A stretch of DNA of 64,000 nt from Taxillus chinensis (lineage: Eukaryota > Streptophyta > Magnoliopsida > Santalales > Loranthaceae): the NCBI GenBank assembly GCA_023512835.1, contig CM042085.1:50215569-50279568 (forward strand). Reading direction: 5' to 3'. Each line of letters opens with the position of its first letter. Position 1 is the first letter of the stretch. Position numbers and translations under genes: made by a program. The notes under the pieces are model-generated. The model did no database searches and was not told the origin of the DNA. It saw only the letters and a list, made by a program, of their open reading frames with translations. Shown one piece after another: positions 1 to 64,000 of the stretch.

Positions 1-435
1 GAGAGAGAGCTGGATGATGGGAGGCAGGCCCATTAGGATCGCCAGTTGTAGGGCAGATCTAAACGTGATTCGGGGCCCAAGAGGCCCAAGACTGAAGAGA
101 GAGACAACAGTTCCTTCCGCAGCAGGGGACAGACATCGGTGCACCCAGGGAGGTCTAGCTTTGGCGGCAACAAGCAATGAGGTCCAGTAGGAGGACTCCC
201 CAGCGGTTGTCATTGCTGTGGGGAGCAAGGCCACTTCAGGAGGGAGTGTCCAAAGAAGGATTGGACATGCAATAGCTGTGGACGAGAGGGTCATCTGAGC
301 CGGGTTTGCCGGAGTGGCAACAGGGGCGTTGGAGGCATGGCATCCAGCACGAGAAGTGATGCCAATTTCCGTGCACCAGCAGAGAGATCAGCACGACAGT
401 GGCAGGCTAGTCAGGTAGGATCGAACCAGACCTGA
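1..435 (+). pseudogene. gag: Tek1 gag C-terminus with two CCHC zinc knuckles
   Basis: In the frame starting at base 1, two perfect CX2CX4HX4C knuckles lie at 208-309 (first Cys TGT at 208, last Cys TGC at 307). Such tandem knuckles bind genomic RNA during particle assembly in gypsy Gag proteins. The frame is broken by TAG at 34-36, TGA at 178-180 and TGA at 433-435. Pol follows in the same frame from about 499 after further stops, so gag and pol were probably one open frame originally. The relative Tek3 has a stop at nearly the same linker but at a different codon, which suggests independent decay. Confidence 0.85.
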
Positions 436-498
436 CCCCAGGGGAGGCCGGAGCGGTAGCAGACTGAAGCTTGAGGCAGCCTTGGTGGGAAGCGCCCA

Positions 499-3060
499 GT
501 GAGTGAGCCGACCAGTGGCACAGGCCAAGGGAGGGTGTTTGCGCTGGAGGTGACATACCAGGAGGAGGCTGAGCTACCACCTCCACCAGCGGAGGGTGGG
601 GCAGGACCATCGGTGGTTAGAGGTACCCTCTTAATCTCTCATACGCTTGTTTCTGCACTTTTCGATACGGGTGCATCTTACTCATTTGTCACTGAACTTC
701 TGATTGAGGGATTGGGATTTGCATGTGTTGAGGCAGAGAGACCCCTAGCAGTGGAGTCTCCGGTGGGAGGTATGATTGAGGTGCGGCGTGTTTGCCGTGA
801 CTGTGTGTTAACCATAGGAGATGTGGAGCTAAGTTTTGACTCGCATGTAATGCCCTTGCGTACTTTTGACCTAATCTTGGGTATGGATTGGCTTATGGCT
901 TTCTAGGCCAAGATAGACTGTTATCAGCAGCGTGTATCCTTCGTGACACCTGCAGGGACCTCTTGCACCCTGCAGGGGTAGTGGGACTATGAGGCGAGTC
1001 GGGCTGGACCAGTGTTGGACCAGTGGGGTGCCATTACCCACAGGTTGGCAGCCCTAACCTTTGCTGAGGAGGGGAGAGTGGAAAAGAGAGTGTGGCCAGC
1101 AGTTGTTGACCAATTTCAAGATGTCTTCCCTGACTAGTTGAGGAGTTTACCTCCTAAGAGGAGTGTAGAGTTCACCATTGAGTTGGTACCAGGGACTGGA
1201 CCAATCTCCCCAATAGCATATCGTATGGGGCCAGCCGAGCTGAGGGAGCTTCAGCGGCAGATAGAGGAGTTGGTGGACCAGGGGTATATCAGACCGAGTA
1301 CCTCACCTTGGGGTGCTCCGGTGCTCTTTGCAAAGAAGGTAGATGGCACGCTACGCCTTTGCATCGACTATAGGAAGCTGAACTCGGTGACTGTGAAGAA
1401 CAAGTATCCGTTGCCTCGGATAGATGACCTGTTTGACCAGTTGAGTGGAGCCCGGTGGTTTTCCAAGATAGATCTACGGTCGGGGTATCATCAGTTGAGG
1501 GTTATGGAGGAGGACATCCCTAAGACTGCTTTTCGCTGCAGGTATGGGCACTATGAGTGGGTAGTAATGCCTTTCGGGCTCACTAATGCGCCCGCAGTGT
1601 TTATGCATTTGATGAACCAAGTCTTTGTTCCATACTTAGATTCGTTCGTAGTGGTGTTTATAGATGATATCTTGGTATATTCCAAGACGGAGAGGAAACA
1701 TGTGGAGCATCTGGCAACAGTATTGCAAACCTTGAGGAATCAGCGGTTGTTTGCTAAGTTTAACAAATGCGAGTTTTGGATGCAGAAGGTCCATTTTCTT
1801 GGCCATGTGGTGTCCGCTGAGGGAGTTAGGGTGGACCCAGCCAAGATTGAGACTGTGGCATTGTGGGAGAGGCCAACCAATGTTTTCGAGATTCGTAGCT
1901 TTCTTGGCTTGGCAGGGTATTACCGTCGTTTTGTAGAGGGATTCTCCCGTTTGGTAGCTCCTATGACGGCGTTGACCCAGAAGGGAGTGAAGTTTGAGTG
2001 GACTGACAAGTGTCTGCAGGCATTTGAGGCTCTAAAAACCCGTTTGACCACTCCACCGGTGTTGAGGTTACCTCAGGAGGATATCCCATATGAGGTATAC
2101 TGTGATGCGTCCAGGGTTGGTTTGGGGTGTGTGCTTATGCAGGAGCACAGTGTGGTAGCTTATGGGTCGAGGCAGCTGAAGCCTCATGAGTAGAATTACC
2201 CTACCCATGATCTGGAGTTGGCGGCTGTCATCTTTGCCTTGAAGAGTTGCCAACATTACCTTTTGGGGGAGAAGTTCGTAGTGTTTTCTGATCACAAGAG
2301 CCTTAAGTACATCTTTACTCAGAAGGACTTGAATTTGAGGCAGAGGAGATGGGTGGAGTATTTGCAGACCTTTGACTTTACTCTTGCCTATACCCCGGGC
2401 AAGGGTAATGTTGTGGCTGACGCGTTGAGCAGAAAAGGGAAACCTGAGGTGGCCGTGAGAGAGTGGAAGCTGATGGAGCAGTTGGTGATGCTGCAGCTGC
2501 AGCCTGTTGTTCGTGATGGTGGGACAGTCCTGAATCCTTTGGTTGTTGTGCCTGAGCTGTACCAGCGCGTCCGGGAGGGACAATTGGGTGACATTGAGTG
2601 TGAGGTTCTCCGTGCCCATATTGAGGCTGGTGAGCTATCTGAGGGTTGGACAGAGGGTCCTGAGCATGAGTTGTCTTTTCAGGGGCGGCTAGTAGTGGCT
2701 TCTTCTCTCCGGGATGAGGTGATGAGGGAGTTTCATCAGTCTAGGCTTGCCGTGCATCCAGGGGGTACGAAGATGTATCATGCGCTTCAGGGACACTTTT
2801 GGTGGCCTGGGATGAAACAAGATGTCGCTGCATTTGTTTTGAGGTGCCTCACTTGTCAACAGGTGAAGGCTGAGCACTAGCGGCTAGCAGGCATGTTACA
2901 GCCGTTGCCAATAGCCGAGTGGAAGTGGGACCACATAGCGATGGACTTTGTAACTGGACTTCCACCCACCGCTGGGCAGAAGGACATGATTTGGGTGATT
3001 GTGGACTGGCTGACTAAGTCGGCCCATTTTCTTGCTGTCCGCGAGCGGGATTCCATCGGG
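499..3060 (+). pseudogene. pol: Tek1 pol: protease, reverse transcriptase, RNase H, partial integrase
   Basis: One reading frame runs through the region with in-frame stops at 904, 979, 1135, 2191 and 2878. Protease has the active-site motif DTGAS near 667-681. RT spans about 1260-1950 with FIDDIL as the catalytic box and the family signature [12 protein letters not shown] upstream. RNase H follows, with CDAS near 2101 and TDHKSL-type sequence read as SDHKSL near 2290. Integrase keeps the HHCC finger (HX6H near 2740, CX2C near 2850) and the first core Asp segment before being cut at 3060. The stops at 904, 2191 and 2878 sit where relatives have Gln, so CAG to TAG is the likely change. The enzyme cannot be made as it stands. 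Confidence 0.92.
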
Positions 3061-6000
3061 TGGATGCTCTGGACATATGACGGGTGATCAGACTTTGCTT
3101 GTTGAAGTTAATGACAAACGAGGTCCACCCATTTCATATGGTGACAACAGCAAAGGTAAGACTGTCGGGTATGACACTTTAACCAACGGCTGTGTGTCAA
3201 TCACTAGAGTTGCACTAGTTGAAGGTTTGAAACATAATTTGCTAAGTGTTAGTAATTTATGTGACAAAGGATTTACTGTTTCCTTCATGTCCAACACCTG
3301 TATAGTGAGAGAAAACTTATCCGGAGATGTTAAGTTATCTAGATCAAGAGATGGGGACATATACTCAGTGGTCTTACGAAATAATTCTTCTGACCCTGTA
3401 TGCTTCCTCACTACAGCATCAGATGAAGATAGTTGGCTATGGCACAAGTGATGCCCACATTTAAACTTTAAGACCTTGTCTAAGTTAGCATCACTTGATC
3501 TTGTCACTTGTTTACCTAAACACAAATACTCCAGAGACACTCTGTCGAGAATGCCAACTTGGCAAACAAACCAAACATAGCTTTAAGAGCAAATCAGTTA
3601 ATTTAATAATTTCTCCTCTACAACTTCTTTATATGGATCTCTGCGGTCCCATTTCTGTAGCTTCACTTGCCGGTGCGAGATATACCCTTGTGGTTATCGA
3701 TGATTTCACTAGGTACACATGGGTGATGCTCCTGAAATCTAAGGATCAAACCTTTGAGCATCTTGTAGATCTTTTCAACTGGATAAGCAACTCACAAGGA
3801 CTGAGCATAAAGTGCATCGGGAGTGATCATGGTACAAAATTTGATTTTTTAGATATGATATCATATTGTTCTGAACAGGGCATTCAGCATGACTTCTCTG
3901 TGCCCAGAACTCCACAACAAAATAGGGTAGCTGAGCGCAAGAATCGCACTTTAGTCGAGGCTAGCATATCTATGTTAGCAGGGGCAAAGCTTCCTCTCAG
4001 TCTATGGGCTGAAGCTGTGTCCACTGCCTGCTATGTTCAGAACAGAACTCTAATAAATAAATCTACCATGAAAACACCCTATGAGATGTGGAGAAGACGA
4101 AAGCCTTCAATTTCACATTTTAGAGCTTTTGGGTGTACTTGCTATATATTGAACAACGGCAAAGAACCCCGGAATATTTGAACCAAAATCTGATGATGGG
4201 ATTTTTGTCGGGTACTCATTACATAGCAAGGCTTATCGGGTCTTCAATAGAAAACTTTTTAAAGTTGAAAAGTCTATCCATGTGACCTTTGATGAAACTA
4301 ATCTTGAATGGTCAAAAGTTGCTTCTTCAACTTCTAATGTACAGGTTCAGGACAATAACATCGACTACTCAAAGTTTATGAATGTTCCTGTTACACATAC
4401 TGACCAACCATGTGGCACCAACGAAGCACAAAGAAATGATATGGATGATGCTACGGATGAATCGGACTCAGGACTACCATTAAACTCCGAACATACTCCT
4501 ATGGATATCCAAAATTCCGGAGTACCTTCAAGTTTATCCGGACCAGCTAACACTGAAAGCAACAGTGTTGAAGAACCACTTAGTTCTACCGTACCTACAA
4601 ATACGAAAACATCTGGTCCAAAAGAAGCTCAACTAGCGGATATACCTGAACCACCTAATCTGGCAAAGCTTCAAATTATTCAAGATCAACCATCACATGC
4701 ACAGAATTACAGGTGGACTCGAAACCATCCCTCAGATCAAGTGATTGGTGATCCTACTGTTGGTGTAAGAACAAGAGCAACAAGAGCAGCCACCTCCAAC
4801 ATTTGTCTTTACTCATGTTTTCTATCTCAAATAGAACCAAAGGTGGTAGATGAAGCTCTTCAGGATTCGAACTGGATAGAAGCCATGCAAGAAGAGCTGA
4901 ATCAATTTAAGAGAAATGATGTGTGGACTCTAGTACCAAGGCCTAAGTCTTAGCAAGTCATTGGAGTTAAATGGGTGTTCCAGAACAAGCTTGATATGGA
5001 TGGAATAATAATCCGGAACAAAGCCAGACTGGTAGCCAAAGGATATCGTCAAGAAGAAGGAATAGACTATGACGAGACCTTTGCTCCAGTAGCAAGACTT
5101 GAGGCAATCAGAATGTTCTTGGCGTATGCTTCATATGAAAACTTCATAGTTTATCAAATAAACATCAAAAGCGCATTTCTAAATAGAGATCTTCAAGAGG
5201 AGGTGTACATTGAAGAACCTCCCGATTTCATTGAACCCAAGGCTGGACATCTAGTCTACAAGCTACGGAAAGCCTTGTATGGTTTGAAGCAAGCTCCAAG
5301 AGCATGGTATGACACACTATCAAACTTCCTACTTCCTCACAACTTCCAAAAGGGGAAGATAGAAACCACTCTATTTCTACAAAAAGAGAAAGGACATACT
5401 CTGATCGTACAAATATATGTGGATGATATCATTTTCAGATCAACAAATCCGAAGCTTTGTGAAGAGTTTGCAAAGTTGATGACTGGCAAGTTTGAGATGA
5501 GCATGATGGGAGAGCTGTTCTACTTCCTTGGAATAGAAGTTAAACAATTGAAGGAAGGGATCTTCATTAATCAAGCTAAGTATACACATGATCTTATTAA
5601 GAAGTTTGGTATAGAAGGTTCATCTCCCGTCAAGACTCTGATGCCAGTCAGTGCCAAGTTAGATCATGATGTGGACGGCAAATCAGTAAATGTGACTGAC
5701 TATAGAGGGATGATAGGATCCTTACTGTATCTTACAGCAAGTCACCCAGACATTATGTTTGCAACTTGCAACTGTGCACGATATCAGGCGAATCCTAAGG
5801 AGTCACATATGCTTCATGTTAAACGGATATTAAGGTATCTCAAAGGAACGATGAATTTGGGACTCTGATACCCAAAGGAGTCCAACTTCACCTTATCCAG
5901 ATACTCTGATGCTGATTTGGCTGGGTGTCGTATCGACAGGAAAAGCACAAGCGGTACGTGTCAGTTTCTTGGAAATAGATTAATTTCTTGGTTCAGTAAG

Positions 6001-6339
6001 AAGCAGAATTCCGTATCAACCTCTACTACTGAGGCGTAATATATAGCTGCTGGGAGTTGCTGCGCACAGCTACTCTGGATGCAAAGTCAACTTACTGACT
6101 ACGGTTTCAACATGACTTCTATTCCACTCTACTGCGACAACACTAGTGCAATTGCTATCAGCAACAATCCTGTCATGCACCCAAAAACGAAGCACATTGA
6201 GGTAAGGTATCACTTCATTCGCGACCATGTTCTCAAAAAGCACATATCACTGGAACATGTTGCTACTGAAGATCAACTGGCAGACATACTTACAAAGCCC
6301 CTACCTGATGCAAGGTTTTTGAATTACTCTTCTGATTAG
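3061..6339 (+). pseudogene. pol: SirA1 pol: partial protease, integrase, reverse transcriptase, RNase H
   Basis: Protease retains only CSGHMTGD; its catalytic Asp lies upstream of the junction and is absent. Pre-integrase motif WLWHK is near 3437-3451. The integrase core (3540-4180) shows MDLCGP, SDHGTKFD and the Glu-containing PQQNRVAERKNR, which are the D,D,E positions. RT (4960-5870) has LARLEAIR-type conserved sequence, GLKQAPRAWY and the YVDDI catalytic box. RNase H follows to about 6339 with SDADLAG and HIEVRYHFIRD. Breaks include frameshifts near 3540, 4180 and 4230, and stops at 4951, 5866 (TGA where TGG is usual) and 6037. Copia order, with integrase before RT, is clear. Confidence 0.92.
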
Positions 6340-7910
6340 GTATGCTTGACTTTTCTGCATAGCTTCACTTAAATCACTCAACAGTATATCTTCTCTCAGA
6401 ACTTGCATTGTGCTTCTATTGAAAGTAAAGAACACATATTGAACTTAATGTTAATCATGCTTATTGCCTCACGTGCCTATGCTCAGATATAATTATCTAA
6501 TGTCATATTGGGAGGATGCTTGCGTTTCCCGACTGAAGTCGTTTAAGCTAACATAATTAAAATGAATATGAATAACCTCTTTAGGATTTCATGATTCTAA
6601 TCTCCGCTTATCACCACATGATGAATGCTATTTCATATTGATTGCTCTATTAACTTGTCTGGTTGAAGAAATGAAATGGGTTAGCTCAGAATGCTTGGTG
6701 ATGGTACTCACAATCGCAGTTTGATTAGCTCTTGAAGTGTAGTTTCCTAATGGATAGACAGTGATGTTTCAAGATCTTAATTTTTAACAGGTAATGCCAT
6801 CGAGAGGATCGCATGATCTACGGGGGAGAAAATGCTTTATGTCTCGTGACCTCTTTCCTGGCTATTTATCTGAGGGGGAGTCTATCACTAAGAGGATCGC
6901 ATGATCTAAGGGGGAGGAATCTTTGTAATACTCCCCTGATATGTATCGGATGCTCCTTCCTCTAAACTATCACTTCCGGATCTACCTGGACAAGCATTGT
7001 TGAATCAGATATGTGGCATGCAAGGATGAGTTTCTTCCTTCAACCTTACATTTTAATCGGATAATCATTTGCTTGCTTTCGACATGTGTTCATTCCTACC
7101 GTCTCACTCTTGAATCCTAAATTGGACAAATCATATGATTTTTTATTATCTTAGCTACGTTGTTCAGCAGGACGGTTTCACTATGTTGACCAATATGAAC
7201 TTGTGTATTTATTATCTGACATATATCTTGATTCAGTAACAATGATCGCTCTCTTGTTTGTATGTGTCTTTTACATTCCTTTCAATGCACTAAGTTCTGT
7301 TTCTCTTTTTAGTTCGGATTATGATGTTCTCGCTTATACTATTTGATCCATATCCGTACTAACTCAACCTGTTAGTCTATTGTTCTTTTAGTTTACATTT
7401 CAAAGCTATAGGTTCAGATTCTCTTTGCACTTCATTGCTCTATCTTATCTTAATGACTCGGATTTGAAGTGTTGTGGTACTTCATATTTCCTTGACACCA
7501 AGACAGCAAAGGAATCATTTTTTTTTGCACTCAGCCTCTACGGATTCAGTTTGTCTATCATCCGGATATAGTTCACACGGACAATATCTAGTCCGGATGA
7601 GAGTCAGTTTAATTCCTCCTGACTCTTGAACCTCTCACTTCACGATAACCCAAGTGATTATCTTACATCGCGTCTTTTTGAAGAGGAATAATAATGGTTC
7701 ATTAAATGCACGTCTCGAGCCCGCCAATTGTCTTTTCTAAAATCCGGAAGTATGCATACAGCTGTGATTTTTGAATGGTTAGCACGGCCGCCACATCATC
7801 AGTCTATTTGACGGTGCTAATATATCAAGTCTAATGACATCGGATAGTCAGGCGGATCACTGTTCATCTCGCTTAAACCCGAGACCCGCTTGCTTCCACG
7901 GAAAAGGTCC
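6340..7910 (+). other. SirA1 noncoding spacer between pol and ORF3
   Basis: About 1.57 kb without a supported reading frame. It is AT-rich with several GGGGGAG polypurine blocks near 6822, 6874 and 6909 (annotated separately). The right end, from about 7680, becomes richer in GC and leads into the putative promoter of ORF3. No other gene or tRNA is visible. Sireviruses are known for long noncoding sequence after pol, so length and position fit the lineage. Confidence 0.75.
6803..6915 (+). repeat. Direct repeat with internal polypurine tracts
   Basis: The motif AGAGGATCGCATGATCTA followed by a GGGGGAG block occurs at 6803-6826 and again at 6891-6915, with a third GAGGGGGAG block at 6873-6880 between them. 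GATCGCATGATC is an imperfect palindrome. Repeated polypurine tracts downstream of pol are a known feature of Sireviruses; their use as extra plus-strand primers here is inference. Confidence 0.8.
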
Positions 7911-8035
7911 TATTTATAATGCACTCTCAAGCGACACACGAGGCTATCACTCCCAATTCTCAAAACCCTAAATCCTCGTTACTTCTTCCAACTCCAAAGA
8001 CCTCATCTCCTTTTCCTCCAATCCTCCATATTTCA
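7911..8035 (+). promoter_or_regulatory. Putative internal promoter and 5' leader of SirA1 ORF3
   Basis: A TATA-like box, TATTTATAA, lies at 7911-7919. About 45 bases downstream is a telo-box, AAACCCTAA (7963-7971), followed by a pyrimidine-rich stretch (7975-8034) ending at the ATG chosen for ORF3 at 8036. This TATA, telo-box, pyrimidine-rich order is typical of plant nuclear genes. SirB has the same arrangement before its ORF3. Transcription from here is inferred, not shown. Confidence 0.5.
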
Positions 8036-10684
8036 ATGGCAGCTCAAGCTCTCTATGGTGTTGTTCCTGGCCACTTGGTCGACTGGTCCGGAATCTCTGA
8101 TCCTCCAGCCTGGCTCGAAGAGGTTCGCCAGCTCCTTGATTCCAGCAACCTCCTCGCCCTAGTCTCTACCCTGGTCGATGTCCTCGTCTCTGACATTCTT
8201 GCCTTCTATCAGCATGTCAATTCCAGTGATGAGTCTATCATCTCAGTGGTCCGAGGGAAAACTATCAAGATCACCCCTCAGGTGATACGTGACGCCTTCC
8301 ATCTTCCCGAAGGCAACGATTTCAGGCCGAGCGCTCTAGCCATGGCTGCATCCATGGGCTGTCCCAACAAGGTAAAGGAGTACAAGTTGAAGTCTTTTCA
8401 GGGCCCCCATCGCTGTATGGCCACCATACTGAGCCGGTGCCTACTGGCTCGCTCCACAGCTCTTGACTCCGTTTCGTACGATCTGCTGCTGGCGATGTAC
8501 GCAGTTTTTGAGTCACTGCCACTTGACTGGGGCGTTTTCCTGTTTCGAGTGCTGTGGAATGGGAAACAGAATTCGTCTTTTGGATGGATTCTATCTCAAA
8601 TTTTCTGACACCTTCACCCCGCGCACTTCCAGGACGAACTGGTGATTCCCTTCCCAATGAACTTCTACTTCCGTCATCTTACTGCAGACGAAACACTCAC
8701 CGTTCGCCGCCCTCCAATCTCCCGTGCTCTTGTTGTTGTGTCGGAGCAGCAAGCGAGTTCTGTTGGTGACCCAGTTGCAAGCTCGGGTCATGAAGTTAGC
8801 TCTGCTCCCCGGTCCTTCCACTCCCGTATCCGGTCTGCTGCCGCTCCGGCACGGTCCCGCAGTTCGCTGCACAGCGTTCGCGCTGACCCGTCTACTACTG
8901 CAGGGCCCTCTCAGCCGGCCATCCATGCGGCTGTCTTATCAGCTCTCCTGCTGCTGGTCCTGCTTCTCCTCCAGCTGTTGTTGCTGCTGCTTCTGATGCT
9001 GCTGCTGACACACCCACACCCATCTCTCCGGTCACAGCAGCCATTGCTGCTATTCTACCCGAAATCCCTATCTCTTCTGCGGAAGCTTCTCCAGCTCACT
9101 CTCCTGTCCCTAAGGACTACATCGACCATCTCTCCACCGACCTCCTTACTGACTGATGGCTGCGTTTCAGCCTCGCTCACACTGCCGACATCCCAGAACC
9201 TACCCTCCGGGTGTATTACACTCAACACACCCAAACCCTGGAGGATATGATTACTTGGAACTGTGCTCATGGCTTTCTGATGCCGTCAATCCTTCAGGCT
9301 CCCATTCCTGCTACTGCCTCATCCGGACCTGCCCACGACGCACGGACGCCCATCCTTGCGGAGGCTGGTCTCTCCCATCCTACGGATATCCCTACTATTG
9401 ACCTCTCCGGTCAAAGTGGCTCTACCGCCCCTGTAGCTGCACCACCATTGGACTCTCCGGCTGCTGCCGACTCTGTCCTACACACACCTGCTCCTCTTCA
9501 AGCGGCTGAGTCCTCTAAGGCTCCTGCCTTTGGCCTTGGGCACGCATCCTTTGCAACAATTCTGTCCGAAGCCGCCTTCTCTGCCCCAACTTGATCGACT
9601 TGCGGAGGATAATCGTCTTCAGACCCAGGCCATCGCTGATCAGGTCAAGGCCATTGGCGCCGAGATTCTTTCCGCTCTCTCCTCCTCCTCTCTCTCCTTG
9701 GATCAAAAGCTCGAGATGATTGCCACATCTCTTCAGGGCTTGTCTGCTTCTGTCACGGACTTAACCCAAGTTGTGACTCGCCCCTCCCGCTCTCGCCGAT
9801 CTGCCAAACTGGGGGAGAAGTTATCTGAACCTTCCACTTCCTCTAGCGATGCTTCTCGCAAACGGTCTGCACTTGCTGTTTCATCTGGCACTATCACCTT
9901 CCTCCCATCATATGCGGAATTTCATCCAAATGATGTTGATGAGAGCATTCTTGATGCTGCAAAGGCCTATGCCTTCTCAACTGCCGAGCGGCGATGTGTG
10001 TCCGTCTTGTCCCCCTTCGAACCTAACGACATCCGAACCTTGGTGTTTGAGGAGGGACAATTCTCCACTGACGACATTGACAACTACGCCCTGGCAATAA
10101 AAATGGAAATGAGGTTGTTCCCCTCTTTACTTGAGGAAGGCCATGACTTTGACATTCTACCTTGTTGGGTTGAGGACCAGTTTCCTTCTGTGGACACCAT
10201 TCATTCCTACATCAATGGTATAGCTGAAAATAGCAGACCCTGGAGAACTCTGTCTACCGTCTTCATCCCTTACTGGGTTAACTCCCCACATTTCATGCTG
10301 AATGTATTTCTGATCAAAGAGAAGAGAATCATACTTATTGATTCTCATCCGCTTGATGACCGCTAAATTAGAAGAAATCAAATGAGGAGCCTCGTTCAAA
10401 CTTTGTCTGATGCAATCACACAGAGTACTCTTTACGAAGATTTGGATCTACCTCCTCTTGGTCAAGATGAAGTACTTGCAGGGACGATCCGGAACAAGAA
10501 GAATGTGCCTCAGTAGCCCGATGGAAACAGCTGTGGAGCCTTCGTCTGCTTCTTCCTGAAATCAGTTATTACATTTGATGACAACTGGAACAATGTCATC
10601 AAATTCACCAGTAAGCAGACGATGAAGCTACGAGAGCATGTAACAAGAATGAACTTTAAATATAGTAAGCCATATGTACCATAA
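8036..10684 (+). pseudogene. SirA1 ORF3: plant-transposon N-domain plus Ulp1-like (C48) protease domain, broken
   Basis: The chosen start, ATG 8036, follows the leader; an upstream in-frame ATG exists at 7919 inside the TATA region. Residues 1-190 resemble the 'putative plant transposon protein' family, with HLVDW, a DILAFY motif and VRGKTIKITPQVIRDAFHLP. The middle (8650-9600) is Ser/Pro/Ala-rich and shifted in frame several times; a helical segment follows (9590-9780). The C-terminal domain shows the Ulp1 layout: His at 10289 (PHF), Asp at 10340 (LIDS) and Cys at 10532 (SCGAFVC). Stops at 10364 and 10514 break it, the second exactly where the oxyanion Gln is expected. Ulp1-family enzymes process SUMO-like proteins; the target here is unknown. 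It sits between pol and the 3' polypurine tract. Confidence 0.8.
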
Positions 10685-10824
10685 GTTTCATCTGTATTAA
10701 GGCTTAATGTATTCTTGCTGACATATTAATGGAAATGTTTTTGCTTATCCTTAATTCTGTGTATTTCTTGCTGCCTAACCGGATCAGATTACAAAAGGTT
10801 TGGCATATCCATATTGGGGGAGAT
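10685..10824 (+). promoter_or_regulatory. SirA1 3' noncoding end and polypurine tract
   Basis: 140 bases separate the ORF3 stop from the 3' LTR. The tract TTGGGGGAGAT (10814-10824) ends directly at the LTR TG and would prime plus-strand synthesis. The sequence aligns by eye with 39829-39995 on the minus strand (SirA3), including the words before the tract, which confirms both are 3' ends of one family. Confidence 0.85.
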
Positions 10825-12066
10825 TGTTGGGTCAAACTCAGAATTTGGATGATGCAGATCAAACCCTATGTAATTTGATTTGAGATGTTCCATGTTTATT
10901 CTTAGTCTGTGCAGAAGATAAAACTTTAATTCGGACCTACTCTCGTAAGGACAAAGCCAAGGACAGGATACATAATCTTGATCCGGATCATCGTGAGTGT
11001 CATCATTCACTTGGTACATAACTAAGGTATCATCCGAAGTAAGGATCCTTTATGAAGAGTAATCACTTGACAAAACGACCAAGGAACCCGCGTCTAACTT
11101 TCAACTAGACCATGTCAAGTGATACGGAGTAAGATTTCGAGTCTACAACTCGCACGGAGTAAGAGAGACTTGTTGCGGAGAACGAATCGAAGTTGTCACT
11201 CCACCGAACCAAGGAAATAAAGACACGGACTATGAAATCTGAGTCTGTCACTGATGCAGAGTAAAGACAACTGTTACGGAGTAAGGGAAGCTAACGCGGA
11301 GCAAGGAATCCGAACCAATCGCTAATGTGGAGTAAGAACCTACTTTATGCGGAGTAAGGAAGCGCTTACCTGGAACAACGATTCCAGGACTGTACTGATA
11401 CGGAGTAAGCAACTACTGACATAGAGTAAGGATCCGAACTTCGTTGATACGGAGTAAGGAACCTTACTACTGACTAAGAAGATGCTGCTTCCCCTTTTCT
11501 AAGCCGCATTTAATGGTCAGCTCGTTGTGTCCCGATGAAAGACAAACTCATTGAAGATCTAAACTATCTTACACGTGGAACACTCAGAGATGTGGACGCA
11601 GTCTCAAATGCAATTAGAATCAAGCAAAGTAATTCATTACACTTATACTTCCAATATTTCGAACTCCACATCCGTAGCAGTTAAAGCAGAAGTATTTTCC
11701 GAGAAGAACTTAATGTTACACAGTGCTCGGGATATACAGTTCCAAGATAGATTCATAAGAATGTCTATAAATACAAAACTGTGTATATTTATAAAAAAAG
11801 CGTGAGCAAGAGAGGCTGTTCAATAAGAGCTTATAGAGATTATAAACGCAGTGTGTGTAACTGTAAAATTGAGTGCTATTGTAATCAGCTGTAATTGCTG
11901 CTTATTTTGTTGTAATTATCATTAGATAATAAAGCAAAATACTTCTACTATCTGGTTATCTTCCGCACTGATTCTATATCTTTTAACCAGATTGTGATGT
12001 ACCTGTGAGAGGAAAGAGTTTTGACTTTAGCCTATTCACCCCCCTCTAGGCTACTAGGGACCAACA
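10825..12066 (+). repeat. SirA1 3' LTR (1242 bp)
   Basis: The LTR begins TGTTGG and ends CCAACA, a perfect 6-base terminal inverted repeat. A polypurine tract precedes it. A TATA box, TATAAATA, lies at 11766-11773 and the conserved near-terminal block TTCACCCCCCTCTAG is at about 12035-12050, as in the other SirA and SirB LTRs. U3 holds an array of GGAGTAAGG motifs (11030-11470). The next bases are internal copia sequence of SirA2; GAGAT before and GAAAT after the LTR differ by one base and are not claimed as a target duplication. Confidence 0.92.
11030..11470 (+). repeat. GGAGTAAG minisatellite-like array in SirA1 LTR U3
   Basis: CGGAGTAAGG and close variants recur roughly every 25-40 bases, about ten times, separated by unrelated sequence. 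The same motif, read as CTTACTCCG on the plus strand, is clustered in the minus-strand LTRs at 15330-15660 and 38190-39420. The spacing is irregular, so this is a dispersed motif cluster and not a strict tandem repeat. It may be a CpG-rich enhancer; that is inference. Confidence 0.8.
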
Positions 12067-14675
12067 GAAATAGTAAACCCTTTATCATATAAATTACTGA
12101 CACTCAGCAGATTATGCTTCAAACCTTTGACTAGTGTAACTTTAGTGATTGATACACAGCCGTTGGTTAAAGTGTCATACCCCACAGTCTTATCATTGCT
12201 GTTGTCGCCATATGATACGGATAGGCCTCATTTGTCAATAACTTCAATGAGCAGAGACTGATCACCCGTCATATGTCCAGAGCATCCATTATCGAGGATC
12301 CACTTGCTTTGATTGATCTTTAACTTCAAGTGATCCGGCAATACATTCTAGAGATGTTCCTGCAAGACAACAATTTACACTTTTGGTGCCCAAACTTGTT
12401 TCGAGCGGTTAGGAGAAACAATAGTAGTATCAACAGTTTTGGATTTTACTTTATTAGGAACTTTAGCTTTCCAAGTTGACTTAACTTTGTTAGTGTCAGT
12501 TGCTTCTTTTATTTGGGTTTTCTTGGGAGAGTTATTCTTTTCAGATTTTGATTTTGATTCGCTCGAAAATCCCTTTTTGATGAACTGATCTTTATTAATA
12601 TGAACTTGATTACAAAGCCAGTCATCAGATAAACTCCAACATTCATAGTGACAATGACCTATTTCTCTACAGATGGAACAGGCACTATGATGCGGAGGAC
12701 AAATATGGGATACAGGTTTCTTAGATTTTATAGGTTTTCTACACTGATCCCTATGGCCCAATCCTTTGCGATTGGGTGATGCGCTCTTGGCACTAGATGC
12801 ATCAGCCTTAGCCTTTCCTTTCATTATGGGTGCTACAGTTTTTGCTTTAACTGCAGCAGCCTTCCCTTCATCATTAGGTACGGGTGCTACTACTTCGGGA
12901 AAAGCAGTAATAGCCTTTCTTCCATAGTCATAGACTATGGTGCCACCTGAAATGAAACCATCCAACAGTTTAGATGTACTAATAGGATAAAGGTTGGTTA
13001 GTTTCATAATGAAATCCGGAGGACACTCAGTAGCTTGTATGGAGGTTGATGGTTCGGAGCCAAGGCTAGGTTTAACTCGAACGTCATCTGGATTAGTCCT
13101 AAATGTAGAAACTATTTCCCCCGAATTTAGCCACTTATGATTTATTTCTTTTTCCATTTCAAGTTTATTTTCGAGTCTTTTAAGATTTACAATTAGGCTA
13201 GTTAGGTTGGTATTTAGCAGATGATTTTCAACTCTAAGATCACGATACCAAGCCTCTTTACTTCTAAAGTCAGCTATATCCTTTTCAAGTCTTGCAATAG
13301 TAAATTCAAGGCATTTAATCTAACTTTCCATATCGTTATACATTTGAGTAATTATTAGTCTCTCATTCTTTTTATGATCACGTTCAGCAGTAAGAGATTC
13401 TAAGTTACTCATGAGCTCAGAGATAGAAGGTACCTCAGTATTTGCTATGAGGTAGACGTTCGGCTTCAGGGTTGGCTCATCATCAAAGGATTGCTCCTCT
13501 TCGTCTGAGCCACTGACGTACTTTGTGACGAATGCCTTCCTCTTGTTCTTGCTGTTATCTGAGGTGGAGCATCAGGGAGTAACCTTGTCACTTTTCTTGG
13601 CTGTCTTAGATTTAGATTTATAATCCTTGGCCCAGTAATCGGGTTTCCTACAGTTGTAACATTCTTGGGAACTCGACTCTGATCGCTCCTTCCTTCTGGA
13701 TAATGATGAGGAGCTTCTTCTAAATCCTTTTATACTTTTCCATAGGAATCGCTCGAAGCATTTGACCAGAAGAGCTATTTCTTCTTCAGCGTCCGAGTCA
13801 GAGTTCTCTGACTCTTCCGTATCATCATCCCGTTGTATGCTGAAACATTCCGTAGCTTTGAAAGCTATCCCCTTTTCTTTTCAAGCTATTTTCTCATCTC
13901 GGTCAATGTATTTGAACCTGACCTCATGAGTCCGTAGCTCTCTGTATAACTCTTCAAGGGCAGCATACTGCCAGTTCTTGTCCGTTTGCATCTGGAGCTG
14001 CTTGGAGTAGTAGCGATCCGGCAAAGAGCGGAAAAACTTGTCATTGATTTGGAATTGCATATAATGCTCATTGACAATTTCCAGCTCAAGTATGAACTTG
14101 CCAAACCTCTGGTAGATGCTCTCGAGGGATTTGCCAGGTTTGTGATTAAGGCTCTCAAAGTTCTGTCTGAGAGCACAAATGACGTTATGCATTTGGGACT
14201 GACTTCCCTCATAAAGAATTATTAGTTTATCCTAAACAGCTTTCGCTATCGTGCAGCCCTAGACGTCCGTAAAAGCTTCGGAGTCCAAAGACGATATTAC
14301 GTATGCCAGAGCCTTTTTGCTTGCACACTGCCAGGCTCTTTCATCATTGGTGAGTTTAGCATCCGTCTTTGGCCTTCTAACTCCATGTTCTCTGATAGTC
14401 ATCGGAGTGGATATCTCCTGATGAAGACATGGCCACATGAGATGATCATGACATACCATGAACATTCTCATACGAGCTTTCCACTGGGAGAAAAGCTCAG
14501 GTGTGAACTTTGGCAGTTTAGTCAGAGTAAAACCAGAACTCCGTGGTTGTAGAGCAACAGCAGCAGCAAGTTGAGGTGGATCGACATTTTCACTGCTGCT
14601 TCGATTGGGGAAGGGCGCTTGTGCACCTTCGGAGTTAAGGCGAGTGTTGAATAGCATACTACTTTCTTCGGCCAT
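12067..14675 (-). pseudogene. gag: SirA2 gag and N-terminal protease
   Basis: The start is ATG at 14675, about 45 bases after the primer site. The N-terminal capsid-like region (14675-13880) resembles the UBN2/DUF4219 type of copia Gag. A degenerate CCHC knuckle near 13645 (CYNCRKPDYWAKDY) has lost its His and last Cys. A long helical segment follows, then a second, intact knuckle, CSICREIGHCHYEC, near 12655-12690. The protease motif LDNGCSGHMTGD lies near 12260-12295 (Asn follows the catalytic Asp, where Ser or Thr is usual). Stops and frameshifts occur near 14258, 14225, 13880, 13573 and 13322. Two widely separated knuckles are also seen in SirB. Confidence 0.87.
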
Positions 14676-14720
14676 TGTTGAGAGAGAAAGAGTGGGATCT
14701 CTACTCTGAGTAGGTAGAAC

Positions 14721-14733
14721 TGCTCTGATACCA
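14721..14733 (-). promoter_or_regulatory. SirA2 primer binding site (initiator tRNA-Met)
   Basis: The minus strand reads TGGTATCAGAGCA two bases after the LTR end, complementary to the 3' end of plant initiator tRNA-Met. It marks the start of minus-strand DNA synthesis and fixes the LTR edge at 14736. Confidence 0.93.
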
Positions 14734-14735
14734 CT

Positions 14736-16039
14736 TGTTTGTCCTTGGGAGCCTAGAGGGGGGTGAATAGGCTCTTATCGAAAACTCTTCACTCACTCTT
14801 TAACACAATAGTTATCTGGTTAAGAGATTAAATCAATGCGGAAGATAACCAGATAGTGGAAGTATTTTGTTTTATTATCACCTGATAAGTACAACAAAAT
14901 AGAAGCAGATTAAAGCTTGTGAAGCTTTTCGATCTACTCTAACAACTCTCTTACACTCTCACTAGCCTCTATTCTCTCAATGAGCTCTTGTACATACACA
15001 CTTATCTCAAACTCACGAACATCAACTGTTTCAACCACTTTATAATGTACAAGTGTTACAATATATATAGAAACATCCTTGAGAGACAATCTCGGAACTT
15101 GTTCTTTCGGACTATGTGCAGCATTGACTGTTCCTCGGAATTCTCTCTGCCTTGAATACTGCAGATGTGGAGCTCAAGGTCTTGGGTCTGTAAAACATAA
15201 GTGTCTTGTGAGTACCCAAGTGTAGTTAAAGTTGTGTCCACATATCCGTGTGATCCACGTGTAAGATGCTTTAGATTATCGATGACTTTGAATGTGAAGA
15301 GATAAGTTGAGGCAACGTCTATTTAATCCGACGTAAAGTTCTTTACTCCGTGTTAATAAAGCTCGGATCCTTACTCCGTATCATTGGTTGCTTACTCCGT
15401 GTTAGTTTAGTACTAGAATCCTTATTCCATATCAGCGCTTCCTTACTCCACATGAGTTGAAAGGACCGGATGGCTCACTCCATATCAGCACATCCTTACT
15501 CCACATGAGTAACTGGTTCGGATTCCTTACTCTGCATCTAGTTTTCTTACTCCGTACGAACAAAGGACTCGGGTCCTTTTCCGCACAAGTACTTCATTAC
15601 TCCGCATCTATGAAAGACTCAAATCCTTATTCCATGTCTAGTTTCCTTAATCTGCTTGAGTGGAAGACTTAGCTTTTTAACTCCGCGAAGACTTTATCTT
15701 ACTTCGTGCAACTTGTAGACTAAGATTCTTACTCTGCAACTATTTGACTTAGTCCGTTTAAGGTGTTAGGCACAGATTCCTTAGTCCATAACTTTAAGTG
15801 ATTAATCCGCACGAATGATCCTTATTTTGTATGAAGTGTGACTTGGTTATTTACCAAGTGTTTGATGACATTCACTCTTGTTCCGATCAGGATTATGTAT
15901 CCTGTCCTTAGCTTTGCTCTCACGAGTGTAGGTCCGGATTAAGATCATATCTTCTGCAACAACTTAAGATAAAACAACCAAAGTCTCAGATCAAATTACA
16001 TAGGGTTTTATTCGCATCATCCAAATTCTAGGCTTGACA
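14736..16039 (-). repeat. SirA2 5' LTR (1304 bp)
   Basis: Reading on the minus strand, the LTR starts TGTCAAGCC at 16039 and ends ACAAACA at 14736. It aligns with the SirA1 and SirA3 LTRs. Compared with SirA1, a few bases after the first TG are missing. The CTTACTCC motif cluster lies at 15330-15660 and a TATATATA box near 15060-15070. Compared with SirA3 it lacks about 30 bases near 15275 and has a single copy of the segment duplicated there. Confidence 0.9.
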
Positions 16040-16206
16040 AAGAGATGGTCAAGCTAATGACCATAACTAAGCGCTTCATGAGAGGCAGCCCATGGTGTAT
16101 CCTTTACTTTAAGCTAAATTTATTTTTAGACTACAACCTTTGGTTCTTCAAGTCTCCAGACTTAGACTATAATTTGGCAGCTTCATCAAATCCTGTGTTT
16201 CCAACA
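16040..16206 (-). repeat. SirB 3' LTR remnant (U3 start only)
   Basis: On the minus strand it begins TGTTGGAAACACAGG at 16206, after a polypurine tract, and continues about 170 bases. About 70 bases match the start of the 5' LTR near 27250-27319 almost exactly (GCAGCTTCATCAAATCC on the plus strand). The rest of the LTR is missing at the junction with SirA2. Confidence 0.85.
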
Positions 16207-16615
16207 ATCTCTCCCTATTTAATGTAAGCTGACAGCGGTGAATACATGAAGTCTGACACTATGAGTTTGATGGGCCATTTTGGATTAATCGGAAGATATC
16301 TTTGTATATAACGAATTTGGAGGAGATCAACATTTCAAAAATACACACTCCTCTCCCCCGTAGGCATGAAGTTGCGTTAGCTGGCTCCTGTCAAAGATAG
16401 CTCCCCCTACGAGCTTGCTCCCCCTGAGAAACACTCTCCCTTTTTGGGGTGAGGAACAAGCACCAGAACACAGACCTCATGGGAGCAATGGAATAAATCA
16501 CAGAACAGCAGGCAGCAGAGCAAAGACATACATAAAAGGTAACTGATAGAAAGTAAGTACACAGAGAAATGAAAAGCAAGAAATGCAGTGTACAAGGAAT
16601 TAGATTACAAGATAG
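16207..16615 (-). other. SirB 3' noncoding region with several polypurine tracts
   Basis: 409 bases between the ORF3 stop and the 3' LTR. The minus strand has AGGGAGAGAT directly at the LTR edge (16207-16217) and further GGGGGAG-type blocks near 16356, 16408, 16427 and 16437. No gene is supported. The arrangement parallels the repeated tracts of SirA1. Confidence 0.75.
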
Positions 16616-19600
16616 TTATGGGTTAAATTTAGAGTAGAGTACACTCTGTGTAAACAGAAAAATAGTAGCTTGCTCGCGCAGGAGTTGAGCAGGAGTCAAA
16701 TGTAGCGAGGCAGCTTGACTGCTCACACGATCAAATTCAGGCACGAGAGCTGGGAACCCATTGGTGGTCAGGATGTGAATGTAATGGCAAACATAGAAGC
16801 CGCAGCTATGAGCATCATCCTGAGCAGGAATGCCTTGCTTGACTCGAGTAATTTCCATCGGTTTGGAGAGATAATAGCCACCACACCCATGAGAATATCC
16901 CTGCATGACACGGGTGAGGGTGCAGTTGAATTCAAGGAGTTGTTCACGCTGATGGATTAGTAAAGTACTAGGTTTGGAGTCGAAGATGACGATCCATTGG
17001 TTCTTGAAGTCAATATCGAGAAAAAACCAGTGCGGGGAGGTTGACAAGTATGGGATAAGCACCTAGTCTACCTCATTCCATGGACGAAAGGAATTCTCAT
17101 ATCTGCAACCCTGTATAATCTCTATCATTGCTGCATCATCAAGGAGCTGAGCCTGCATGATCGGCAAACAGAGTTCCACCCGGATATCTCGGCGGATATG
17201 GAGAGGCAGCTTCTCGAGGTATGACTTCTGTGCAAAGATGAACTGAGTCATCTCAATATTATCCATTTCTTCACCGTCATGTAGGAGTCAACATAAGTCT
17301 GGACCAGTGAAGAAGGCTTCGTAGCCACACGTTCGCGCAGTTGTATCCCCAGCAACATAGGTATTGAATGCAGCCAGTTCAGCTGAGGTGCCTCCAGTTG
17401 TTACAATGCGAGGTGGGGCTAATGGTTGGTCGGTGGTAGTAGCAGCTGGTTTAGTAGGTAAAGTAGGCATGGTGTACTCAGCCGTACTTGGATGGGTAGT
17501 GGAAGGACCAGGCTGAGTAGAAGAAGATGGTTGGTAGGGAGCAGCTGTCTGCTTCTTCATACGGGTTGCAATGGGAACATCATCATCATCATCAGAATCT
17601 GGGATGACAGTGGTTCTGTGTGCGCGCTTTCTCCCCCGCATGTAAGTGGCAGTAGATGGAGGTGGTGAGTGACTCGGGGAAGGCATGGCTGGCTATGGAG
17701 TATCTACAGGTTCAGGTGTAGGCCGGTTGGATGACTGTGGGAGTGTCTTTGATAGTGAGAGATATTTTGCCATTGGCAAGACGATGACATTCAGAAAGAA
17801 TAGCTCCCAGAGTTGTACTGAGTCCTTTGTATTGTCTCTGGTAAGCTCCTTTAATGTCTTCACAGTGTTCCTCCAGATGTCTAAACCCATCGGTGGTCAC
17901 ATGTGTGAGTGATGTCATTTCTTGCTGCACCTTGTCTAGGGTACGGTCTGATAATTCAACTTGAGTTCGTACTTCTTCCATACCTGACTCCATGTTAGCC
18001 AGTCGTTCTTCAAAGGCCTGAGACACTGATGTTTTGAGGATGCCAGAGGAAATCAGTTTCTCAATGACCTTGCTAGCTAGAAGATCTACTTCTTCTGCTG
18101 TCAGGGAACATGAGAGAGACGCAACTGGTACTAGGATAGCCATTGGGATATTGGCTGCGAACTCCTCACTTGCTTGAGTGGCCACTTGATGAATTATAGG
18201 TGCAGATGGTGTGGCCATCTCAGTCCTTTCCACAGTCTCAGGGACTTGTGGGATAGCTCCTACATCAGAGTCACTGGCTGCAGCACCAGGAGTTTCTTCT
18301 TCTTCTACTTCTTCTTCTACCACAATTTGTACCACCTCAGCATCATGAGGAGTAGATTTGACTGGTGAGTCCACCATGATGGGAGATGGGGCAACCATTG
18401 ATACAGCTTCCACTGGGTCTCTTCTTATAAGACCCTGATCAACCAACCAATTAATCAGATAGTCTCTATCTACCATCTGCTTACCAAAGGCGATCCATGC
18501 CTTTCGTAAATCTGCGGGGGTCATATGAGCCTTGGCATATTCCATATAAAAATCTTCTAGCTCAGACTCCCCAAGAGAGCTCAACAGTACAAGTGTAGAA
18601 CCCCTATCCTCTGGGGTTTCTTGTGCTGGTGTCTGCCCTCCATCTGCAGGTTCTCTAACTTCGGCAGTATCCTTGGGCAGCTCGGTAGTAGGGGCCTCCT
18701 CAGGTGTAGAATCAGTGGGGAGATGAGTTCTGGCAATGTTCTCCACCACTTCAGCTATATGTATTGTTGCGGCGGACGCAGAGGAGCCCCTAGAAGTATG
18801 TGGGACACGAACCGGCTGTCGTGGAATGTGAGCTGGGGCCTGTACTGAGCTAGCTGTGGCCCCTGCATGACTTCTTGCACCTGACTCAGGCCTCTTCATC
18901 GACTTGATCTCCAGCTGACCATCTTCATAAATGCTTTTAAAGATGTATTTGGTCGGCAGTGGCACTAAGGGTCTGTTGCAGAATATGTCAAGGTGTAGGA
19001 ACCTTAGGACTTTGGTGAGAAGTAGTCCAAAGTGTCCCTTCTTGCTTTTGATCGTGGTGTGTATCTGAGTTCCCCAGTCTACTCATCTTCCCTGTAGAAC
19101 ACTACACATGATCTTCATCTGCTCATGCCTTTCAGAGTCATGAGCAGTCTTCTTACACAGTAGGCACTATCCGGTGACTATGAGAGTCACCAGTGCCTGA
19201 TCGGAAAACCCAATCTTCAGGGCTCCCCGACCTTGCTTTCCGGGATTGGAATACCCAAGAAAAGACTTACACTCTTCTCTGGAGAGACTGGGAAGAGGAT
19301 CAAAGTTACCTTTTGGTAGTGGAAGTGCATTGCGGAGCGTTTCGGCTAAGACTCGAATCTCCACCCCGTGTACAGTTCCCACAAGGTCGTCTCTAGCGAG
19401 TACCATGGTCTCGTAAAATTCCGAGACATCTTCTATCAACAAGTCTTGCATCCCTGTGTAGACATATGCAATACCAGTATCATCGAGGCAACTTCTGAAT
19501 TCGTTCATCCAGCTGACTTTGGCGTAGCCTATGGCTTCCCAATCAATGACGAATCCTAGAATGATGTTGTGTAAATCGTCGGCCATCGATGAGCTTGGAC

Positions 19601-19634
19601 CTGCCATGGAGCTTGTAGAGAGAGAAAGAGACAC
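16616..19634 (-). pseudogene. SirB ORF3: plant-transposon N-domain, coiled middle, Ulp1-like (C48) protease
   Basis: Three parts are read on the minus strand. The N-domain (19634-about 18990) contains FVIDWEAIG, DVSEFYE and a VHGVEIRV segment and ends in a stop-broken CLLCKK...VDWG region that matches the layout of SirA1 ORF3. The middle (18965-17712) is acidic, Pro/Thr-rich and then helical. The protease part (17686-16616) shows His 17032 (PHW), Asp 16981 (FDS), Gln 16822 (PAQ) and Cys 16804 (SCGFYVC): all four Ulp1 residues. Stops lie at 19167, about 19070, 17288 and 17063, with a frameshift near 17700. The 17063 stop (DxVL) is probably CAG to TAG. Function and substrate are unknown. A frame ATG at 19604 is an alternative start. 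Confidence 0.82.
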
Positions 19635-19793
19635 TCATAGAAAGAGATTGTAAGGTTCGAAGGTCGTCAAGGGAGAGAGAAAGAGAGAAAGGGACAGAAT
19701 CAAAGAGAGAGAGAGAGAGTTCTAGGGTTAGGGTTCGAGTGTGAAAACGACGAACATACCTTTGAGCTTCGTCTCTATTAGTGACTTATATAT
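19635..19793 (-). promoter_or_regulatory. Putative internal promoter and leader of SirB ORF3
   Basis: On the minus strand a TATATAA-like box lies at 19786-19793. A double telo-box (AACCCTAACCCTAG) lies at about 19722-19735, followed by a CT-rich stretch leading to the ATG at 19634. AAGGTATGT near 19755-19763 resembles a splice donor. This matches the TATA, telo-box, pyrimidine-rich order found before SirA1 ORF3, though the sequences are otherwise different. Function is inferred. Confidence 0.5.
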
Positions 19794-21248
19794 GAGTTGA
19801 GAAGTGTACCATAGAAGTCACTCACTCTGTCGGTTCGTCTTCATGGTCTGCGTTCTTTTCTCTGACCCGCCTCTTTATCATCCGGATCCACCCATTGGAA
19901 TATTCAAGCAATGAGTCCACGTCACCCCTTAAGTCGGTGTAACTTCCATTTTAAGTGCACAGTGACGTGCTGACGTGTCTGTGATGCTTGAGTAGTAAGT
20001 GACAGACTCCGTCTCACTTTGATCCTTTGGACTACGACTGTACGAAGCTGTATTAGGATGCTTTAAGGCTACGACCCTCGAGGCTTCGAAGCAGCAGTCT
20101 TCGATCCAGCAGTTCTTCGATGCAGTTTACTTCGAGGTCGACTACGAATTCAGCGAATGGTGGATTTCTCTGGACTTTTTCAACACTTAACAACACACAT
20201 GGGATGCATATGACAATTCACATAATATTATTCATGATGAACAGTGTTGTGAGTGGAATTGAAATTACGTGCCAGAACTTGATTTCTTTCAACCGTAATA
20301 CCTGGTTTACATGTATGTCTACTGCATCACTACCATTTAACTCTCCATTTACCTTAGAAATGACTAAGTACTTCGTCACACTGCATCTTGTGCCAGAAAA
20401 TGATCACTATGTTAACATAGCATCTAGTAAACCATGGTTTATCAATTGCAGCAACCCAGTCATGAATTTAGAGTCTCCTCACACATTTAGCAAAACCCAC
20501 TCAGCGGAGGCCTCACCCTCTCACTCTCGGATCAACATGTGAGTTTGATTCAAGAACTAGAATTACACTGTTTGATATGCTCATGGTCAACCGAATCTTA
20601 CCACAACCCTAATCCAACAATGATTTTCAGTTCCGTATAGATGACTTGAGAGACAAGATGTCCCTATTGAGAATCAGAACACACACTCTATCATTGTCTA
20701 ATTTACAACTCAGTATGGGTAGAGTTTGGAGTTTGATCATTCAGATTATCTGTGTTAGTTATCTCTTTTCTTTTGTGGAGCACCAATTTTCAGTACTTAT
20801 TCATGAGCCTTTTTACATGGACAGAGCTCAATACAATATCTTTTTGAATCACATGATCATACAATTTGACCTCCAACTATTACTCTAACAGAGACACAAT
20901 CTGGGGGAATAGTGAGGACTCCCCCTAAGATAGGCAGTTAATCTATTGTCTATTCTCTTTTTGCATTTTTCACTTTGCCTTTTTCTAGCGAAAGGTAGTG
21001 GCTCTTTTTAAGTAATAGGCTTTTTATGATTCTCAAATACTACAGTCTCAGTTATCCTTTGAGCATTAAATCATTGAGGATCCTTTCCGTGCAAGCCAAT
21101 AGCACCATAAGATACAACAATTCCTGCTAGTTAATGAATGCAATGCCACACAGGTGATATTCGCTCAGAATAAAATGACAAGTAATGAGAATATCATTTA
21201 ATTTAAACATAAAGGGAATTGCACTCATTTCACTCAAGACTTGAGGAT
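19794..21248 (-). other. SirB spacer between the integrase remnant and ORF3
   Basis: 1.45 kb with no supported reading frame. A polypurine block (CTTAGGGGGAGTCC on the minus strand) is near 20920-20933, like the post-pol tracts of SirA1. RT and RNase H should lie between this spacer and integrase, but neither the YVDDI nor the GLKQAPRAWY type of motif is seen, so they appear deleted at about 21249. Confidence 0.7.
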
Positions 21249-22680
21249 TCATGATAGGTTGCACAAAGGACTTGAACCAGGTTTAGAGGTGGCAATGTCT
21301 TGGTCTTCTACAATGACAATGTCCTGCACTTCATTTACATTTGGGTCTCCTTTCTGCATTCCATGGTTAGTCTCATCAAAAAAAAAATGAATAGACTCTT
21401 CAACAACTTTGGTTCTTCTATTAAATACACGATAAGCCTTGCTAGTCATGGAATATCCAACAAGATATCCATCGTCTGATTTGGCATCAAACTTGTTCAA
21501 GTAATCCTTGCCATGTACACCCGAAGATCCTTAGGTGACCAATGTTTGGTTTCCTTCCCTTCCATAACTCATAGGCTGTTTTCATGGCTCGTTTGTTAAT
21601 TAGAGTTCTGTTTTGTACATAACAAGCAGTGGCAATAGCTTCAGCCCATAGGGATTTTGGGAACTGAGCTCCTGTCAACATGGTTCTAGCTGCTTCAACT
21701 AATGTTCGATTCTTTCTTTCAGCCACTCCATTTCGTTGTGGAGTTCTTGGTGCTGAGAAATTATGCTAGATACCATGTTCAGTACAAAACTCTAACATAT
21801 CAGAAAATTCAAATTCCTTGCCATGATCGCTACGAATGTACTTAATAGAAAGACTTAATATTTGTGATCCAATTGAAGAGTTCAACAAGATTCTCAAATG
21901 TTTCAGTTTTGTTTTTGAGAAACATGACCCATGTGTATCTGGTATAGTCATCTACTACTGCAAGAAAGTATCGTGCACCAGATAGGGAAGACACATTTAT
22001 TGGTCCACATAGGTCCATATGCAGAAGTTCGAGTGGTTGTGTGATTGAGGTTTTATCTACACTTTTAAAGGAATGTTTAACCTGCTTACCCAGCTGACAA
22101 TCCCTACAAAGGTGTTCTTTCTCATAAACATGCTTGGGTAAGCCCTAAACCAAATCAAGAGATGCCAGTTTAGACATAGTCTTAAAGTTCAAATGGCCAA
22201 ATCTCTTGTGCCACAACCAACTAATGTCAGGTGAAGCTTTGGATAGAAAACAAATTGGTTCAGCAGATTGAGCATTACCAAAGACCAACTTGTAGACATT
22301 GCCTTGTCTATGTCCATTTAGTTTCACCTCTTTGGAGACAGGGTCCATAACTGTGCAGGTGTGTTTAGTGAACAAAACTTCATAACCTTTGTCACACAAT
22401 TGACTTATGCTCAATAGGTTATGTTTAAGACCTTAAACAATAGATACATTTTGAATTGAAACAGAACCATTAGAGAGAGTGCCCTTACCAACAATCTTAC
22501 CCTTTTTATTGTCCCCGAAAGTGACAGATGAAGCTGTAACCTCCCTTACCTCACCCAATAGAGAGGCATCATCTGTCATGTGCACAGAACAGGCACTGTC
22601 AAGATACCACTGGCTGGAATTGATCTTTTGTTTCCGGTGGCTGCTTCTAGCTTCTGGTACCTATTCCTACACAATGAGCA
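21249..22680 (-). pseudogene. pol: SirB protease and integrase remnant
   Basis: Protease has YLDSACSVHMTDD near 22600, keeping the catalytic Asp. The pre-integrase motif SWLWHKRFGHL lies near 22200. The integrase core runs from CRDCQLGKQ (about 22105) through MDLCGP (about 22015), a broken SDHGKEF segment (about 21830) and AERKNR (about 21720). A post-core segment with KAYRVFNRRT ends near 21249. Stops and frameshifts lie near 22431, 22145, 21900, 21765 and 21500. Sequence typical of the integrase-RT linker is present, then pol stops. Confidence 0.88.
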
Positions 22681-25275
22681 ACTAAGTCTTGGGGGCCCAA
22701 TTCAGATTGGGCTTTGGGTAAGTGAAAGTTGCAGTTGACAATTTAGGTTTCCAATAATAAGGGGCAGATGTAACTTTCCATGCTAATCTTGGTGATCCTT
22801 CATTAGAATTGCTAGTAGGATTAATCTTCAGTTTTTCTACACATTTTCCTTCCTTATTGTTATCTTTGGCAGCTTCAGTAGGCACAGGTTTGACAGTTTT
22901 CTTCACAGGTTTGGTCTTTAAGTCTTTTGAATGGGTAGCCTGTGTGTGCCTGGTTTTCCTATCAGAGTTGTTGCACTGCAGATTTTTAGAGAAATTCAGC
23001 TGTTTAAGGTTTACCCTGATTTCTGTGGCAATTTCCTTTCTAAGATACTCAAGGTAGAATCTGCACTGATAGGAGAGGTGTCCAACTTCACAACAGATGG
23101 GGCATTTGACGGGTTTGGGTTGAACACTCTATCTCAAGGGTTTTGCTGGAGTGTTAATAGGTTTCCTAGGTTTTCTCACATATCCTAGACCGTTCTTAAC
23201 TCTTCCATCAGAGACAAACTTGGGCTGGAAGGCAGCAGCCTTGCTGGATGAACCAGTCTCAAATGTAGTAGTGTGTCTACTTGGTTTCGTCTCTGGTATA
23301 ACTACACCCTTACCATTGCATTGGGATGTAGAGGACAGGTTGACTAAAGGTTCAGCTTTCAATTCTATCTTAGCAACTATTGCATCACTGTCCTGAGATG
23401 CAACAGTACCCAGGTCTTTGAGTTCGATTGTTACTGGTTTGGGTGGACTAGCAATAGCCATTGGTACCTCCTTTCCATAATCAAGGAGCACACTGCCAGC
23501 AGGAACAAAGCCAGCAAGACACTTGGTCTGTACAGGGTAAGTCTAGGCCTTGGCTATTTGGTCTTTAGAGATACCTAGACCTAAGGCTAGACCTTTAACA
23601 TCTGGAGTGGTCCTAAAGTGGGCTGCAATTTCAGCAGAATCTTGCCACTTTTGACTGATTTGTCTTTCCTTTTCCAGTTCTGCTTTAATTTCAACTAGTT
23701 CCTTTTCAAGCCTATCGATGTCTTTATTAGCCATTTTTAGTTGTACAGCTTTGTTCAACAGATCATCGTGTGTGCTTCTCATCTCACTCACTTCAGCTCT
23801 TAATCTTCTCTCTGTTCTTTCATAATCATCTATAGAGTCTCTATATTCACATGAAAGTTGTTCCAGTTTAGAATAGTATCTTTCTTTGTCAGCTTTCATA
23901 GGGAGAAATTGTTCCTCTATGTCTTTTAGAGCTCTATAGGTATCTTCATATTCAATTTAGAGCTGTTCATAGGTTCTTACCTTGAGGGGAGGTGAATTAT
24001 CAACCATGAAGCAGATAAGACCCTTTTATTTCTTCTCTTCATCAGAAGATTCTTCTTCCTCCTCAGTTTCACTGTTGAATTTGTTAGTGACAAGAGCCTT
24101 CTTCCTCTTGTCATCCTTTTTGCTTGAGGAGCCTTTGGTCTTCTTCTTCTGCTCAGCTGCCTCCTTTTTCTCCCTCTTCCGCTTATAACTGTCGGCAGCG
24201 AAGTGGTCGGGCTTGTTGCAGTGGTAGCATTACAACTTCTCCTTATCCTTTCCCCTAGAAAAGGATGAGGACACTGCCTTGCTTTTCTCCTGTAGTTCCC
24301 CCTTCTCTTCAGCAATTTCTTGATCAGAAATGCCACTTCTTCACCTGAGGCACTATTTGAAACAAGTTCATCAGCTTCATCTTCTTCCTCTTCTGAAGAT
24401 GGTTCCCAGGGTTCAACAGCAGCTTTAAAGGCAACAGACTTCTCCTTTTTCTTGGAAGGGTTCTCAAATGCCTCAAGCTCTTCTTTTTGTATTTCAAACG
24501 TCTTGAGGTCCCCATATAATGCTTCCAAGGCACAAGTCTTCCATTCCTTCAGCTGATGGATGGCTGATGTCTTTATCAGCAATCTCAAGGGTAGAAATCT
24601 CATAAATTTGTCATTCTTGTCCTTCTGAGAGATCTCAACGTTGTAAGTCTTCATCCGTTGAATTAGACCTGTGAACCATTTGTAGATGTTGTCCAATGAC
24701 TCCTTCGGTTCACATCTGAAAGCTTCATACTCTTGCTTGAGCATGGAGATCTTGTTATCTTGTATTTGCTCGTCTCCCTCGTAGATGAGACAGAGCTTGT
24801 CCTATACCACTTTAGCAGTCTCAAGATCCTGCACATCTGTGAACATGTCATCATCGAGTGCAGAGAAAAGTATGGCTTTTGCCGTGAAGCCGAGCTTTAC
24901 TTTCCTCTGCTCCACCTTAGACCAACTATCTGGGTCTTTTGTCATTAACCGACCTCTCTACATAATCTTTGGAGTGAAAGGTCCGTTCTTTATTGTTTCC
25001 CATAGATACGTGTCGAGCATGTCTAGGTGTGCTCTCATCCTTGCTTTCCATTTGGAAAAATGAGCAGGTGTGCCCATAGGTACTTGGGAGGATGAGCCAG
25101 GAAAAACATCATAGAAGTCTTCTTGTTCTTTCTTGTTGCTGTTGGTACTCGGTTCTTCCTACTCCTGGTCTCCAGTCGCTCCTTCCTCTAGAGCACGACT
25201 GGCTTCAAGTTCCTCAATAGGAACTGGAGCTTGCTTGGGAGCTGGAGCTGCACTGCTGGAATCCATGTCGGCCAT
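22681..25275 (-). pseudogene. gag: SirB gag with two zinc-knuckle sites
   Basis: The start is ATG 25275, about 25 bases after the primer site. The N-terminal part (25275-24300) resembles UBN2/DUF4219 copia Gag. A knuckle near 24235 reads CYHCNKPDHFAADS, with Ser in place of the last Cys. A coiled segment (23899-23600) follows, then an intact CPICCEVGHLSYQC near 23060-23100. Frame breaks lie near 25155, 24955, 24800, 23960, 23543 and 22940. The two-knuckle layout matches SirA2. The product would package element RNA. Confidence 0.87.
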
Positions 25276-25300
25276 TAGGGATCTCTACGGAACTGTAGAA

Positions 25301-25314
25301 CTGCTTTGATACCA
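25301..25314 (-). promoter_or_regulatory. SirB primer binding site
   Basis: The minus strand reads TGGTATCAAAGCAG two bases from the LTR end, complementary to initiator tRNA-Met with one change from the usual TGGTATCAGAGC. Confidence 0.9.
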
Positions 25315-25316
25315 AT

Positions 25317-27319
25317 TGTAGGTCCCAAAGTGAGTCTAGAGGGGGGGTGAATAGACTTTCTTCATGTGTGGAAGCTAGACTGTTAGCTGGTTTGGATTCC
25401 TCTACAGATGACTATGATGGAAGTATTTATGGAGAAGACGACAATAGTATTGTGAGGATAATCGTGAGTGATGATGAACTATCAGACAAAACTGAGATAA
25501 AAGTAAATGCTCTTTTCTCAACAGATCTCAGTTGTGAAAAAGATGGTTTATGATAGATCGAAGTGTGGAAAACAAACAACACAGAGATCAAGACTTAATG
25601 GAAGTGCTAGATCTTTTATGAATAACAAGGTTCGTGAATAATCAGATAGGTTGCTCTTGTTCTCAATTCAACACGGCACACAGCACTTCTTTGAATTCTC
25701 TCAGAGTCTCTCTCTCTATGGTTGGAACTTTTTTTTTTGTTGGTTCTGCAAAGGACTATTTATTTCAAGTGTGTCTTTCTTGTGTTCTGTGTGTTTCCTT
25801 CTTTTGAGAGAGAGGTTAAACTCAACATCTTGTCGTTTTGTGTGTGAGAGATATATTTTTAAAATTAAAGTGCTCGTGCGCCATGATGTCCATCTCGACA
25901 GACTGACTTCCCACCACTGAAAATGCGGAATGTCAGGGGATGGGTTAATCTGCTTTGATTTGCAGATCAGATGCCCATACTGCGTATTGGCATGCAGTCG
26001 ATCTTGGCCGTTAATCCATGGATCGTAGTTGGCAGCAATTAATGTGTCATTAATGCGCTCAACTGCTCGGGACGGCGCAGACTTGTTGTACGAACCCTAG
26101 CTGACGATATCGCTAAGTGACTATGTTTAGGGTTGTAAGTGTGCCTCGGAGGTAGATGCCTCGTAGGTTCGATGACTCGAAGATTTCAGTTAGAACATGT
26201 AGGAAGTTGCGAAGTTTTGCTTCAGGCTTTATAGTGTTTCTGCGAGTCTACGACTCATATCTTCGAGTCTTCGAGGCTAGAGTTCAGGTTAGATTAGCCT
26301 TTTGTGTCACTCCGTTAACTGAAGTCTACGACTCTGCGAGTCAACGACTCTACGAGTCTGCGACTCTTCGAGTGACGCTTAGAGTAACTCCTTCGTAGTC
26401 CGTCTAATCTGCCTGTTATTATAGCTACGGGTCTACGACCTTCGGGTCTCTCAGCTTACTATATTTGACTAAGTGGCTCTGACAATCTTCGACTCTACGA
26501 GTCTCAAACTTCGCTTTTCTTCCTTAGTCTTTCATAGAGGCTCATATACTGAGTTTCTGCACGGCTACGACCCTTCAGCTACAACTCTCAGCCATCGATC
26601 TCCGAGTCTGGAAGTGTGGCAATTTCTTTATAGTGACTGTATCCTTTGAGTCTACGCGTCTACGACTCTACGACCCTTGAGTTACAGTTTCATTTGTTTA
26701 CCAGTCTTTATAGCATCGACTCTTCGACCTTCAACCTACGAGTCTACGAGTCCTGTTTTCTTAACAGTGTTTGAAGGTTTGGACTCTACGACTTTCAACC
26801 TATGAGTCTACGAGTCCTATTTGCTTAACACTGTTCGAAGACTTCGATTCTACGAGTCTGTGAGTCCTGTTTTCTTAACAGTGTTCGAAGGCTTCGACTC
26901 TACGACTCTATGAGTCTTCGAGTCTAGTGGTAGTTCAAGTTCTGTTAATTGACTTAAGTGTATGTAGGGACTCTACAGTTCTACGGGCTGCGAGTCTATG
27001 AGTCATTAGCATTGGTTACTATTCTTTAGAATTCTTCGACTCTACGAGTCTCCGAACTTGTCGATGCTTGCAGTAACTCTCTCTTTTCCATACTACGACT
27101 CTACGACCTTCGACCCTGGATATACGAGTCACCAAATGTTTTGTCACCATCTTGCTTCGAGTCTCCAGACCCTACGAGTCTGCGAGCCTCCCGCCAATGT
27201 GTCCTGTGACAGTTTTACTTATACGAACTACGACTCTTCGACCCTACGACCTTCGGTTCTTCAAGTCTCCAGACTAAGACTATAATTTGGCAGCTTCATC
27301 AAATCCTGTGTTTCCAATA
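25317..27319 (-). repeat. SirB 5' LTR (2003 bp)
   Basis: On the minus strand it runs from TATTGGAAACACAGG at 27319 (terminal TG changed to TA; the 3' copy keeps TG) to GGGACCTACA at 25317. The conserved block TTCACCCCCCTCTAG lies near 25332-25356. U3 is dominated by CGACTCTACGAGTC-type motifs (26150-27260). Directly beyond 27319 is Tek2 internal sequence. Confidence 0.88.
26150..27260 (-). repeat. ACTCTACGAGTC motif cluster in SirB LTR U3
   Basis: Short words such as CTACGAGTC, GACTCTACG and CTTCGAGTC recur dozens of times in both orientations over about 1.1 kb. ACTCGTAGAGT-type palindromes are common, so the single strand could form many small hairpins. Every unit carries a CpG. The SirA LTRs have a different CpG-bearing motif in the matching part of U3. 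Confidence 0.82.
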
Positions 27320-29130
27320 GTCACCATCTACAACCTCATCGCCGCGAACTGGCTCTTCATTTCCCATTCCTTAATGGCACAATGGGCAACCACGGCCCTG
27401 CTCTTCCTATTGAATTTGGGAAGTTCTCATGTGGGATAGTTCTGCTCATGTGGTCTCAACTGCCTAGATCCATAAGCAATCACCTGCCGAGCTTGCATCA
27501 ACACACAACCAAGTCCCACCCTGGAAGCATCACAATACACCTCGAAAGGCACACCCTCCTGTGGAAGAATCAAGATAGGTGCTGAGGTCCATCGTGCCTT
27601 CAGCTCCATGAAAGCACTCTCACACGCATCATACCAAACAAAAGAAACTCCCTTCCTAGTCAAGTGTGTCATAGGAGTTGCCAACCTAGAAAAATCCTCC
27701 ACAAACCTTCGATAGTAGCCTGCCAAACCAAGGAAGCTACGAATCTCAAACACATTCGTGGGCCTCTTCCACGACATAACTGCCTCGATCTTCTCAGGAT
27801 CCACGGTGATACCCTCCGAAGATACCATATGCCCCAAGAAGTGCACCTATTGCAACCAGAAGTCACATTTCATGAACTTCACGTACAACCGATGCTCTCA
27901 CAAGGTCTGCAACACAACCTGCAAATGCTCCTCATGCTCCCTCTTGGTTGCTGAATAGACCAAGATATCATCGATGAACACCACAATGAACATATCTAAA
28001 TATGGAGCAAACACTTGGTTCATTAATCCCATAAACACTGCTGGAGCATTCGTGAGCCCAAACGGCATCACGAGCCACTCAAAATGCCCATAACGACAAC
28101 TGAACGCGGTCTTAGGGGTATCTGCCTCCCTAACCCTCAACTGATGGTATCCAAACCTCAAGTCTATCTTGGAAAACCACCTCGCACCGCGAAACTGATC
28201 AAATAGGTCATCGATCCTCGGGAATGGGTACCTGTTCTTCACAGTCACCTGGTTCAGCTTTCGGTAGTTTATACACAGCCGAAGCGAACCATCCGCCTTC
28301 TTGGCGAACAACACTGGAGCACCTCACGGTGAGCTACTCCGCCTGATAAAGCCTCGTGCCAGTAGATCATCTACCTGCCTCTTGAGCTCCCTAAGCTCTG
28401 TCGGTGCCATCATATAGGCCACTAACCTGATCAGTGTTGTCCCTGGAAACAACTCGATCGAAAACTCTACCTCCCTCATGGGTGGCAAACTGACCAAGTC
28501 CTCGGGAAACACATCCGGGAACTGATCTACAATGGGTGGCAAAACAGCCTTACCCTCTCTCCTCCTATCAACCAACGTCAAGCTGGCTAACTGGTGGGTC
28601 ACATCACCCCACCCATGCCTCAAAGGTCCCAACCTGCATGCCTCCTCAGTCCACTCACCCACAAAGACACCCCACGTGCCCTCTGGCGTGAAGAACGTCA
28701 TGCGTTGTCGAAAACAATTAATCTTGGCCTCCACGGAGATCGACCAATCCATACCCAGGATAACATCAAAATCATCTAACTCCATGATATACAAATCACA
28801 CAACAGGTTAACACCCCCAAGTGTTACCTGACAAGCACGACATATACTCTCAAGTATCACAATTGCACCCAAAGGTGAAGCAACCATCAGAGACTGACTA
28901 ACTGTCTCCTGGTCTAACTCCAATCTAACCACCGTAGCATACGAAATAAAAGAATAGGTAGCACCAGTATCAATCAAAACTGAACAGATAGTATGAGAAA
29001 TAATGATGGTACCTCTCACCACTGAAGGTCCTGCTCCTGCCTCGTCCACTTGTGGAACCTCTGCCTCTCTACTGGTAAGGGCAAAAGTCCTCCCTCGTGG
29101 CCCACTGCCACTAGCCTGGCCCATTGGGGC
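27320..29130 (-). pseudogene. pol: Tek2 pol: protease, RT and gutted RNase H
   Basis: Protease (from about 29124) has VLIDTGATYSF. RT shows [20 protein letters not shown] near 28300, then FIDDILVYS near 27965. Stops at 28324 (TGA, expected Trp), 27898 (TGA, expected Arg) and 27847 (TAG) break one frame. RNase H begins with CDASRVGLG near 27525, but after NYPT (27427) the sequence jumps to RKSRAVVAHCAIKEWEM. Compared with Tek4, roughly 70 codons are gone, including the middle catalytic residues. The match ends at 27320. Confidence 0.9.
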
Positions 29131-30391
29131 CTTGCCCCGCTGATCAACATGACCCTGTGCCTCCCGCTGAGGCTGCTACACCACAGGTCGCGTCTGCGTG
29201 CTCTGTGCCGGCGGCACTGACCTTTGAGAGAGAGCCCCACTCCTCTGTCCCTGCTCTCTCGGACGAGGGCCTACACTGCTGGTCGAGCTAAGGGTAACAC
29301 ATTCCCTAGCTCTATGTCCCACCTTCCCGCATCGGAAGCATGTTATCCTTTTCCTCGGGCAGTCTCTCGACAAGTGTCCGGTCAAACCACAGCTCCAACA
29401 AGTACCTGACCTCCGATTGGCTAAACTCTCACGGGGTCCCACCGCCTGGCTAGAAACCCTCTGCACCTGCCTCCTCTCAGGCTGAGCAGCACTGCTCTCC
29501 CCACTCTGCCTCTTCTTGCTCGGACCTGCCAAACCGCCCGGCCTCTGGGCTCTCGCCTGATCCTCACCTCGCTCGAATGTGAGTGCCTTGTCGATCGCCT
29601 CCCGATGAATCGGTCAATCGCATCGGTTCCAGCTGTCTTTTCAAAGATGGCCTCAAGCCCTGAATAAAATCTTGCGTCTTATGGGCTTCCTTTTCCCAAG
29701 CCTCAAGAGCAAACCGCCCTAAATCTGTGAAGGCTTGCACATACTCACCCACTATTTGGCTACCATGTTGAAGCTCATAATACTCTCTCCGTCATGCATA
29801 CTGTATCGAGCTGGGAAAATACTCCCCAAAGAAGCGCTCAACAAACTCTCTCCAGCTCATCTGGCTGCCATGGACAGCTCTCGTGGATTCCCACCACCTG
29901 CATGGGATACCCAACAGATAGTGCGTCGCCACTCGCACCCGCTCCTCATCTGGCACCCCAATCATCTCAAAGATGTCCTCTATCCATCTAATCCAGTCCT
30001 TGGCTGCCTCTGGCCGTGAACCATCCTCAAAAGTCCTGGGTGCATGTTTCAAAAACTGTGCAGCCTAGTCCACTCCTTGTCATGCTGGCTCTATCACAAC
30101 CTCCTGCTAGTGCACATCTTGCACCACCCTCACCTCCTGCTGCTGAGGCTGTGGCGGCTGCTGAGGCTGCTGCTGCCTCTTCAACTCATCCACCTCTTTA
30201 GCCATATCCCTCATCGAGCCCTGCATACCCTGCATGGCCTCCTGCAACTGAATCAACACCTGAGCCAAATCAGGTCCCACAACGGGAGCTGACGATCTCT
30301 GCTGCGGGCTCTGCTGTCCCTGGTGTCCCGACTCTATCACGGGCTCCTCTGCCGGGCCCTGGCCTCGGACAACTATCCTCGGTGGTGCCAT
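29131..30391 (-). pseudogene. gag: Tek2 gag with two CCHC knuckles
   Basis: The start is ATG 30391 (MAPPRIV), matching the MAPKTRAQ start in Tek4. A Gln-rich helical segment (30390-30110) precedes the capsid-like region (30052-29560), which has WIEDIF, CRWWEST and DFIQGLRPS as in other gypsy Gags. Two perfect knuckles, CWSCGLTGHLSRDC and CFRCGKVGHRAREC, lie near 29405-29310. Stops or frameshifts lie near 30107, 29790 and 29560. The codons just upstream of 30391 read open to 30487 but are leader sequence. Confidence 0.9.
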
Positions 30392-30499
30392 CGCATTGGC
30401 CACAACAACAAACAACAAACGATCAATATTAGCACTGCTAGCACAAACAACCATTAAAGGCGCAACCGACTTGTACGTTCTCACCACACGACCCGTAGG

Positions 30500-31994
30500 T
30501 GATAGCGTGCATTTTATGCCGTTATTCTAGTGCTTATTTAGGATGTTTAAGAGCATGATTAGAGCCTTATTGCTTCATATATTATATATATTTGCTCTAA
30601 CCCCTAGGAAGATGCTATTAGCAAATACATGCGTTTTTAAGCTGTTTTGGCAGATTTTGGAGCTCACTTTTGACATAGTAAATGGCCTCAAACAATTAGC
30701 ATGCAAGAACAAAAGTTGCTTAGAATGATGTCCTCTACCTACCACAGAAATTTCAGAGCATTTGGAGCTGCATGTGAATTCACCCATTTCACGTGCAAGC
30801 CTATTTTTGCCTCTCATGCCTCTACAGGATGCAAGGAAGCTTGGGGAGAAGTTTGAGCTGATTTGGAGTTGCACGTGAATTCACCATATCACGTGCAAAT
30901 TGACGTGCAGAGATATTTTTGGACCGATCCTATCGTTTTTCCATGCTGATCATTTGTTTCTGAAGGCCCATGTCCAAATTGTGGATGGAAGACAGAGATT
31001 TTAATGTTTCGAGTGTTACTTATCAAAACTACGCCGTTTTGATAAATAGGCTAGGGTACACACCTCAAGGCCCATCCAAACTCTATAAATAAGAGCTCCA
31101 CGCCCCCTGCTATGCATGCTAGACCCCCTACACGTTTTTAGAGAGAGAGAGAGGCTCCACGACTTGGAGGTTGCTCCTTGACCTAGGAGAGCAGCCATCG
31201 CAGCAGCCGTCGCGGATTTTGGAGCTTGGGTTGAAGCTTTGCTGTGCGCGTGGATTAGAAGAAGATGTTTGGCTTTACTGCTATGGTTTTTCTTGTAATC
31301 ATGCGTGAGTAGTTCTTATAATCTAGGGGAGCAATGTAGCCCCCTTGTTTCTTTGCTGTGTTTATGAATATTGGGTTTGGATGATTGAAGTTTTGCATGT
31401 TTTATGAATCTGTTCTTAATTCTATCTTTGGATGTACACCTTGGTATTCTTAGCCCTAGTCTGGGGCAGATTGAGATTCATAACTTATTTGTAATTGGTG
31501 TGATCATTATCCTTTTGCAAGTATGATTTATTGGCTTTGCATGTTTGTGTGTTTAGATGACCATTCTGGCATACAACTCTTAAAAGGACCTCAATGACCA
31601 TTTGTTGTCCTTGGCTTATATTTAGCATGTTTTCAATCAGACATCCCTAATACCATGAACCAGTAGAGAAAACATAGGGAGGTGAAATTGTGACCCTAGA
31701 TGCTTTTAATCCTTGAATCTTAATCCTAAATTCAGTTTGTTTTCTTTGTTTATTCAGAAAACCAAATAAAAATTAGATCTTTAGTTTAAAAAAGAAAACT
31801 TTTTGCCAAGACATTTTATAGAACAAGAGTAATTGGGTGTTTTGATTTGAGAACTAGAGAACTAGGCTAATCCCTGTGGGTTCGACCCCTTGCTTGTTGC
31901 TATTCTTTTAGTGCAAACTTAGGGAATTTATTATCTTGAAGAGAGATTTAACGACATTAGCTAGCTCTTGGAGAGGCTAAAAATCTGTCTGTCA
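30500..31994 (+). mobile_element. Solo LTR (1495 bp) of an Athila/Tat-like gypsy element, target duplication GTAGG
   Basis: It begins TGATAGCGTGCATTTTATGC and ends CTGTCTGTCA, flanked by GTAGG at 30495-30499 and 31995-31999. A TATA box (TATAAATA) is at 31084-31091, so it lies in plus orientation. The near-terminal words CCCTGTGGGTTCGACCCC (31875) are typical of Athila/Tat LTR ends. No internal coding sequence, primer site or second LTR is present, as expected after recombination between two LTRs. It interrupts a tandem repeat in the Tek2 leader, so it is younger than Tek2. Confidence 0.88.
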
Positions 31995-32388
31995 GTAGGT
32001 CCGCAACCATGCATATAGCATCGTGTCCCCCCTCATGGTACACCACACGACCCGTAAGTCCACAACCATGCATATAGCATCGTGTCACCCCTCAGGGTAC
32101 ACCACAATTAAGTCCTCGCTCTCACAACCACGTGCCATCCAGGCACTAAATGCAATCACATCACACACAAAGACAATCTAGTGCCCTATATGCACACAAT
32201 CATACCACTAGGAAAGCATCCATGCCTACATATGCTCCTAGGATGATCTAACTGTCACCAACATAACCGAGAATACATGTAAGGACTGCATTGATCAGGT
32301 GCCCTCCCTACAGTTTTCCAAGTCACATGGAATCAATTAATCACCCCTCACTAACCTAGGTCCGCTAGACCATGCTATGATACCAACT
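31995..32388 (-). other. Tek2 leader with a tandem repeat, plus primer binding site
   Basis: A unit of about 60 bases containing CCACACGACCCGTA and CAACCATGCATATAGCATCG is present twice. One copy (30482-30499 plus 31995-32041) is split by the solo LTR, and the second lies at 32042-32095. The rest is untranslated leader. The minus-strand primer site TGGTATCATAGCATGG lies at 32370-32385, with one base changed from the usual initiator tRNA-Met complement, and is followed by the LTR at 32389. Confidence 0.85.
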
Positions 32389-34636
32389 TGTCACGCCCCC
32401 AAATTCCAAGGAACCCGAAACTAGGAACATGACTTCCCCTTGCCCGCACCCGATAGGTCAAGGGGTTGGTGACTAGCACCAATGGAGACTACACCGCGGG
32501 TGCTGTCTCAAATATGCAACCCTATAAAGTCATACATCAAGGGTAATCCTGTACTTTCCCATATATCATCATGCACACAATGAACAAAGTCAAATAGTCA
32601 TATAGACATCACATCATAAACAGTATGCAAATACAACTGTCCATGGACCCATGTCCGAGATATCACACAAAACAATACAAAATATAATACTGTATCATAC
32701 ATCAGAGTAGTGGGCGTCCTCCTGGAAGAAAGTCCTCCACTAGTCTCGGGTCACACCTGAAAAAGGTAAACAGCAAGTAGGGGTGAGCGACAAGCTCAGT
32801 AGGTGACCCCAACACTCCACATCATGCAAACATACAAGACTATACTACATGCTCTGTGTACTCGTGCACTGTGTATTGTGCACAATCACTAGGACTCAGC
32901 CTGCAAACAACATCAGGACCCAGCCTGCCCACACAGGACAGCTTGTCCATGATCCTCCATAGGATCGCAGCTCAGGGCACTCAGCTCTAGCTCCATGAGC
33001 TCAACAGCTCAACTGAGGCCTTAGCCTGTCCACAGCGTAATATGCTCGGCCACAGTCGCCACACAGGCCTGTCATCGGCACATATGCCTGCCACGTCCAC
33101 CACATAGCACCATCGGTACATCACGGTGAGAACCTAACAAGTCATAGAGCCTAAGCCCCAATCCCTCAAACCAACATACCAACACCAATATGGTCTTAAG
33201 GTATACAACACTCCCTTTAAAACTGTAGCCAGTCTTCACCCATCGATCCTCATTCCTTGACTAAGGAAGGAGATACCCATAGGAGTTGTTTTCTTGAAAT
33301 AAAAAGTCCCAGCATTGGGTTCCCATAGCATAACTAAGATAATCTGTTTTTTGGGGATTTTTCTGAGATGTCTAACCCCACTTTTCAAAAATTCACCTTT
33401 ACGAAAAACTGAATTTTTCCGAGATTTTACACTAAATCGCAATTTTCACATTTTGAAGGAGTGGGAATTAATTTTTCTAGTATTTTTCTTTGAATCCAAA
33501 TTGGGGGTATTTCCTTATTTACATTGTAACTTAAGTATTACTTAGGCATAATGGTTTACAATGTAAATAGTCCAGTGCAGTTGCACTACTGCGGTACACT
33601 GCTGCGGATTGATGCTGCGGAATGGATGCTACGGATTGAGGCTGTGGAGTGGATGCTACGGATTCATGCTGCGGAATGGATGCTATGGATTGATGCTACG
33701 AAAACACTACTGCGGAGCGAAGCTACGGATCACGCTGCTGATCTGGACTACTGATCCGGACTAATTACTCCGGACTACTGATCCGGACTAACGAAGCTGC
33801 TGACTCCACAGCTGCTAACTCCACAGCTGCTCACTCCATAGCTGCTGACTACGAACCTGCTGATTCCCTAGCTGCTGACTACGAAGTTGCTGATTACGAA
33901 CTTCGACCCTTACAGTTTGCCCAGGTTACTGTTCATCATCGTTTTTGGTCTAATTTTCGTCTGGGATCAACCCAGCAACCCCAAGACACTCACAAACACG
34001 CGTTTTACTAAACAGAGTACAAAATTACATACCCAAACTGATATAAATCAGTTCTTACCCACAGATCTTTGGCTAAATCATTAAATCTAACCTAAAAATT
34101 GGGTTTCCCCCAAAACCTAGGGTTCATGCTCAAATTCATAAATCATGATAAATTCATGCATATCCAAAGACAGAATCGAGATAAGAGGTTCAAGGATACC
34201 TACTTCAAAAGATTATTTGCGATCCACGAACTCCAATCGCCCCAAATCACCAAAGGAAGCTCTTCACCTTTTCTCTCTCTTTCTTGCTCAAACACGCACG
34301 TACCAGGCAAAAGTAAAGGGAAAAGGCAATTTCTTAATTATTTATACTGCTGCCAATAATTGGCCTCCTGAGGTCACGAACTCCAAATTTAGTCAAATTA
34401 CTGTCAAAACGCTCGAAATGACGAGCACAACACTATTCAGATATTACCATACTCAATTGACTGCTCAAACGTAAAGTCGACCAATAAACCCCGAAAAGTC
34501 AATAATTGGGTCAAATGGGGCCCCGACTCAGAATCGGGCCCAAGTACAGTCAAAATGCTCACATCGACAACTACACTACTATTGCATTCCCATAGAATGA
34601 CTATCTCTCCAAACTACCCAAATACGAGTCTTTACA
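32389..34636 (-). repeat. Tek2 5' LTR (2248 bp)
   Basis: On the minus strand it begins TGTAAAGACTCG (34636) and ends GGGGGCGTGACA (32389). A TATAAATA box lies at 34339-34346. A block at 33240-33540 (containing AAAAAGTCCCAGCATTGGG) is strongly conserved with both Tek3 LTRs. Next to it lies a CpG-bearing short-repeat cluster unlike theirs (33590-33930). Confidence 0.9.
33590..33930 (-). repeat. Short-repeat cluster in Tek2 LTR
   Basis: The plus strand shows repeated ATGCTGCGGAATGGATGCTACGGATTG-like units, each shorter than 30 bases (33601-33730), then ACTACTGATCCGG units and finally GCTGCTGACTACGAA/GCTGCTGACTCCACA units to about 33905. The cluster directly follows a GTTTACAATGTAAATAGTCC segment, shared with the Tek3 LTRs, where an unrelated CTGCTCGA repeat follows instead. 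Confidence 0.82.
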
Positions 34637-36909
34637 CGCGCAGGGAGGTAGCCTCACCAGAAGCCTCAGCCCCATCCTCTCCTTCCGAGATAAAAGGAGA
34701 AGAGGAGATTTTTATTAGATACGTGCTAGACTGGGAGGTTTTAGAATCATCAAATATTGATTGGGTAAAGAAGTGATGTTGAAGCTTCAAACCCTTAGTT
34801 TAAAGAGGTTAGTCTCTGGCCGAAGTGATTTATTCTACCCTACTATGCATGAGTTCTATAACTCAGTATATGTGAAAGATGAGGATGATGAAATAATTGG
34901 AGAAGTTCAAGGAATTTTAATCTCTATTTCACCTGTTATGATTAGAGACTATTTTGATCTCCCAAATCCTTCACAAGAAATCCCTAATTTAAGCTTAGGA
35001 GCTTACGGTAGAACTTTTAATTTCAATAGGGAATTTGGGAAAAGAAGGCAGTTTACCAAAAATGGATTTGTAGGGAAATATAGATGCCTTGCCCACTTGG
35101 TAGGAAAGTGTCTATTGTTGCAAACTAGTGGGGTTGATTCGGTGCTAAAATCTTATCTTAAGTTTATTTACTGCATTGATCATCAACTAAATATTAACTG
35201 GGCAGGTGAGATATTTCAGCTTTGGAAAAGAGATGTGAATAAACGATTATATGGGAGGGTGTTGAGCATGTTGTTTCACTTTTAGTATGCACACTTGTGT
35301 GTACATATAGAACTTACCATTTTCGTATCTAATTTGATATTGAGAGTCCTTCTACCTGAAGGGGCTTTAGGGGTTAGTTTTAGAGGGAAATGGGGAGCTA
35401 GTACTCCCATTGTACCGCAGCCCTCACGGCATAGTGTGCATATGGAAAGGCCTGCTGAACATTCTAGATACACATCTACTCCCATGAATGCAAGAAAACA
35501 GCATATATTCCAGTTGACTGCTCTCTACATGCAATATAATGTCCATAAGGCAAATGTGTATAACTTCTTTCAAGGAATCAGTGGCCAGGTTATAAGTGAA
35601 GCTGAGGTGATCAATTGGGCCTTCACTAATGGCCACATAACTCGTATCAAGTTGGAGGAGTTGTTGGAATTTTTATCCCAAGACCAGCAAGCAACCTCAT
35701 GATCGACAGCAAGAGCATGGGAAGCCCCTGATCCACCATTTGGCTCATCTTATGAAGACTTGAAGTGAAGAACAGATCAACTTCAAGAAGAACAGGCCAT
35801 GATAAAGCAACAAATTGGACAATTGCAAAAGAGCCAATCCCTTTTGATCAAATAGCAAAAAGAAGTAAAGGGCATATTGGGAAAAATTTGGAAAGCTTTG
35901 GGCAAAAAGAAGAAGTCTATAAAACCCCAAGTTATAAACCTTTCTGAGGAGACAGTACCTTTAGCGCAGCCTGAGTTTGATCAGACAGAGGAGACACCTG
36001 AGTACCCATAATACCCCCAGGAGGAGGAGACTTATGCTTATTAGCCATACTTTCACCCAGCAGCGCCAATTTCATTTGAGCCTCAGTCAGGCCCTAGCTC
36101 TTCTCATGCTCTCATTCCAATGATTCAGCCTCTACAATGGTGGTCTGGTGTTTCTTCAGAGGCTGCACAAGAGGATTTATTGGGGAAGCCAGTATATGTG
36201 AATATCAATCCAGCTTTGTCAACTCCTGAGGCCACGATAGAGTTTGAGCAGTTTCTTCAAGGTGCAGCTTGGCAAGCACGATTTGCTAGGGATTCTGAAG
36301 TGTTCACATCGTCCTATCTGCAGCGGATCTTAGCTAATGAATATTTATGTGCGGATGATGTTGATCTTTTTTGCAGAACCATGCGGCATGTAGTGGAGGC
36401 AAAGCCTAATGACTACCCTATGGCACAATACACTTCCATCATATTGTGTGAATTGTACGAGCAGCCTCTGGCAGAGCATGTTCTTCGTCAAAGAATAAAT
36501 GGAGCTGCAGGAGGTCCTCATCCCTGTCCTTGTAGACCGCCATTTTGTGCTTCTTCAATTGGACCTAAGTGTGGGACATGTGGTGTTGTATGATCCTTGC
36601 CAAGCACATGGATTTGCAACATGCAAGAAGAAGATAGTTCATGGTTTCTTGAGAAAAGTCAAAGAAGCACTCAGGAAAGAGGGGCTATTGACATCCAAGT
36701 TCCCTCTCATGCACTTCAATGAAATGGAGCTTCCCCAACAGCCTGACCAGCTCAGCTGTGGGATTTTTGTATGTTATTATTTGATAGCTCTGTTGCAGCA
36801 TAAGGATACCTGGGAAATCACAGGGGAAACATCTGCTGAATTTGTAGTGCGCCTTAGGACTATGGTGGCCCATGTTATCTTCTTCTATAGCTTACCCACT
36901 CAAAGGTAG
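34637..36909 (+). pseudogene. ATH ORF3: plant-transposon N-domain, coiled coil, Ulp1-like (C48) protease
   Basis: The start is lost at the Tek2 LTR edge. The N-domain (34670-35290) has VLDWEVLESSNIDW, MHEFYNSVY, VQGILISISPVMIRDYFDLP and a CLLLQT...INWAG segment, the same landmarks as in SirA1 and SirB ORF3. A helical Gln-rich segment lies at 35760-35860. The protease part (about 36200-36909) keeps His 36541 (RHF), Asp 36592 (YDP), Gln 36739 (PQQPD) and Cys 36757 (SCGIFVC), with the same His-Asp spacing (17 residues) as the other two copies. Most of the gene lies in one frame with stops at 35283, 35700 and several between 35760 and 36060, plus frameshifts near 34765 and 36510. The substrate is unknown. 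Confidence 0.8.
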
Positions 36910-37558
36910 GTGTCTTCTTTCCCCTTCTACCATGCTTTGAGGACATAGCAAATTTTTAAGTGTGGTGTGGGGGGGTGACTTGAACCATTTGTTTTAATTT
37001 GAGAATACCTTATTTCATATTTAGTTCACTGTTGTTTGATTGTTAAATCTAACTTATGCATGGTTAGTTATTTCATCCCTTGTCTAGGGTGGATTTTGGT
37101 GAACTAGGTTTAATGATTGCATGATGGACCAAGTCTGCGATTGTTAGATTGGTTATTTTCCTCTGTCAACTTTTATTCTCATGGAGCAAATGGATTAAAA
37201 GACTTAAACCTTTCTTAACAAGGACCAAGTGTAAGATTGGTGGGTAATGATCAATATTAATATGGAATTAATTGATTGGCTTAAGAACAAGTACCATAAC
37301 CAAAATATTATAAGGCATTGTGTGGTGAAATTGTGACCCTAGATTCTTTAATTCATTGCTATCTTCAAATTGCGTTACAATCTTAATAGTTCTTGCATTT
37401 TGCATGCTTAAGACTTAGACTTTAATTTAAAATACAAAAATCAATTGTTCAGATATAAATTAAATTTGCTAGCTTGGTGCTTATTGCTTGACAGCATTAG
37501 CTACCTCCCTGTGGGTTCATAACCGGAGTTTAAATACTTCAATTTATTACTTGACCAG
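36910..37558 (+). other. ATH 3' noncoding region, polypurine tract and probable partial LTR
   Basis: A purine-rich tract, GTGTGGGGGGGTGA (36964-36977), lies about 55 bases after ORF3. Sequence after it shares words with the right part of the solo LTR at 31680-31880, such as GAAATTGTGACCCTAGAT and CTCCCTGTGGGTTC. It is probably a truncated 3' LTR cut at 37558 by the SirA3 LTR. No gene is seen. Confidence 0.6.
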
Positions 37559-39828
37559 TGTTGGTCCCTGGGAGCCTAGAGGGGGGTGAATAGGCTCTTA
37601 TCGAAAACTCTTTTCTCACTCTTTAACACGACGCTTATCTGGTTAAGAGATATAATTAATGTGGAAGATAACCAGATAGTGGAAGTATTTTGTTTTATTA
37701 TCAACTGATAAGTACAACAAAATAGAAGCAGATTAAAGCTTGTGAAGCTTTTCGATCTACTCTAACAACTCGCTTACACTCTATTTACAGAAGATTCATA
37801 CACTAGCCTCTATGATCTCAATGAGCTCTTGTATATACACGCTTATTTCTAACTCACGAACATCAACAAACTTTAATATACAAGTGTTACAATATATATA
37901 GAAACATCCTTGAGAGACAATCTTGGAACTTGATCTTCTGAGCAATGTGTAGCATTGACTGTTCCTCGGAGTTCTCTCTGCCTTGAATGCTGCAGTTGTG
38001 GAGCTCAAGGTCTTGGGTTTGTAAAACATAAGTCTCTTGTGAGTACCCAAGTGCAGTTAAAGTTGTGTCCACATATCCGTATGATCCACGTGTAAGATGC
38101 TTTAGATTATCGATGAGTTTGTCTTACATCGGGACACAGCAAGCTGGTGACTTTGAATGTGAAGAGATAAGTTGAGGCAACATCTATTTAATCCGACGTA
38201 AAGTTCCTTACTCCGTGTTAATGAAGCTCGGATCCTTACTCCGTATCATTGGTTGCTTACTCCGTGTTAGTTTAGTACTGGAATCCTTATTCCATATCAG
38301 CGCTTCCTTACTCCGTATGAACGAGAAGTCCGGAGAGCTTACTCCGTATCAGTGCTTCCTTACTCTGCATGAGTTTCTTACTCCACATGAGTTGAAAGGA
38401 CCAGATGGCTTACTCCATATCAGCACATCCTTACTCCGCATGAGTAACTGGTTCAGATTCCTTACTCCACATCTACTTTTCTTACTCCGTACGAACAAAG
38501 GACTCGGGTCCTTTTCCGTACAAGTACTTCGTTACTCCGCATCTATGAAAGACTCGGATCCTTATTCCATGTCTAGTTTCCTTAATCCGCGTGAGTGGAA
38601 GACTTAGCTTTTAAACTCCGCGAAGACTTTATCTTACTTCGTGCAACTTGTAGACTAAGATTCTTACTCTGTAACTATTTGACTTAGTCCGTTTAAGGTG
38701 TTAGGCGCACATTCCTTAGTCCGTAGCTTTAAGTGATTAGTCCGCATCGAATGATCCTTATTCTGTATGAAGTGTGACTTGGTCATTTACCAAGTGTTTG
38801 ACAACATTCACTCTTGTTCGGATCAGGATTATGTATCCTGTCCTTAGCTTTGCTCTCACGAGTGTAGGTCCGGATTAAGATCATATCTTCTGCAACAACT
38901 TAAGATAAAACAAGCTGGTGACTTTGAATGTGAAGAGATAAGTTGAGGCAACGTCTATTTAATCCGACGTAAAGTTCCTTACTCCGTGTTAATGAAGCTC
39001 GGATCCTTACTCCGTATCATTGGTTGCTTACTACGTGTTAGTTTAGTACTGGAATCCTTATTCCGTGTCAGCACTTACATACTCCGTATGAATGAGAAGG
39101 TCGGAGAGCTTACTCCACATCAGCGCTTCCTTAGTCCGCAAGAGTTCCTTATTCCGCATGAGATGAAGGATTGGATGGCTTACTTCGTTTCAGCACTTCC
39201 TTACTCCGCAGGAGTTCCTTACTCTGCATGAGTTAAAGGATCGGATGTCTTACTCCGTGTCAGCACATTGTTACTTCGCATGAGTAACTGGTTCGGATTC
39301 CTTACTCCGCATCTAGTTTCTTCACTCCGTGCGAACAAAGGACTCGGGTCCTTATTCTGCACAAGTACTTCCTTACTCCGTATCTATGAAAGACTCGGAT
39401 CCTTATTCCGTGTCTTCTTATCCTTAATCCACTTTAGTGGAAGACTTAGCTTTTTATTCCGCAAAGACTTTCTCTTATCTCTTACTCCGTGCGACTTGCA
39501 GACTAGGATTCTTACTCCGCATCGATTTGACTTAGTCCGTTTAAAGTGTTAGGCACAGATTCCTTAGTCCATAGCTTCAAGTGAATAGTCCGCACGAATG
39601 ATCCTTATTCCGTATGAAGTAGAGACTTGGTTATTTACCAAGTGTTTGACGACACTCACTCTTGTTCGGATCAGGATTATGTATCCTGTCCTTAGCTTTG
39701 CTCTCACGAGTGTAAGTTCAGATTAAGATCATATCTTCTGCAAGAACTTAAGAGAAAACAACCAAAGTCTCAGATCAAATTACATAGGGCTTTATCCGCA
39801 TCATCCAAATTATGGGCTTGATCCCACA
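37559..39828 (-). repeat. SirA3 3' LTR (2270 bp), enlarged by internal duplication
   Basis: On the minus strand it starts TGTGGGATC at 39828 and ends GGGACCAACA at 37559, matching the SirA1 end. It is about 1 kb longer than the SirA1 and SirA2 LTRs because the CTTACTCCG-bearing U3 segment is present twice. A TATATATA box lies near 37890-37898. The bases ACCAG precede it at 37554; the partner flank is lost. Confidence 0.9.
38140..39765 (-). repeat. Tandem duplication of about 0.8 kb inside SirA3 LTR
   Basis: CAAGCTGGTGACTTTGAATG begins copy 1 at 38140 and copy 2 at 38911. The two then run in parallel (ATTTAATCCGACGTAAAGTT, the CTTACTCCG cluster and GATCAGGATTATGTATCC) until about 38905 and 39760. 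The offset is 771 bases and the copies differ by scattered substitutions and by extra CTTACTCCG units. SirA1 and SirA2 have one copy. Confidence 0.9.
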
Positions 39829-40020
39829 ATCTCCCCCAATTATGGATATGTCAAAACCCTTTGTAATCTGATCTGGTAAGCAAAGCACAAAGACAATATA
39901 CAGAATAGAGATAACTTCTATTTTCATTAAACAGCAACTCAGTACAATTCGGCGTTGATACAAATTTTTCACTAAGGTACATAAGGCTTACTATACTTGA
40001 AGATCATCGTTGCCGCCTTC

Positions 40021-40690
40021 TCGCAAAGGGGCCATCTGGATTTGGTTATAGCCCAAGAATCCATCCATAAATGAAAATAAAGCGTGCTTCACTGTGTTCT
40101 CCACCAGAGTATCAATATGTGGGAGTGGAAAATTATCTTTTGGGCTCGCCTTATTTAGATCTCAGTAGTCGATGCATACACGGATTTTTCCCCCTTTTTT
40201 CGGTACTGGCACAATGTTCGCTACCCATACCGGATAATGAGCAACACTGAGGAAACCGGCATCCCACTGTTTTCTGATCTCCTCTTTGATATTCAATATC
40301 ATCTGAGGCCTCATCCTTCATAGCTTCTGTTAGACCAGCGGACATTCTGGCTTCAGTGGTATTTGATGTTGCATGATATCTGCATTCAGACCCGGCATAT
40401 CTTGATAGGACCAGGCGAACACATCCCTGAAACAGGTCAACAAATCAATCAATTGCCCCTTGATCTCTGCGGATAATGAAGAACTCAGTTTGAGCCGTCT
40501 AGGTTCTATGCCTGTTCCCACATTTACTGTTTCTATAGGGTCCTCACTTGGGGTCTTGAGCTGGTCTTCCCTTTCCAACAGTCAAAGGATATCTTCAGGT
40601 AAGTCGACCTCATCTTTTAAGTTAGCCTTACTTGTCTCATGCACTGACTTCTCCAAATCTGGACTTTGGGCATCCCGCCTCATTATTGCT
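40021..40690 (-). pseudogene. pol: TAT reverse transcriptase N-terminal fragment
   Basis: A pre-RT segment with DVFAWSYQDMPGL (about 40440) leads into VAHYPVWVANIVPVPKKGGK (about 40230), then NKASPKDNFPLPHID and FSFMDGFLGYNQIQMAP, the standard first RT blocks of Tat-type elements. Stops occur at about 40330, 40320 and 40160 (TGA where YRDL has Arg). The match ends just after MAP near 40020; the catalytic YxDD box is missing. Confidence 0.87.
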
Positions 40691-40916
40691 TGTCACACCC
40701 TTGTTGAATTCACGGTACCTTTTTTGTGAAAAGATCAACAAGTTGATAGCAAAATATGATATGCATATGATAATGAGATGCAATGCATTATTTTTGGAAA
40801 AACATACACTTTATTAAAAGCGAAACATCTCAAAGAGACATAAACTATTTTTTTAAACACTAAAAAAGGCATAAAAGTGAAAACAAACAATTATCCAAAT
40901 AGGATTTCCGCAAGGA
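40691..40916 (-). other. AT-rich spacer between TAT protease/G-patch and RT
   Basis: About 225 bases of AT-rich sequence with no coding signal. The minus strand contains TTTTAATAAAGTG and ATGCATTGCATCTCATTATC, echoed in a second spacer at 44354-44570. Ogre elements are known to carry an intron between protease and RT, so an intron is one reading. Splice sites are not convincing enough to place. Confidence 0.55.
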
Positions 40917-42360
40917 TTACATCACGGGGAGACATGTGCTAGTCCAATTGTTAAGAGGATGTCCTGGAGCTCCTTCCTGCACGAACACCACCTGGCCTGC
41001 TTCTGGTTCCTCGCTTTCCACAGCAGCAATGACCGCAGCCTTCTCTTGATAAGTAAACCCTCTACTGTAGAATGTGTCTTCTAAGGGTGGAAATGTCATA
41101 TGCTCCTCTTGGATAGGTCGCTTCTGCAACTTGGCCATTCTGATTTCCCTCTTCCTGGAGGCTTCCTTCTGCCGGTCTGCTTTAGTGGGTTTGTAGCCTA
41201 GCCCATATCGTTCTATTGTGCCCCAAATGCATAACGGGTCTTTCATGCCCTGAGAGGATGCCCCGAGCCCAAGTCCTGGCTTATGTCCTTGCCTAAGCAT
41301 CGTATGTGCAATTATCTTGGTAGCTTTGGACAGTTGAGCTCCTATCCTTTGATACAAACGAGCCGTGTCACATAGGTAACATTGACCACTTCAAAGGCTC
41401 GGAAAGAACATTCTGGTACGTCCTCTCTGCTATCAATACAAGGCATGGATGACGGCTTGGTTACTAATAGGTCTGTCTCCCCGGATACACAAATAAGGTG
41501 ATCGTCAACCACGAACTTCAGTTTTTGGTGCAGAGTAGAAGGTACTGCTCCCGCCGTGTGAATCCATGGCCTTCCCAACAAGCAGCTGTAGTATGGCGCA
41601 ATATCCAAGATCTGAAATTCAACTGAAAATACTGTGGGTCCAATTAGCAATGGAATATCCAACATTCCTGTTACTTCTCTTTTTCCCCCGTCAAAGGCTC
41701 AAACTACCATGTTACTCGACCACATGTATGAAGAATCTATGGGCAATTGTTGTAATATTTGTAAAGGCATAATGTTGACAGTGGACCCATTATCGATCAG
41801 TACCCGGGAGATGGTGTGTTCTTTGCACTTGACAAAAATGTGCAAGGCCTTAATGTGCCCCTTGCCCTCCTGTGGCAGTTCATCCTCGCTAAACGATATA
41901 AAGTTGTCCACTACAAGGTTTCCAGCGATTGTGTCAATGTTCTCCACCAAAATAGTTGGCGGGACGTAAGCTTTTCTAAGGACCTTCATTAATGCTTCTC
42001 GATGTGGAGTAGAATCTTTTAGCAGTGAGAGTAATGAGATCCGAGCGGGCTATTTGCTTAGTTGCTCTACAATGTTATATTCATTATGCTTAATCAACTT
42101 CAGAAACTCAGCAATGACTTCCTCAGTAATCTGAATTTCCTCTTTGGATGGTTCTGATGCAAGCAAGATATCTTTCCCAACAGCTTTCCCCTTCTTCGAT
42201 TGCTCGAGCACTCAGGTGCATAGGGACATCCACTCTGAGTTGTCTTCTTTGTTTGAGGGTTCCCTTGTACTACAGCATCACAACCGTACCTCCATGGAAT
42301 AGCCTTCTCACTCTTGTAGGAAGGTTGAGGGGGTATATGGACGGTAAAAGGCTAGATTCC
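40917..42360 (-). pseudogene. pol: TAT aspartic protease and G-patch-like segment
   Basis: Protease (41989-41342) has VLIDNGSTVNIMP, with Asn after the catalytic Asp, and the downstream LLGRPWIH motif typical of Tat proteases. TGA at 41699 replaces an expected Arg codon. A shifted frame (41357-40917) continues with GLGLGASSQG and GLGYKPT, a G-patch-like Gly-rich stretch seen before RT in this group. The part upstream of 41989 (to about 42360) is full of stops but reads in patches as the gag-protease linker. Confidence 0.82.
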
Positions 42361-44353
42361 ATGGGGTAACAGGGGTATTTTTGGAGTTTTAGTGTAATTC
42401 CTGAGGGGCTTGGGCAAGTCGGTGAAACCGTTGCATTATCTCCTTAGACCATCTAGATGGATGAGTCGACATACTGTTTCAAAACTTCAATCCTTCGGTA
42501 GTTAATCAACTCCTGAACAGCACTTTCGAACTCCATGCAATTGTTAATGTCATGTCCTGGAGCCATCTCATGGAACATACACCTTTTCTGTTGGTCGGTC
42601 CCTTATTCACCTTCAATAGATGATCTGGTCAACAAATACCCGTACTTGAGTAAAAACTGAAACAACTGGTCCCTTTGCATTCGTACTTGGGAGAACTTCG
42701 CAATCCTAGCTTCCAAGGTGATGGCAGTAACACTATTAGAGTGTTCTGGCAATGGGTTGTTGTTGACACTCGGGGAATTGGATAGTGTTGCGAAATCCAA
42801 CCAGTGAGCATCTTTTAATGCTTGGACTTTTCTTTTAAATGCGATGCAACCCTCAACATTGTGTCCTATAGCACCGGCATGATATACGCAACGAAGGTCT
42901 AGTTTGTACCAATTTGGGTATGGCGGTTTCAGTTCTCCCATAGGGGTAGGGACTGCCAGTCTTGCCTCAAGGAGCCTCGGGTACAATTCAACATAAGTCA
43001 TAGGGATTGGGTCAAACTCTTGGTGCTTCTTGGGAGCTTGATTTGGTCTCGGGTCAGTGGATGGGCTTCTAATAGGTGCTTGGACTAGTGCTGGGGTAGG
43101 TAGTTGAGGAAATTGTGGAGCTGGGTAAGGATATTGGGGTCTTGCCTGGAATTGGAAAGGTTGGAATTGCAGGATAGGTGCAGGTGCGGCGTATACGGCT
43201 ACTGAAGGTGGTCTGAAGTAAACAGGCATTTAGGGAGGGTTAGGTTGCATCATCGGACCAGACTGATACACGAAATTAGTTTCCCCTTCTTTCTTCTTCA
43301 GCAGTATTGTGACCTCTTCGATGCCTCTACCATTTCTCCTTTTAGCTTTCCTCCTTTGACTCTACTCTCGATGACTTCGCCTAAAGCGACTAGATCAGTG
43401 AAAGTGCTAGAAACATGACTAATCAACTTTTTATAATACACACCCTTCAATGTGTTGATGAATAATGTAGTGAGCTCCCTCTCTATTAGCGGAGGTTGCA
43501 CTTCCATTGCAGTTTCCCTCCACCTTCTTGCATAGTCCTTGAAATTTTCATTAGGACCTTTCTCCAAAGATTGTAGCATCAGACAATCCAAGGCGAGTTC
43601 AGTAACATGTTTATATTGTACCAAGAATGCGGTAGCTAAGTCCTTCCACGTTCTGATACGTCCTTCGTCTAGCTGAAAATACCAACGTAAGGGTGCTCTT
43701 GTTAGACTCTCCTGGAAGCAATGCATAAGAAGTCTATCGTCGCTGGTGTATGCGGCCATTTTTTGACAGTACATCGCCAAGTGAGTTCTGGGACAGCGTG
43801 TGCCATTTAACCTCTCAAATTCGGGCATCTTAAACTTATGGGGTAAAACAACACCAGGGACCAGGCACAACTCATCATGGTAAATCATGCCATAAATCTC
43901 GGCGCCCTCAACTACCTTTAATCGTTCCCCAATCCTCCTTAGTGCAGGGGACTCAGCTTCCTCTTTGTATGCTGGAGATCCTACCACTTCTGTACGAACT
44001 CCCATTACTGGTGAAGTGTATTGGCCTGGATTGGGCGTACCCAAATGCTCGGGAACGACATTGTGTGTCACAGGCTGTGTGGGAGGTGGAGGCTGTGTCA
44101 CTTCTGGCCTAGGCTGCGGGTTTGCTTCCCTTGGAGCTCCTTCGACCAACCTGGCCATCATTTCTGCCATACGGTTCATCTGTTCTTGCAGGTTCTGAAC
44201 TGTATCACTCATGCCTTGGTGACTTTGCTCTAGCCCCATCAGTCTATTTTCATTCTTGTCGGCCATCGAATGGGACGTGTGCTTGTGTCTGGACCGAAGG
44301 TTGTAAGTGTACCCAATTCTGGATGAAGAAACTATTTCTGCTGAAAGAAACAC
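42361..44353 (-). pseudogene. gag: TAT gag
   Basis: The N-terminal part (44353-43980) is a helical segment with TVQNLQEQMNRMAEMMARL. The Retrotrans_gag-type core (43830-43330) shows DRLLMHCFQESL, ALRWYFQL-type sequence, FLVQYKH and FKDYARRWRE. Pro/Gln-rich sequence (43229-43000) precedes two CxxH..GHx4C knuckles: CVYHAGAIGHNVEGC near 42880 and CMFHEMAPGHDINNC near 42575. Stops lie at 43298, about 43230, 42603 and about 42460. Methionine 44353 follows a pyrimidine-rich CAG, so the first codons may belong to an intron or leader, and MADKNEN at 44266 is a second candidate start. Confidence 0.83.
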
Positions 44354-44570
44354 GAAGAGTGAGCATTTTTAGTTTTGTTTTCACTTTTTATATGAATGCA
44401 TGAGATGCATGAATGGATGCAAGTGAACGGGTTTAATAAACTTCATTTTATTAATAAAAGGAAAAAGATTACATGCATAAATGTCGTGCAACCTTTTAAC
44501 AACTACAATAACAGAAACTACATGGCTCTAAGGCAATTATTCAGTCATCTCAAAGATGGTAATATGGTCT
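44354..44570 (-). other. AT-rich spacer between TAT ORF1 and gag
   Basis: About 215 bases without a supported gene. The minus strand has TTTTATTAATAAAATGAAG, a poly(A)-signal-like word, then GCATCTCATGCATTCAT and TTCTTTCAGCAG just before gag, which looks like a splice acceptor. The shared words with 40691-40916 suggest the two spacers are related. Confidence 0.55.
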
Positions 44571-45040
44571 TCAAGTGCGATGCCTCCTCCTCTGCGGCGG
44601 TCTTTCTCCAGCATCCTCCCTCTGCTGCAGCATGGTCTCCAGTTGCTTGTCCCTCAGCTGCAACCTCTGAGTAGTTCTCTCCAAAGTGGCTTCCAGCCTG
44701 TGGACTTGCTGCTTCAGCTTCTGGTTCTCTTGCAAGATGGTCCTGACGATCAAACTCTGCTGTGGCTCGTGCTGTGCTCTCCAAGGAATGTAAGCTAGGA
44801 AGATACCGAATTTTGAGGTGTTAGGCTAAATCTTGCGAGGTGTAGACCACGCTTGATGCATCTTCATCCCCTTCTCTTCTAGCATGGTACGACCATAAGT
44901 GAACTCGCAGCACTCCATCCCATACAATACCGGAACAATCTGACTATCCCCTAGCTATCTTTCACTCTGCAGTGGTGCATAAGCAGTAGCTCCCTAGGGA
45001 CCTAACAAAGGAACCCAATTGTACTCACCACAACTGTATG
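44571..45040 (-). pseudogene. TAT ORF1 C-terminal part (DUF7745-like), interrupted by Tek3
   Basis: Reading on from the insertion point the codons give YSCGEYNWVPLLGP, then YGMECCEFTYGRT, and after a stop near 44825 a coiled coil with LQENQKLKQQVHRLEATLE (44753-44571) ending in an Arg-rich tail. The first part continues the frame broken at 63009 (RYSITY). It resembles plant hypothetical proteins of the DUF7745 type, from memory. In-frame stops occur near 44985 and 44955. Role unknown; Ogre/Tat elements often have an uncharacterised ORF1 before gag. Confidence 0.72.
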
Positions 45041-46330
45041 CGTCACATCCCAGATTTCCAACCCATAGAAGCCGGTTAGTGAATCCCCATGCTCGCACCC
45101 GAAGGGACAAGGGGTTGGTGAGAACACCGAGAAAGGGACCTTAGCATAGGTGCCGTCCCTAAACCATATCACACATATACTAAAATCTCATTTCAAAGCA
45201 TAGTACAAACACACATACATACATGTTCTTTCCCCCACGGGGTTACCACATAGTTTTTACAATACAATAAAATAAACAAACACACATGAGGTCCTCACCT
45301 CTGGTGAACCTCCTAGCTCCTGTAAGCACCTGAAACAAACAAAAACAAACACAACAGGAGGGGTGAGCAACCACAGCTCAGTAGGGATTATGTCTCCCCG
45401 ACCCATCCGAACTCATAAACTAGTGTAGGCATGTGCTCGTGTAATGCTACATATACATATATCACCAACTCAATCATATACACATATTGAAATGAAAGAA
45501 AACCTCTCAGGTAATCCCAAACATTGCCTCTCAGGCACACAGTACTGCCCCTTGGGCACAGCAGTGCTCTCAGGCATAATATTGCCTCTCAGGCACAAGC
45601 TTACCTCTCAGACACGATATTACCTCTGAGGCACAATAGCCTCTCAGGCTCTAAACAAATCTCACCTCCCAGGTCCTCAACAGTAGCCTCCCAGGCTTAT
45701 CAAGATAACCTCGCATGCCCACATGATCACTTGAGTTCACAACTCTATCCTTATATCTTGACCAAGAGAGAAGATTCTCGTAGAAGCTATTTTCTTGAAA
45801 TAAAAAGTCCCGGCATTGGCTCCCCATAGCATAACTAAGATAATCTGATTTTTGTGGATTTTTCTGAGGGATCTAACCCCACTTTCCAAAAAGTCACCAC
45901 TACGAACTTTTGAAGATTTCCGGGATTTTACACTAAATCCCATTTTTCACATTTTGAAGGAGGGGGAATTAATTTTTCTAGTATTTTTCTTTGAATCCAA
46001 ATGGGGGTAACTTAAGTATTTTTCTAGTATTTTTGTTATTTACATTGTAACTTAAGTATAATACTTAAGTATAATACTTAAAAATGTGTAGATGGGTATG
46101 GGTTACAATGTAAATAGTCCAGTCCAGTGAAACTTGAACTACTCCAGAACTGCACTGCCCAACTGCTTGAGACACCCTGCTCGAAACACCTTGCTCGACG
46201 CTGCTCGACACTCTAGGCTCGAGCAACATGCTCGACGCTCCCTGCTCGACACTCTACTCGACGCTCTGCTCGAGGCTAGCCTCGAGCAGTTACCCAGTCG
46301 CGAACTGTCAACTCCGTTTTTCCCAATTTC
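45041..46330 (-). repeat. Tek3 3' LTR, part A (U5/R side, left of Tek4)
   Basis: It contains the LTR 3' end (GTGACG read on the minus strand), a CTCTCAGGCAC repeat patch (45505-45715), the conserved AAAAGTCCCGGCATTGGC block and the CTGCTCGA repeat cluster (46140-46290). It stops at the Tek4 target site ATTTC (46326-46330). Bases 45743-46330 match the truncated 5' LTR from 61717; bases 45041-45742 have no counterpart there. Confidence 0.9.
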
Positions 46331-46685
46331 TGCAAAGACCCGTATCAGTGTGTAACCGGAGTTAGGCCCTGAATAGACATTGGAATATCTATTCGGCAGC
46401 GTGGCCTTGGTGTTATTTTATGTTATTTATTTTTGATAATATGATGAGTATTAAAATATATTTAGACATGTCGTTATTATTACGTGATTATTATTAATCC
46501 GAACATTTAATGTTGAGGCCAGATTATTATTATTATTGTTATTATTTTGTTATTAGTATTTAAATGATTTAAGAGTACTTGAGGGTAATGTTTATAATGA
46601 ATGATTACTATTATTCTTACTCATTTTATTTATTATTAGTGGATTAAGAGTATTATTCAAAGTTATTATTATTATTATTATAGAG

Positions 46686-46693
46686 TATAGATA
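46686..46693 (+). promoter_or_regulatory. TATA box position of Tek4 5' LTR, mutated
   Basis: TATAGATA stands where the 3' LTR has TATAAATA (54562-54569). The A-to-G change probably weakens transcription of the genomic RNA from the 5' LTR. The start site itself cannot be seen. Confidence 0.65.
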
Positions 46694-47109
46694 GGAGGAA
46701 CTAGGGTAGAAACCCTATTTTTGGCTGTGCGTGCGCGCTTGGCAAGGGGAGCACAGGTTTGGAGCAGCGAGAATTGAAGCAAACTGTCGAGTTGATCATT
46801 CAAGGCTATAATCAGGTAGGTGTTCTTGATCGTCTGTTACCTCATTGCTTAAGCACAGACGGAAAGAACTAGTATCTTAATTCTTTATGGGTTTAAACAC
46901 ATGTTCAATTTTGTTACTCGATATTTTGTATCTCGAGTTTTGTGCTTGTGTCGTGTCATGGGTGCGATAGCACCATCGGATGGGGTTGTCACAAGCGGCG
47001 GCATGGGCGATGACTTCAACAGCATCTGGGGCGACGACTTCAAGCAGCGGCGGCAACGAGTTATTGTACCCGACGTGCGACGGCAAGGCGAGGACGGATC
47101 CCTGCGCGC

Positions 47110-47111
<2 letters not shown>

Positions 47112-47172
<61 letters not shown>
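47112..47172 (+). repeat. (GA)n microsatellite, about 30 units, in Tek4 5' LTR
   Basis: Uninterrupted GA repeat over 61 bases. The 3' LTR has only about 10 units at 54988-55008. As both LTRs were identical at insertion, one has expanded or contracted since. The GA repeat keeps several frames open but encodes nothing plausible. Confidence 0.97.
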
Positions 47173-47175
<3 letters not shown>

Positions 47176-48719
47176 CGGCGCACTCGGAGAGGGAGGAAGA
47201 AGGTTGGGTACGGCAGCGAGAGAGAGTCGCGGCGCACTCGAATCCCTGCCGCCCCGTGGCTGCCGCGCATCTGCACGCCAGCGAGAGAGACGAGGCGACG
47301 GTGTCTGCCGTCGGTGGTTGCCGTGCGCCCGCGATCCGGCGAGAGGAACAGAGATGGAGATGGAGCGACGGCCGTCGCCCATGGTCGAGCACTCACGACC
47401 CGCGTGAGTGGAGGACGAGCGATGGGGGAAGCGGCGTCGCTTCGTCCCCGAGTCGCCAGCCCTAGTGGGCTGGCGTGTCCTGACTGGCCTAAGTGGGCTG
47501 GTTTCTTTTTTTTAAAAAAAAAAAAAAAGGGGTATATATATATGTATATATATGAGAATAAATGAATATGAAAAAAAGGGTGTTTTGTGTTATATTAAGA
47601 TGTATTCGACATCTTAAATTGTGATTGAATATTAACCATACATATATATATATATGTATAGTTCTTTTGTTTTACTTGGCATTTAAATATTAACTGTAAC
47701 TGAATATTGATGGTGTGATTATAAGTGCATAATTAAAATATTTCTATGCTACATTTGGAACTTAAATTTATTATCTGTTTAGTGAATTCGTATAAATGAA
47801 CATATACGTATACGTATACAAATAACCACTGTGGCTTGTAATAATTGGATTGGTGATTTTAATGCTTGTAGGATTGTTGTACTAAGTTCTGACTCTTGGA
47901 AAACCTGTTTATTGATTATGAGTGTGAATCTTGTGTTTAAATTGATGTCGATTAATTGGGAGTGTGGATAATTGTCATGAAATTGGTTGGGTTAACTACG
48001 GGTCCCACATAGGGCTGGCAAGAGGCCACGGGTCCCCTATGTGGCTAGTAACCCAGGTCCCATATGTGGCAGGTTGTCATTAAGGACACCACAGGTCCCA
48101 CATATGGCTGATTAGTAGTGTTTTGAATTCCTGGAGTTGGTAGTGGGAATCCCGTGGAAAGATGAATGAGACGTAATGACTTGTTTATGCTCTAATGATA
48201 TTTAATTATGATAGAATGTGACACTACACTGGCACAAGAATACACTGATCATACAGATTTAGGAATTTATGTAATAGGGTACTGAAGATGGGGATTACCT
48301 ACTGGGCATTCGTGCTCACCCTACTTTATTTCTATTACTTATAGGTTGTAGTGAGTAGCTGTTGGAGCCATAGCAGAGCGGGACGGGACACCTTTGAGTA
48401 GGATATCTTCTATAGAATTTGCCTATTTTCTATTATTTATAATTTTTCCGGACTAGGGTCCGTGACAGTTGTATTAACTTGGATAGCGGGACCATGTTAC
48501 TTTGTATTTATGGGTGTTGTTTGAATTCAGTAATGTTGATTGCACTGGTAATTATTGGTTGACTGCATGTTGTATTTGGACCATTGGAATGTACAATTTC
48601 ACCCCTGTTATGGAGTTGTACTGTTCTGGGTCGATCACCTTTTCCCTCGACCCCTGTAGTGTGGGCGTGGGGGAGTCGCGTTCCTAGTTCTGTTGGTTTC
48701 AGGATATGGGGGCGTGACA

Positions 48720-49216
48720 AGTTGGTATCAGAGCATGGTCTAGTGGACCTAGGTAGTGAGGGGTGGTTGATAGACACTTATAAGCTTGGAAGACTATAGG
48801 GAGGGCGCTTGATCAACGTGGTCCTTATATGTGTTCTAGGTCGACTGAGGGCCGATCAGATCATCTTAGGAAGCATTTGGGTTGGGTGCATACATGCTGC
48901 GTGAATGTGTGCATATCTAGGCACTAGAAATCATCTGCCAGTGCTGCTTTAATGATGTGCTTGTATTGATTATATAATTGACTATCTGTGGTTTGTTTTT
49001 CTTTGGTGGTTGATTGTGCTTCATTGAAAATGCTGTTATGCTAGGTCAAACCTAGGAGTCTAAGTGAATGACCACATGAATTGGTGAATAGAATATGGGG
49101 CATAGAGACCTCATTATTTGTGTGGTGGACTTTGTTCTGCCTCTTGATTTAAATAATTTGGTTGTTTGACTAGTGCGCAGTAGTTAATAGATATTATTGA
49201 TATGTGTTGGTGCAGA
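48720..49216 (+). promoter_or_regulatory. Tek4 primer binding site and untranslated leader
   Basis: TGGTATCAGAGCATGG starts at 48723, four bases after the LTR end, and is complementary to initiator tRNA-Met. It primes minus-strand synthesis. The following 480 bases to the gag ATG show no open frame of note and are taken as leader. Confidence 0.92.
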
Positions 49217-50480
49217 ATGGCACCTAAGACTAGGGCTCAAGGTCCAGCAGAGGAGCTTTCCATTCAGTCTGAATCACAAGGAGAGCAGAGTTCTCCAGTA
49301 CCTGCCTTGGGTTCAGATATTGCTGCTCAGATTGGGGCTCAAATACTGAGCCAAATCCAGGGTGCCATGCAGGGTACCATGAGGGAGGTGGCCAGAGAAG
49401 TGATGCAGGAGGAGCTAAGGAAGCAGCAGCAGCCTCAGCAGGAGCAACAGCAGGAGGTTCTAGAGGAGAGCCAGCCACAGGTCATGACAGTTCTGCCTGC
49501 AGTACCGATCGACTGGGTGAGTCGGTTCCTGAAGTAGAAACCGACGAAGTTTGAGGCGAATACGAGACCCGATGAGGCCGAGGAATAGATCAAATGGACG
49601 GAGGACATCTTCGAGCTGATCCAGGTACCCGAGGAGGCTAAGGTCCGCTTAGCCACGCATTTCCTAGTAGGTGGGGCCCGCAGGTGGTGGGACGCTGTGA
49701 AGCATATTCATGAGAGCCCGATGGCATGGGAGGACTTCGTGGAGCTCTTTTACACAGAGTATTTCCCTCGCTCTGTGCAGAAGACGAGGCGACGGGAGTA
49801 CTATACACTGGAGCAGGGCGGTCGGATTGTTACAGAGTATGTCACTGCTTTTACTGAGCTAGGGAGATTTGCCCTAGAGTCATGGAGGGTTGAGGCTAAT
49901 AAGACCCAGGATTTCATTGATGGGCTGAGACCATCACTCAGGAGGGCACTGAACATGATGGAGTTGACCACTTACAGTGACGCGGTCAACAAGGCACTTA
50001 TTGGAGAGCGGGACTTAAACCAGATCAGGACTCAGAAACCAGGGAGCTCAACGGGGCCTAGCCAGAAGAGGCCAAGAGAGGAACAGTAAGAGGGACAAGG
50101 GGACAAGAGGCCGGTGCCCAAATTCTCACATACGGGAAACTTAGGCAACAGTTCTACCTCACGGTTTTCAGGGACGTGTTGATCTTGCGGACTTCGGGGA
50201 CATAAGGAGGCAGATTGTAGGCGGAAGAGTGGCAGCCCACTCAAGTGTTTTCGATGTGGGGGACTGGGGCACAAGATAGGAGAGTGTCCCTCTGCCAGCT
50301 CAGCTAGTGTTGCGGGGCCACATCGACCTCGTGACCAGGGTCAGAGGAGCGGTGCTCCTTATCAGAGACCAGCTCAGTCAGGGCAGTCAGTACAGGGACA
50401 GCCTCCTACTCAGCAGCCTCAGCGGGAGGCCCAGGCTCAGAAGGGACAGAATGATCGAGCTATGACGAGTCAGGCCAGCG
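49217..50480 (+). pseudogene. gag: Tek4 gag
   Basis: The start is ATG 49217 (MAPKTRAQ), matching Tek2; an upstream ATG at 49202 is in frame but less conserved. A Gln-rich helical region comes first, then the capsid-like core (49540-50000) with IKWTEDIFEL, RRWWDAV and DFIDGLRPSL. Two knuckles lie at 50175-50290: the first reads C-stop-SCGLRGHKEADC, with TGA where Trp stood, and the second, CFRCGGLGHKIGEC, is intact. Stops are at 49535, 49586 (TAG, expected Trp), 50087 and about 50177. A frameshift near 50500 separates gag from the protease frame. Confidence 0.92.
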
Positions 50481-50483
50481 GTA

Positions 50484-51272
50484 GTGTGCAGAAGGGGAGG
50501 AACTATGCTATCACTGACAGAGAGGCAAGTTCCACCAGTTGACGAGGCGAGTCAGGGGCCAGCTGCTGTGAGAGGTATGATTTTGGTTTCACACACTATT
50601 TGTACTGTCTTGATTGACACTGGTGCTACTCATTCTTTTATCGCACACTCCACTGTTGAGGGATTAGAGTTGGATTGTACTACTGTTGATCAGCCCCTTG
50701 TGGTTGATACACCCGTAGGGGGCCTGGTGGTGATTGATAGGGTCTGTACGGGATGTGAGGTTACTCTCGGAGGTGTTAACCTCCGGTGTAACCTATTTGT
50801 GATGCACTTTGATACTTTTGATGTGATTTTGGGTATGGACTGGTTGACCCGTGTTGAGGCGGTGATTGAGTGTTATAGGCGACGAGTGACCTTCCTCACA
50901 CCTGAGGGCACTCGAGGCACCTTCGTGGGTGAGTGGTCTGATGATGCTTGCAAGTTGGGGCTTTTGAGGCAGGGATGGGGTGATGGAACCCATCAGTTAG
51001 CCAGTCTGACCCTAGTTGACCCCCAACAGGAGGGTAAGGTGGTGTTACCTAAGGTGGTGAATCAGTTTTCCGACATGTTTCCCGAGGACTTGGTTGATTT
51101 ACCACCAGAGAGAGAGGTGGACTTCTCGATAGAGTTGCTACCCGGGACAGCACCTATCAGATTGGCAGCTTACAGGATGGCACCAGTTGAGCTTCGAGAG
51201 CTCAAGAGGTAGATCGACGATCTTTAGGCGCGTGGTTTTATTAGACGGAGTAGTTCGCCTTGGAGTGCTCCG
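50484..51272 (+). pseudogene. pol: Tek4 protease and RT entry region
   Basis: The aspartic protease motif VLIDTGATHSF lies near 50610-50640, followed by the conserved LGMDWL segment near 50830. The frame is open from 50484 to TAG at 51210, where relatives have Gln (LKRQID). A second TAG at 51225 follows. The same frame then continues into the long RT-integrase frame at 51273. Two stops therefore separate protease from RT. Confidence 0.92.
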
Positions 51273-53951
51273 GTGTTATTCGCCAAAAAGGCGGATGGTT
51301 CGCTTCGGTTGTGCATTGACTATCGACGGTTGAACCAGGTGACAGTGAAGAATAGATACCCCCTACCAAGGATCGATGACTTATTTGATCAATTCAGGGG
51401 TGCCCGTTGGTTCTCTAAGATTGATTTGAGATCTGGATACCATCAGTTGCGTGTGCGGGAGTCAGATATCTCGAAGACAGCCTTCAGTTGCAGGTATGGC
51501 CATTATGAGTGGCTAGTGATGCCCTTTGGGCTCACAAATGCCCCAGCGGTGTTCATGGGGTTGATGAATCAGATCTTCGCACCCTATCTCGATCAGTTCG
51601 TGGTTGTCTTTATAGATGATATCCTGATTTATTCTCGGACAGGAAGCGAGCATGAGGAGCATTTACATGTGGTGTTGCAGACGTTGAGGGACCATAGACT
51701 ATATGCAAAATTCACGAAGTGTGACTTTTGGCTGCAGAGGGTGAAGTTCTTAGGGCATGTGGTATCATCGGAGGGTGTCACCGTACATCCTGGCAAGATT
51801 GAAGCGGTGATGTCTTGGAAGCGGCCAACAAATGTTTTTGAGATTCGGAGTTTTCTGGGGTTGGCGGGTTATTACAGGAGGTTTGTCATGGACTTCTCCC
51901 GTTTAGCTGCGCCGATGACTGGTTTGACCCGAAAGGGAGTACGGTTTGACTGGACGGATGCTTGTGAGAATGCTTTCAGTCAGTTGAAGGCCAGATTGAC
52001 TTTAGCACCTATCCTGGTCCTGCCACAGGAGGGTGTACCCTATGAGGTCTATTGTGATGCCTCTAATGTTGGATTGGGTTGTGTGCTCATGCAGGAAGGA
52101 CGGGTAATTGCTTATGGTTCCCGTCAGTTGAGGACCCATGAGAAGAACTACCCGACGCACGATTTAGAGCTGGCTGCAGTGATCTTTGCATTGAAAAGTT
52201 GGCAGCACTATCTTCTAGGGGAGAAGTTTGTGGTATACACTGACCACAAGAGCTTGCAGTACATTTTCTCTCAGCGGGATCTGAATCTTAGACAGAGGCG
52301 TTGGGTGGAGTATATGCAACAGTTCCAGTTTGATCTACAGTATACACCTGGGAAGGGGAATGTAGTAGCTGATGCCTTGAGCCGGAAGAGCCAGGCCATG
52401 ATGGCTCTCTGTGCTGTCAAGGAGTGGGAGATGATGGGGCAACTAGCTGCTCTTAGGTTACAGCCAGTGCAGGGCATAGTGCAGGGTATGCTGAGTGTGG
52501 TTATAGCAGTGCCTGAGTTGCGGCGTCAGGTTATTGAAGGTCAGTTGGGGGATGTTGAGTGTGAGGTCATTCGAGATCAGATTCAGACTGCCGTACTTTC
52601 TGCTGATTGGACAGAGGATTCCGACCATGTGTTGCGCTATCGAGGTCGATTGATAGTTCCATCTTCTCTCTGGGAGACAGTTCTACGGGAATTCCATCAC
52701 TCTCGTTTGGCTGTTTACCCTGGAGGAACGAAGATGTACCATGCTGTACGACAGCAGTTTTGGTGGTCGGGCCTTAAGAAAGCCATTGCGGAGTTTGTTC
52801 GATGGTGTTTGACATACCAGCAGGTCAAGGCCGAGCATTTGCGGTCTGCCGGTGAGTTGCAATCGTTACCTGTGCCGGAGTGGAAGTGGGATCATGTGAC
52901 TATGGACTTCGTCACAGGGCTTCCTCGTTCTAGAGGTCATGATACTATTTGGGTTGTTGTGGACCGTTTAACAAAATCTGCCCACTTTATTCCGATTCGT
53001 GAGAACGATCCAATCCGGACCTTGGGACAGCGATATGTCGACGTGGTGGTACGATTGCATGGTGTGCCATTATCGATCCTCTCTGATAGGGATGCACGGT
53101 TCACTTCGCAGTTCTGGCGGCAGTTACAACGTGCTTTGGGCACCCGAGTGAATTTGAGTACAGCTTATCACCCTCAGACCGATGGCCAGTCCGAACGCAC
53201 TATTCAGATTCTCGAGGATATGCTCCGTGCTTGTGTGTTGGATTTTGGAGGTTGTTGGGAGGCTCACCTTCCGTTGGTGGAGTTCTCCTATAACAACAGC
53301 TATCAAGCTACGATAGGGATGGCGCCATATGAGGCATTGTATGGGCGACCGTGTCGCTCCCCTCTGTGTTGGGCCCAGGCAGGGGAGGCTGTTGTTTTGG
53401 GTCCCGATATGGTTCAAGAGACTACAGACTTGGTTCAAGTGATCCGGCAACGGATGTTGACGGCCCAGAGTCGACAGAAATCATATGCTGACAGACGACG
53501 ACGACAACTTCAGTTCGTTGTAGGGGATCGCGTCTTCTTGCGAGTCTCGCCACGACGGGGACACAGGCGGTTTGGGCGAGGTTCCAAACTCTCACCTCGA
53601 TTTGTGGGTCCTTTCCCTATCATTGCAGCTGTGGGACCGGTAGCCTATCGATTGGAGTTACCACCCGAGTTGGCTCGTGTTCATGATGTTTTCCATGTCT
53701 CCCAGCTACGGCAATATTATCCGGATCCTTCCCATGTGCTCGATTGGCGTGAGATAGAGTTAGCGGATGATGGTTTTGTGGTAGAGGCACCAGTTCAGAT
53801 TTTAGACCGCCGGGAGCAAGTTTTGCGGGGCAAGACAATTCCTTTGGTTCGCGTTTTATGGCGTCACCACAACGTGGAGGAGCAGACCTGGGAGCGCGAG
53901 AGCCAGATGCGTGTTCTTCACCCCGAGCTGTTCGAGGACGAACCGTCCTAA
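51273..53951 (+). CDS. pol: Tek4 RT, RNase H, integrase and chromodomain (892 codons uninterrupted)
   Basis: The frame is open for 892 codons and is the downstream part of a Pol polyprotein, so its first Met is internal. RT (residues 1-180) has FIDDILIYS. RNase H (about 250-380) has YCDAS, ELAAVIF, TDHKSL and DALSRK, giving D, E, D, D. The integrase zinc finger (about 470-525) reads HSRLAVY and CLTYQQ, so one His and one Cys of HHCC are replaced by Tyr. The core has [13 protein letters not shown] and DGQSERT (D, D, E). A GPY/F-like module (RFVGPF) and a C-terminal chromodomain ([20 protein letters not shown]) follow. Chromodomains target integration to marked chromatin. Upstream stops at 51210 and 51225 mean no complete Pol is made. 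Confidence 0.96.
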
Positions 53952-54206
53952 GGTGGGGAGGAGATGTCAAGATCTTCATCATGACAGAGGTAGTTAACCT
54001 TGTTGTTTGTTTGTTGTGCTTATAGTTGTTAATATCTTTAGGTTGCGCGTGAATTTTTGTGCTGTTGGTTACCTTGTTTGTGGGCATTGTTTTGTCTATC
54101 ATGTTAATTGGCGCAAAGTTGCGCATACTTTGGTTAGCCGGGGTAGTGTTACCTCGTAGTGGAAGACTTATCTTTTCGGGGATGAAAAGTCCTAAGGTGG
54201 GGAGGA
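53952..54206 (+). promoter_or_regulatory. Tek4 3' noncoding region with two identical polypurine tracts
   Basis: TCCTAAGGTGGGGAGGA ends exactly at the 3' LTR (54190-54206) and also occurs at 53947-53963, overlapping the pol stop. The first is followed by GATGTCAAG, the second by the LTR sequence TGTAAAG. The distal copy is the functional primer by position. The 240 bases between show no gene. Confidence 0.88.
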
Positions 54207-56511
54207 TGTAAAGACCCGTATCAGTGTGTGACCGGAGTTAGGCCCTGAATAGACATTGAAATATCTATTCGGCAGCGTGGCCTTGGTGTTATTTTATGTT
54301 ATTTATTTTTGATAATATGATGAGTATTAAAATATATTTAGACATGTCGTTATTATTACGTGATTATTATTAATCCGAACATTTAATGTTGAGGCCAGAT
54401 TATTATTATTATTGTTATTATTTTGTTATTAGTATTTAAATGATTTAAGAGTACCTGAGGGTAATGTTTATAATGAATGATTACTATTACTCTTACTCAT
54501 TTTATTTATTATTAGTGGATTAAGAGTATTATTCAAAGTTATTATTATTATTATTATAGAGTATAAATAGGAGGAACTAGGGTAGAAACCCTATTTTTGG
54601 CTGTGCGTGCGCACTTGGCAGGGGGAGCACAGGTTTGGAGCAGCGAGATTTGAAGCAAACTGTCGAGTTGATCATTCAAGGCTATAATCAGGTAGGTGCT
54701 CTTGATCGTCTGTTACCTCATTGCTTAAGCACAAACGGAAAGAACTAGTATCTTAATTCTTTATGGGTTTAAACACATGTTCAATTTTGTTACTCGATAT
54801 TTTGTATCTCGAGTTTTGTGCTTGCGTCGTGTCATGGGTGCGATAGCACCGTCGGATGGGGTTGTCACAAGCGGCGGCATGGGCAACGACTTCAACGGCA
54901 TCTAGGGCGACGACTACAAGCAGCGGCGGCAGCGAGTTGTTGTACCCGACGTGCGACGGCAAGGCGAGGACGGATCCCTGCGCGCCGGAGAGAGAGAGAG
55001 AGAGAGAGTCGCAGCCCACTCGGAGAGGGAGGAAGAAGGTTGGGTACGGCAGCGAGAGAGAGTCGCGGCACACTCGGATCCCTGCCGCCCCGTGGCTGCC
55101 GCGCATCTGCACGCCAGCGAGAGAGACGGGGCGACGGCGTCTGCCGTCGGTGGTTGCCGTGCGCCCGCGATCCGGTGAGAGGAACAGAGATGGAGATGGA
55201 GCGACGGCCGTCGCCCATGGTCGAGCACTCACGACCCGCGTGAGTGGAGGACGAGGGATGGGGGAAGCGGCGTCGCTTCGTCCCCGAGTCCTGACTGGCC
55301 CAAGTGGGCTGGTTTCTTTTTTTTTTTTTAAAACAAAAGGGGTATATATATATATATGAGAATAAATGAATATGAAAAAAAGGGTGTTTTGTGTTATATT
55401 AAGATGTATTCGACATCTTAAATTGTGATTGAATATTAACCATATATATATATATAGTTCTTTTGTATAGTTCTTTTGTTTTACTTGGCATTTAAATATT
55501 AACTGTAACTGAATATTGATGGTGTGATTATAAGTGCATAATTAAAATATTTCTATGCTACATTTGGAACTTAAATTTATTATCTGTTTAGTGAATTCGT
55601 ATAAATGAACATACACGTATACGTATACAAATAACCACTGTGGCTTGTAATAATTGGATTGATGATTTTAATGCTTGTAGGATTGTTGTACTAAGTTCTG
55701 ACTCTTGGAAAACCTGTTTATTGATTATGAGTGTGAATCTTGTGTTTAAATTGATGTCGATTAATTGGGAGTGTGGATAATTGTCATGAAATTGGTTGGG
55801 TTAATTGTGGGTCCCACATAGGGAGCGAGGCGCGGGTCCCCTATGTGGCTGGTAACCCAGGTCCCATATGTGGCGGTTGTCATTAAGGACACCACAGGTC
55901 CCACATATGGTCGACTAGTAGTGTTTTGAATTCGGAGTTGGTAGTGGGAATCCCGTGGAAAGATGAATGAGACGTAATGACTTGTTTATGATCTAATGAT
56001 ATTTAATTATGATAGAATGTGACACTACACTGGCACAAGAATACACCGATCATACGAATTAGGAATTTATGTAATAGAGGCGAAGATGGGGATTACCTGG
56101 GCATTCGTGCTCACCCTACTTTATTTCTATTACTTATAGGTTGTAGTGAGTAGCTGTTGGAGCCATAGCAGAGCGGGACGGGACACCTTTGAGTAGGATA
56201 TCTTCTATAGAATTTGCCTATTTTCTATTATTTATAATTTCTCCAGACTAGGGTCCGTGATAGTTGTATTAACTTGGATAGCGGGACCATGTTACTTTGT
56301 GTTTATGGGTGTTGTTTGAATTCAGTAATGTTGATTGCACTGGTAATTATTGGTTGATTGCATGTTGTATTTGGACCATTGGAATGTACAATTTCACCCC
56401 TGTTGTGGAGTTGTACTTGTGGTCGATCACCTTTTCCCTCGACCCCTGTAGTGTGGGCGTGGGGGAGTCGCGTTCCTAGTTCTGTTGGTTTCAGGATATG
56501 GGGGCGTGACA
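54207..56511 (+). repeat. Tek4 3' LTR (2305 bp)
   Basis: It begins TGTAAAGACCCG after the polypurine tract and ends GGGGGCGTGACA next to the ATTTC duplication. TATAAATA at 54562-54569 is intact. GA tract is short (54988-55008). It aligns base for base with the 5' LTR apart from scattered transitions and small gaps near 55830, 56080 and 56415. Confidence 0.95.
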
Positions 56512-57235
56512 ATTTCGGCCCGAAACTCAATTATACCCATTAAATCTCCATTTTTAAGCACTAATTCATCCCACTAATGGCTTTCTAGCTCATCCTAGCC
56601 ATCTTAGGCTACCAAAACAACATCAATTCATACAAAAACAACAAAAATCGAGTTTCTCAAACTCTAGGGTTCATACTTCCAATTCCACAAATTGGGGTTA
56701 ATTAACATGTTTTAGCTACTCTAGCAAGTATAATCAACGATATATGAGTGAGAAGAATGAATCCCTATCTCGACTTTGGCTGATTTGAGCTCCGGATCGT
56801 CAATTCCTCTCTCCTCTTCTCTTTCTCTCTCCTCTTCTCTTTCTCTCTCTAGAAAGGCAAGCACGTAAAACACTTAGGGATTTGAGTTCTTCACTGCCTA
56901 TTTATACTTTCCCACATTTAATTCATTAAAATATCAAAATTACCCTCACAGGGTCCCGACTCCAAATCGAGCCCAATTACTGTCAAAATGCTCCGTTTAA
57001 CGAGTACATCACTATACTGAGGTTTGTTTTTCCAAATAAGCCCTCGAATACAAAGTCACCTGACCATACTACAAAAATCCCAAAATTAGCTTTTCGGGGC
57101 TCCGACTCCAAATTGGGCCCACTCACAGTCAAAACTCTCTATTCGACGAATACGTCATCGTACTGATATTCACGTCCCTCGATGTGCATTCCATCACATG
57201 GCTCTCTCCCAGAACCCCAAACATGGGTCCTTAAA
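56512..57235 (-). repeat. Tek3 3' LTR, part B (U3 side, right of Tek4)
   Basis: After the duplicated ATTTC (56512-56516) the LTR resumes and matches 62286-63008. A minus-strand TATAAATA lies at 56899-56906 behind a CT/GA-rich patch. The U3 start reads TTTAAGGACC on the minus strand at 57235, where the other LTR has TGTAAGGACC, so the terminal G has changed. Confidence 0.92.
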
Positions 57236-57828
57236 TCCTCTCCCCCTTAAAAGCTTTTCGTCCCCGAAAAGAAACATAAGAGCCAAACAATAACACAAAA
57301 TTACACTCAAACTCAACAAATCCATCGCAAAAGCCAAACTCACTCACAAATATGCCACACAACTCAGAGCTCACAACAAGCCAAAACAGGCACAAACAAC
57401 CCCACAAGAAAGTCACAACTCACAAAGACACTTACCTATCCAATACATGTTTAACCAAATAGATCACATATATCACATATATTCAACACCACAAAGCCAT
57501 ATTCAATGCCACAAAGCCACATATCACATATTACCTCATATCACATATCACCTCATATCACATATCACATATGTGAAACCAAACAAAACACAAAATAATG
57601 GCATATCTCACATGTGCACAAACCCACCTAAACGAACGCAAGAATAACACATAAACAATAAACAATAAACACACGAAGCACATCATACACCTAATAAACA
57701 CGAAAACACAAACCCAAGAAACACACCATACACATAAGAAACACGAACCCACATATCTCATATGTGCATAATACCACATCACATAAGACAGAGCACATAC
57801 CATATAAGGCTTTCACCACCTCCCTCCC
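57236..57828 (-). other. Tek3 3' noncoding region with polypurine tract and CACATAT repeats
   Basis: AAGGGGGAGAGGA on the minus strand (57236-57248) is the polypurine tract next to the 3' LTR. Bases 57450-57605 hold many irregular CACATATCAC and CCTCATAT words. About 590 bases separate the tract from the pol stop, longer than in Tek4 (250), and no gene is supported. Confidence 0.8.
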
Positions 57829-60800
57829 TCAAGATTGTTCATCCTCGAACAACTCGGGGTAATGCTCCCGCATCTCTGCCTCGCGTTCCCATGTCTCCTC
57901 CTCCATGCCACGGTGTCTCCACAAGACACGAACCAAAGGGATAGCTTTGCCTCACAAAAGCTTTTGCCGCCTGTCCACGACCCGAACAGGAACCTCAACA
58001 ACAGAGATATCATCAGCAATATCCAGATCACCCCAATCGATCACATGAGCTAGGTCTGGATGATATTTGCGCAACTGCAACACGTGGAACACACTGTGCA
58101 CCCTGCTCAATCGTGGCGAAAGAGCCAATCGATACGCCACAGGACCAACTCGGTTCAGAATCTCAAAAGGACCAATAAATCTCGGCGATAGTTTGGAAGC
58201 CTTCCCAAACCGTCGATGTCCTTTCCTCGGGGACACACGGAGGAATACATGATCGCCCACTGAAAACTCTAAAGGCCTCCGCCTCTGATCCGCATAGGAT
58301 TTCTGCCTACTCTAGGCTGTCAATAGACACTGACGGATCATTTTCACCTTCTCGGTGGCCTCCTGAACCAGCTGTGGTCCCAAGAGAGCGGCCTCGCCCA
58401 CCTCAGTCCAACACAAAGGAGACCGACAAGGCCTCCCATATAATGCCTCAAATGGTGCCATCCCAATGGACACCTGATAGCTGTTGTTGTAAGCAAACTC
58501 CACCAATGGTAGGTGAGTGGCCCACGAACCCCCAAAATCCAACACACATGTTCGCAGCATATCCTCCAAGGTCTGGATCGTCCTCTCAGACTGACCATCC
58601 ATCTCAACATGAAAAGCTGTACTCAAGTTTAGCTTTGTCCCCAAAGCCTCCTACAAACCTGCCCAAAAGTGGGATGTAAACCTCGCATCCCTATCCGATA
58701 CAATAGATGAGGGCACCCCATGCAACCTCACGATCTCACTGATATACAGCTGGCTCAAAGCCCTAATGGGATCCCGCTCCCTTATTGCTAGGAAATGGGC
58801 TGATTTTGTTAGCCGATCCATAATAACCCAAATCATGTCCTTCCTCCCCGAGGTAGGTGGAAGTCCTATCACGAAATCCATCGTAATGTGATCCCATTTC
58901 CACTCTGCCACTGCTAAGGGCTGCAACATACCCGCTGGACGCTGGTGCTCCGCCTTTACCTGTTGGCAGGTAAGGCATGCAGAAACAAACTCTGCCACAT
59001 CCCTCTTCATCCTAGGCGACCAAAAATGTCTCCGAAGAGAATGGTACATCTTGGTGCCTCCTGGATGAACAACAACTCTGGACTGATGGAACTCCCTCAT
59101 CACATCCCTACGAAGAGGAGACGCCACAATCAGATGCCCCTGAAAGGTCAACTCATGCTCAGGACCCTCAGCCCAATCTCCTGCTAGCTCCCCAGCTAAA
59201 ATCCGTGCACGGAGTGCCTCGCACTCATTATCCCCCAATTGTCCCTCTCGGACTCGCTGATATAACTCAGGCACCATAACAATAAGGCTCAAAAGCATTC
59301 CTCTCTCAGAGGTACTAGGCTGGAGCTGCAATATAGCCAACTGCTCCATTAGTTTCCACTCTCTCATAGCCACCTCGGCCTTGCCCTTCCTACTCAGGGC
59401 ATCTGCCACCACATTCCCCTTACCAGGGGTATATGCAAGGGTAAAATCAAATGTCTGTAGATACTCTATCCACCGTCGCTGCCTCAGGTTCAAATCCTTC
59501 TGGGTAAAGATATACTGAAGACTCTGATGGTCTGTATACACCACAAACTTGTCTCCCATAAGATAATGCTGCCAACTCTTTAAGCCAAAGATCACTGCCA
59601 CCAACTCTAAATCATGTGTGGGGTAGTTCAACTCATGAGGTTTCAACTGCCTTGAACCATACGCAATCACATTGCGTTCCTGCATCAGCACACACCCCAG
59701 GCCTACTCTGGACGTATCACAATACACCTCATAAGGCACCCCGTCTCGTGGTAACCTCAACACTGGCGCGGTCGTCAACCGAGCTTTCAAAGTCTGAAAA
59801 GCCTGTTGGCACTTGTCAGTCCATTCAAATTTGACCCCCTTCCGAGTCAATGCTGTCAAAGGTGCTGACAAACAGGAGAACCCCTCCACAAAGCGCCGAT
59901 AATACCCTGCCAAGCCCAAAAAGCTCCTAATCTCAAACACATTCACTGGCTCCTCCACGATAACACTGCCTCAATCTTAGCTGGGTCCACTCGGACTCCT
60001 CCAGTTGATACCACATGGCCAAGGAAATGCACTTCCTGCATCTAAAAGTAACACTTACTGAACTTGGCATACAGCTGATACTCCCTCAATGTTTGCAAAG
60101 CTATAGCCAAATGTTCCTCATGCTCCATTCTGGTCTTGGAGTACACAAGGATGTCATCAATGAATACCACCACAAAGGAATCCAAGTAAGGAGCACCTGG
60201 TTCATTAACTGCATAAAGACTGCTGGTGCATTAGTAAGCCCAAAAGGCATCACCAACCACTCATAATGCCCATATTGACACCGAAAAGCGGTCTTGGGGA
60301 TATCCTCCTTCCTGACTCTCAACTGATGATACCCCGATCTCAAATCTATCTTTGAAAACCACTGAGCCCTGCTCAACTGATCAAACAAGTCATCTATTCG
60401 AGGTAATGGGTATTTGTTATTTACCGTTACTTGGTTAGTTTTCTGTAATCAATGCACAACCGCAGCGTCCCATCTGCTTTCTTGGCAAAAAGTACTGGAG
60501 CACCCCAAGGCGAAGTACTCGGTCGAATAAATCTCTTGCCCTCTAGTTCCTCTAGTTGTTTCTGCAGCTCTCTTAACTCTGCAGGCCCCATCCGATAGGC
60601 CACCTGCAAGATAGGCCCTACCCCCGGTAGCAACTCAATACAAAACTCTATACCCCTCTCAGGTGGTAGACTCCACAACTCCTCTAGAAACACATCCTGG
60701 AATTGGTCCACGATCACTGGCCACACTCTCTTCTCTACATTCCCCTCGGCAAATGTGAGTGCTGCCAATCTATGAGTAATGGCGCCCCACTGCTCCACCA

Positions 60801-61398
60801 TCGGTCCAGCTCGACTCGCCTCACGATCCCATTCACCCAACAAGGTGCAAGGAAGCCCTGTCGGTGACACAAAAGATACCCGCCGTCTATAACAATTAAT
60901 AGTAACTTGGAAGGTTCTCAACCAATCCATGCCCAAAATCAAATCAAATGCCCTCAAAGGCATGACATATAAGTCAAATGACAACTCTACATCACCCACG
61001 GTGAGAATACACTGGCGACTCACCTGTCGCACCTCGTAGATACCACTCACTAGTGATTCAATAGACAGTGGTCTCTCAACTGCACCACTCTCTAAGCCAA
61101 GGCTATTCACTACAGACTCAGCAACAAAGGAACATGATGCACCCGTATCAAATAAAACAGATACAAGTGTGCGAGAAATCAAAATCGTACCTCGTACAAC
61201 TGAAGGTCCTGCCCCGCCCTCGATAGTTGAGGATGGAACCTCTGCCTCCTCCTGTGGTGTCGTGGTCAAGGCAAACACTCTGCCCTGAGCTGCACTACCA
61301 GTAGCCTCACTCCTCTGTCCTCTCTCCTCTGTACGGATCCCACTCTGGACCCCTCCACCTCCATGTGGCCGCCTCTCTGGCCTCCCCTGAGGTCTAGA
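57829..61398 (-). pseudogene. pol: Tek3 pol: protease, RT, RNase H, integrase, chromodomain
   Basis: Protease near 61160 reads [13 protein letters not shown] is spread over frames at 60550-60100, with [33 protein letters not shown] and a frameshift after MNQV near 60195 that breaks the catalytic FIDDI box. RNase H and integrase (59958-58651) are open for 435 codons with CDTS (Ala to Thr beside the catalytic Asp), TDHQSL, an HHCC finger (CLTCQQ intact), VIMDRL and SDRDARF. A TAG at 58651 replaces an expected Gln. Integrase continues (58644-58312, DGQSERT) and the chromodomain region ends at 57829. TGA at 57952 replaces Arg in LRGKAIPLV. Confidence 0.93.
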
Positions 61399-61716
61399 CT
61401 AACTAGAACCTACCTGACCACCCTGCCACTGACGGGCTGGTCTCTCCCCTGGAGCTCTAAACTGGGTGTCACCTCGGACACTCTGTGCTACCCCTCCAGC
61501 ACCACTCGTACTACCTTTGCTACGGCACACTCTGCTTAAGTGCCCCTCTTGCCCACAAGTACGGCATGTCAAATGTCTCCGGGGACACTCCCGTTTCCAG
61601 TGTCCTGGATCCCCACAACACAAACAACCTCCTGGTGGACCACCCGTCGAACCCCCCCCCCCCCCGTCTCCCACTAAGGTGGGACCTCGCTGGCACCACT
61701 AGAGCCTGACCCCTCT
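61399..61716 (-). pseudogene. gag: Tek3 gag C-terminus with two CCHC knuckles
   Basis: CLCCGDPGHWKREC and CRTCGQEGHLSRVC (about 61610-61530) are intact and match Tek1. A run of 14 C at 61652-61665 codes for glycines on the minus strand. TAG at 61399 replaces the expected Gln of the gag-pol linker, and protease continues in the same frame. Everything upstream of about 61716 (capsid, leader, primer site) is gone, joined directly to the middle of the 5' LTR. Confidence 0.9.
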
Positions 61717-63008
61717 CTCTATCCTTATGTCTTGACCAAGAGAGAGGATTCTCGTAGAAGCTATTTTCTTGAAACAAAAAGTCCCGGCATTGGCTCCCCA
61801 TAGCATAACTAAGATAATCTAAATTTTGGGGATTTTTCTGAGGGGTCTAACCCCACTTTCCAAAAAGTCACCACTACGAACTTTTGAAGATTTCCGAGAT
61901 TTTACACTAAATCCCATTTTTCACATTTTGAAGGAGGGGGAATTAATTTTTCTAGTATTTTTCTTTGAATCCAAATGGGGGGTATTTCGTTATTTACATT
62001 GTAACTTCAGTATAATACTTAAAAATGTGTAGATGGGTATGGGTTACAATGTAAATAGTCCAGTCCAGTGAAACTTGAACTGCTCTAGAACTGCACTGCC
62101 CAACTACTCGAGACACCCTGCTCGAGACACCTTGCTCGACGCTGCTCAACACTCTAGGCTCGCGCAACATGCTCAACGCTCCCTGCTCGAGGCTCCTGCT
62201 CGAGGCTCCTGCTCGATGCTCTGCTCGAGGCTAGCCTCGAGCAATTACCCAGTCGCGAACTGTCAACTGCGTTCTTCCCGATTTCGGCCCGAAACTCAAT
62301 TATACCCATTAAATCTCCATTTTTAAGCACTAATTCATCCCACTAATGGCTTTCTAGCTCATCCTAGCCATCTTAGGCTACCAAAACAACATCAATTCAT
62401 ACAAAAACAACAAAAATCGAGTTTCTCAAACTCTAGGGTTCATACTTCCAATTCCACAAATTGGGGGTTAATTAACATGTTTTAGCTACTCTAACAAGTA
62501 TAATCAATGATATAGGAGTGAGAAGAATGAATCCCCTACCTCGACTTTGGCCGATTTGAGCTCCGGATCGTCAATTCCTCTTTTCCCCCTTCTCTTTCTC
62601 TCTCCTCTTCTCTTTCTCTCTCTAGAAAGGCAAGCACGTAAAACACTTAGGGATTTGAGTTCTTCACTGCCTATTTATACTTTCCCACATTTAATTCATT
62701 AAAATATCAAAATTCCCTCACAGGGTCCTGACTCCAAATCGAGCCCAATTACTGTCAAAATGCTCCGTTTAACGAGTACATCACTGTATTGAGGTTTGTT
62801 TTTCCAAATAAGCCCTCGAATATAAAGTCACCTGACCATACTACAAAAATCCCAAAATTAGCTTTTCGGGGCTCTGACTCCAAATCGGGCCCACTCACAG
62901 TCAAAACTCTCTATTCGACGAATACGTCGTCGTACTGATATTCACATCCCTTGATGTGCATTCCATCATATGGCTCTCTCCCAAAACGCCAAACACGGGT
63001 CCTTACAG
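61717..63008 (-). repeat. Tek3 5' LTR, truncated to 1292 bp
   Basis: It matches 45743-46330 plus 56517-57235 of the 3' LTR without the Tek4 insertion, and shows the empty ATTTC site at 62281. The minus-strand TATAAATA lies at 62672-62679 and the CTGCTCGA cluster at 62095-62245. The last 700 bases of the LTR (U5/R side), equivalent to 45041-45742, are deleted. Confidence 0.93.
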
Positions 63009-64000
63009 TATGTTATAGAGTATCTTGGCATCCAGGGAGCAATCCAGACGATGTCTTCTTCCTTTAAGTCCTGCAGCTTCTTCTTCCAGTCTTCAACTCC
63101 TTTGGGCAGAATCCACTTACTGAGCAGGATGTCCAATAGTGTGGTATAAGGCAACTGGTATACCGATGTGAAGTTGGGGATAGCACAGGGGAGATGTCCC
63201 TTTAGCCAAGTGCAGAAAAGTGGTAAGCAGCCAGTGAACTGTCCAGAACCACGAGTTCTCAGATCGGAAAGGGAACGGATAGTATCTGCTAAGATAGCCA
63301 TGGTGAGATCACAACCTTGCACCACTTGCCGCACCACGTCAATGACTGCCCTGTCTACATATGCCGAGATGCGCGAAAAAATGACTAACCCGTAGATGGC
63401 TAGGGTCAAAAGCCGATGAAATCCTATTTCTGTAGTGGTCAACATAACCTCCTAGATAGTTTCCCATGATAGCTGCTCTCGCCCCTTGCGGTTTACCAGA
63501 AAAGGTGCTTTCCAAATTGGGACCTCCATCATGTCAGTAAAAGTTCTTCGTCCCGCCCTTCTTGGATCAGGTAAGTAAACTTTCCTTCGGTGATCTTCTG
63601 GTATGTCAAGCAGTCTTCTATATTCGTCTACAGTAGGAACAAGGTTAATGCCATTGAAGTTGAAGCATTTACGCCTTGGCTCCCAAAAGTGAAGTGCAGC
63701 TTGGAGCATGTCTCTATCAACTGGTAAGTCGGTTAAATGCAGTAAATCGCCAAATTGTCAGACATAAGCAATCTTTCTTTCATCCGCCCACTAACTCCAC
63801 TTGGCCCATAACTCACTAGTGAAGTCTTGTGAAAATTCTACTATGACCCGATCTGCCTTGTGCAACTCTCCCGGTGGAAAGTCTCATAGACGGCGTTGGA
63901 TTTCACTGGATGCTTGAGCCACTTCAGTAGCAGTCTCCTTCTCCCATACACCCTCTAACAGATGACTAAATGTTGCCATGCACCCTATATGAATGACATG
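63009..64000 (-). pseudogene. TAT ORF1 N-terminal part (DUF7745-like), continuing past the window edge
   Basis: One minus-strand frame runs from the window edge to 63009 with stops at 63452, about 63770, 63800 and 63885. Landmarks are MLQAALHFWEP, NLVPTVDEYRRLLDIP, ILADTIRSLSDL, GQFTGCLPLFCTWLKGHL and VWIAPWMPRYSITY. These recall plant DUF7745 hypothetical proteins, from memory. The frame is cut at the GTATG target duplication (63009-63013) and resumes at 45040. It belongs to the same TAT element as 40021-45040. Function unknown. Confidence 0.75.

Follow-up and report, generated by a model that had tools for sequence, protein, structure and literature searches.

An Ulp1-like protease gene in the envelope position of Sireviruses and an Athila-type element of Taxillus chinensis

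Introduction

Envelope, movement and chaperone roles have all been proposed for the genes in the env position of plant LTR elements (PMC7264820). What such a gene encodes, and which elements share it, is the question raised by a 64,000-nt stretch of Taxillus chinensis DNA (GCA_023512835.1, CM042085.1, 50,215,569-50,279,568, forward strand), hereafter the window. A sequence-only reading had proposed that three retrotransposons of different lineages, SirA1, SirB and ATH, carry the same type of gene between the end of pol, or where pol would be expected to end, and the polypurine tract (PPT). Our analyses indicate that these post-pol genes form one family: a PF20167-like N-domain is followed by a middle part that is of low complexity or coiled, and then by a cysteine protease domain of the Ulp1/SENP type (C48) at the C-terminus. 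In this genome the gene is an established component of Sireviruses, as it is of one or more Athila-type gypsy elements, and occupies the env position; we consider the gene and its placement to be close to certain.

Elements carrying the gene

SirA1, on the forward strand, has a Copia pol at 3489-6336, with integrase (3489-4178; rve 5.5e-10), RT (4954-5865; RVT_2 7.9e-68) and an RNase H (6040-6336) that has no Pfam match and was read by eye and matched in genome copies. The post-pol gene (8036-10684), interrupted by several in-frame stops, comprises the N-domain (8036-8707) and a C48-like domain (10151-10684). It is followed by a PPT (10815-10824) differing from the Sirevirus octamer by one base, and by a 3' LTR (10825-12066) of the form TGTTGG...CCAACA. 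Exact AGGGGGAG octamers occur 5' of the gene, at 6873 and 6909.

SirB lies on the reverse strand. Its 5' LTR (25317-27319) matches the start of its own 3' LTR at 96% over 74 nt, and a PBS scan placed TGGTATCAAAGC at 25314. Gag, protease region and integrase span 21249-24801 (Retrotran_gag_2 1.1e-5, rve 2.5e-5, both just under cut-off); RT and RNase H were looked for in the element and not found. The gene (16616-19634), which contains stops and one or more changes of frame, has LTR sequence on either side and consists of the N-domain (18900-19634), a basic patch with a SIM-like stretch (GRKRAHRTTVIPDSDDDDD, 17549-17635) and the C48 catalytic core (16616-17062). Exact octamers are found before the gene (20926) and after it (16408, 16425), with a PPT at about 16207-16218. 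The start of the 3' LTR (16041-16206) is interrupted by another Sirevirus, SirC. The 3' end of a SirC-family element is also present at 37559-40012 (reverse strand), with gene end, 3' UTR, PPT and LTR; its gene ends in FKYSKPYVP before the stop, a peptide identical to that of SirA1.

By their sequence features, SirA1 and SirB are Sireviruses of the Copia group, in which the gene follows pol and precedes the PPT and 3' LTR. Compared with the available text of PMC2829016, they show a Copia pol, the PBS TGGTATCAGAGC, a 10-bp PPT that precedes a TGTTGG LTR, and linker AGGGGGAG octamers, with the departures that the terminal PPTs are off the octamer, the SirA1 PBS falls outside the window and SirB has no RT. 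Since the two are families of one genus, the genes shared in the window belong to two lineages rather than three.

The broken ATH gene (34637-36909, forward strand) has an N-domain at 34729-35282 and a C48 domain at 36499-36906, and a PPT-like tract, AAGTGTGGTGTGGGGGGG, was read from the sequence 3' of it (36958-36977). A place between pol and PPT was seen for SirA1 and SirB; upstream of ATH (30900-34640), gypsy and Copia pol proteins gave a best E of 0.08 and no tRNA-Asp PBS was found. The LTR of a different gypsy family ends at 34636, directly abutting the gene, so the ATH element may be truncated. Within the window, what points to gypsy for ATH is the PPT-like tract and a weak LTR similarity.

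The gypsy half of the claim therefore comes from another locus of the same genome, L021, where gypsy RT (RVT_1 2e-30) and integrase domains are followed by a single 674-aa frame with both domains (PF20167 7e-8, under cut-off; PF02902 6e-14). L039 has upstream a word that we take, in L021/L039, to be a tRNA-Asp-type PBS. Use of tRNA-Asp by the Athila lineage is described in the accessible part of PMC1142308. L021/L039 are Athila-type by this PBS, the RT-before-integrase order and the sense gene after pol; their LTR pair gave no match to each other. The suggested association of the gene with the env place in both Copia and gypsy elements is accordingly supported, through the Sireviruses and L021.

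One gene family with two domains

On the alignments, the SirA1, SirB and ATH genes are real and homologous across both domains. The SirA1 N-domain matched those of SirB (1e-18) and ATH (2e-17) by tblastn within the window, and ATH matched SirB at 1e-6. For C48, alignments reached 9e-10 (ATH-SirA1) and 1e-5 (SirB-SirA1), the weakest pair being SirB and ATH (0.011; 0.008 in the reverse direction). The profile searches that the sequence-only reading had called for gave a divided picture. PF02902 (C48; curated cut-off 20.7 bits) was exceeded by SirB (7e-10, 39.5 bits) and ATH (4e-10, 40.5 bits), and by all seven genome frames scanned, while the SirA1 ORF had no match and is related to C48 through alignment to other copies. 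PF20167 matched SirA1 (4.6e-6), ATH (1.2e-6) and L021 at 27.1, 29 and 33 bits, all below the curated 45 bits, and had no match in the SirB N-domain or in L027.

The motifs listed in that reading were recovered: DW, EFY-type, V-G-x-x-I and Leu-Pro occur in all three genes (DW of ATH in another frame), as does the His-Asp distance of 17, and the two copies with all four catalytic positions (H-D-Q-C) are SirB and ATH; SirA1 has H, D and C and a stop at the Gln codon. In a six-frame translation of the window, the pattern H-x16-D...Q-x5-CG is matched at two places, the SirB and ATH genes. By itself it is weak, since 200 shuffles gave a mean of 0.62 and a maximum of 3, and the claim rests on the alignments.

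Programmed readthrough was considered for the catalytic Gln codon, which is a stop in SirA1 and in the A-type gene of L035, and was rejected: the A-type L059 has glutamine there. Among 20 short stretches around genome hits with one TAG, stops fell at several sites, mostly glutamine codons, with three at the catalytic Gln and six stretches free of stops in the aligned part; ordinary decay suffices to explain this scatter.

Among solved structures, the relatives of the ATH domain are SENP1 (9e-4), SENP2, SENP5 and Ulp1. Counting against the explanation that we favour, a nuclear protease directed at SUMO, ATH was the only C48 domain to match a solved SENP at E <0.001 (SirB piece 0.69; SirA1 ORF none), and the two AlphaFold models were of too low confidence for use (mean pLDDT 38 and 41). 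A basic and an acidic stretch, seen in SirB and kept across B-type copies, was present at 19/19 B-type genome loci, 13 of them with the form V/I-I-S/T-D-S.

The adenovirus protease, of related fold, cuts capsid precursors, and the C48 domain might likewise be a maturation protease that cuts Gag or the element's own gene product, without a SUMO substrate. Such a role would suit an element-borne gene in the env position that is selected like pol, and Ulp1-like domains are also found in NeSL/Utopia and Ginger proteins. However, Copia and gypsy elements already carry an aspartic protease of their own, and the SENP/Ulp1 relatives of the ATH domain and the SIM-like stretch upstream of the B-type domain also argue against this role, which we judge unlikely. 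Less probable still is an envelope- or movement-like protein using the C48 fold for another purpose, e.g., membrane or plasmodesmata binding: its position matches that of Sirevirus and Athila 'env-like' genes, but an envelope would not be expected to have a SIM-like stretch or to keep its cysteine-protease tetrad intact.

Copies across the genome

A genome-wide search yielded 4308 loose C48 candidates, of which 150 were scored and all exceeded the Pfam cut-off; stop-bearing copies are common in this list. Twenty stretches of about 10 kb were fetched, picked for long frames, and this choice by C48 score and frame length favours conserved copies in the sample. Pol lay upstream on the gene's strand in 13 stretches (Copia in 12/20, gypsy in 1/20) and was absent from that strand in seven. 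Copia copies showed integrase, RT and RNase H, then linker, N-domain and C48, ordered on one strand. The linker measured 1841-1921 nt in 10/10 copies (L019 and L023 being left out of the 12), and a Sirevirus PPT-LTR junction lay no more than 600 nt 3' of the gene in 10/20 stretches. In L027/L038 the gene is flanked by LTR sequence at either end. Repeated pol-linker-gene-PPT copies at near-constant spacing, elsewhere in the plant's own genome, contradict the possibility that the gene is found only here.

The same arrangement bears on whether independent Mutator-like or CACTA insertions delivered Ulp1 genes, the present order being a product of nesting. C48 domains are known from plant MULEs and CACTAs. 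Seven stretches show no pol in the orientation of the gene, and L020, L022, L023, L025 and L032 contain fragments of pol from other elements in antisense to it. Against this stand the near-constant linker, the recurrent PPT-LTR junction and the failure to find TIR-like repeats flanking the genes in the window or the 20 stretches, the sign of separate Mutator insertion named in the sequence-only reading. Inverted pairs around the window genes were only of 20-25 nt with 74-76% complementarity (none for ATH); with low complexity masked, none of at least 40 nt occurred in 19/20 stretches (10-kb scope), and that of L020 does not flank the gene. Unmasked, L036 showed simple-repeat inverted pairs of 35-60 nt. 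Nesting is largely refuted for the B-type and very improbable overall.

Some copies may have other contexts, as suggested by the seven stretches without pol and by L017 and L034, whose similarity is confined to the gene. Direct repeats in L034 resembled LTRs; since portions of these repeats recur at other TE-rich loci, no conclusion was based on them. In the C48 tree, T-type copies (ATH, L021, L011 and others) stand apart from the B-type; the tree is unrooted and without A-type, so it gives no direction of transfer.

Outside this genome, no match was found among 7997, 2352 and 228 protein-database candidates, which we read as absence of plant relatives or shared words there and not as rarity, and scanned viral contigs contained no relatives. 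Genome-contig matches at eight loci (seven in one cyanobacterial bin), at 29-44% to integrase, were set aside as too distant for Sireviruses.

Selection on the gene

Substitution patterns indicate that, in the sampled copies, the post-pol gene is kept by purifying selection. Median dN/dS was 0.17 for C48 (142/190 pairs) and 0.26 and 0.16 for N-domain pieces, alongside 0.34 for RT, 0.31 for integrase and 0.10 for RNase H. Frame-shifted controls of the gene's domains gave 0.97-1.72 (C48 1.2-1.7). Values remained far below 1 across dS up to about 3; the close pair L017-L034, at 0.56 (bootstrap 0.28-1.13), counts against the favoured explanation. H-D-Q-C was retained in 27/28 copies aligned at E <=1e-8 (B-type 19/20, T-type 8/8), a count that leaves out SirA1, the L035 A-type gene and other stop-bearing copies. 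The suggestion that the gene was useful to the elements is thus supported for these copies. A captured host ULP gene, decaying passively and useless to the elements, would agree with the breakage of all three window copies and the many stop-bearing ones, but is very hard to reconcile with the low dN/dS, the retained tetrad and a gene common to Copia and gypsy elements.

Relation to known systems

The N-domain was already known: the available text of PMC11728184 describes in sunflower an Athila 3' aORF(+) of 487 aa carrying Transposase_32 (PF20167), a family that its authors relate to Athila ORF1 (PF03078). As here, this is a sense gene after pol with an N-terminal PF20167 family domain; in contrast, the word 'protease' does not occur in the main text of that article, nor is a Copia counterpart described in the part available. 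The env-like gene of SIRE1-type Sireviruses belongs to the same genus and has the same place between pol and PPT/LTR, but is described in the accessible parts of PMC2829016 and PMC3599292 as ENV-like, with no protease named; the comparison is by description and position, the protein-database searches mentioned above having given no match. KIU/VANC genes of Vandal MULEs are likewise transposon-borne, with a strongly conserved Ulp1 domain; however, they belong to DNA transposons, and no N-terminal PF20167 is mentioned in the available text of PMC13317346, whereas ours lie in LTR elements, without TIRs found. Ginger1, CACTA and NeSL/Utopia elements also hold C48 within a mobile-element protein, but at the transposase C-terminus, in ORF2 and N-terminal to RT (non-LTR), respectively, and in none of these partial descriptions in the env position of an LTR element. 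We found no description of an env-position C48 protease, or of its presence in Copia, in our searches of the open-access literature. A screen of 121 angiosperm genomes reported no domain gain in plant Copia, with 'protease' domain classes filtered out (PMC9289625); a Copia-borne C48 gene is at odds with this statement, although the filter calls for caution.

Possible role and significance

Unbroken copies probably encode an active Ulp1-type protease, as predicted from their sequence. The explanation that we lean towards is that of a SUMO-directed protease acting in the nucleus. Its N-domain and coil would target the nucleoprotein of the element, or factors of the host that act in silencing or transcription; in B-type copies, the basic patch and the SIM-like stretch may serve nuclear entry and SUMO binding; and the C48 domain would strip SUMO from the target, easing element expression or integration. 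This model parallels the Ulp1-bearing VANC/KIU genes, thought to aid Vandal MULEs. SUMO seems moderately probable as the target, in preference to a different ubiquitin-like protein or to proteins of the element itself; that the benefit is anti-silencing is a tentative proposal. Control of Ty1 RNA by yeast Ulp1 (PMC8585004) speaks for the favoured explanation. In yeast, however, Ty1 is raised by loss of Ulp1 function, so the plant effect could go either way, which weighs against it.

A cysteine-protease domain that is conserved and has its tetrad intact provides a concrete, testable activity for env-position genes, and its occurrence in two kinds of elements suggests that some 'envelope-like' genes may act on host SUMO. 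Should one gene be of use to Copia and gypsy elements alike, a shared need would be implied, perhaps the handling of host silencing or transcription through SUMO. More speculatively, and less likely than not, the env-like genes of Sireviruses and Athila/Calypso may be one ancient nuclear SUMO-protease gene that moved between Copia and gypsy elements and that, in some lineages, has a stretch of its own for reading SUMO. If so, the third gene of plant 'endogenous retroviruses' would come from the SUMO pathway and not from infection.

Nested Sireviruses and the ATH gene

Self-comparison and element signals revealed nested LTR elements in the window, SirA1 lying within SirC and SirC within the 3' LTR of SirB. 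In SirA1 (forward strand), Copia integrase, RT and RNase H (3489-6336) come first; some 1.5 kb of linker separates them from the post-pol gene (8036-10684), after which a PPT and the 3' LTR (10825-12066, TGTTGG...CCAACA) follow. The 5' side of SirA1 is interrupted near 3061 by a gypsy fragment. The second Sirevirus, SirC (12067 to about 16040, reverse strand), retains a protease part, gag, PBS and LTR. On this strand too, the SirB gene (19634-16616) is preceded by gag and integrase and followed by a PPT; SirA1 RT and RNase H queries found no SirB counterparts in the window. The SirB 5' LTR ends against the PBS at 25314, and its head (27317-27244) repeats the start of the 3' LTR (74 nt, 96%), which is interrupted after about 166 nt. 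Since this start recurs with the gene and PPT between, the SirB gene lies inside its own LTRs. Within a SirC-type LTR, about 0.8 kb is directly duplicated (38140-39761).

The putatively Athila-type ATH gene (34637-36909, forward strand), with a PPT-like tract downstream, directly adjoins at its start an LTR (33227-34636) that belongs to a different gypsy family. On its 3' side, 37030-37518 aligns with 31397-31883 (score 109 versus at most 43 in 20 shuffles), a pair that looks like an Athila-type LTR, short of proof. The sequence-only reading, which assigned the gene to three retrotransposons, stands for the two Sireviruses and half stands for ATH, where the gene is present and no pol was found upstream in 30900-34640 (best E 0.08).

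The three genes share an N-domain (PF20167-like) and a C-terminal C48 domain (PF02902). By tblastn within the window, the SirA1 N-domain matched those of SirB (1e-18) and ATH (2e-17), and the latter two matched each other at 1e-6; SirA1 C48 was matched by ATH at 9e-10 and by SirB at 1e-5, with 0.011 for SirB against ATH. Protein alignments of six pairs scored 68-231 versus shuffle maxima of 40-51 (200 shuffles per pair). Identity in these alignments was 0.51-0.60 at codon position 2 versus 0.22-0.34 at codon position 3, so that the protein is conserved and the DNA is not. Between SirA1 and SirB, the N-domain is 27% identical versus 64-70% for two integrase pieces, pol thus changing more slowly than the gene. 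On the reverse strand, a partial fourth copy (37559-40012) shares the C-terminal peptide FKYSKPYVP with SirA1, its codons showing only silent changes; one residue immediately before differs.

Copies across the Taxillus chinensis genome

Scanning the genome (521 Mb, 264 contigs) for PF02902 left 4308 places past a loose first screen; all of the 150 scored exceeded the family cut-off, and twenty 10-kb stretches (L017-L036) were picked from these for long frames, hence a non-random sample. The N-domain lay upstream of C48 on the same strand in 18 of the 20 (exceptions L025, L035). Upstream on the gene strand were Copia pol parts in 12, gypsy pol in one (L021) and no pol in seven (L017, L018, L025, L032, L034, L035, L036); opposite-strand pol pieces of other elements occurred in L020, L022, L023, L025 and L032. 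Within 600 nt 3' of the gene, 10/20 stretches had a Sirevirus PPT-LTR junction (GGGGGAGATTGTTGG), as had two of the eight short loci L009-L016. Spacing varied little in 10 of the 12 Copia-pol stretches (L019 and L023 left out): 1841-1921 nt from RNase H end to N-domain start, and 2751-3017 nt from there to the C48 end.

In L027, a single 1059-aa frame holds both domains, the N-domain being detected by tblastn, not Pfam; L038, upstream, contains a PBS (TGGTATCAGAGC) and 492 nt of LTR (94.9% to the 3' LTR), and the first 1.2 kb of the L027 3' LTR had no match within L038. No LTR pair was found for L024/L037. L021 is a gypsy element: its pol, with RVT_1 (2.1e-30) and RNase H as well as H2C2 zinc-binding and rve domains, is followed by a single frame of 674 aa in which both PF20167 (7.1e-8) and PF02902 (5.6e-14) match. 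L039, directly upstream, has a tRNA-Asp-type PBS; no match of one L021/L039 LTR to the other was found.

Several loci depart from this layout. L017, L018, L034 and L036 form a B-like (SirB-like) subfamily (57-59% in C48) with no recognisable pol on the gene strand, and may sit in non-autonomous elements or be a host gene; L017-L034 similarity spans the gene and ends at its borders. L011 and L012 (contig G000:C2 near 27.77 Mb) have ATH-like C48 frames of 453 and 427 aa with a Sirevirus-type PPT-LTR junction downstream; in an unrooted tree their C48 clusters with that of the gypsy type, and their setting is Copia-like. L009 (small contig G000:C191), the best C48 match among the 150 scored, has an acidic, low-complexity upstream part and no tblastn match to element genes; it is perhaps contamination or a different gene type. 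Outside the Taxillus genome, Copia integrase loci in a cyanobacterial (Trichormus) MAG (L001-L007) perhaps come from a plant host.

Selection and catalytic residues

Nei-Gojobori dN/dS was computed on tblastn-anchored codons, skipping stop codons and excluding pairs that were saturated, had dS <=0.02 or spanned fewer than 40 codons. Medians were 0.17 for C48 (20 sequences, 142/190 pairs; 3 sequences with stops), 0.26 and 0.16 for N-domain pieces 1 (14, 89/91; 6) and 2 (16, 110/120; 2), 0.34 for RT (11, 43/55; 5), 0.31 for INT (9, 28/36; 7) and 0.10 for RNase H (13, 66/78; 3). On the same nucleotides in shifted frames (dS <1), C48 gave 1.20 and 1.72 and the N pieces 0.97-1.47, versus in-frame values of 0.20, 0.27 and 0.18; choosing copies by C48 score biases toward conserved ones, a bias that leaves this contrast unaffected. 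The close pair L017-L034 gave 0.56 (0.28-1.13).

Among copies aligned at E <=1e-8, SirB and ATH included and SirA1, the L035 A-type (SirA1-like) gene and L010 left out, the His-Asp-Gln-Cys tetrad was complete in 19/20 B-type (L036 has lost His) and 8/8 T-type (ATH-like) genes, L011 and L012 being near-identical. Two A-type genes of different families have a stop at the catalytic Gln codon (window 10517-10519; L035:4055), where a third, L059, has glutamine; in other stop-bearing copies, the stops are scattered, mainly at glutamine codons. The domain is shown to be element-borne, under selection, catalytically complete and protease-like, with a conserved partner domain. The earlier inference that the gene was useful to the elements holds, strengthened by the copies elsewhere in the genome.

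Between coil and C48, all 19 B-type genome loci and SirB carry a stretch like GRKRAHRTTVISDSDDDDDVPIATRMKKQ (E about 1e-5 or better), which no library used here names and a B-type pattern scan did not detect in A- or T-type genes. Its V/I-I-S/T-D-S core is retained in 13/19 loci, with diverged forms in L015, L017, L018, L034, L035 and L036. A basic, nuclear-signal-like patch is joined to a hydrophobic-plus-acidic part, presumably of the SUMO-binding kind (putative, SIM-like).

Known associations and possible function

PMC11728184 reports PF20167 in an Athila 3' aORF, and in Athila the N-domain association was already known; the novelty lies in the protease and in the link to Copia. A search of open-access literature, where most subscription journals are absent, turned up no plant LTR element described with C48, and Repbase-type entries may contain unremarked cases. 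Further papers covered Sireviruses (PMC2829016, PMC3599292), tRNA-Asp PBS use by the Athila lineage (PMC1142308) and related subjects (PMC8978399, PMC2836005, PMC4640811, PMC6317226, PMC8127270, PMC5240378, PMC9289625, PMC7264820, PMC11963269).

Against solved structures, ATH C48 matched SENP1 (9e-4), then SENP5, SENP2 and Ulp1; SirB C48 reached only 0.69 against SENP/Ulp1, and the SirA1 ORF had no match. The element C48 domain would cleave SUMO, and the protein would probably act in the nucleus. Yeast Ulp1 sets Ty1 RNA level (PMC8585004), and Ulp1-bearing VANC/KIU genes relieve silencing of related Vandals (PMC13317346). The yeast result is of opposite sign, reduced Ulp1 function giving more Ty1 (PMC8585004), so the effect on elements could go in either direction. 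By analogy, the benefit to the element may be easier escape from silencing or easier transcription.
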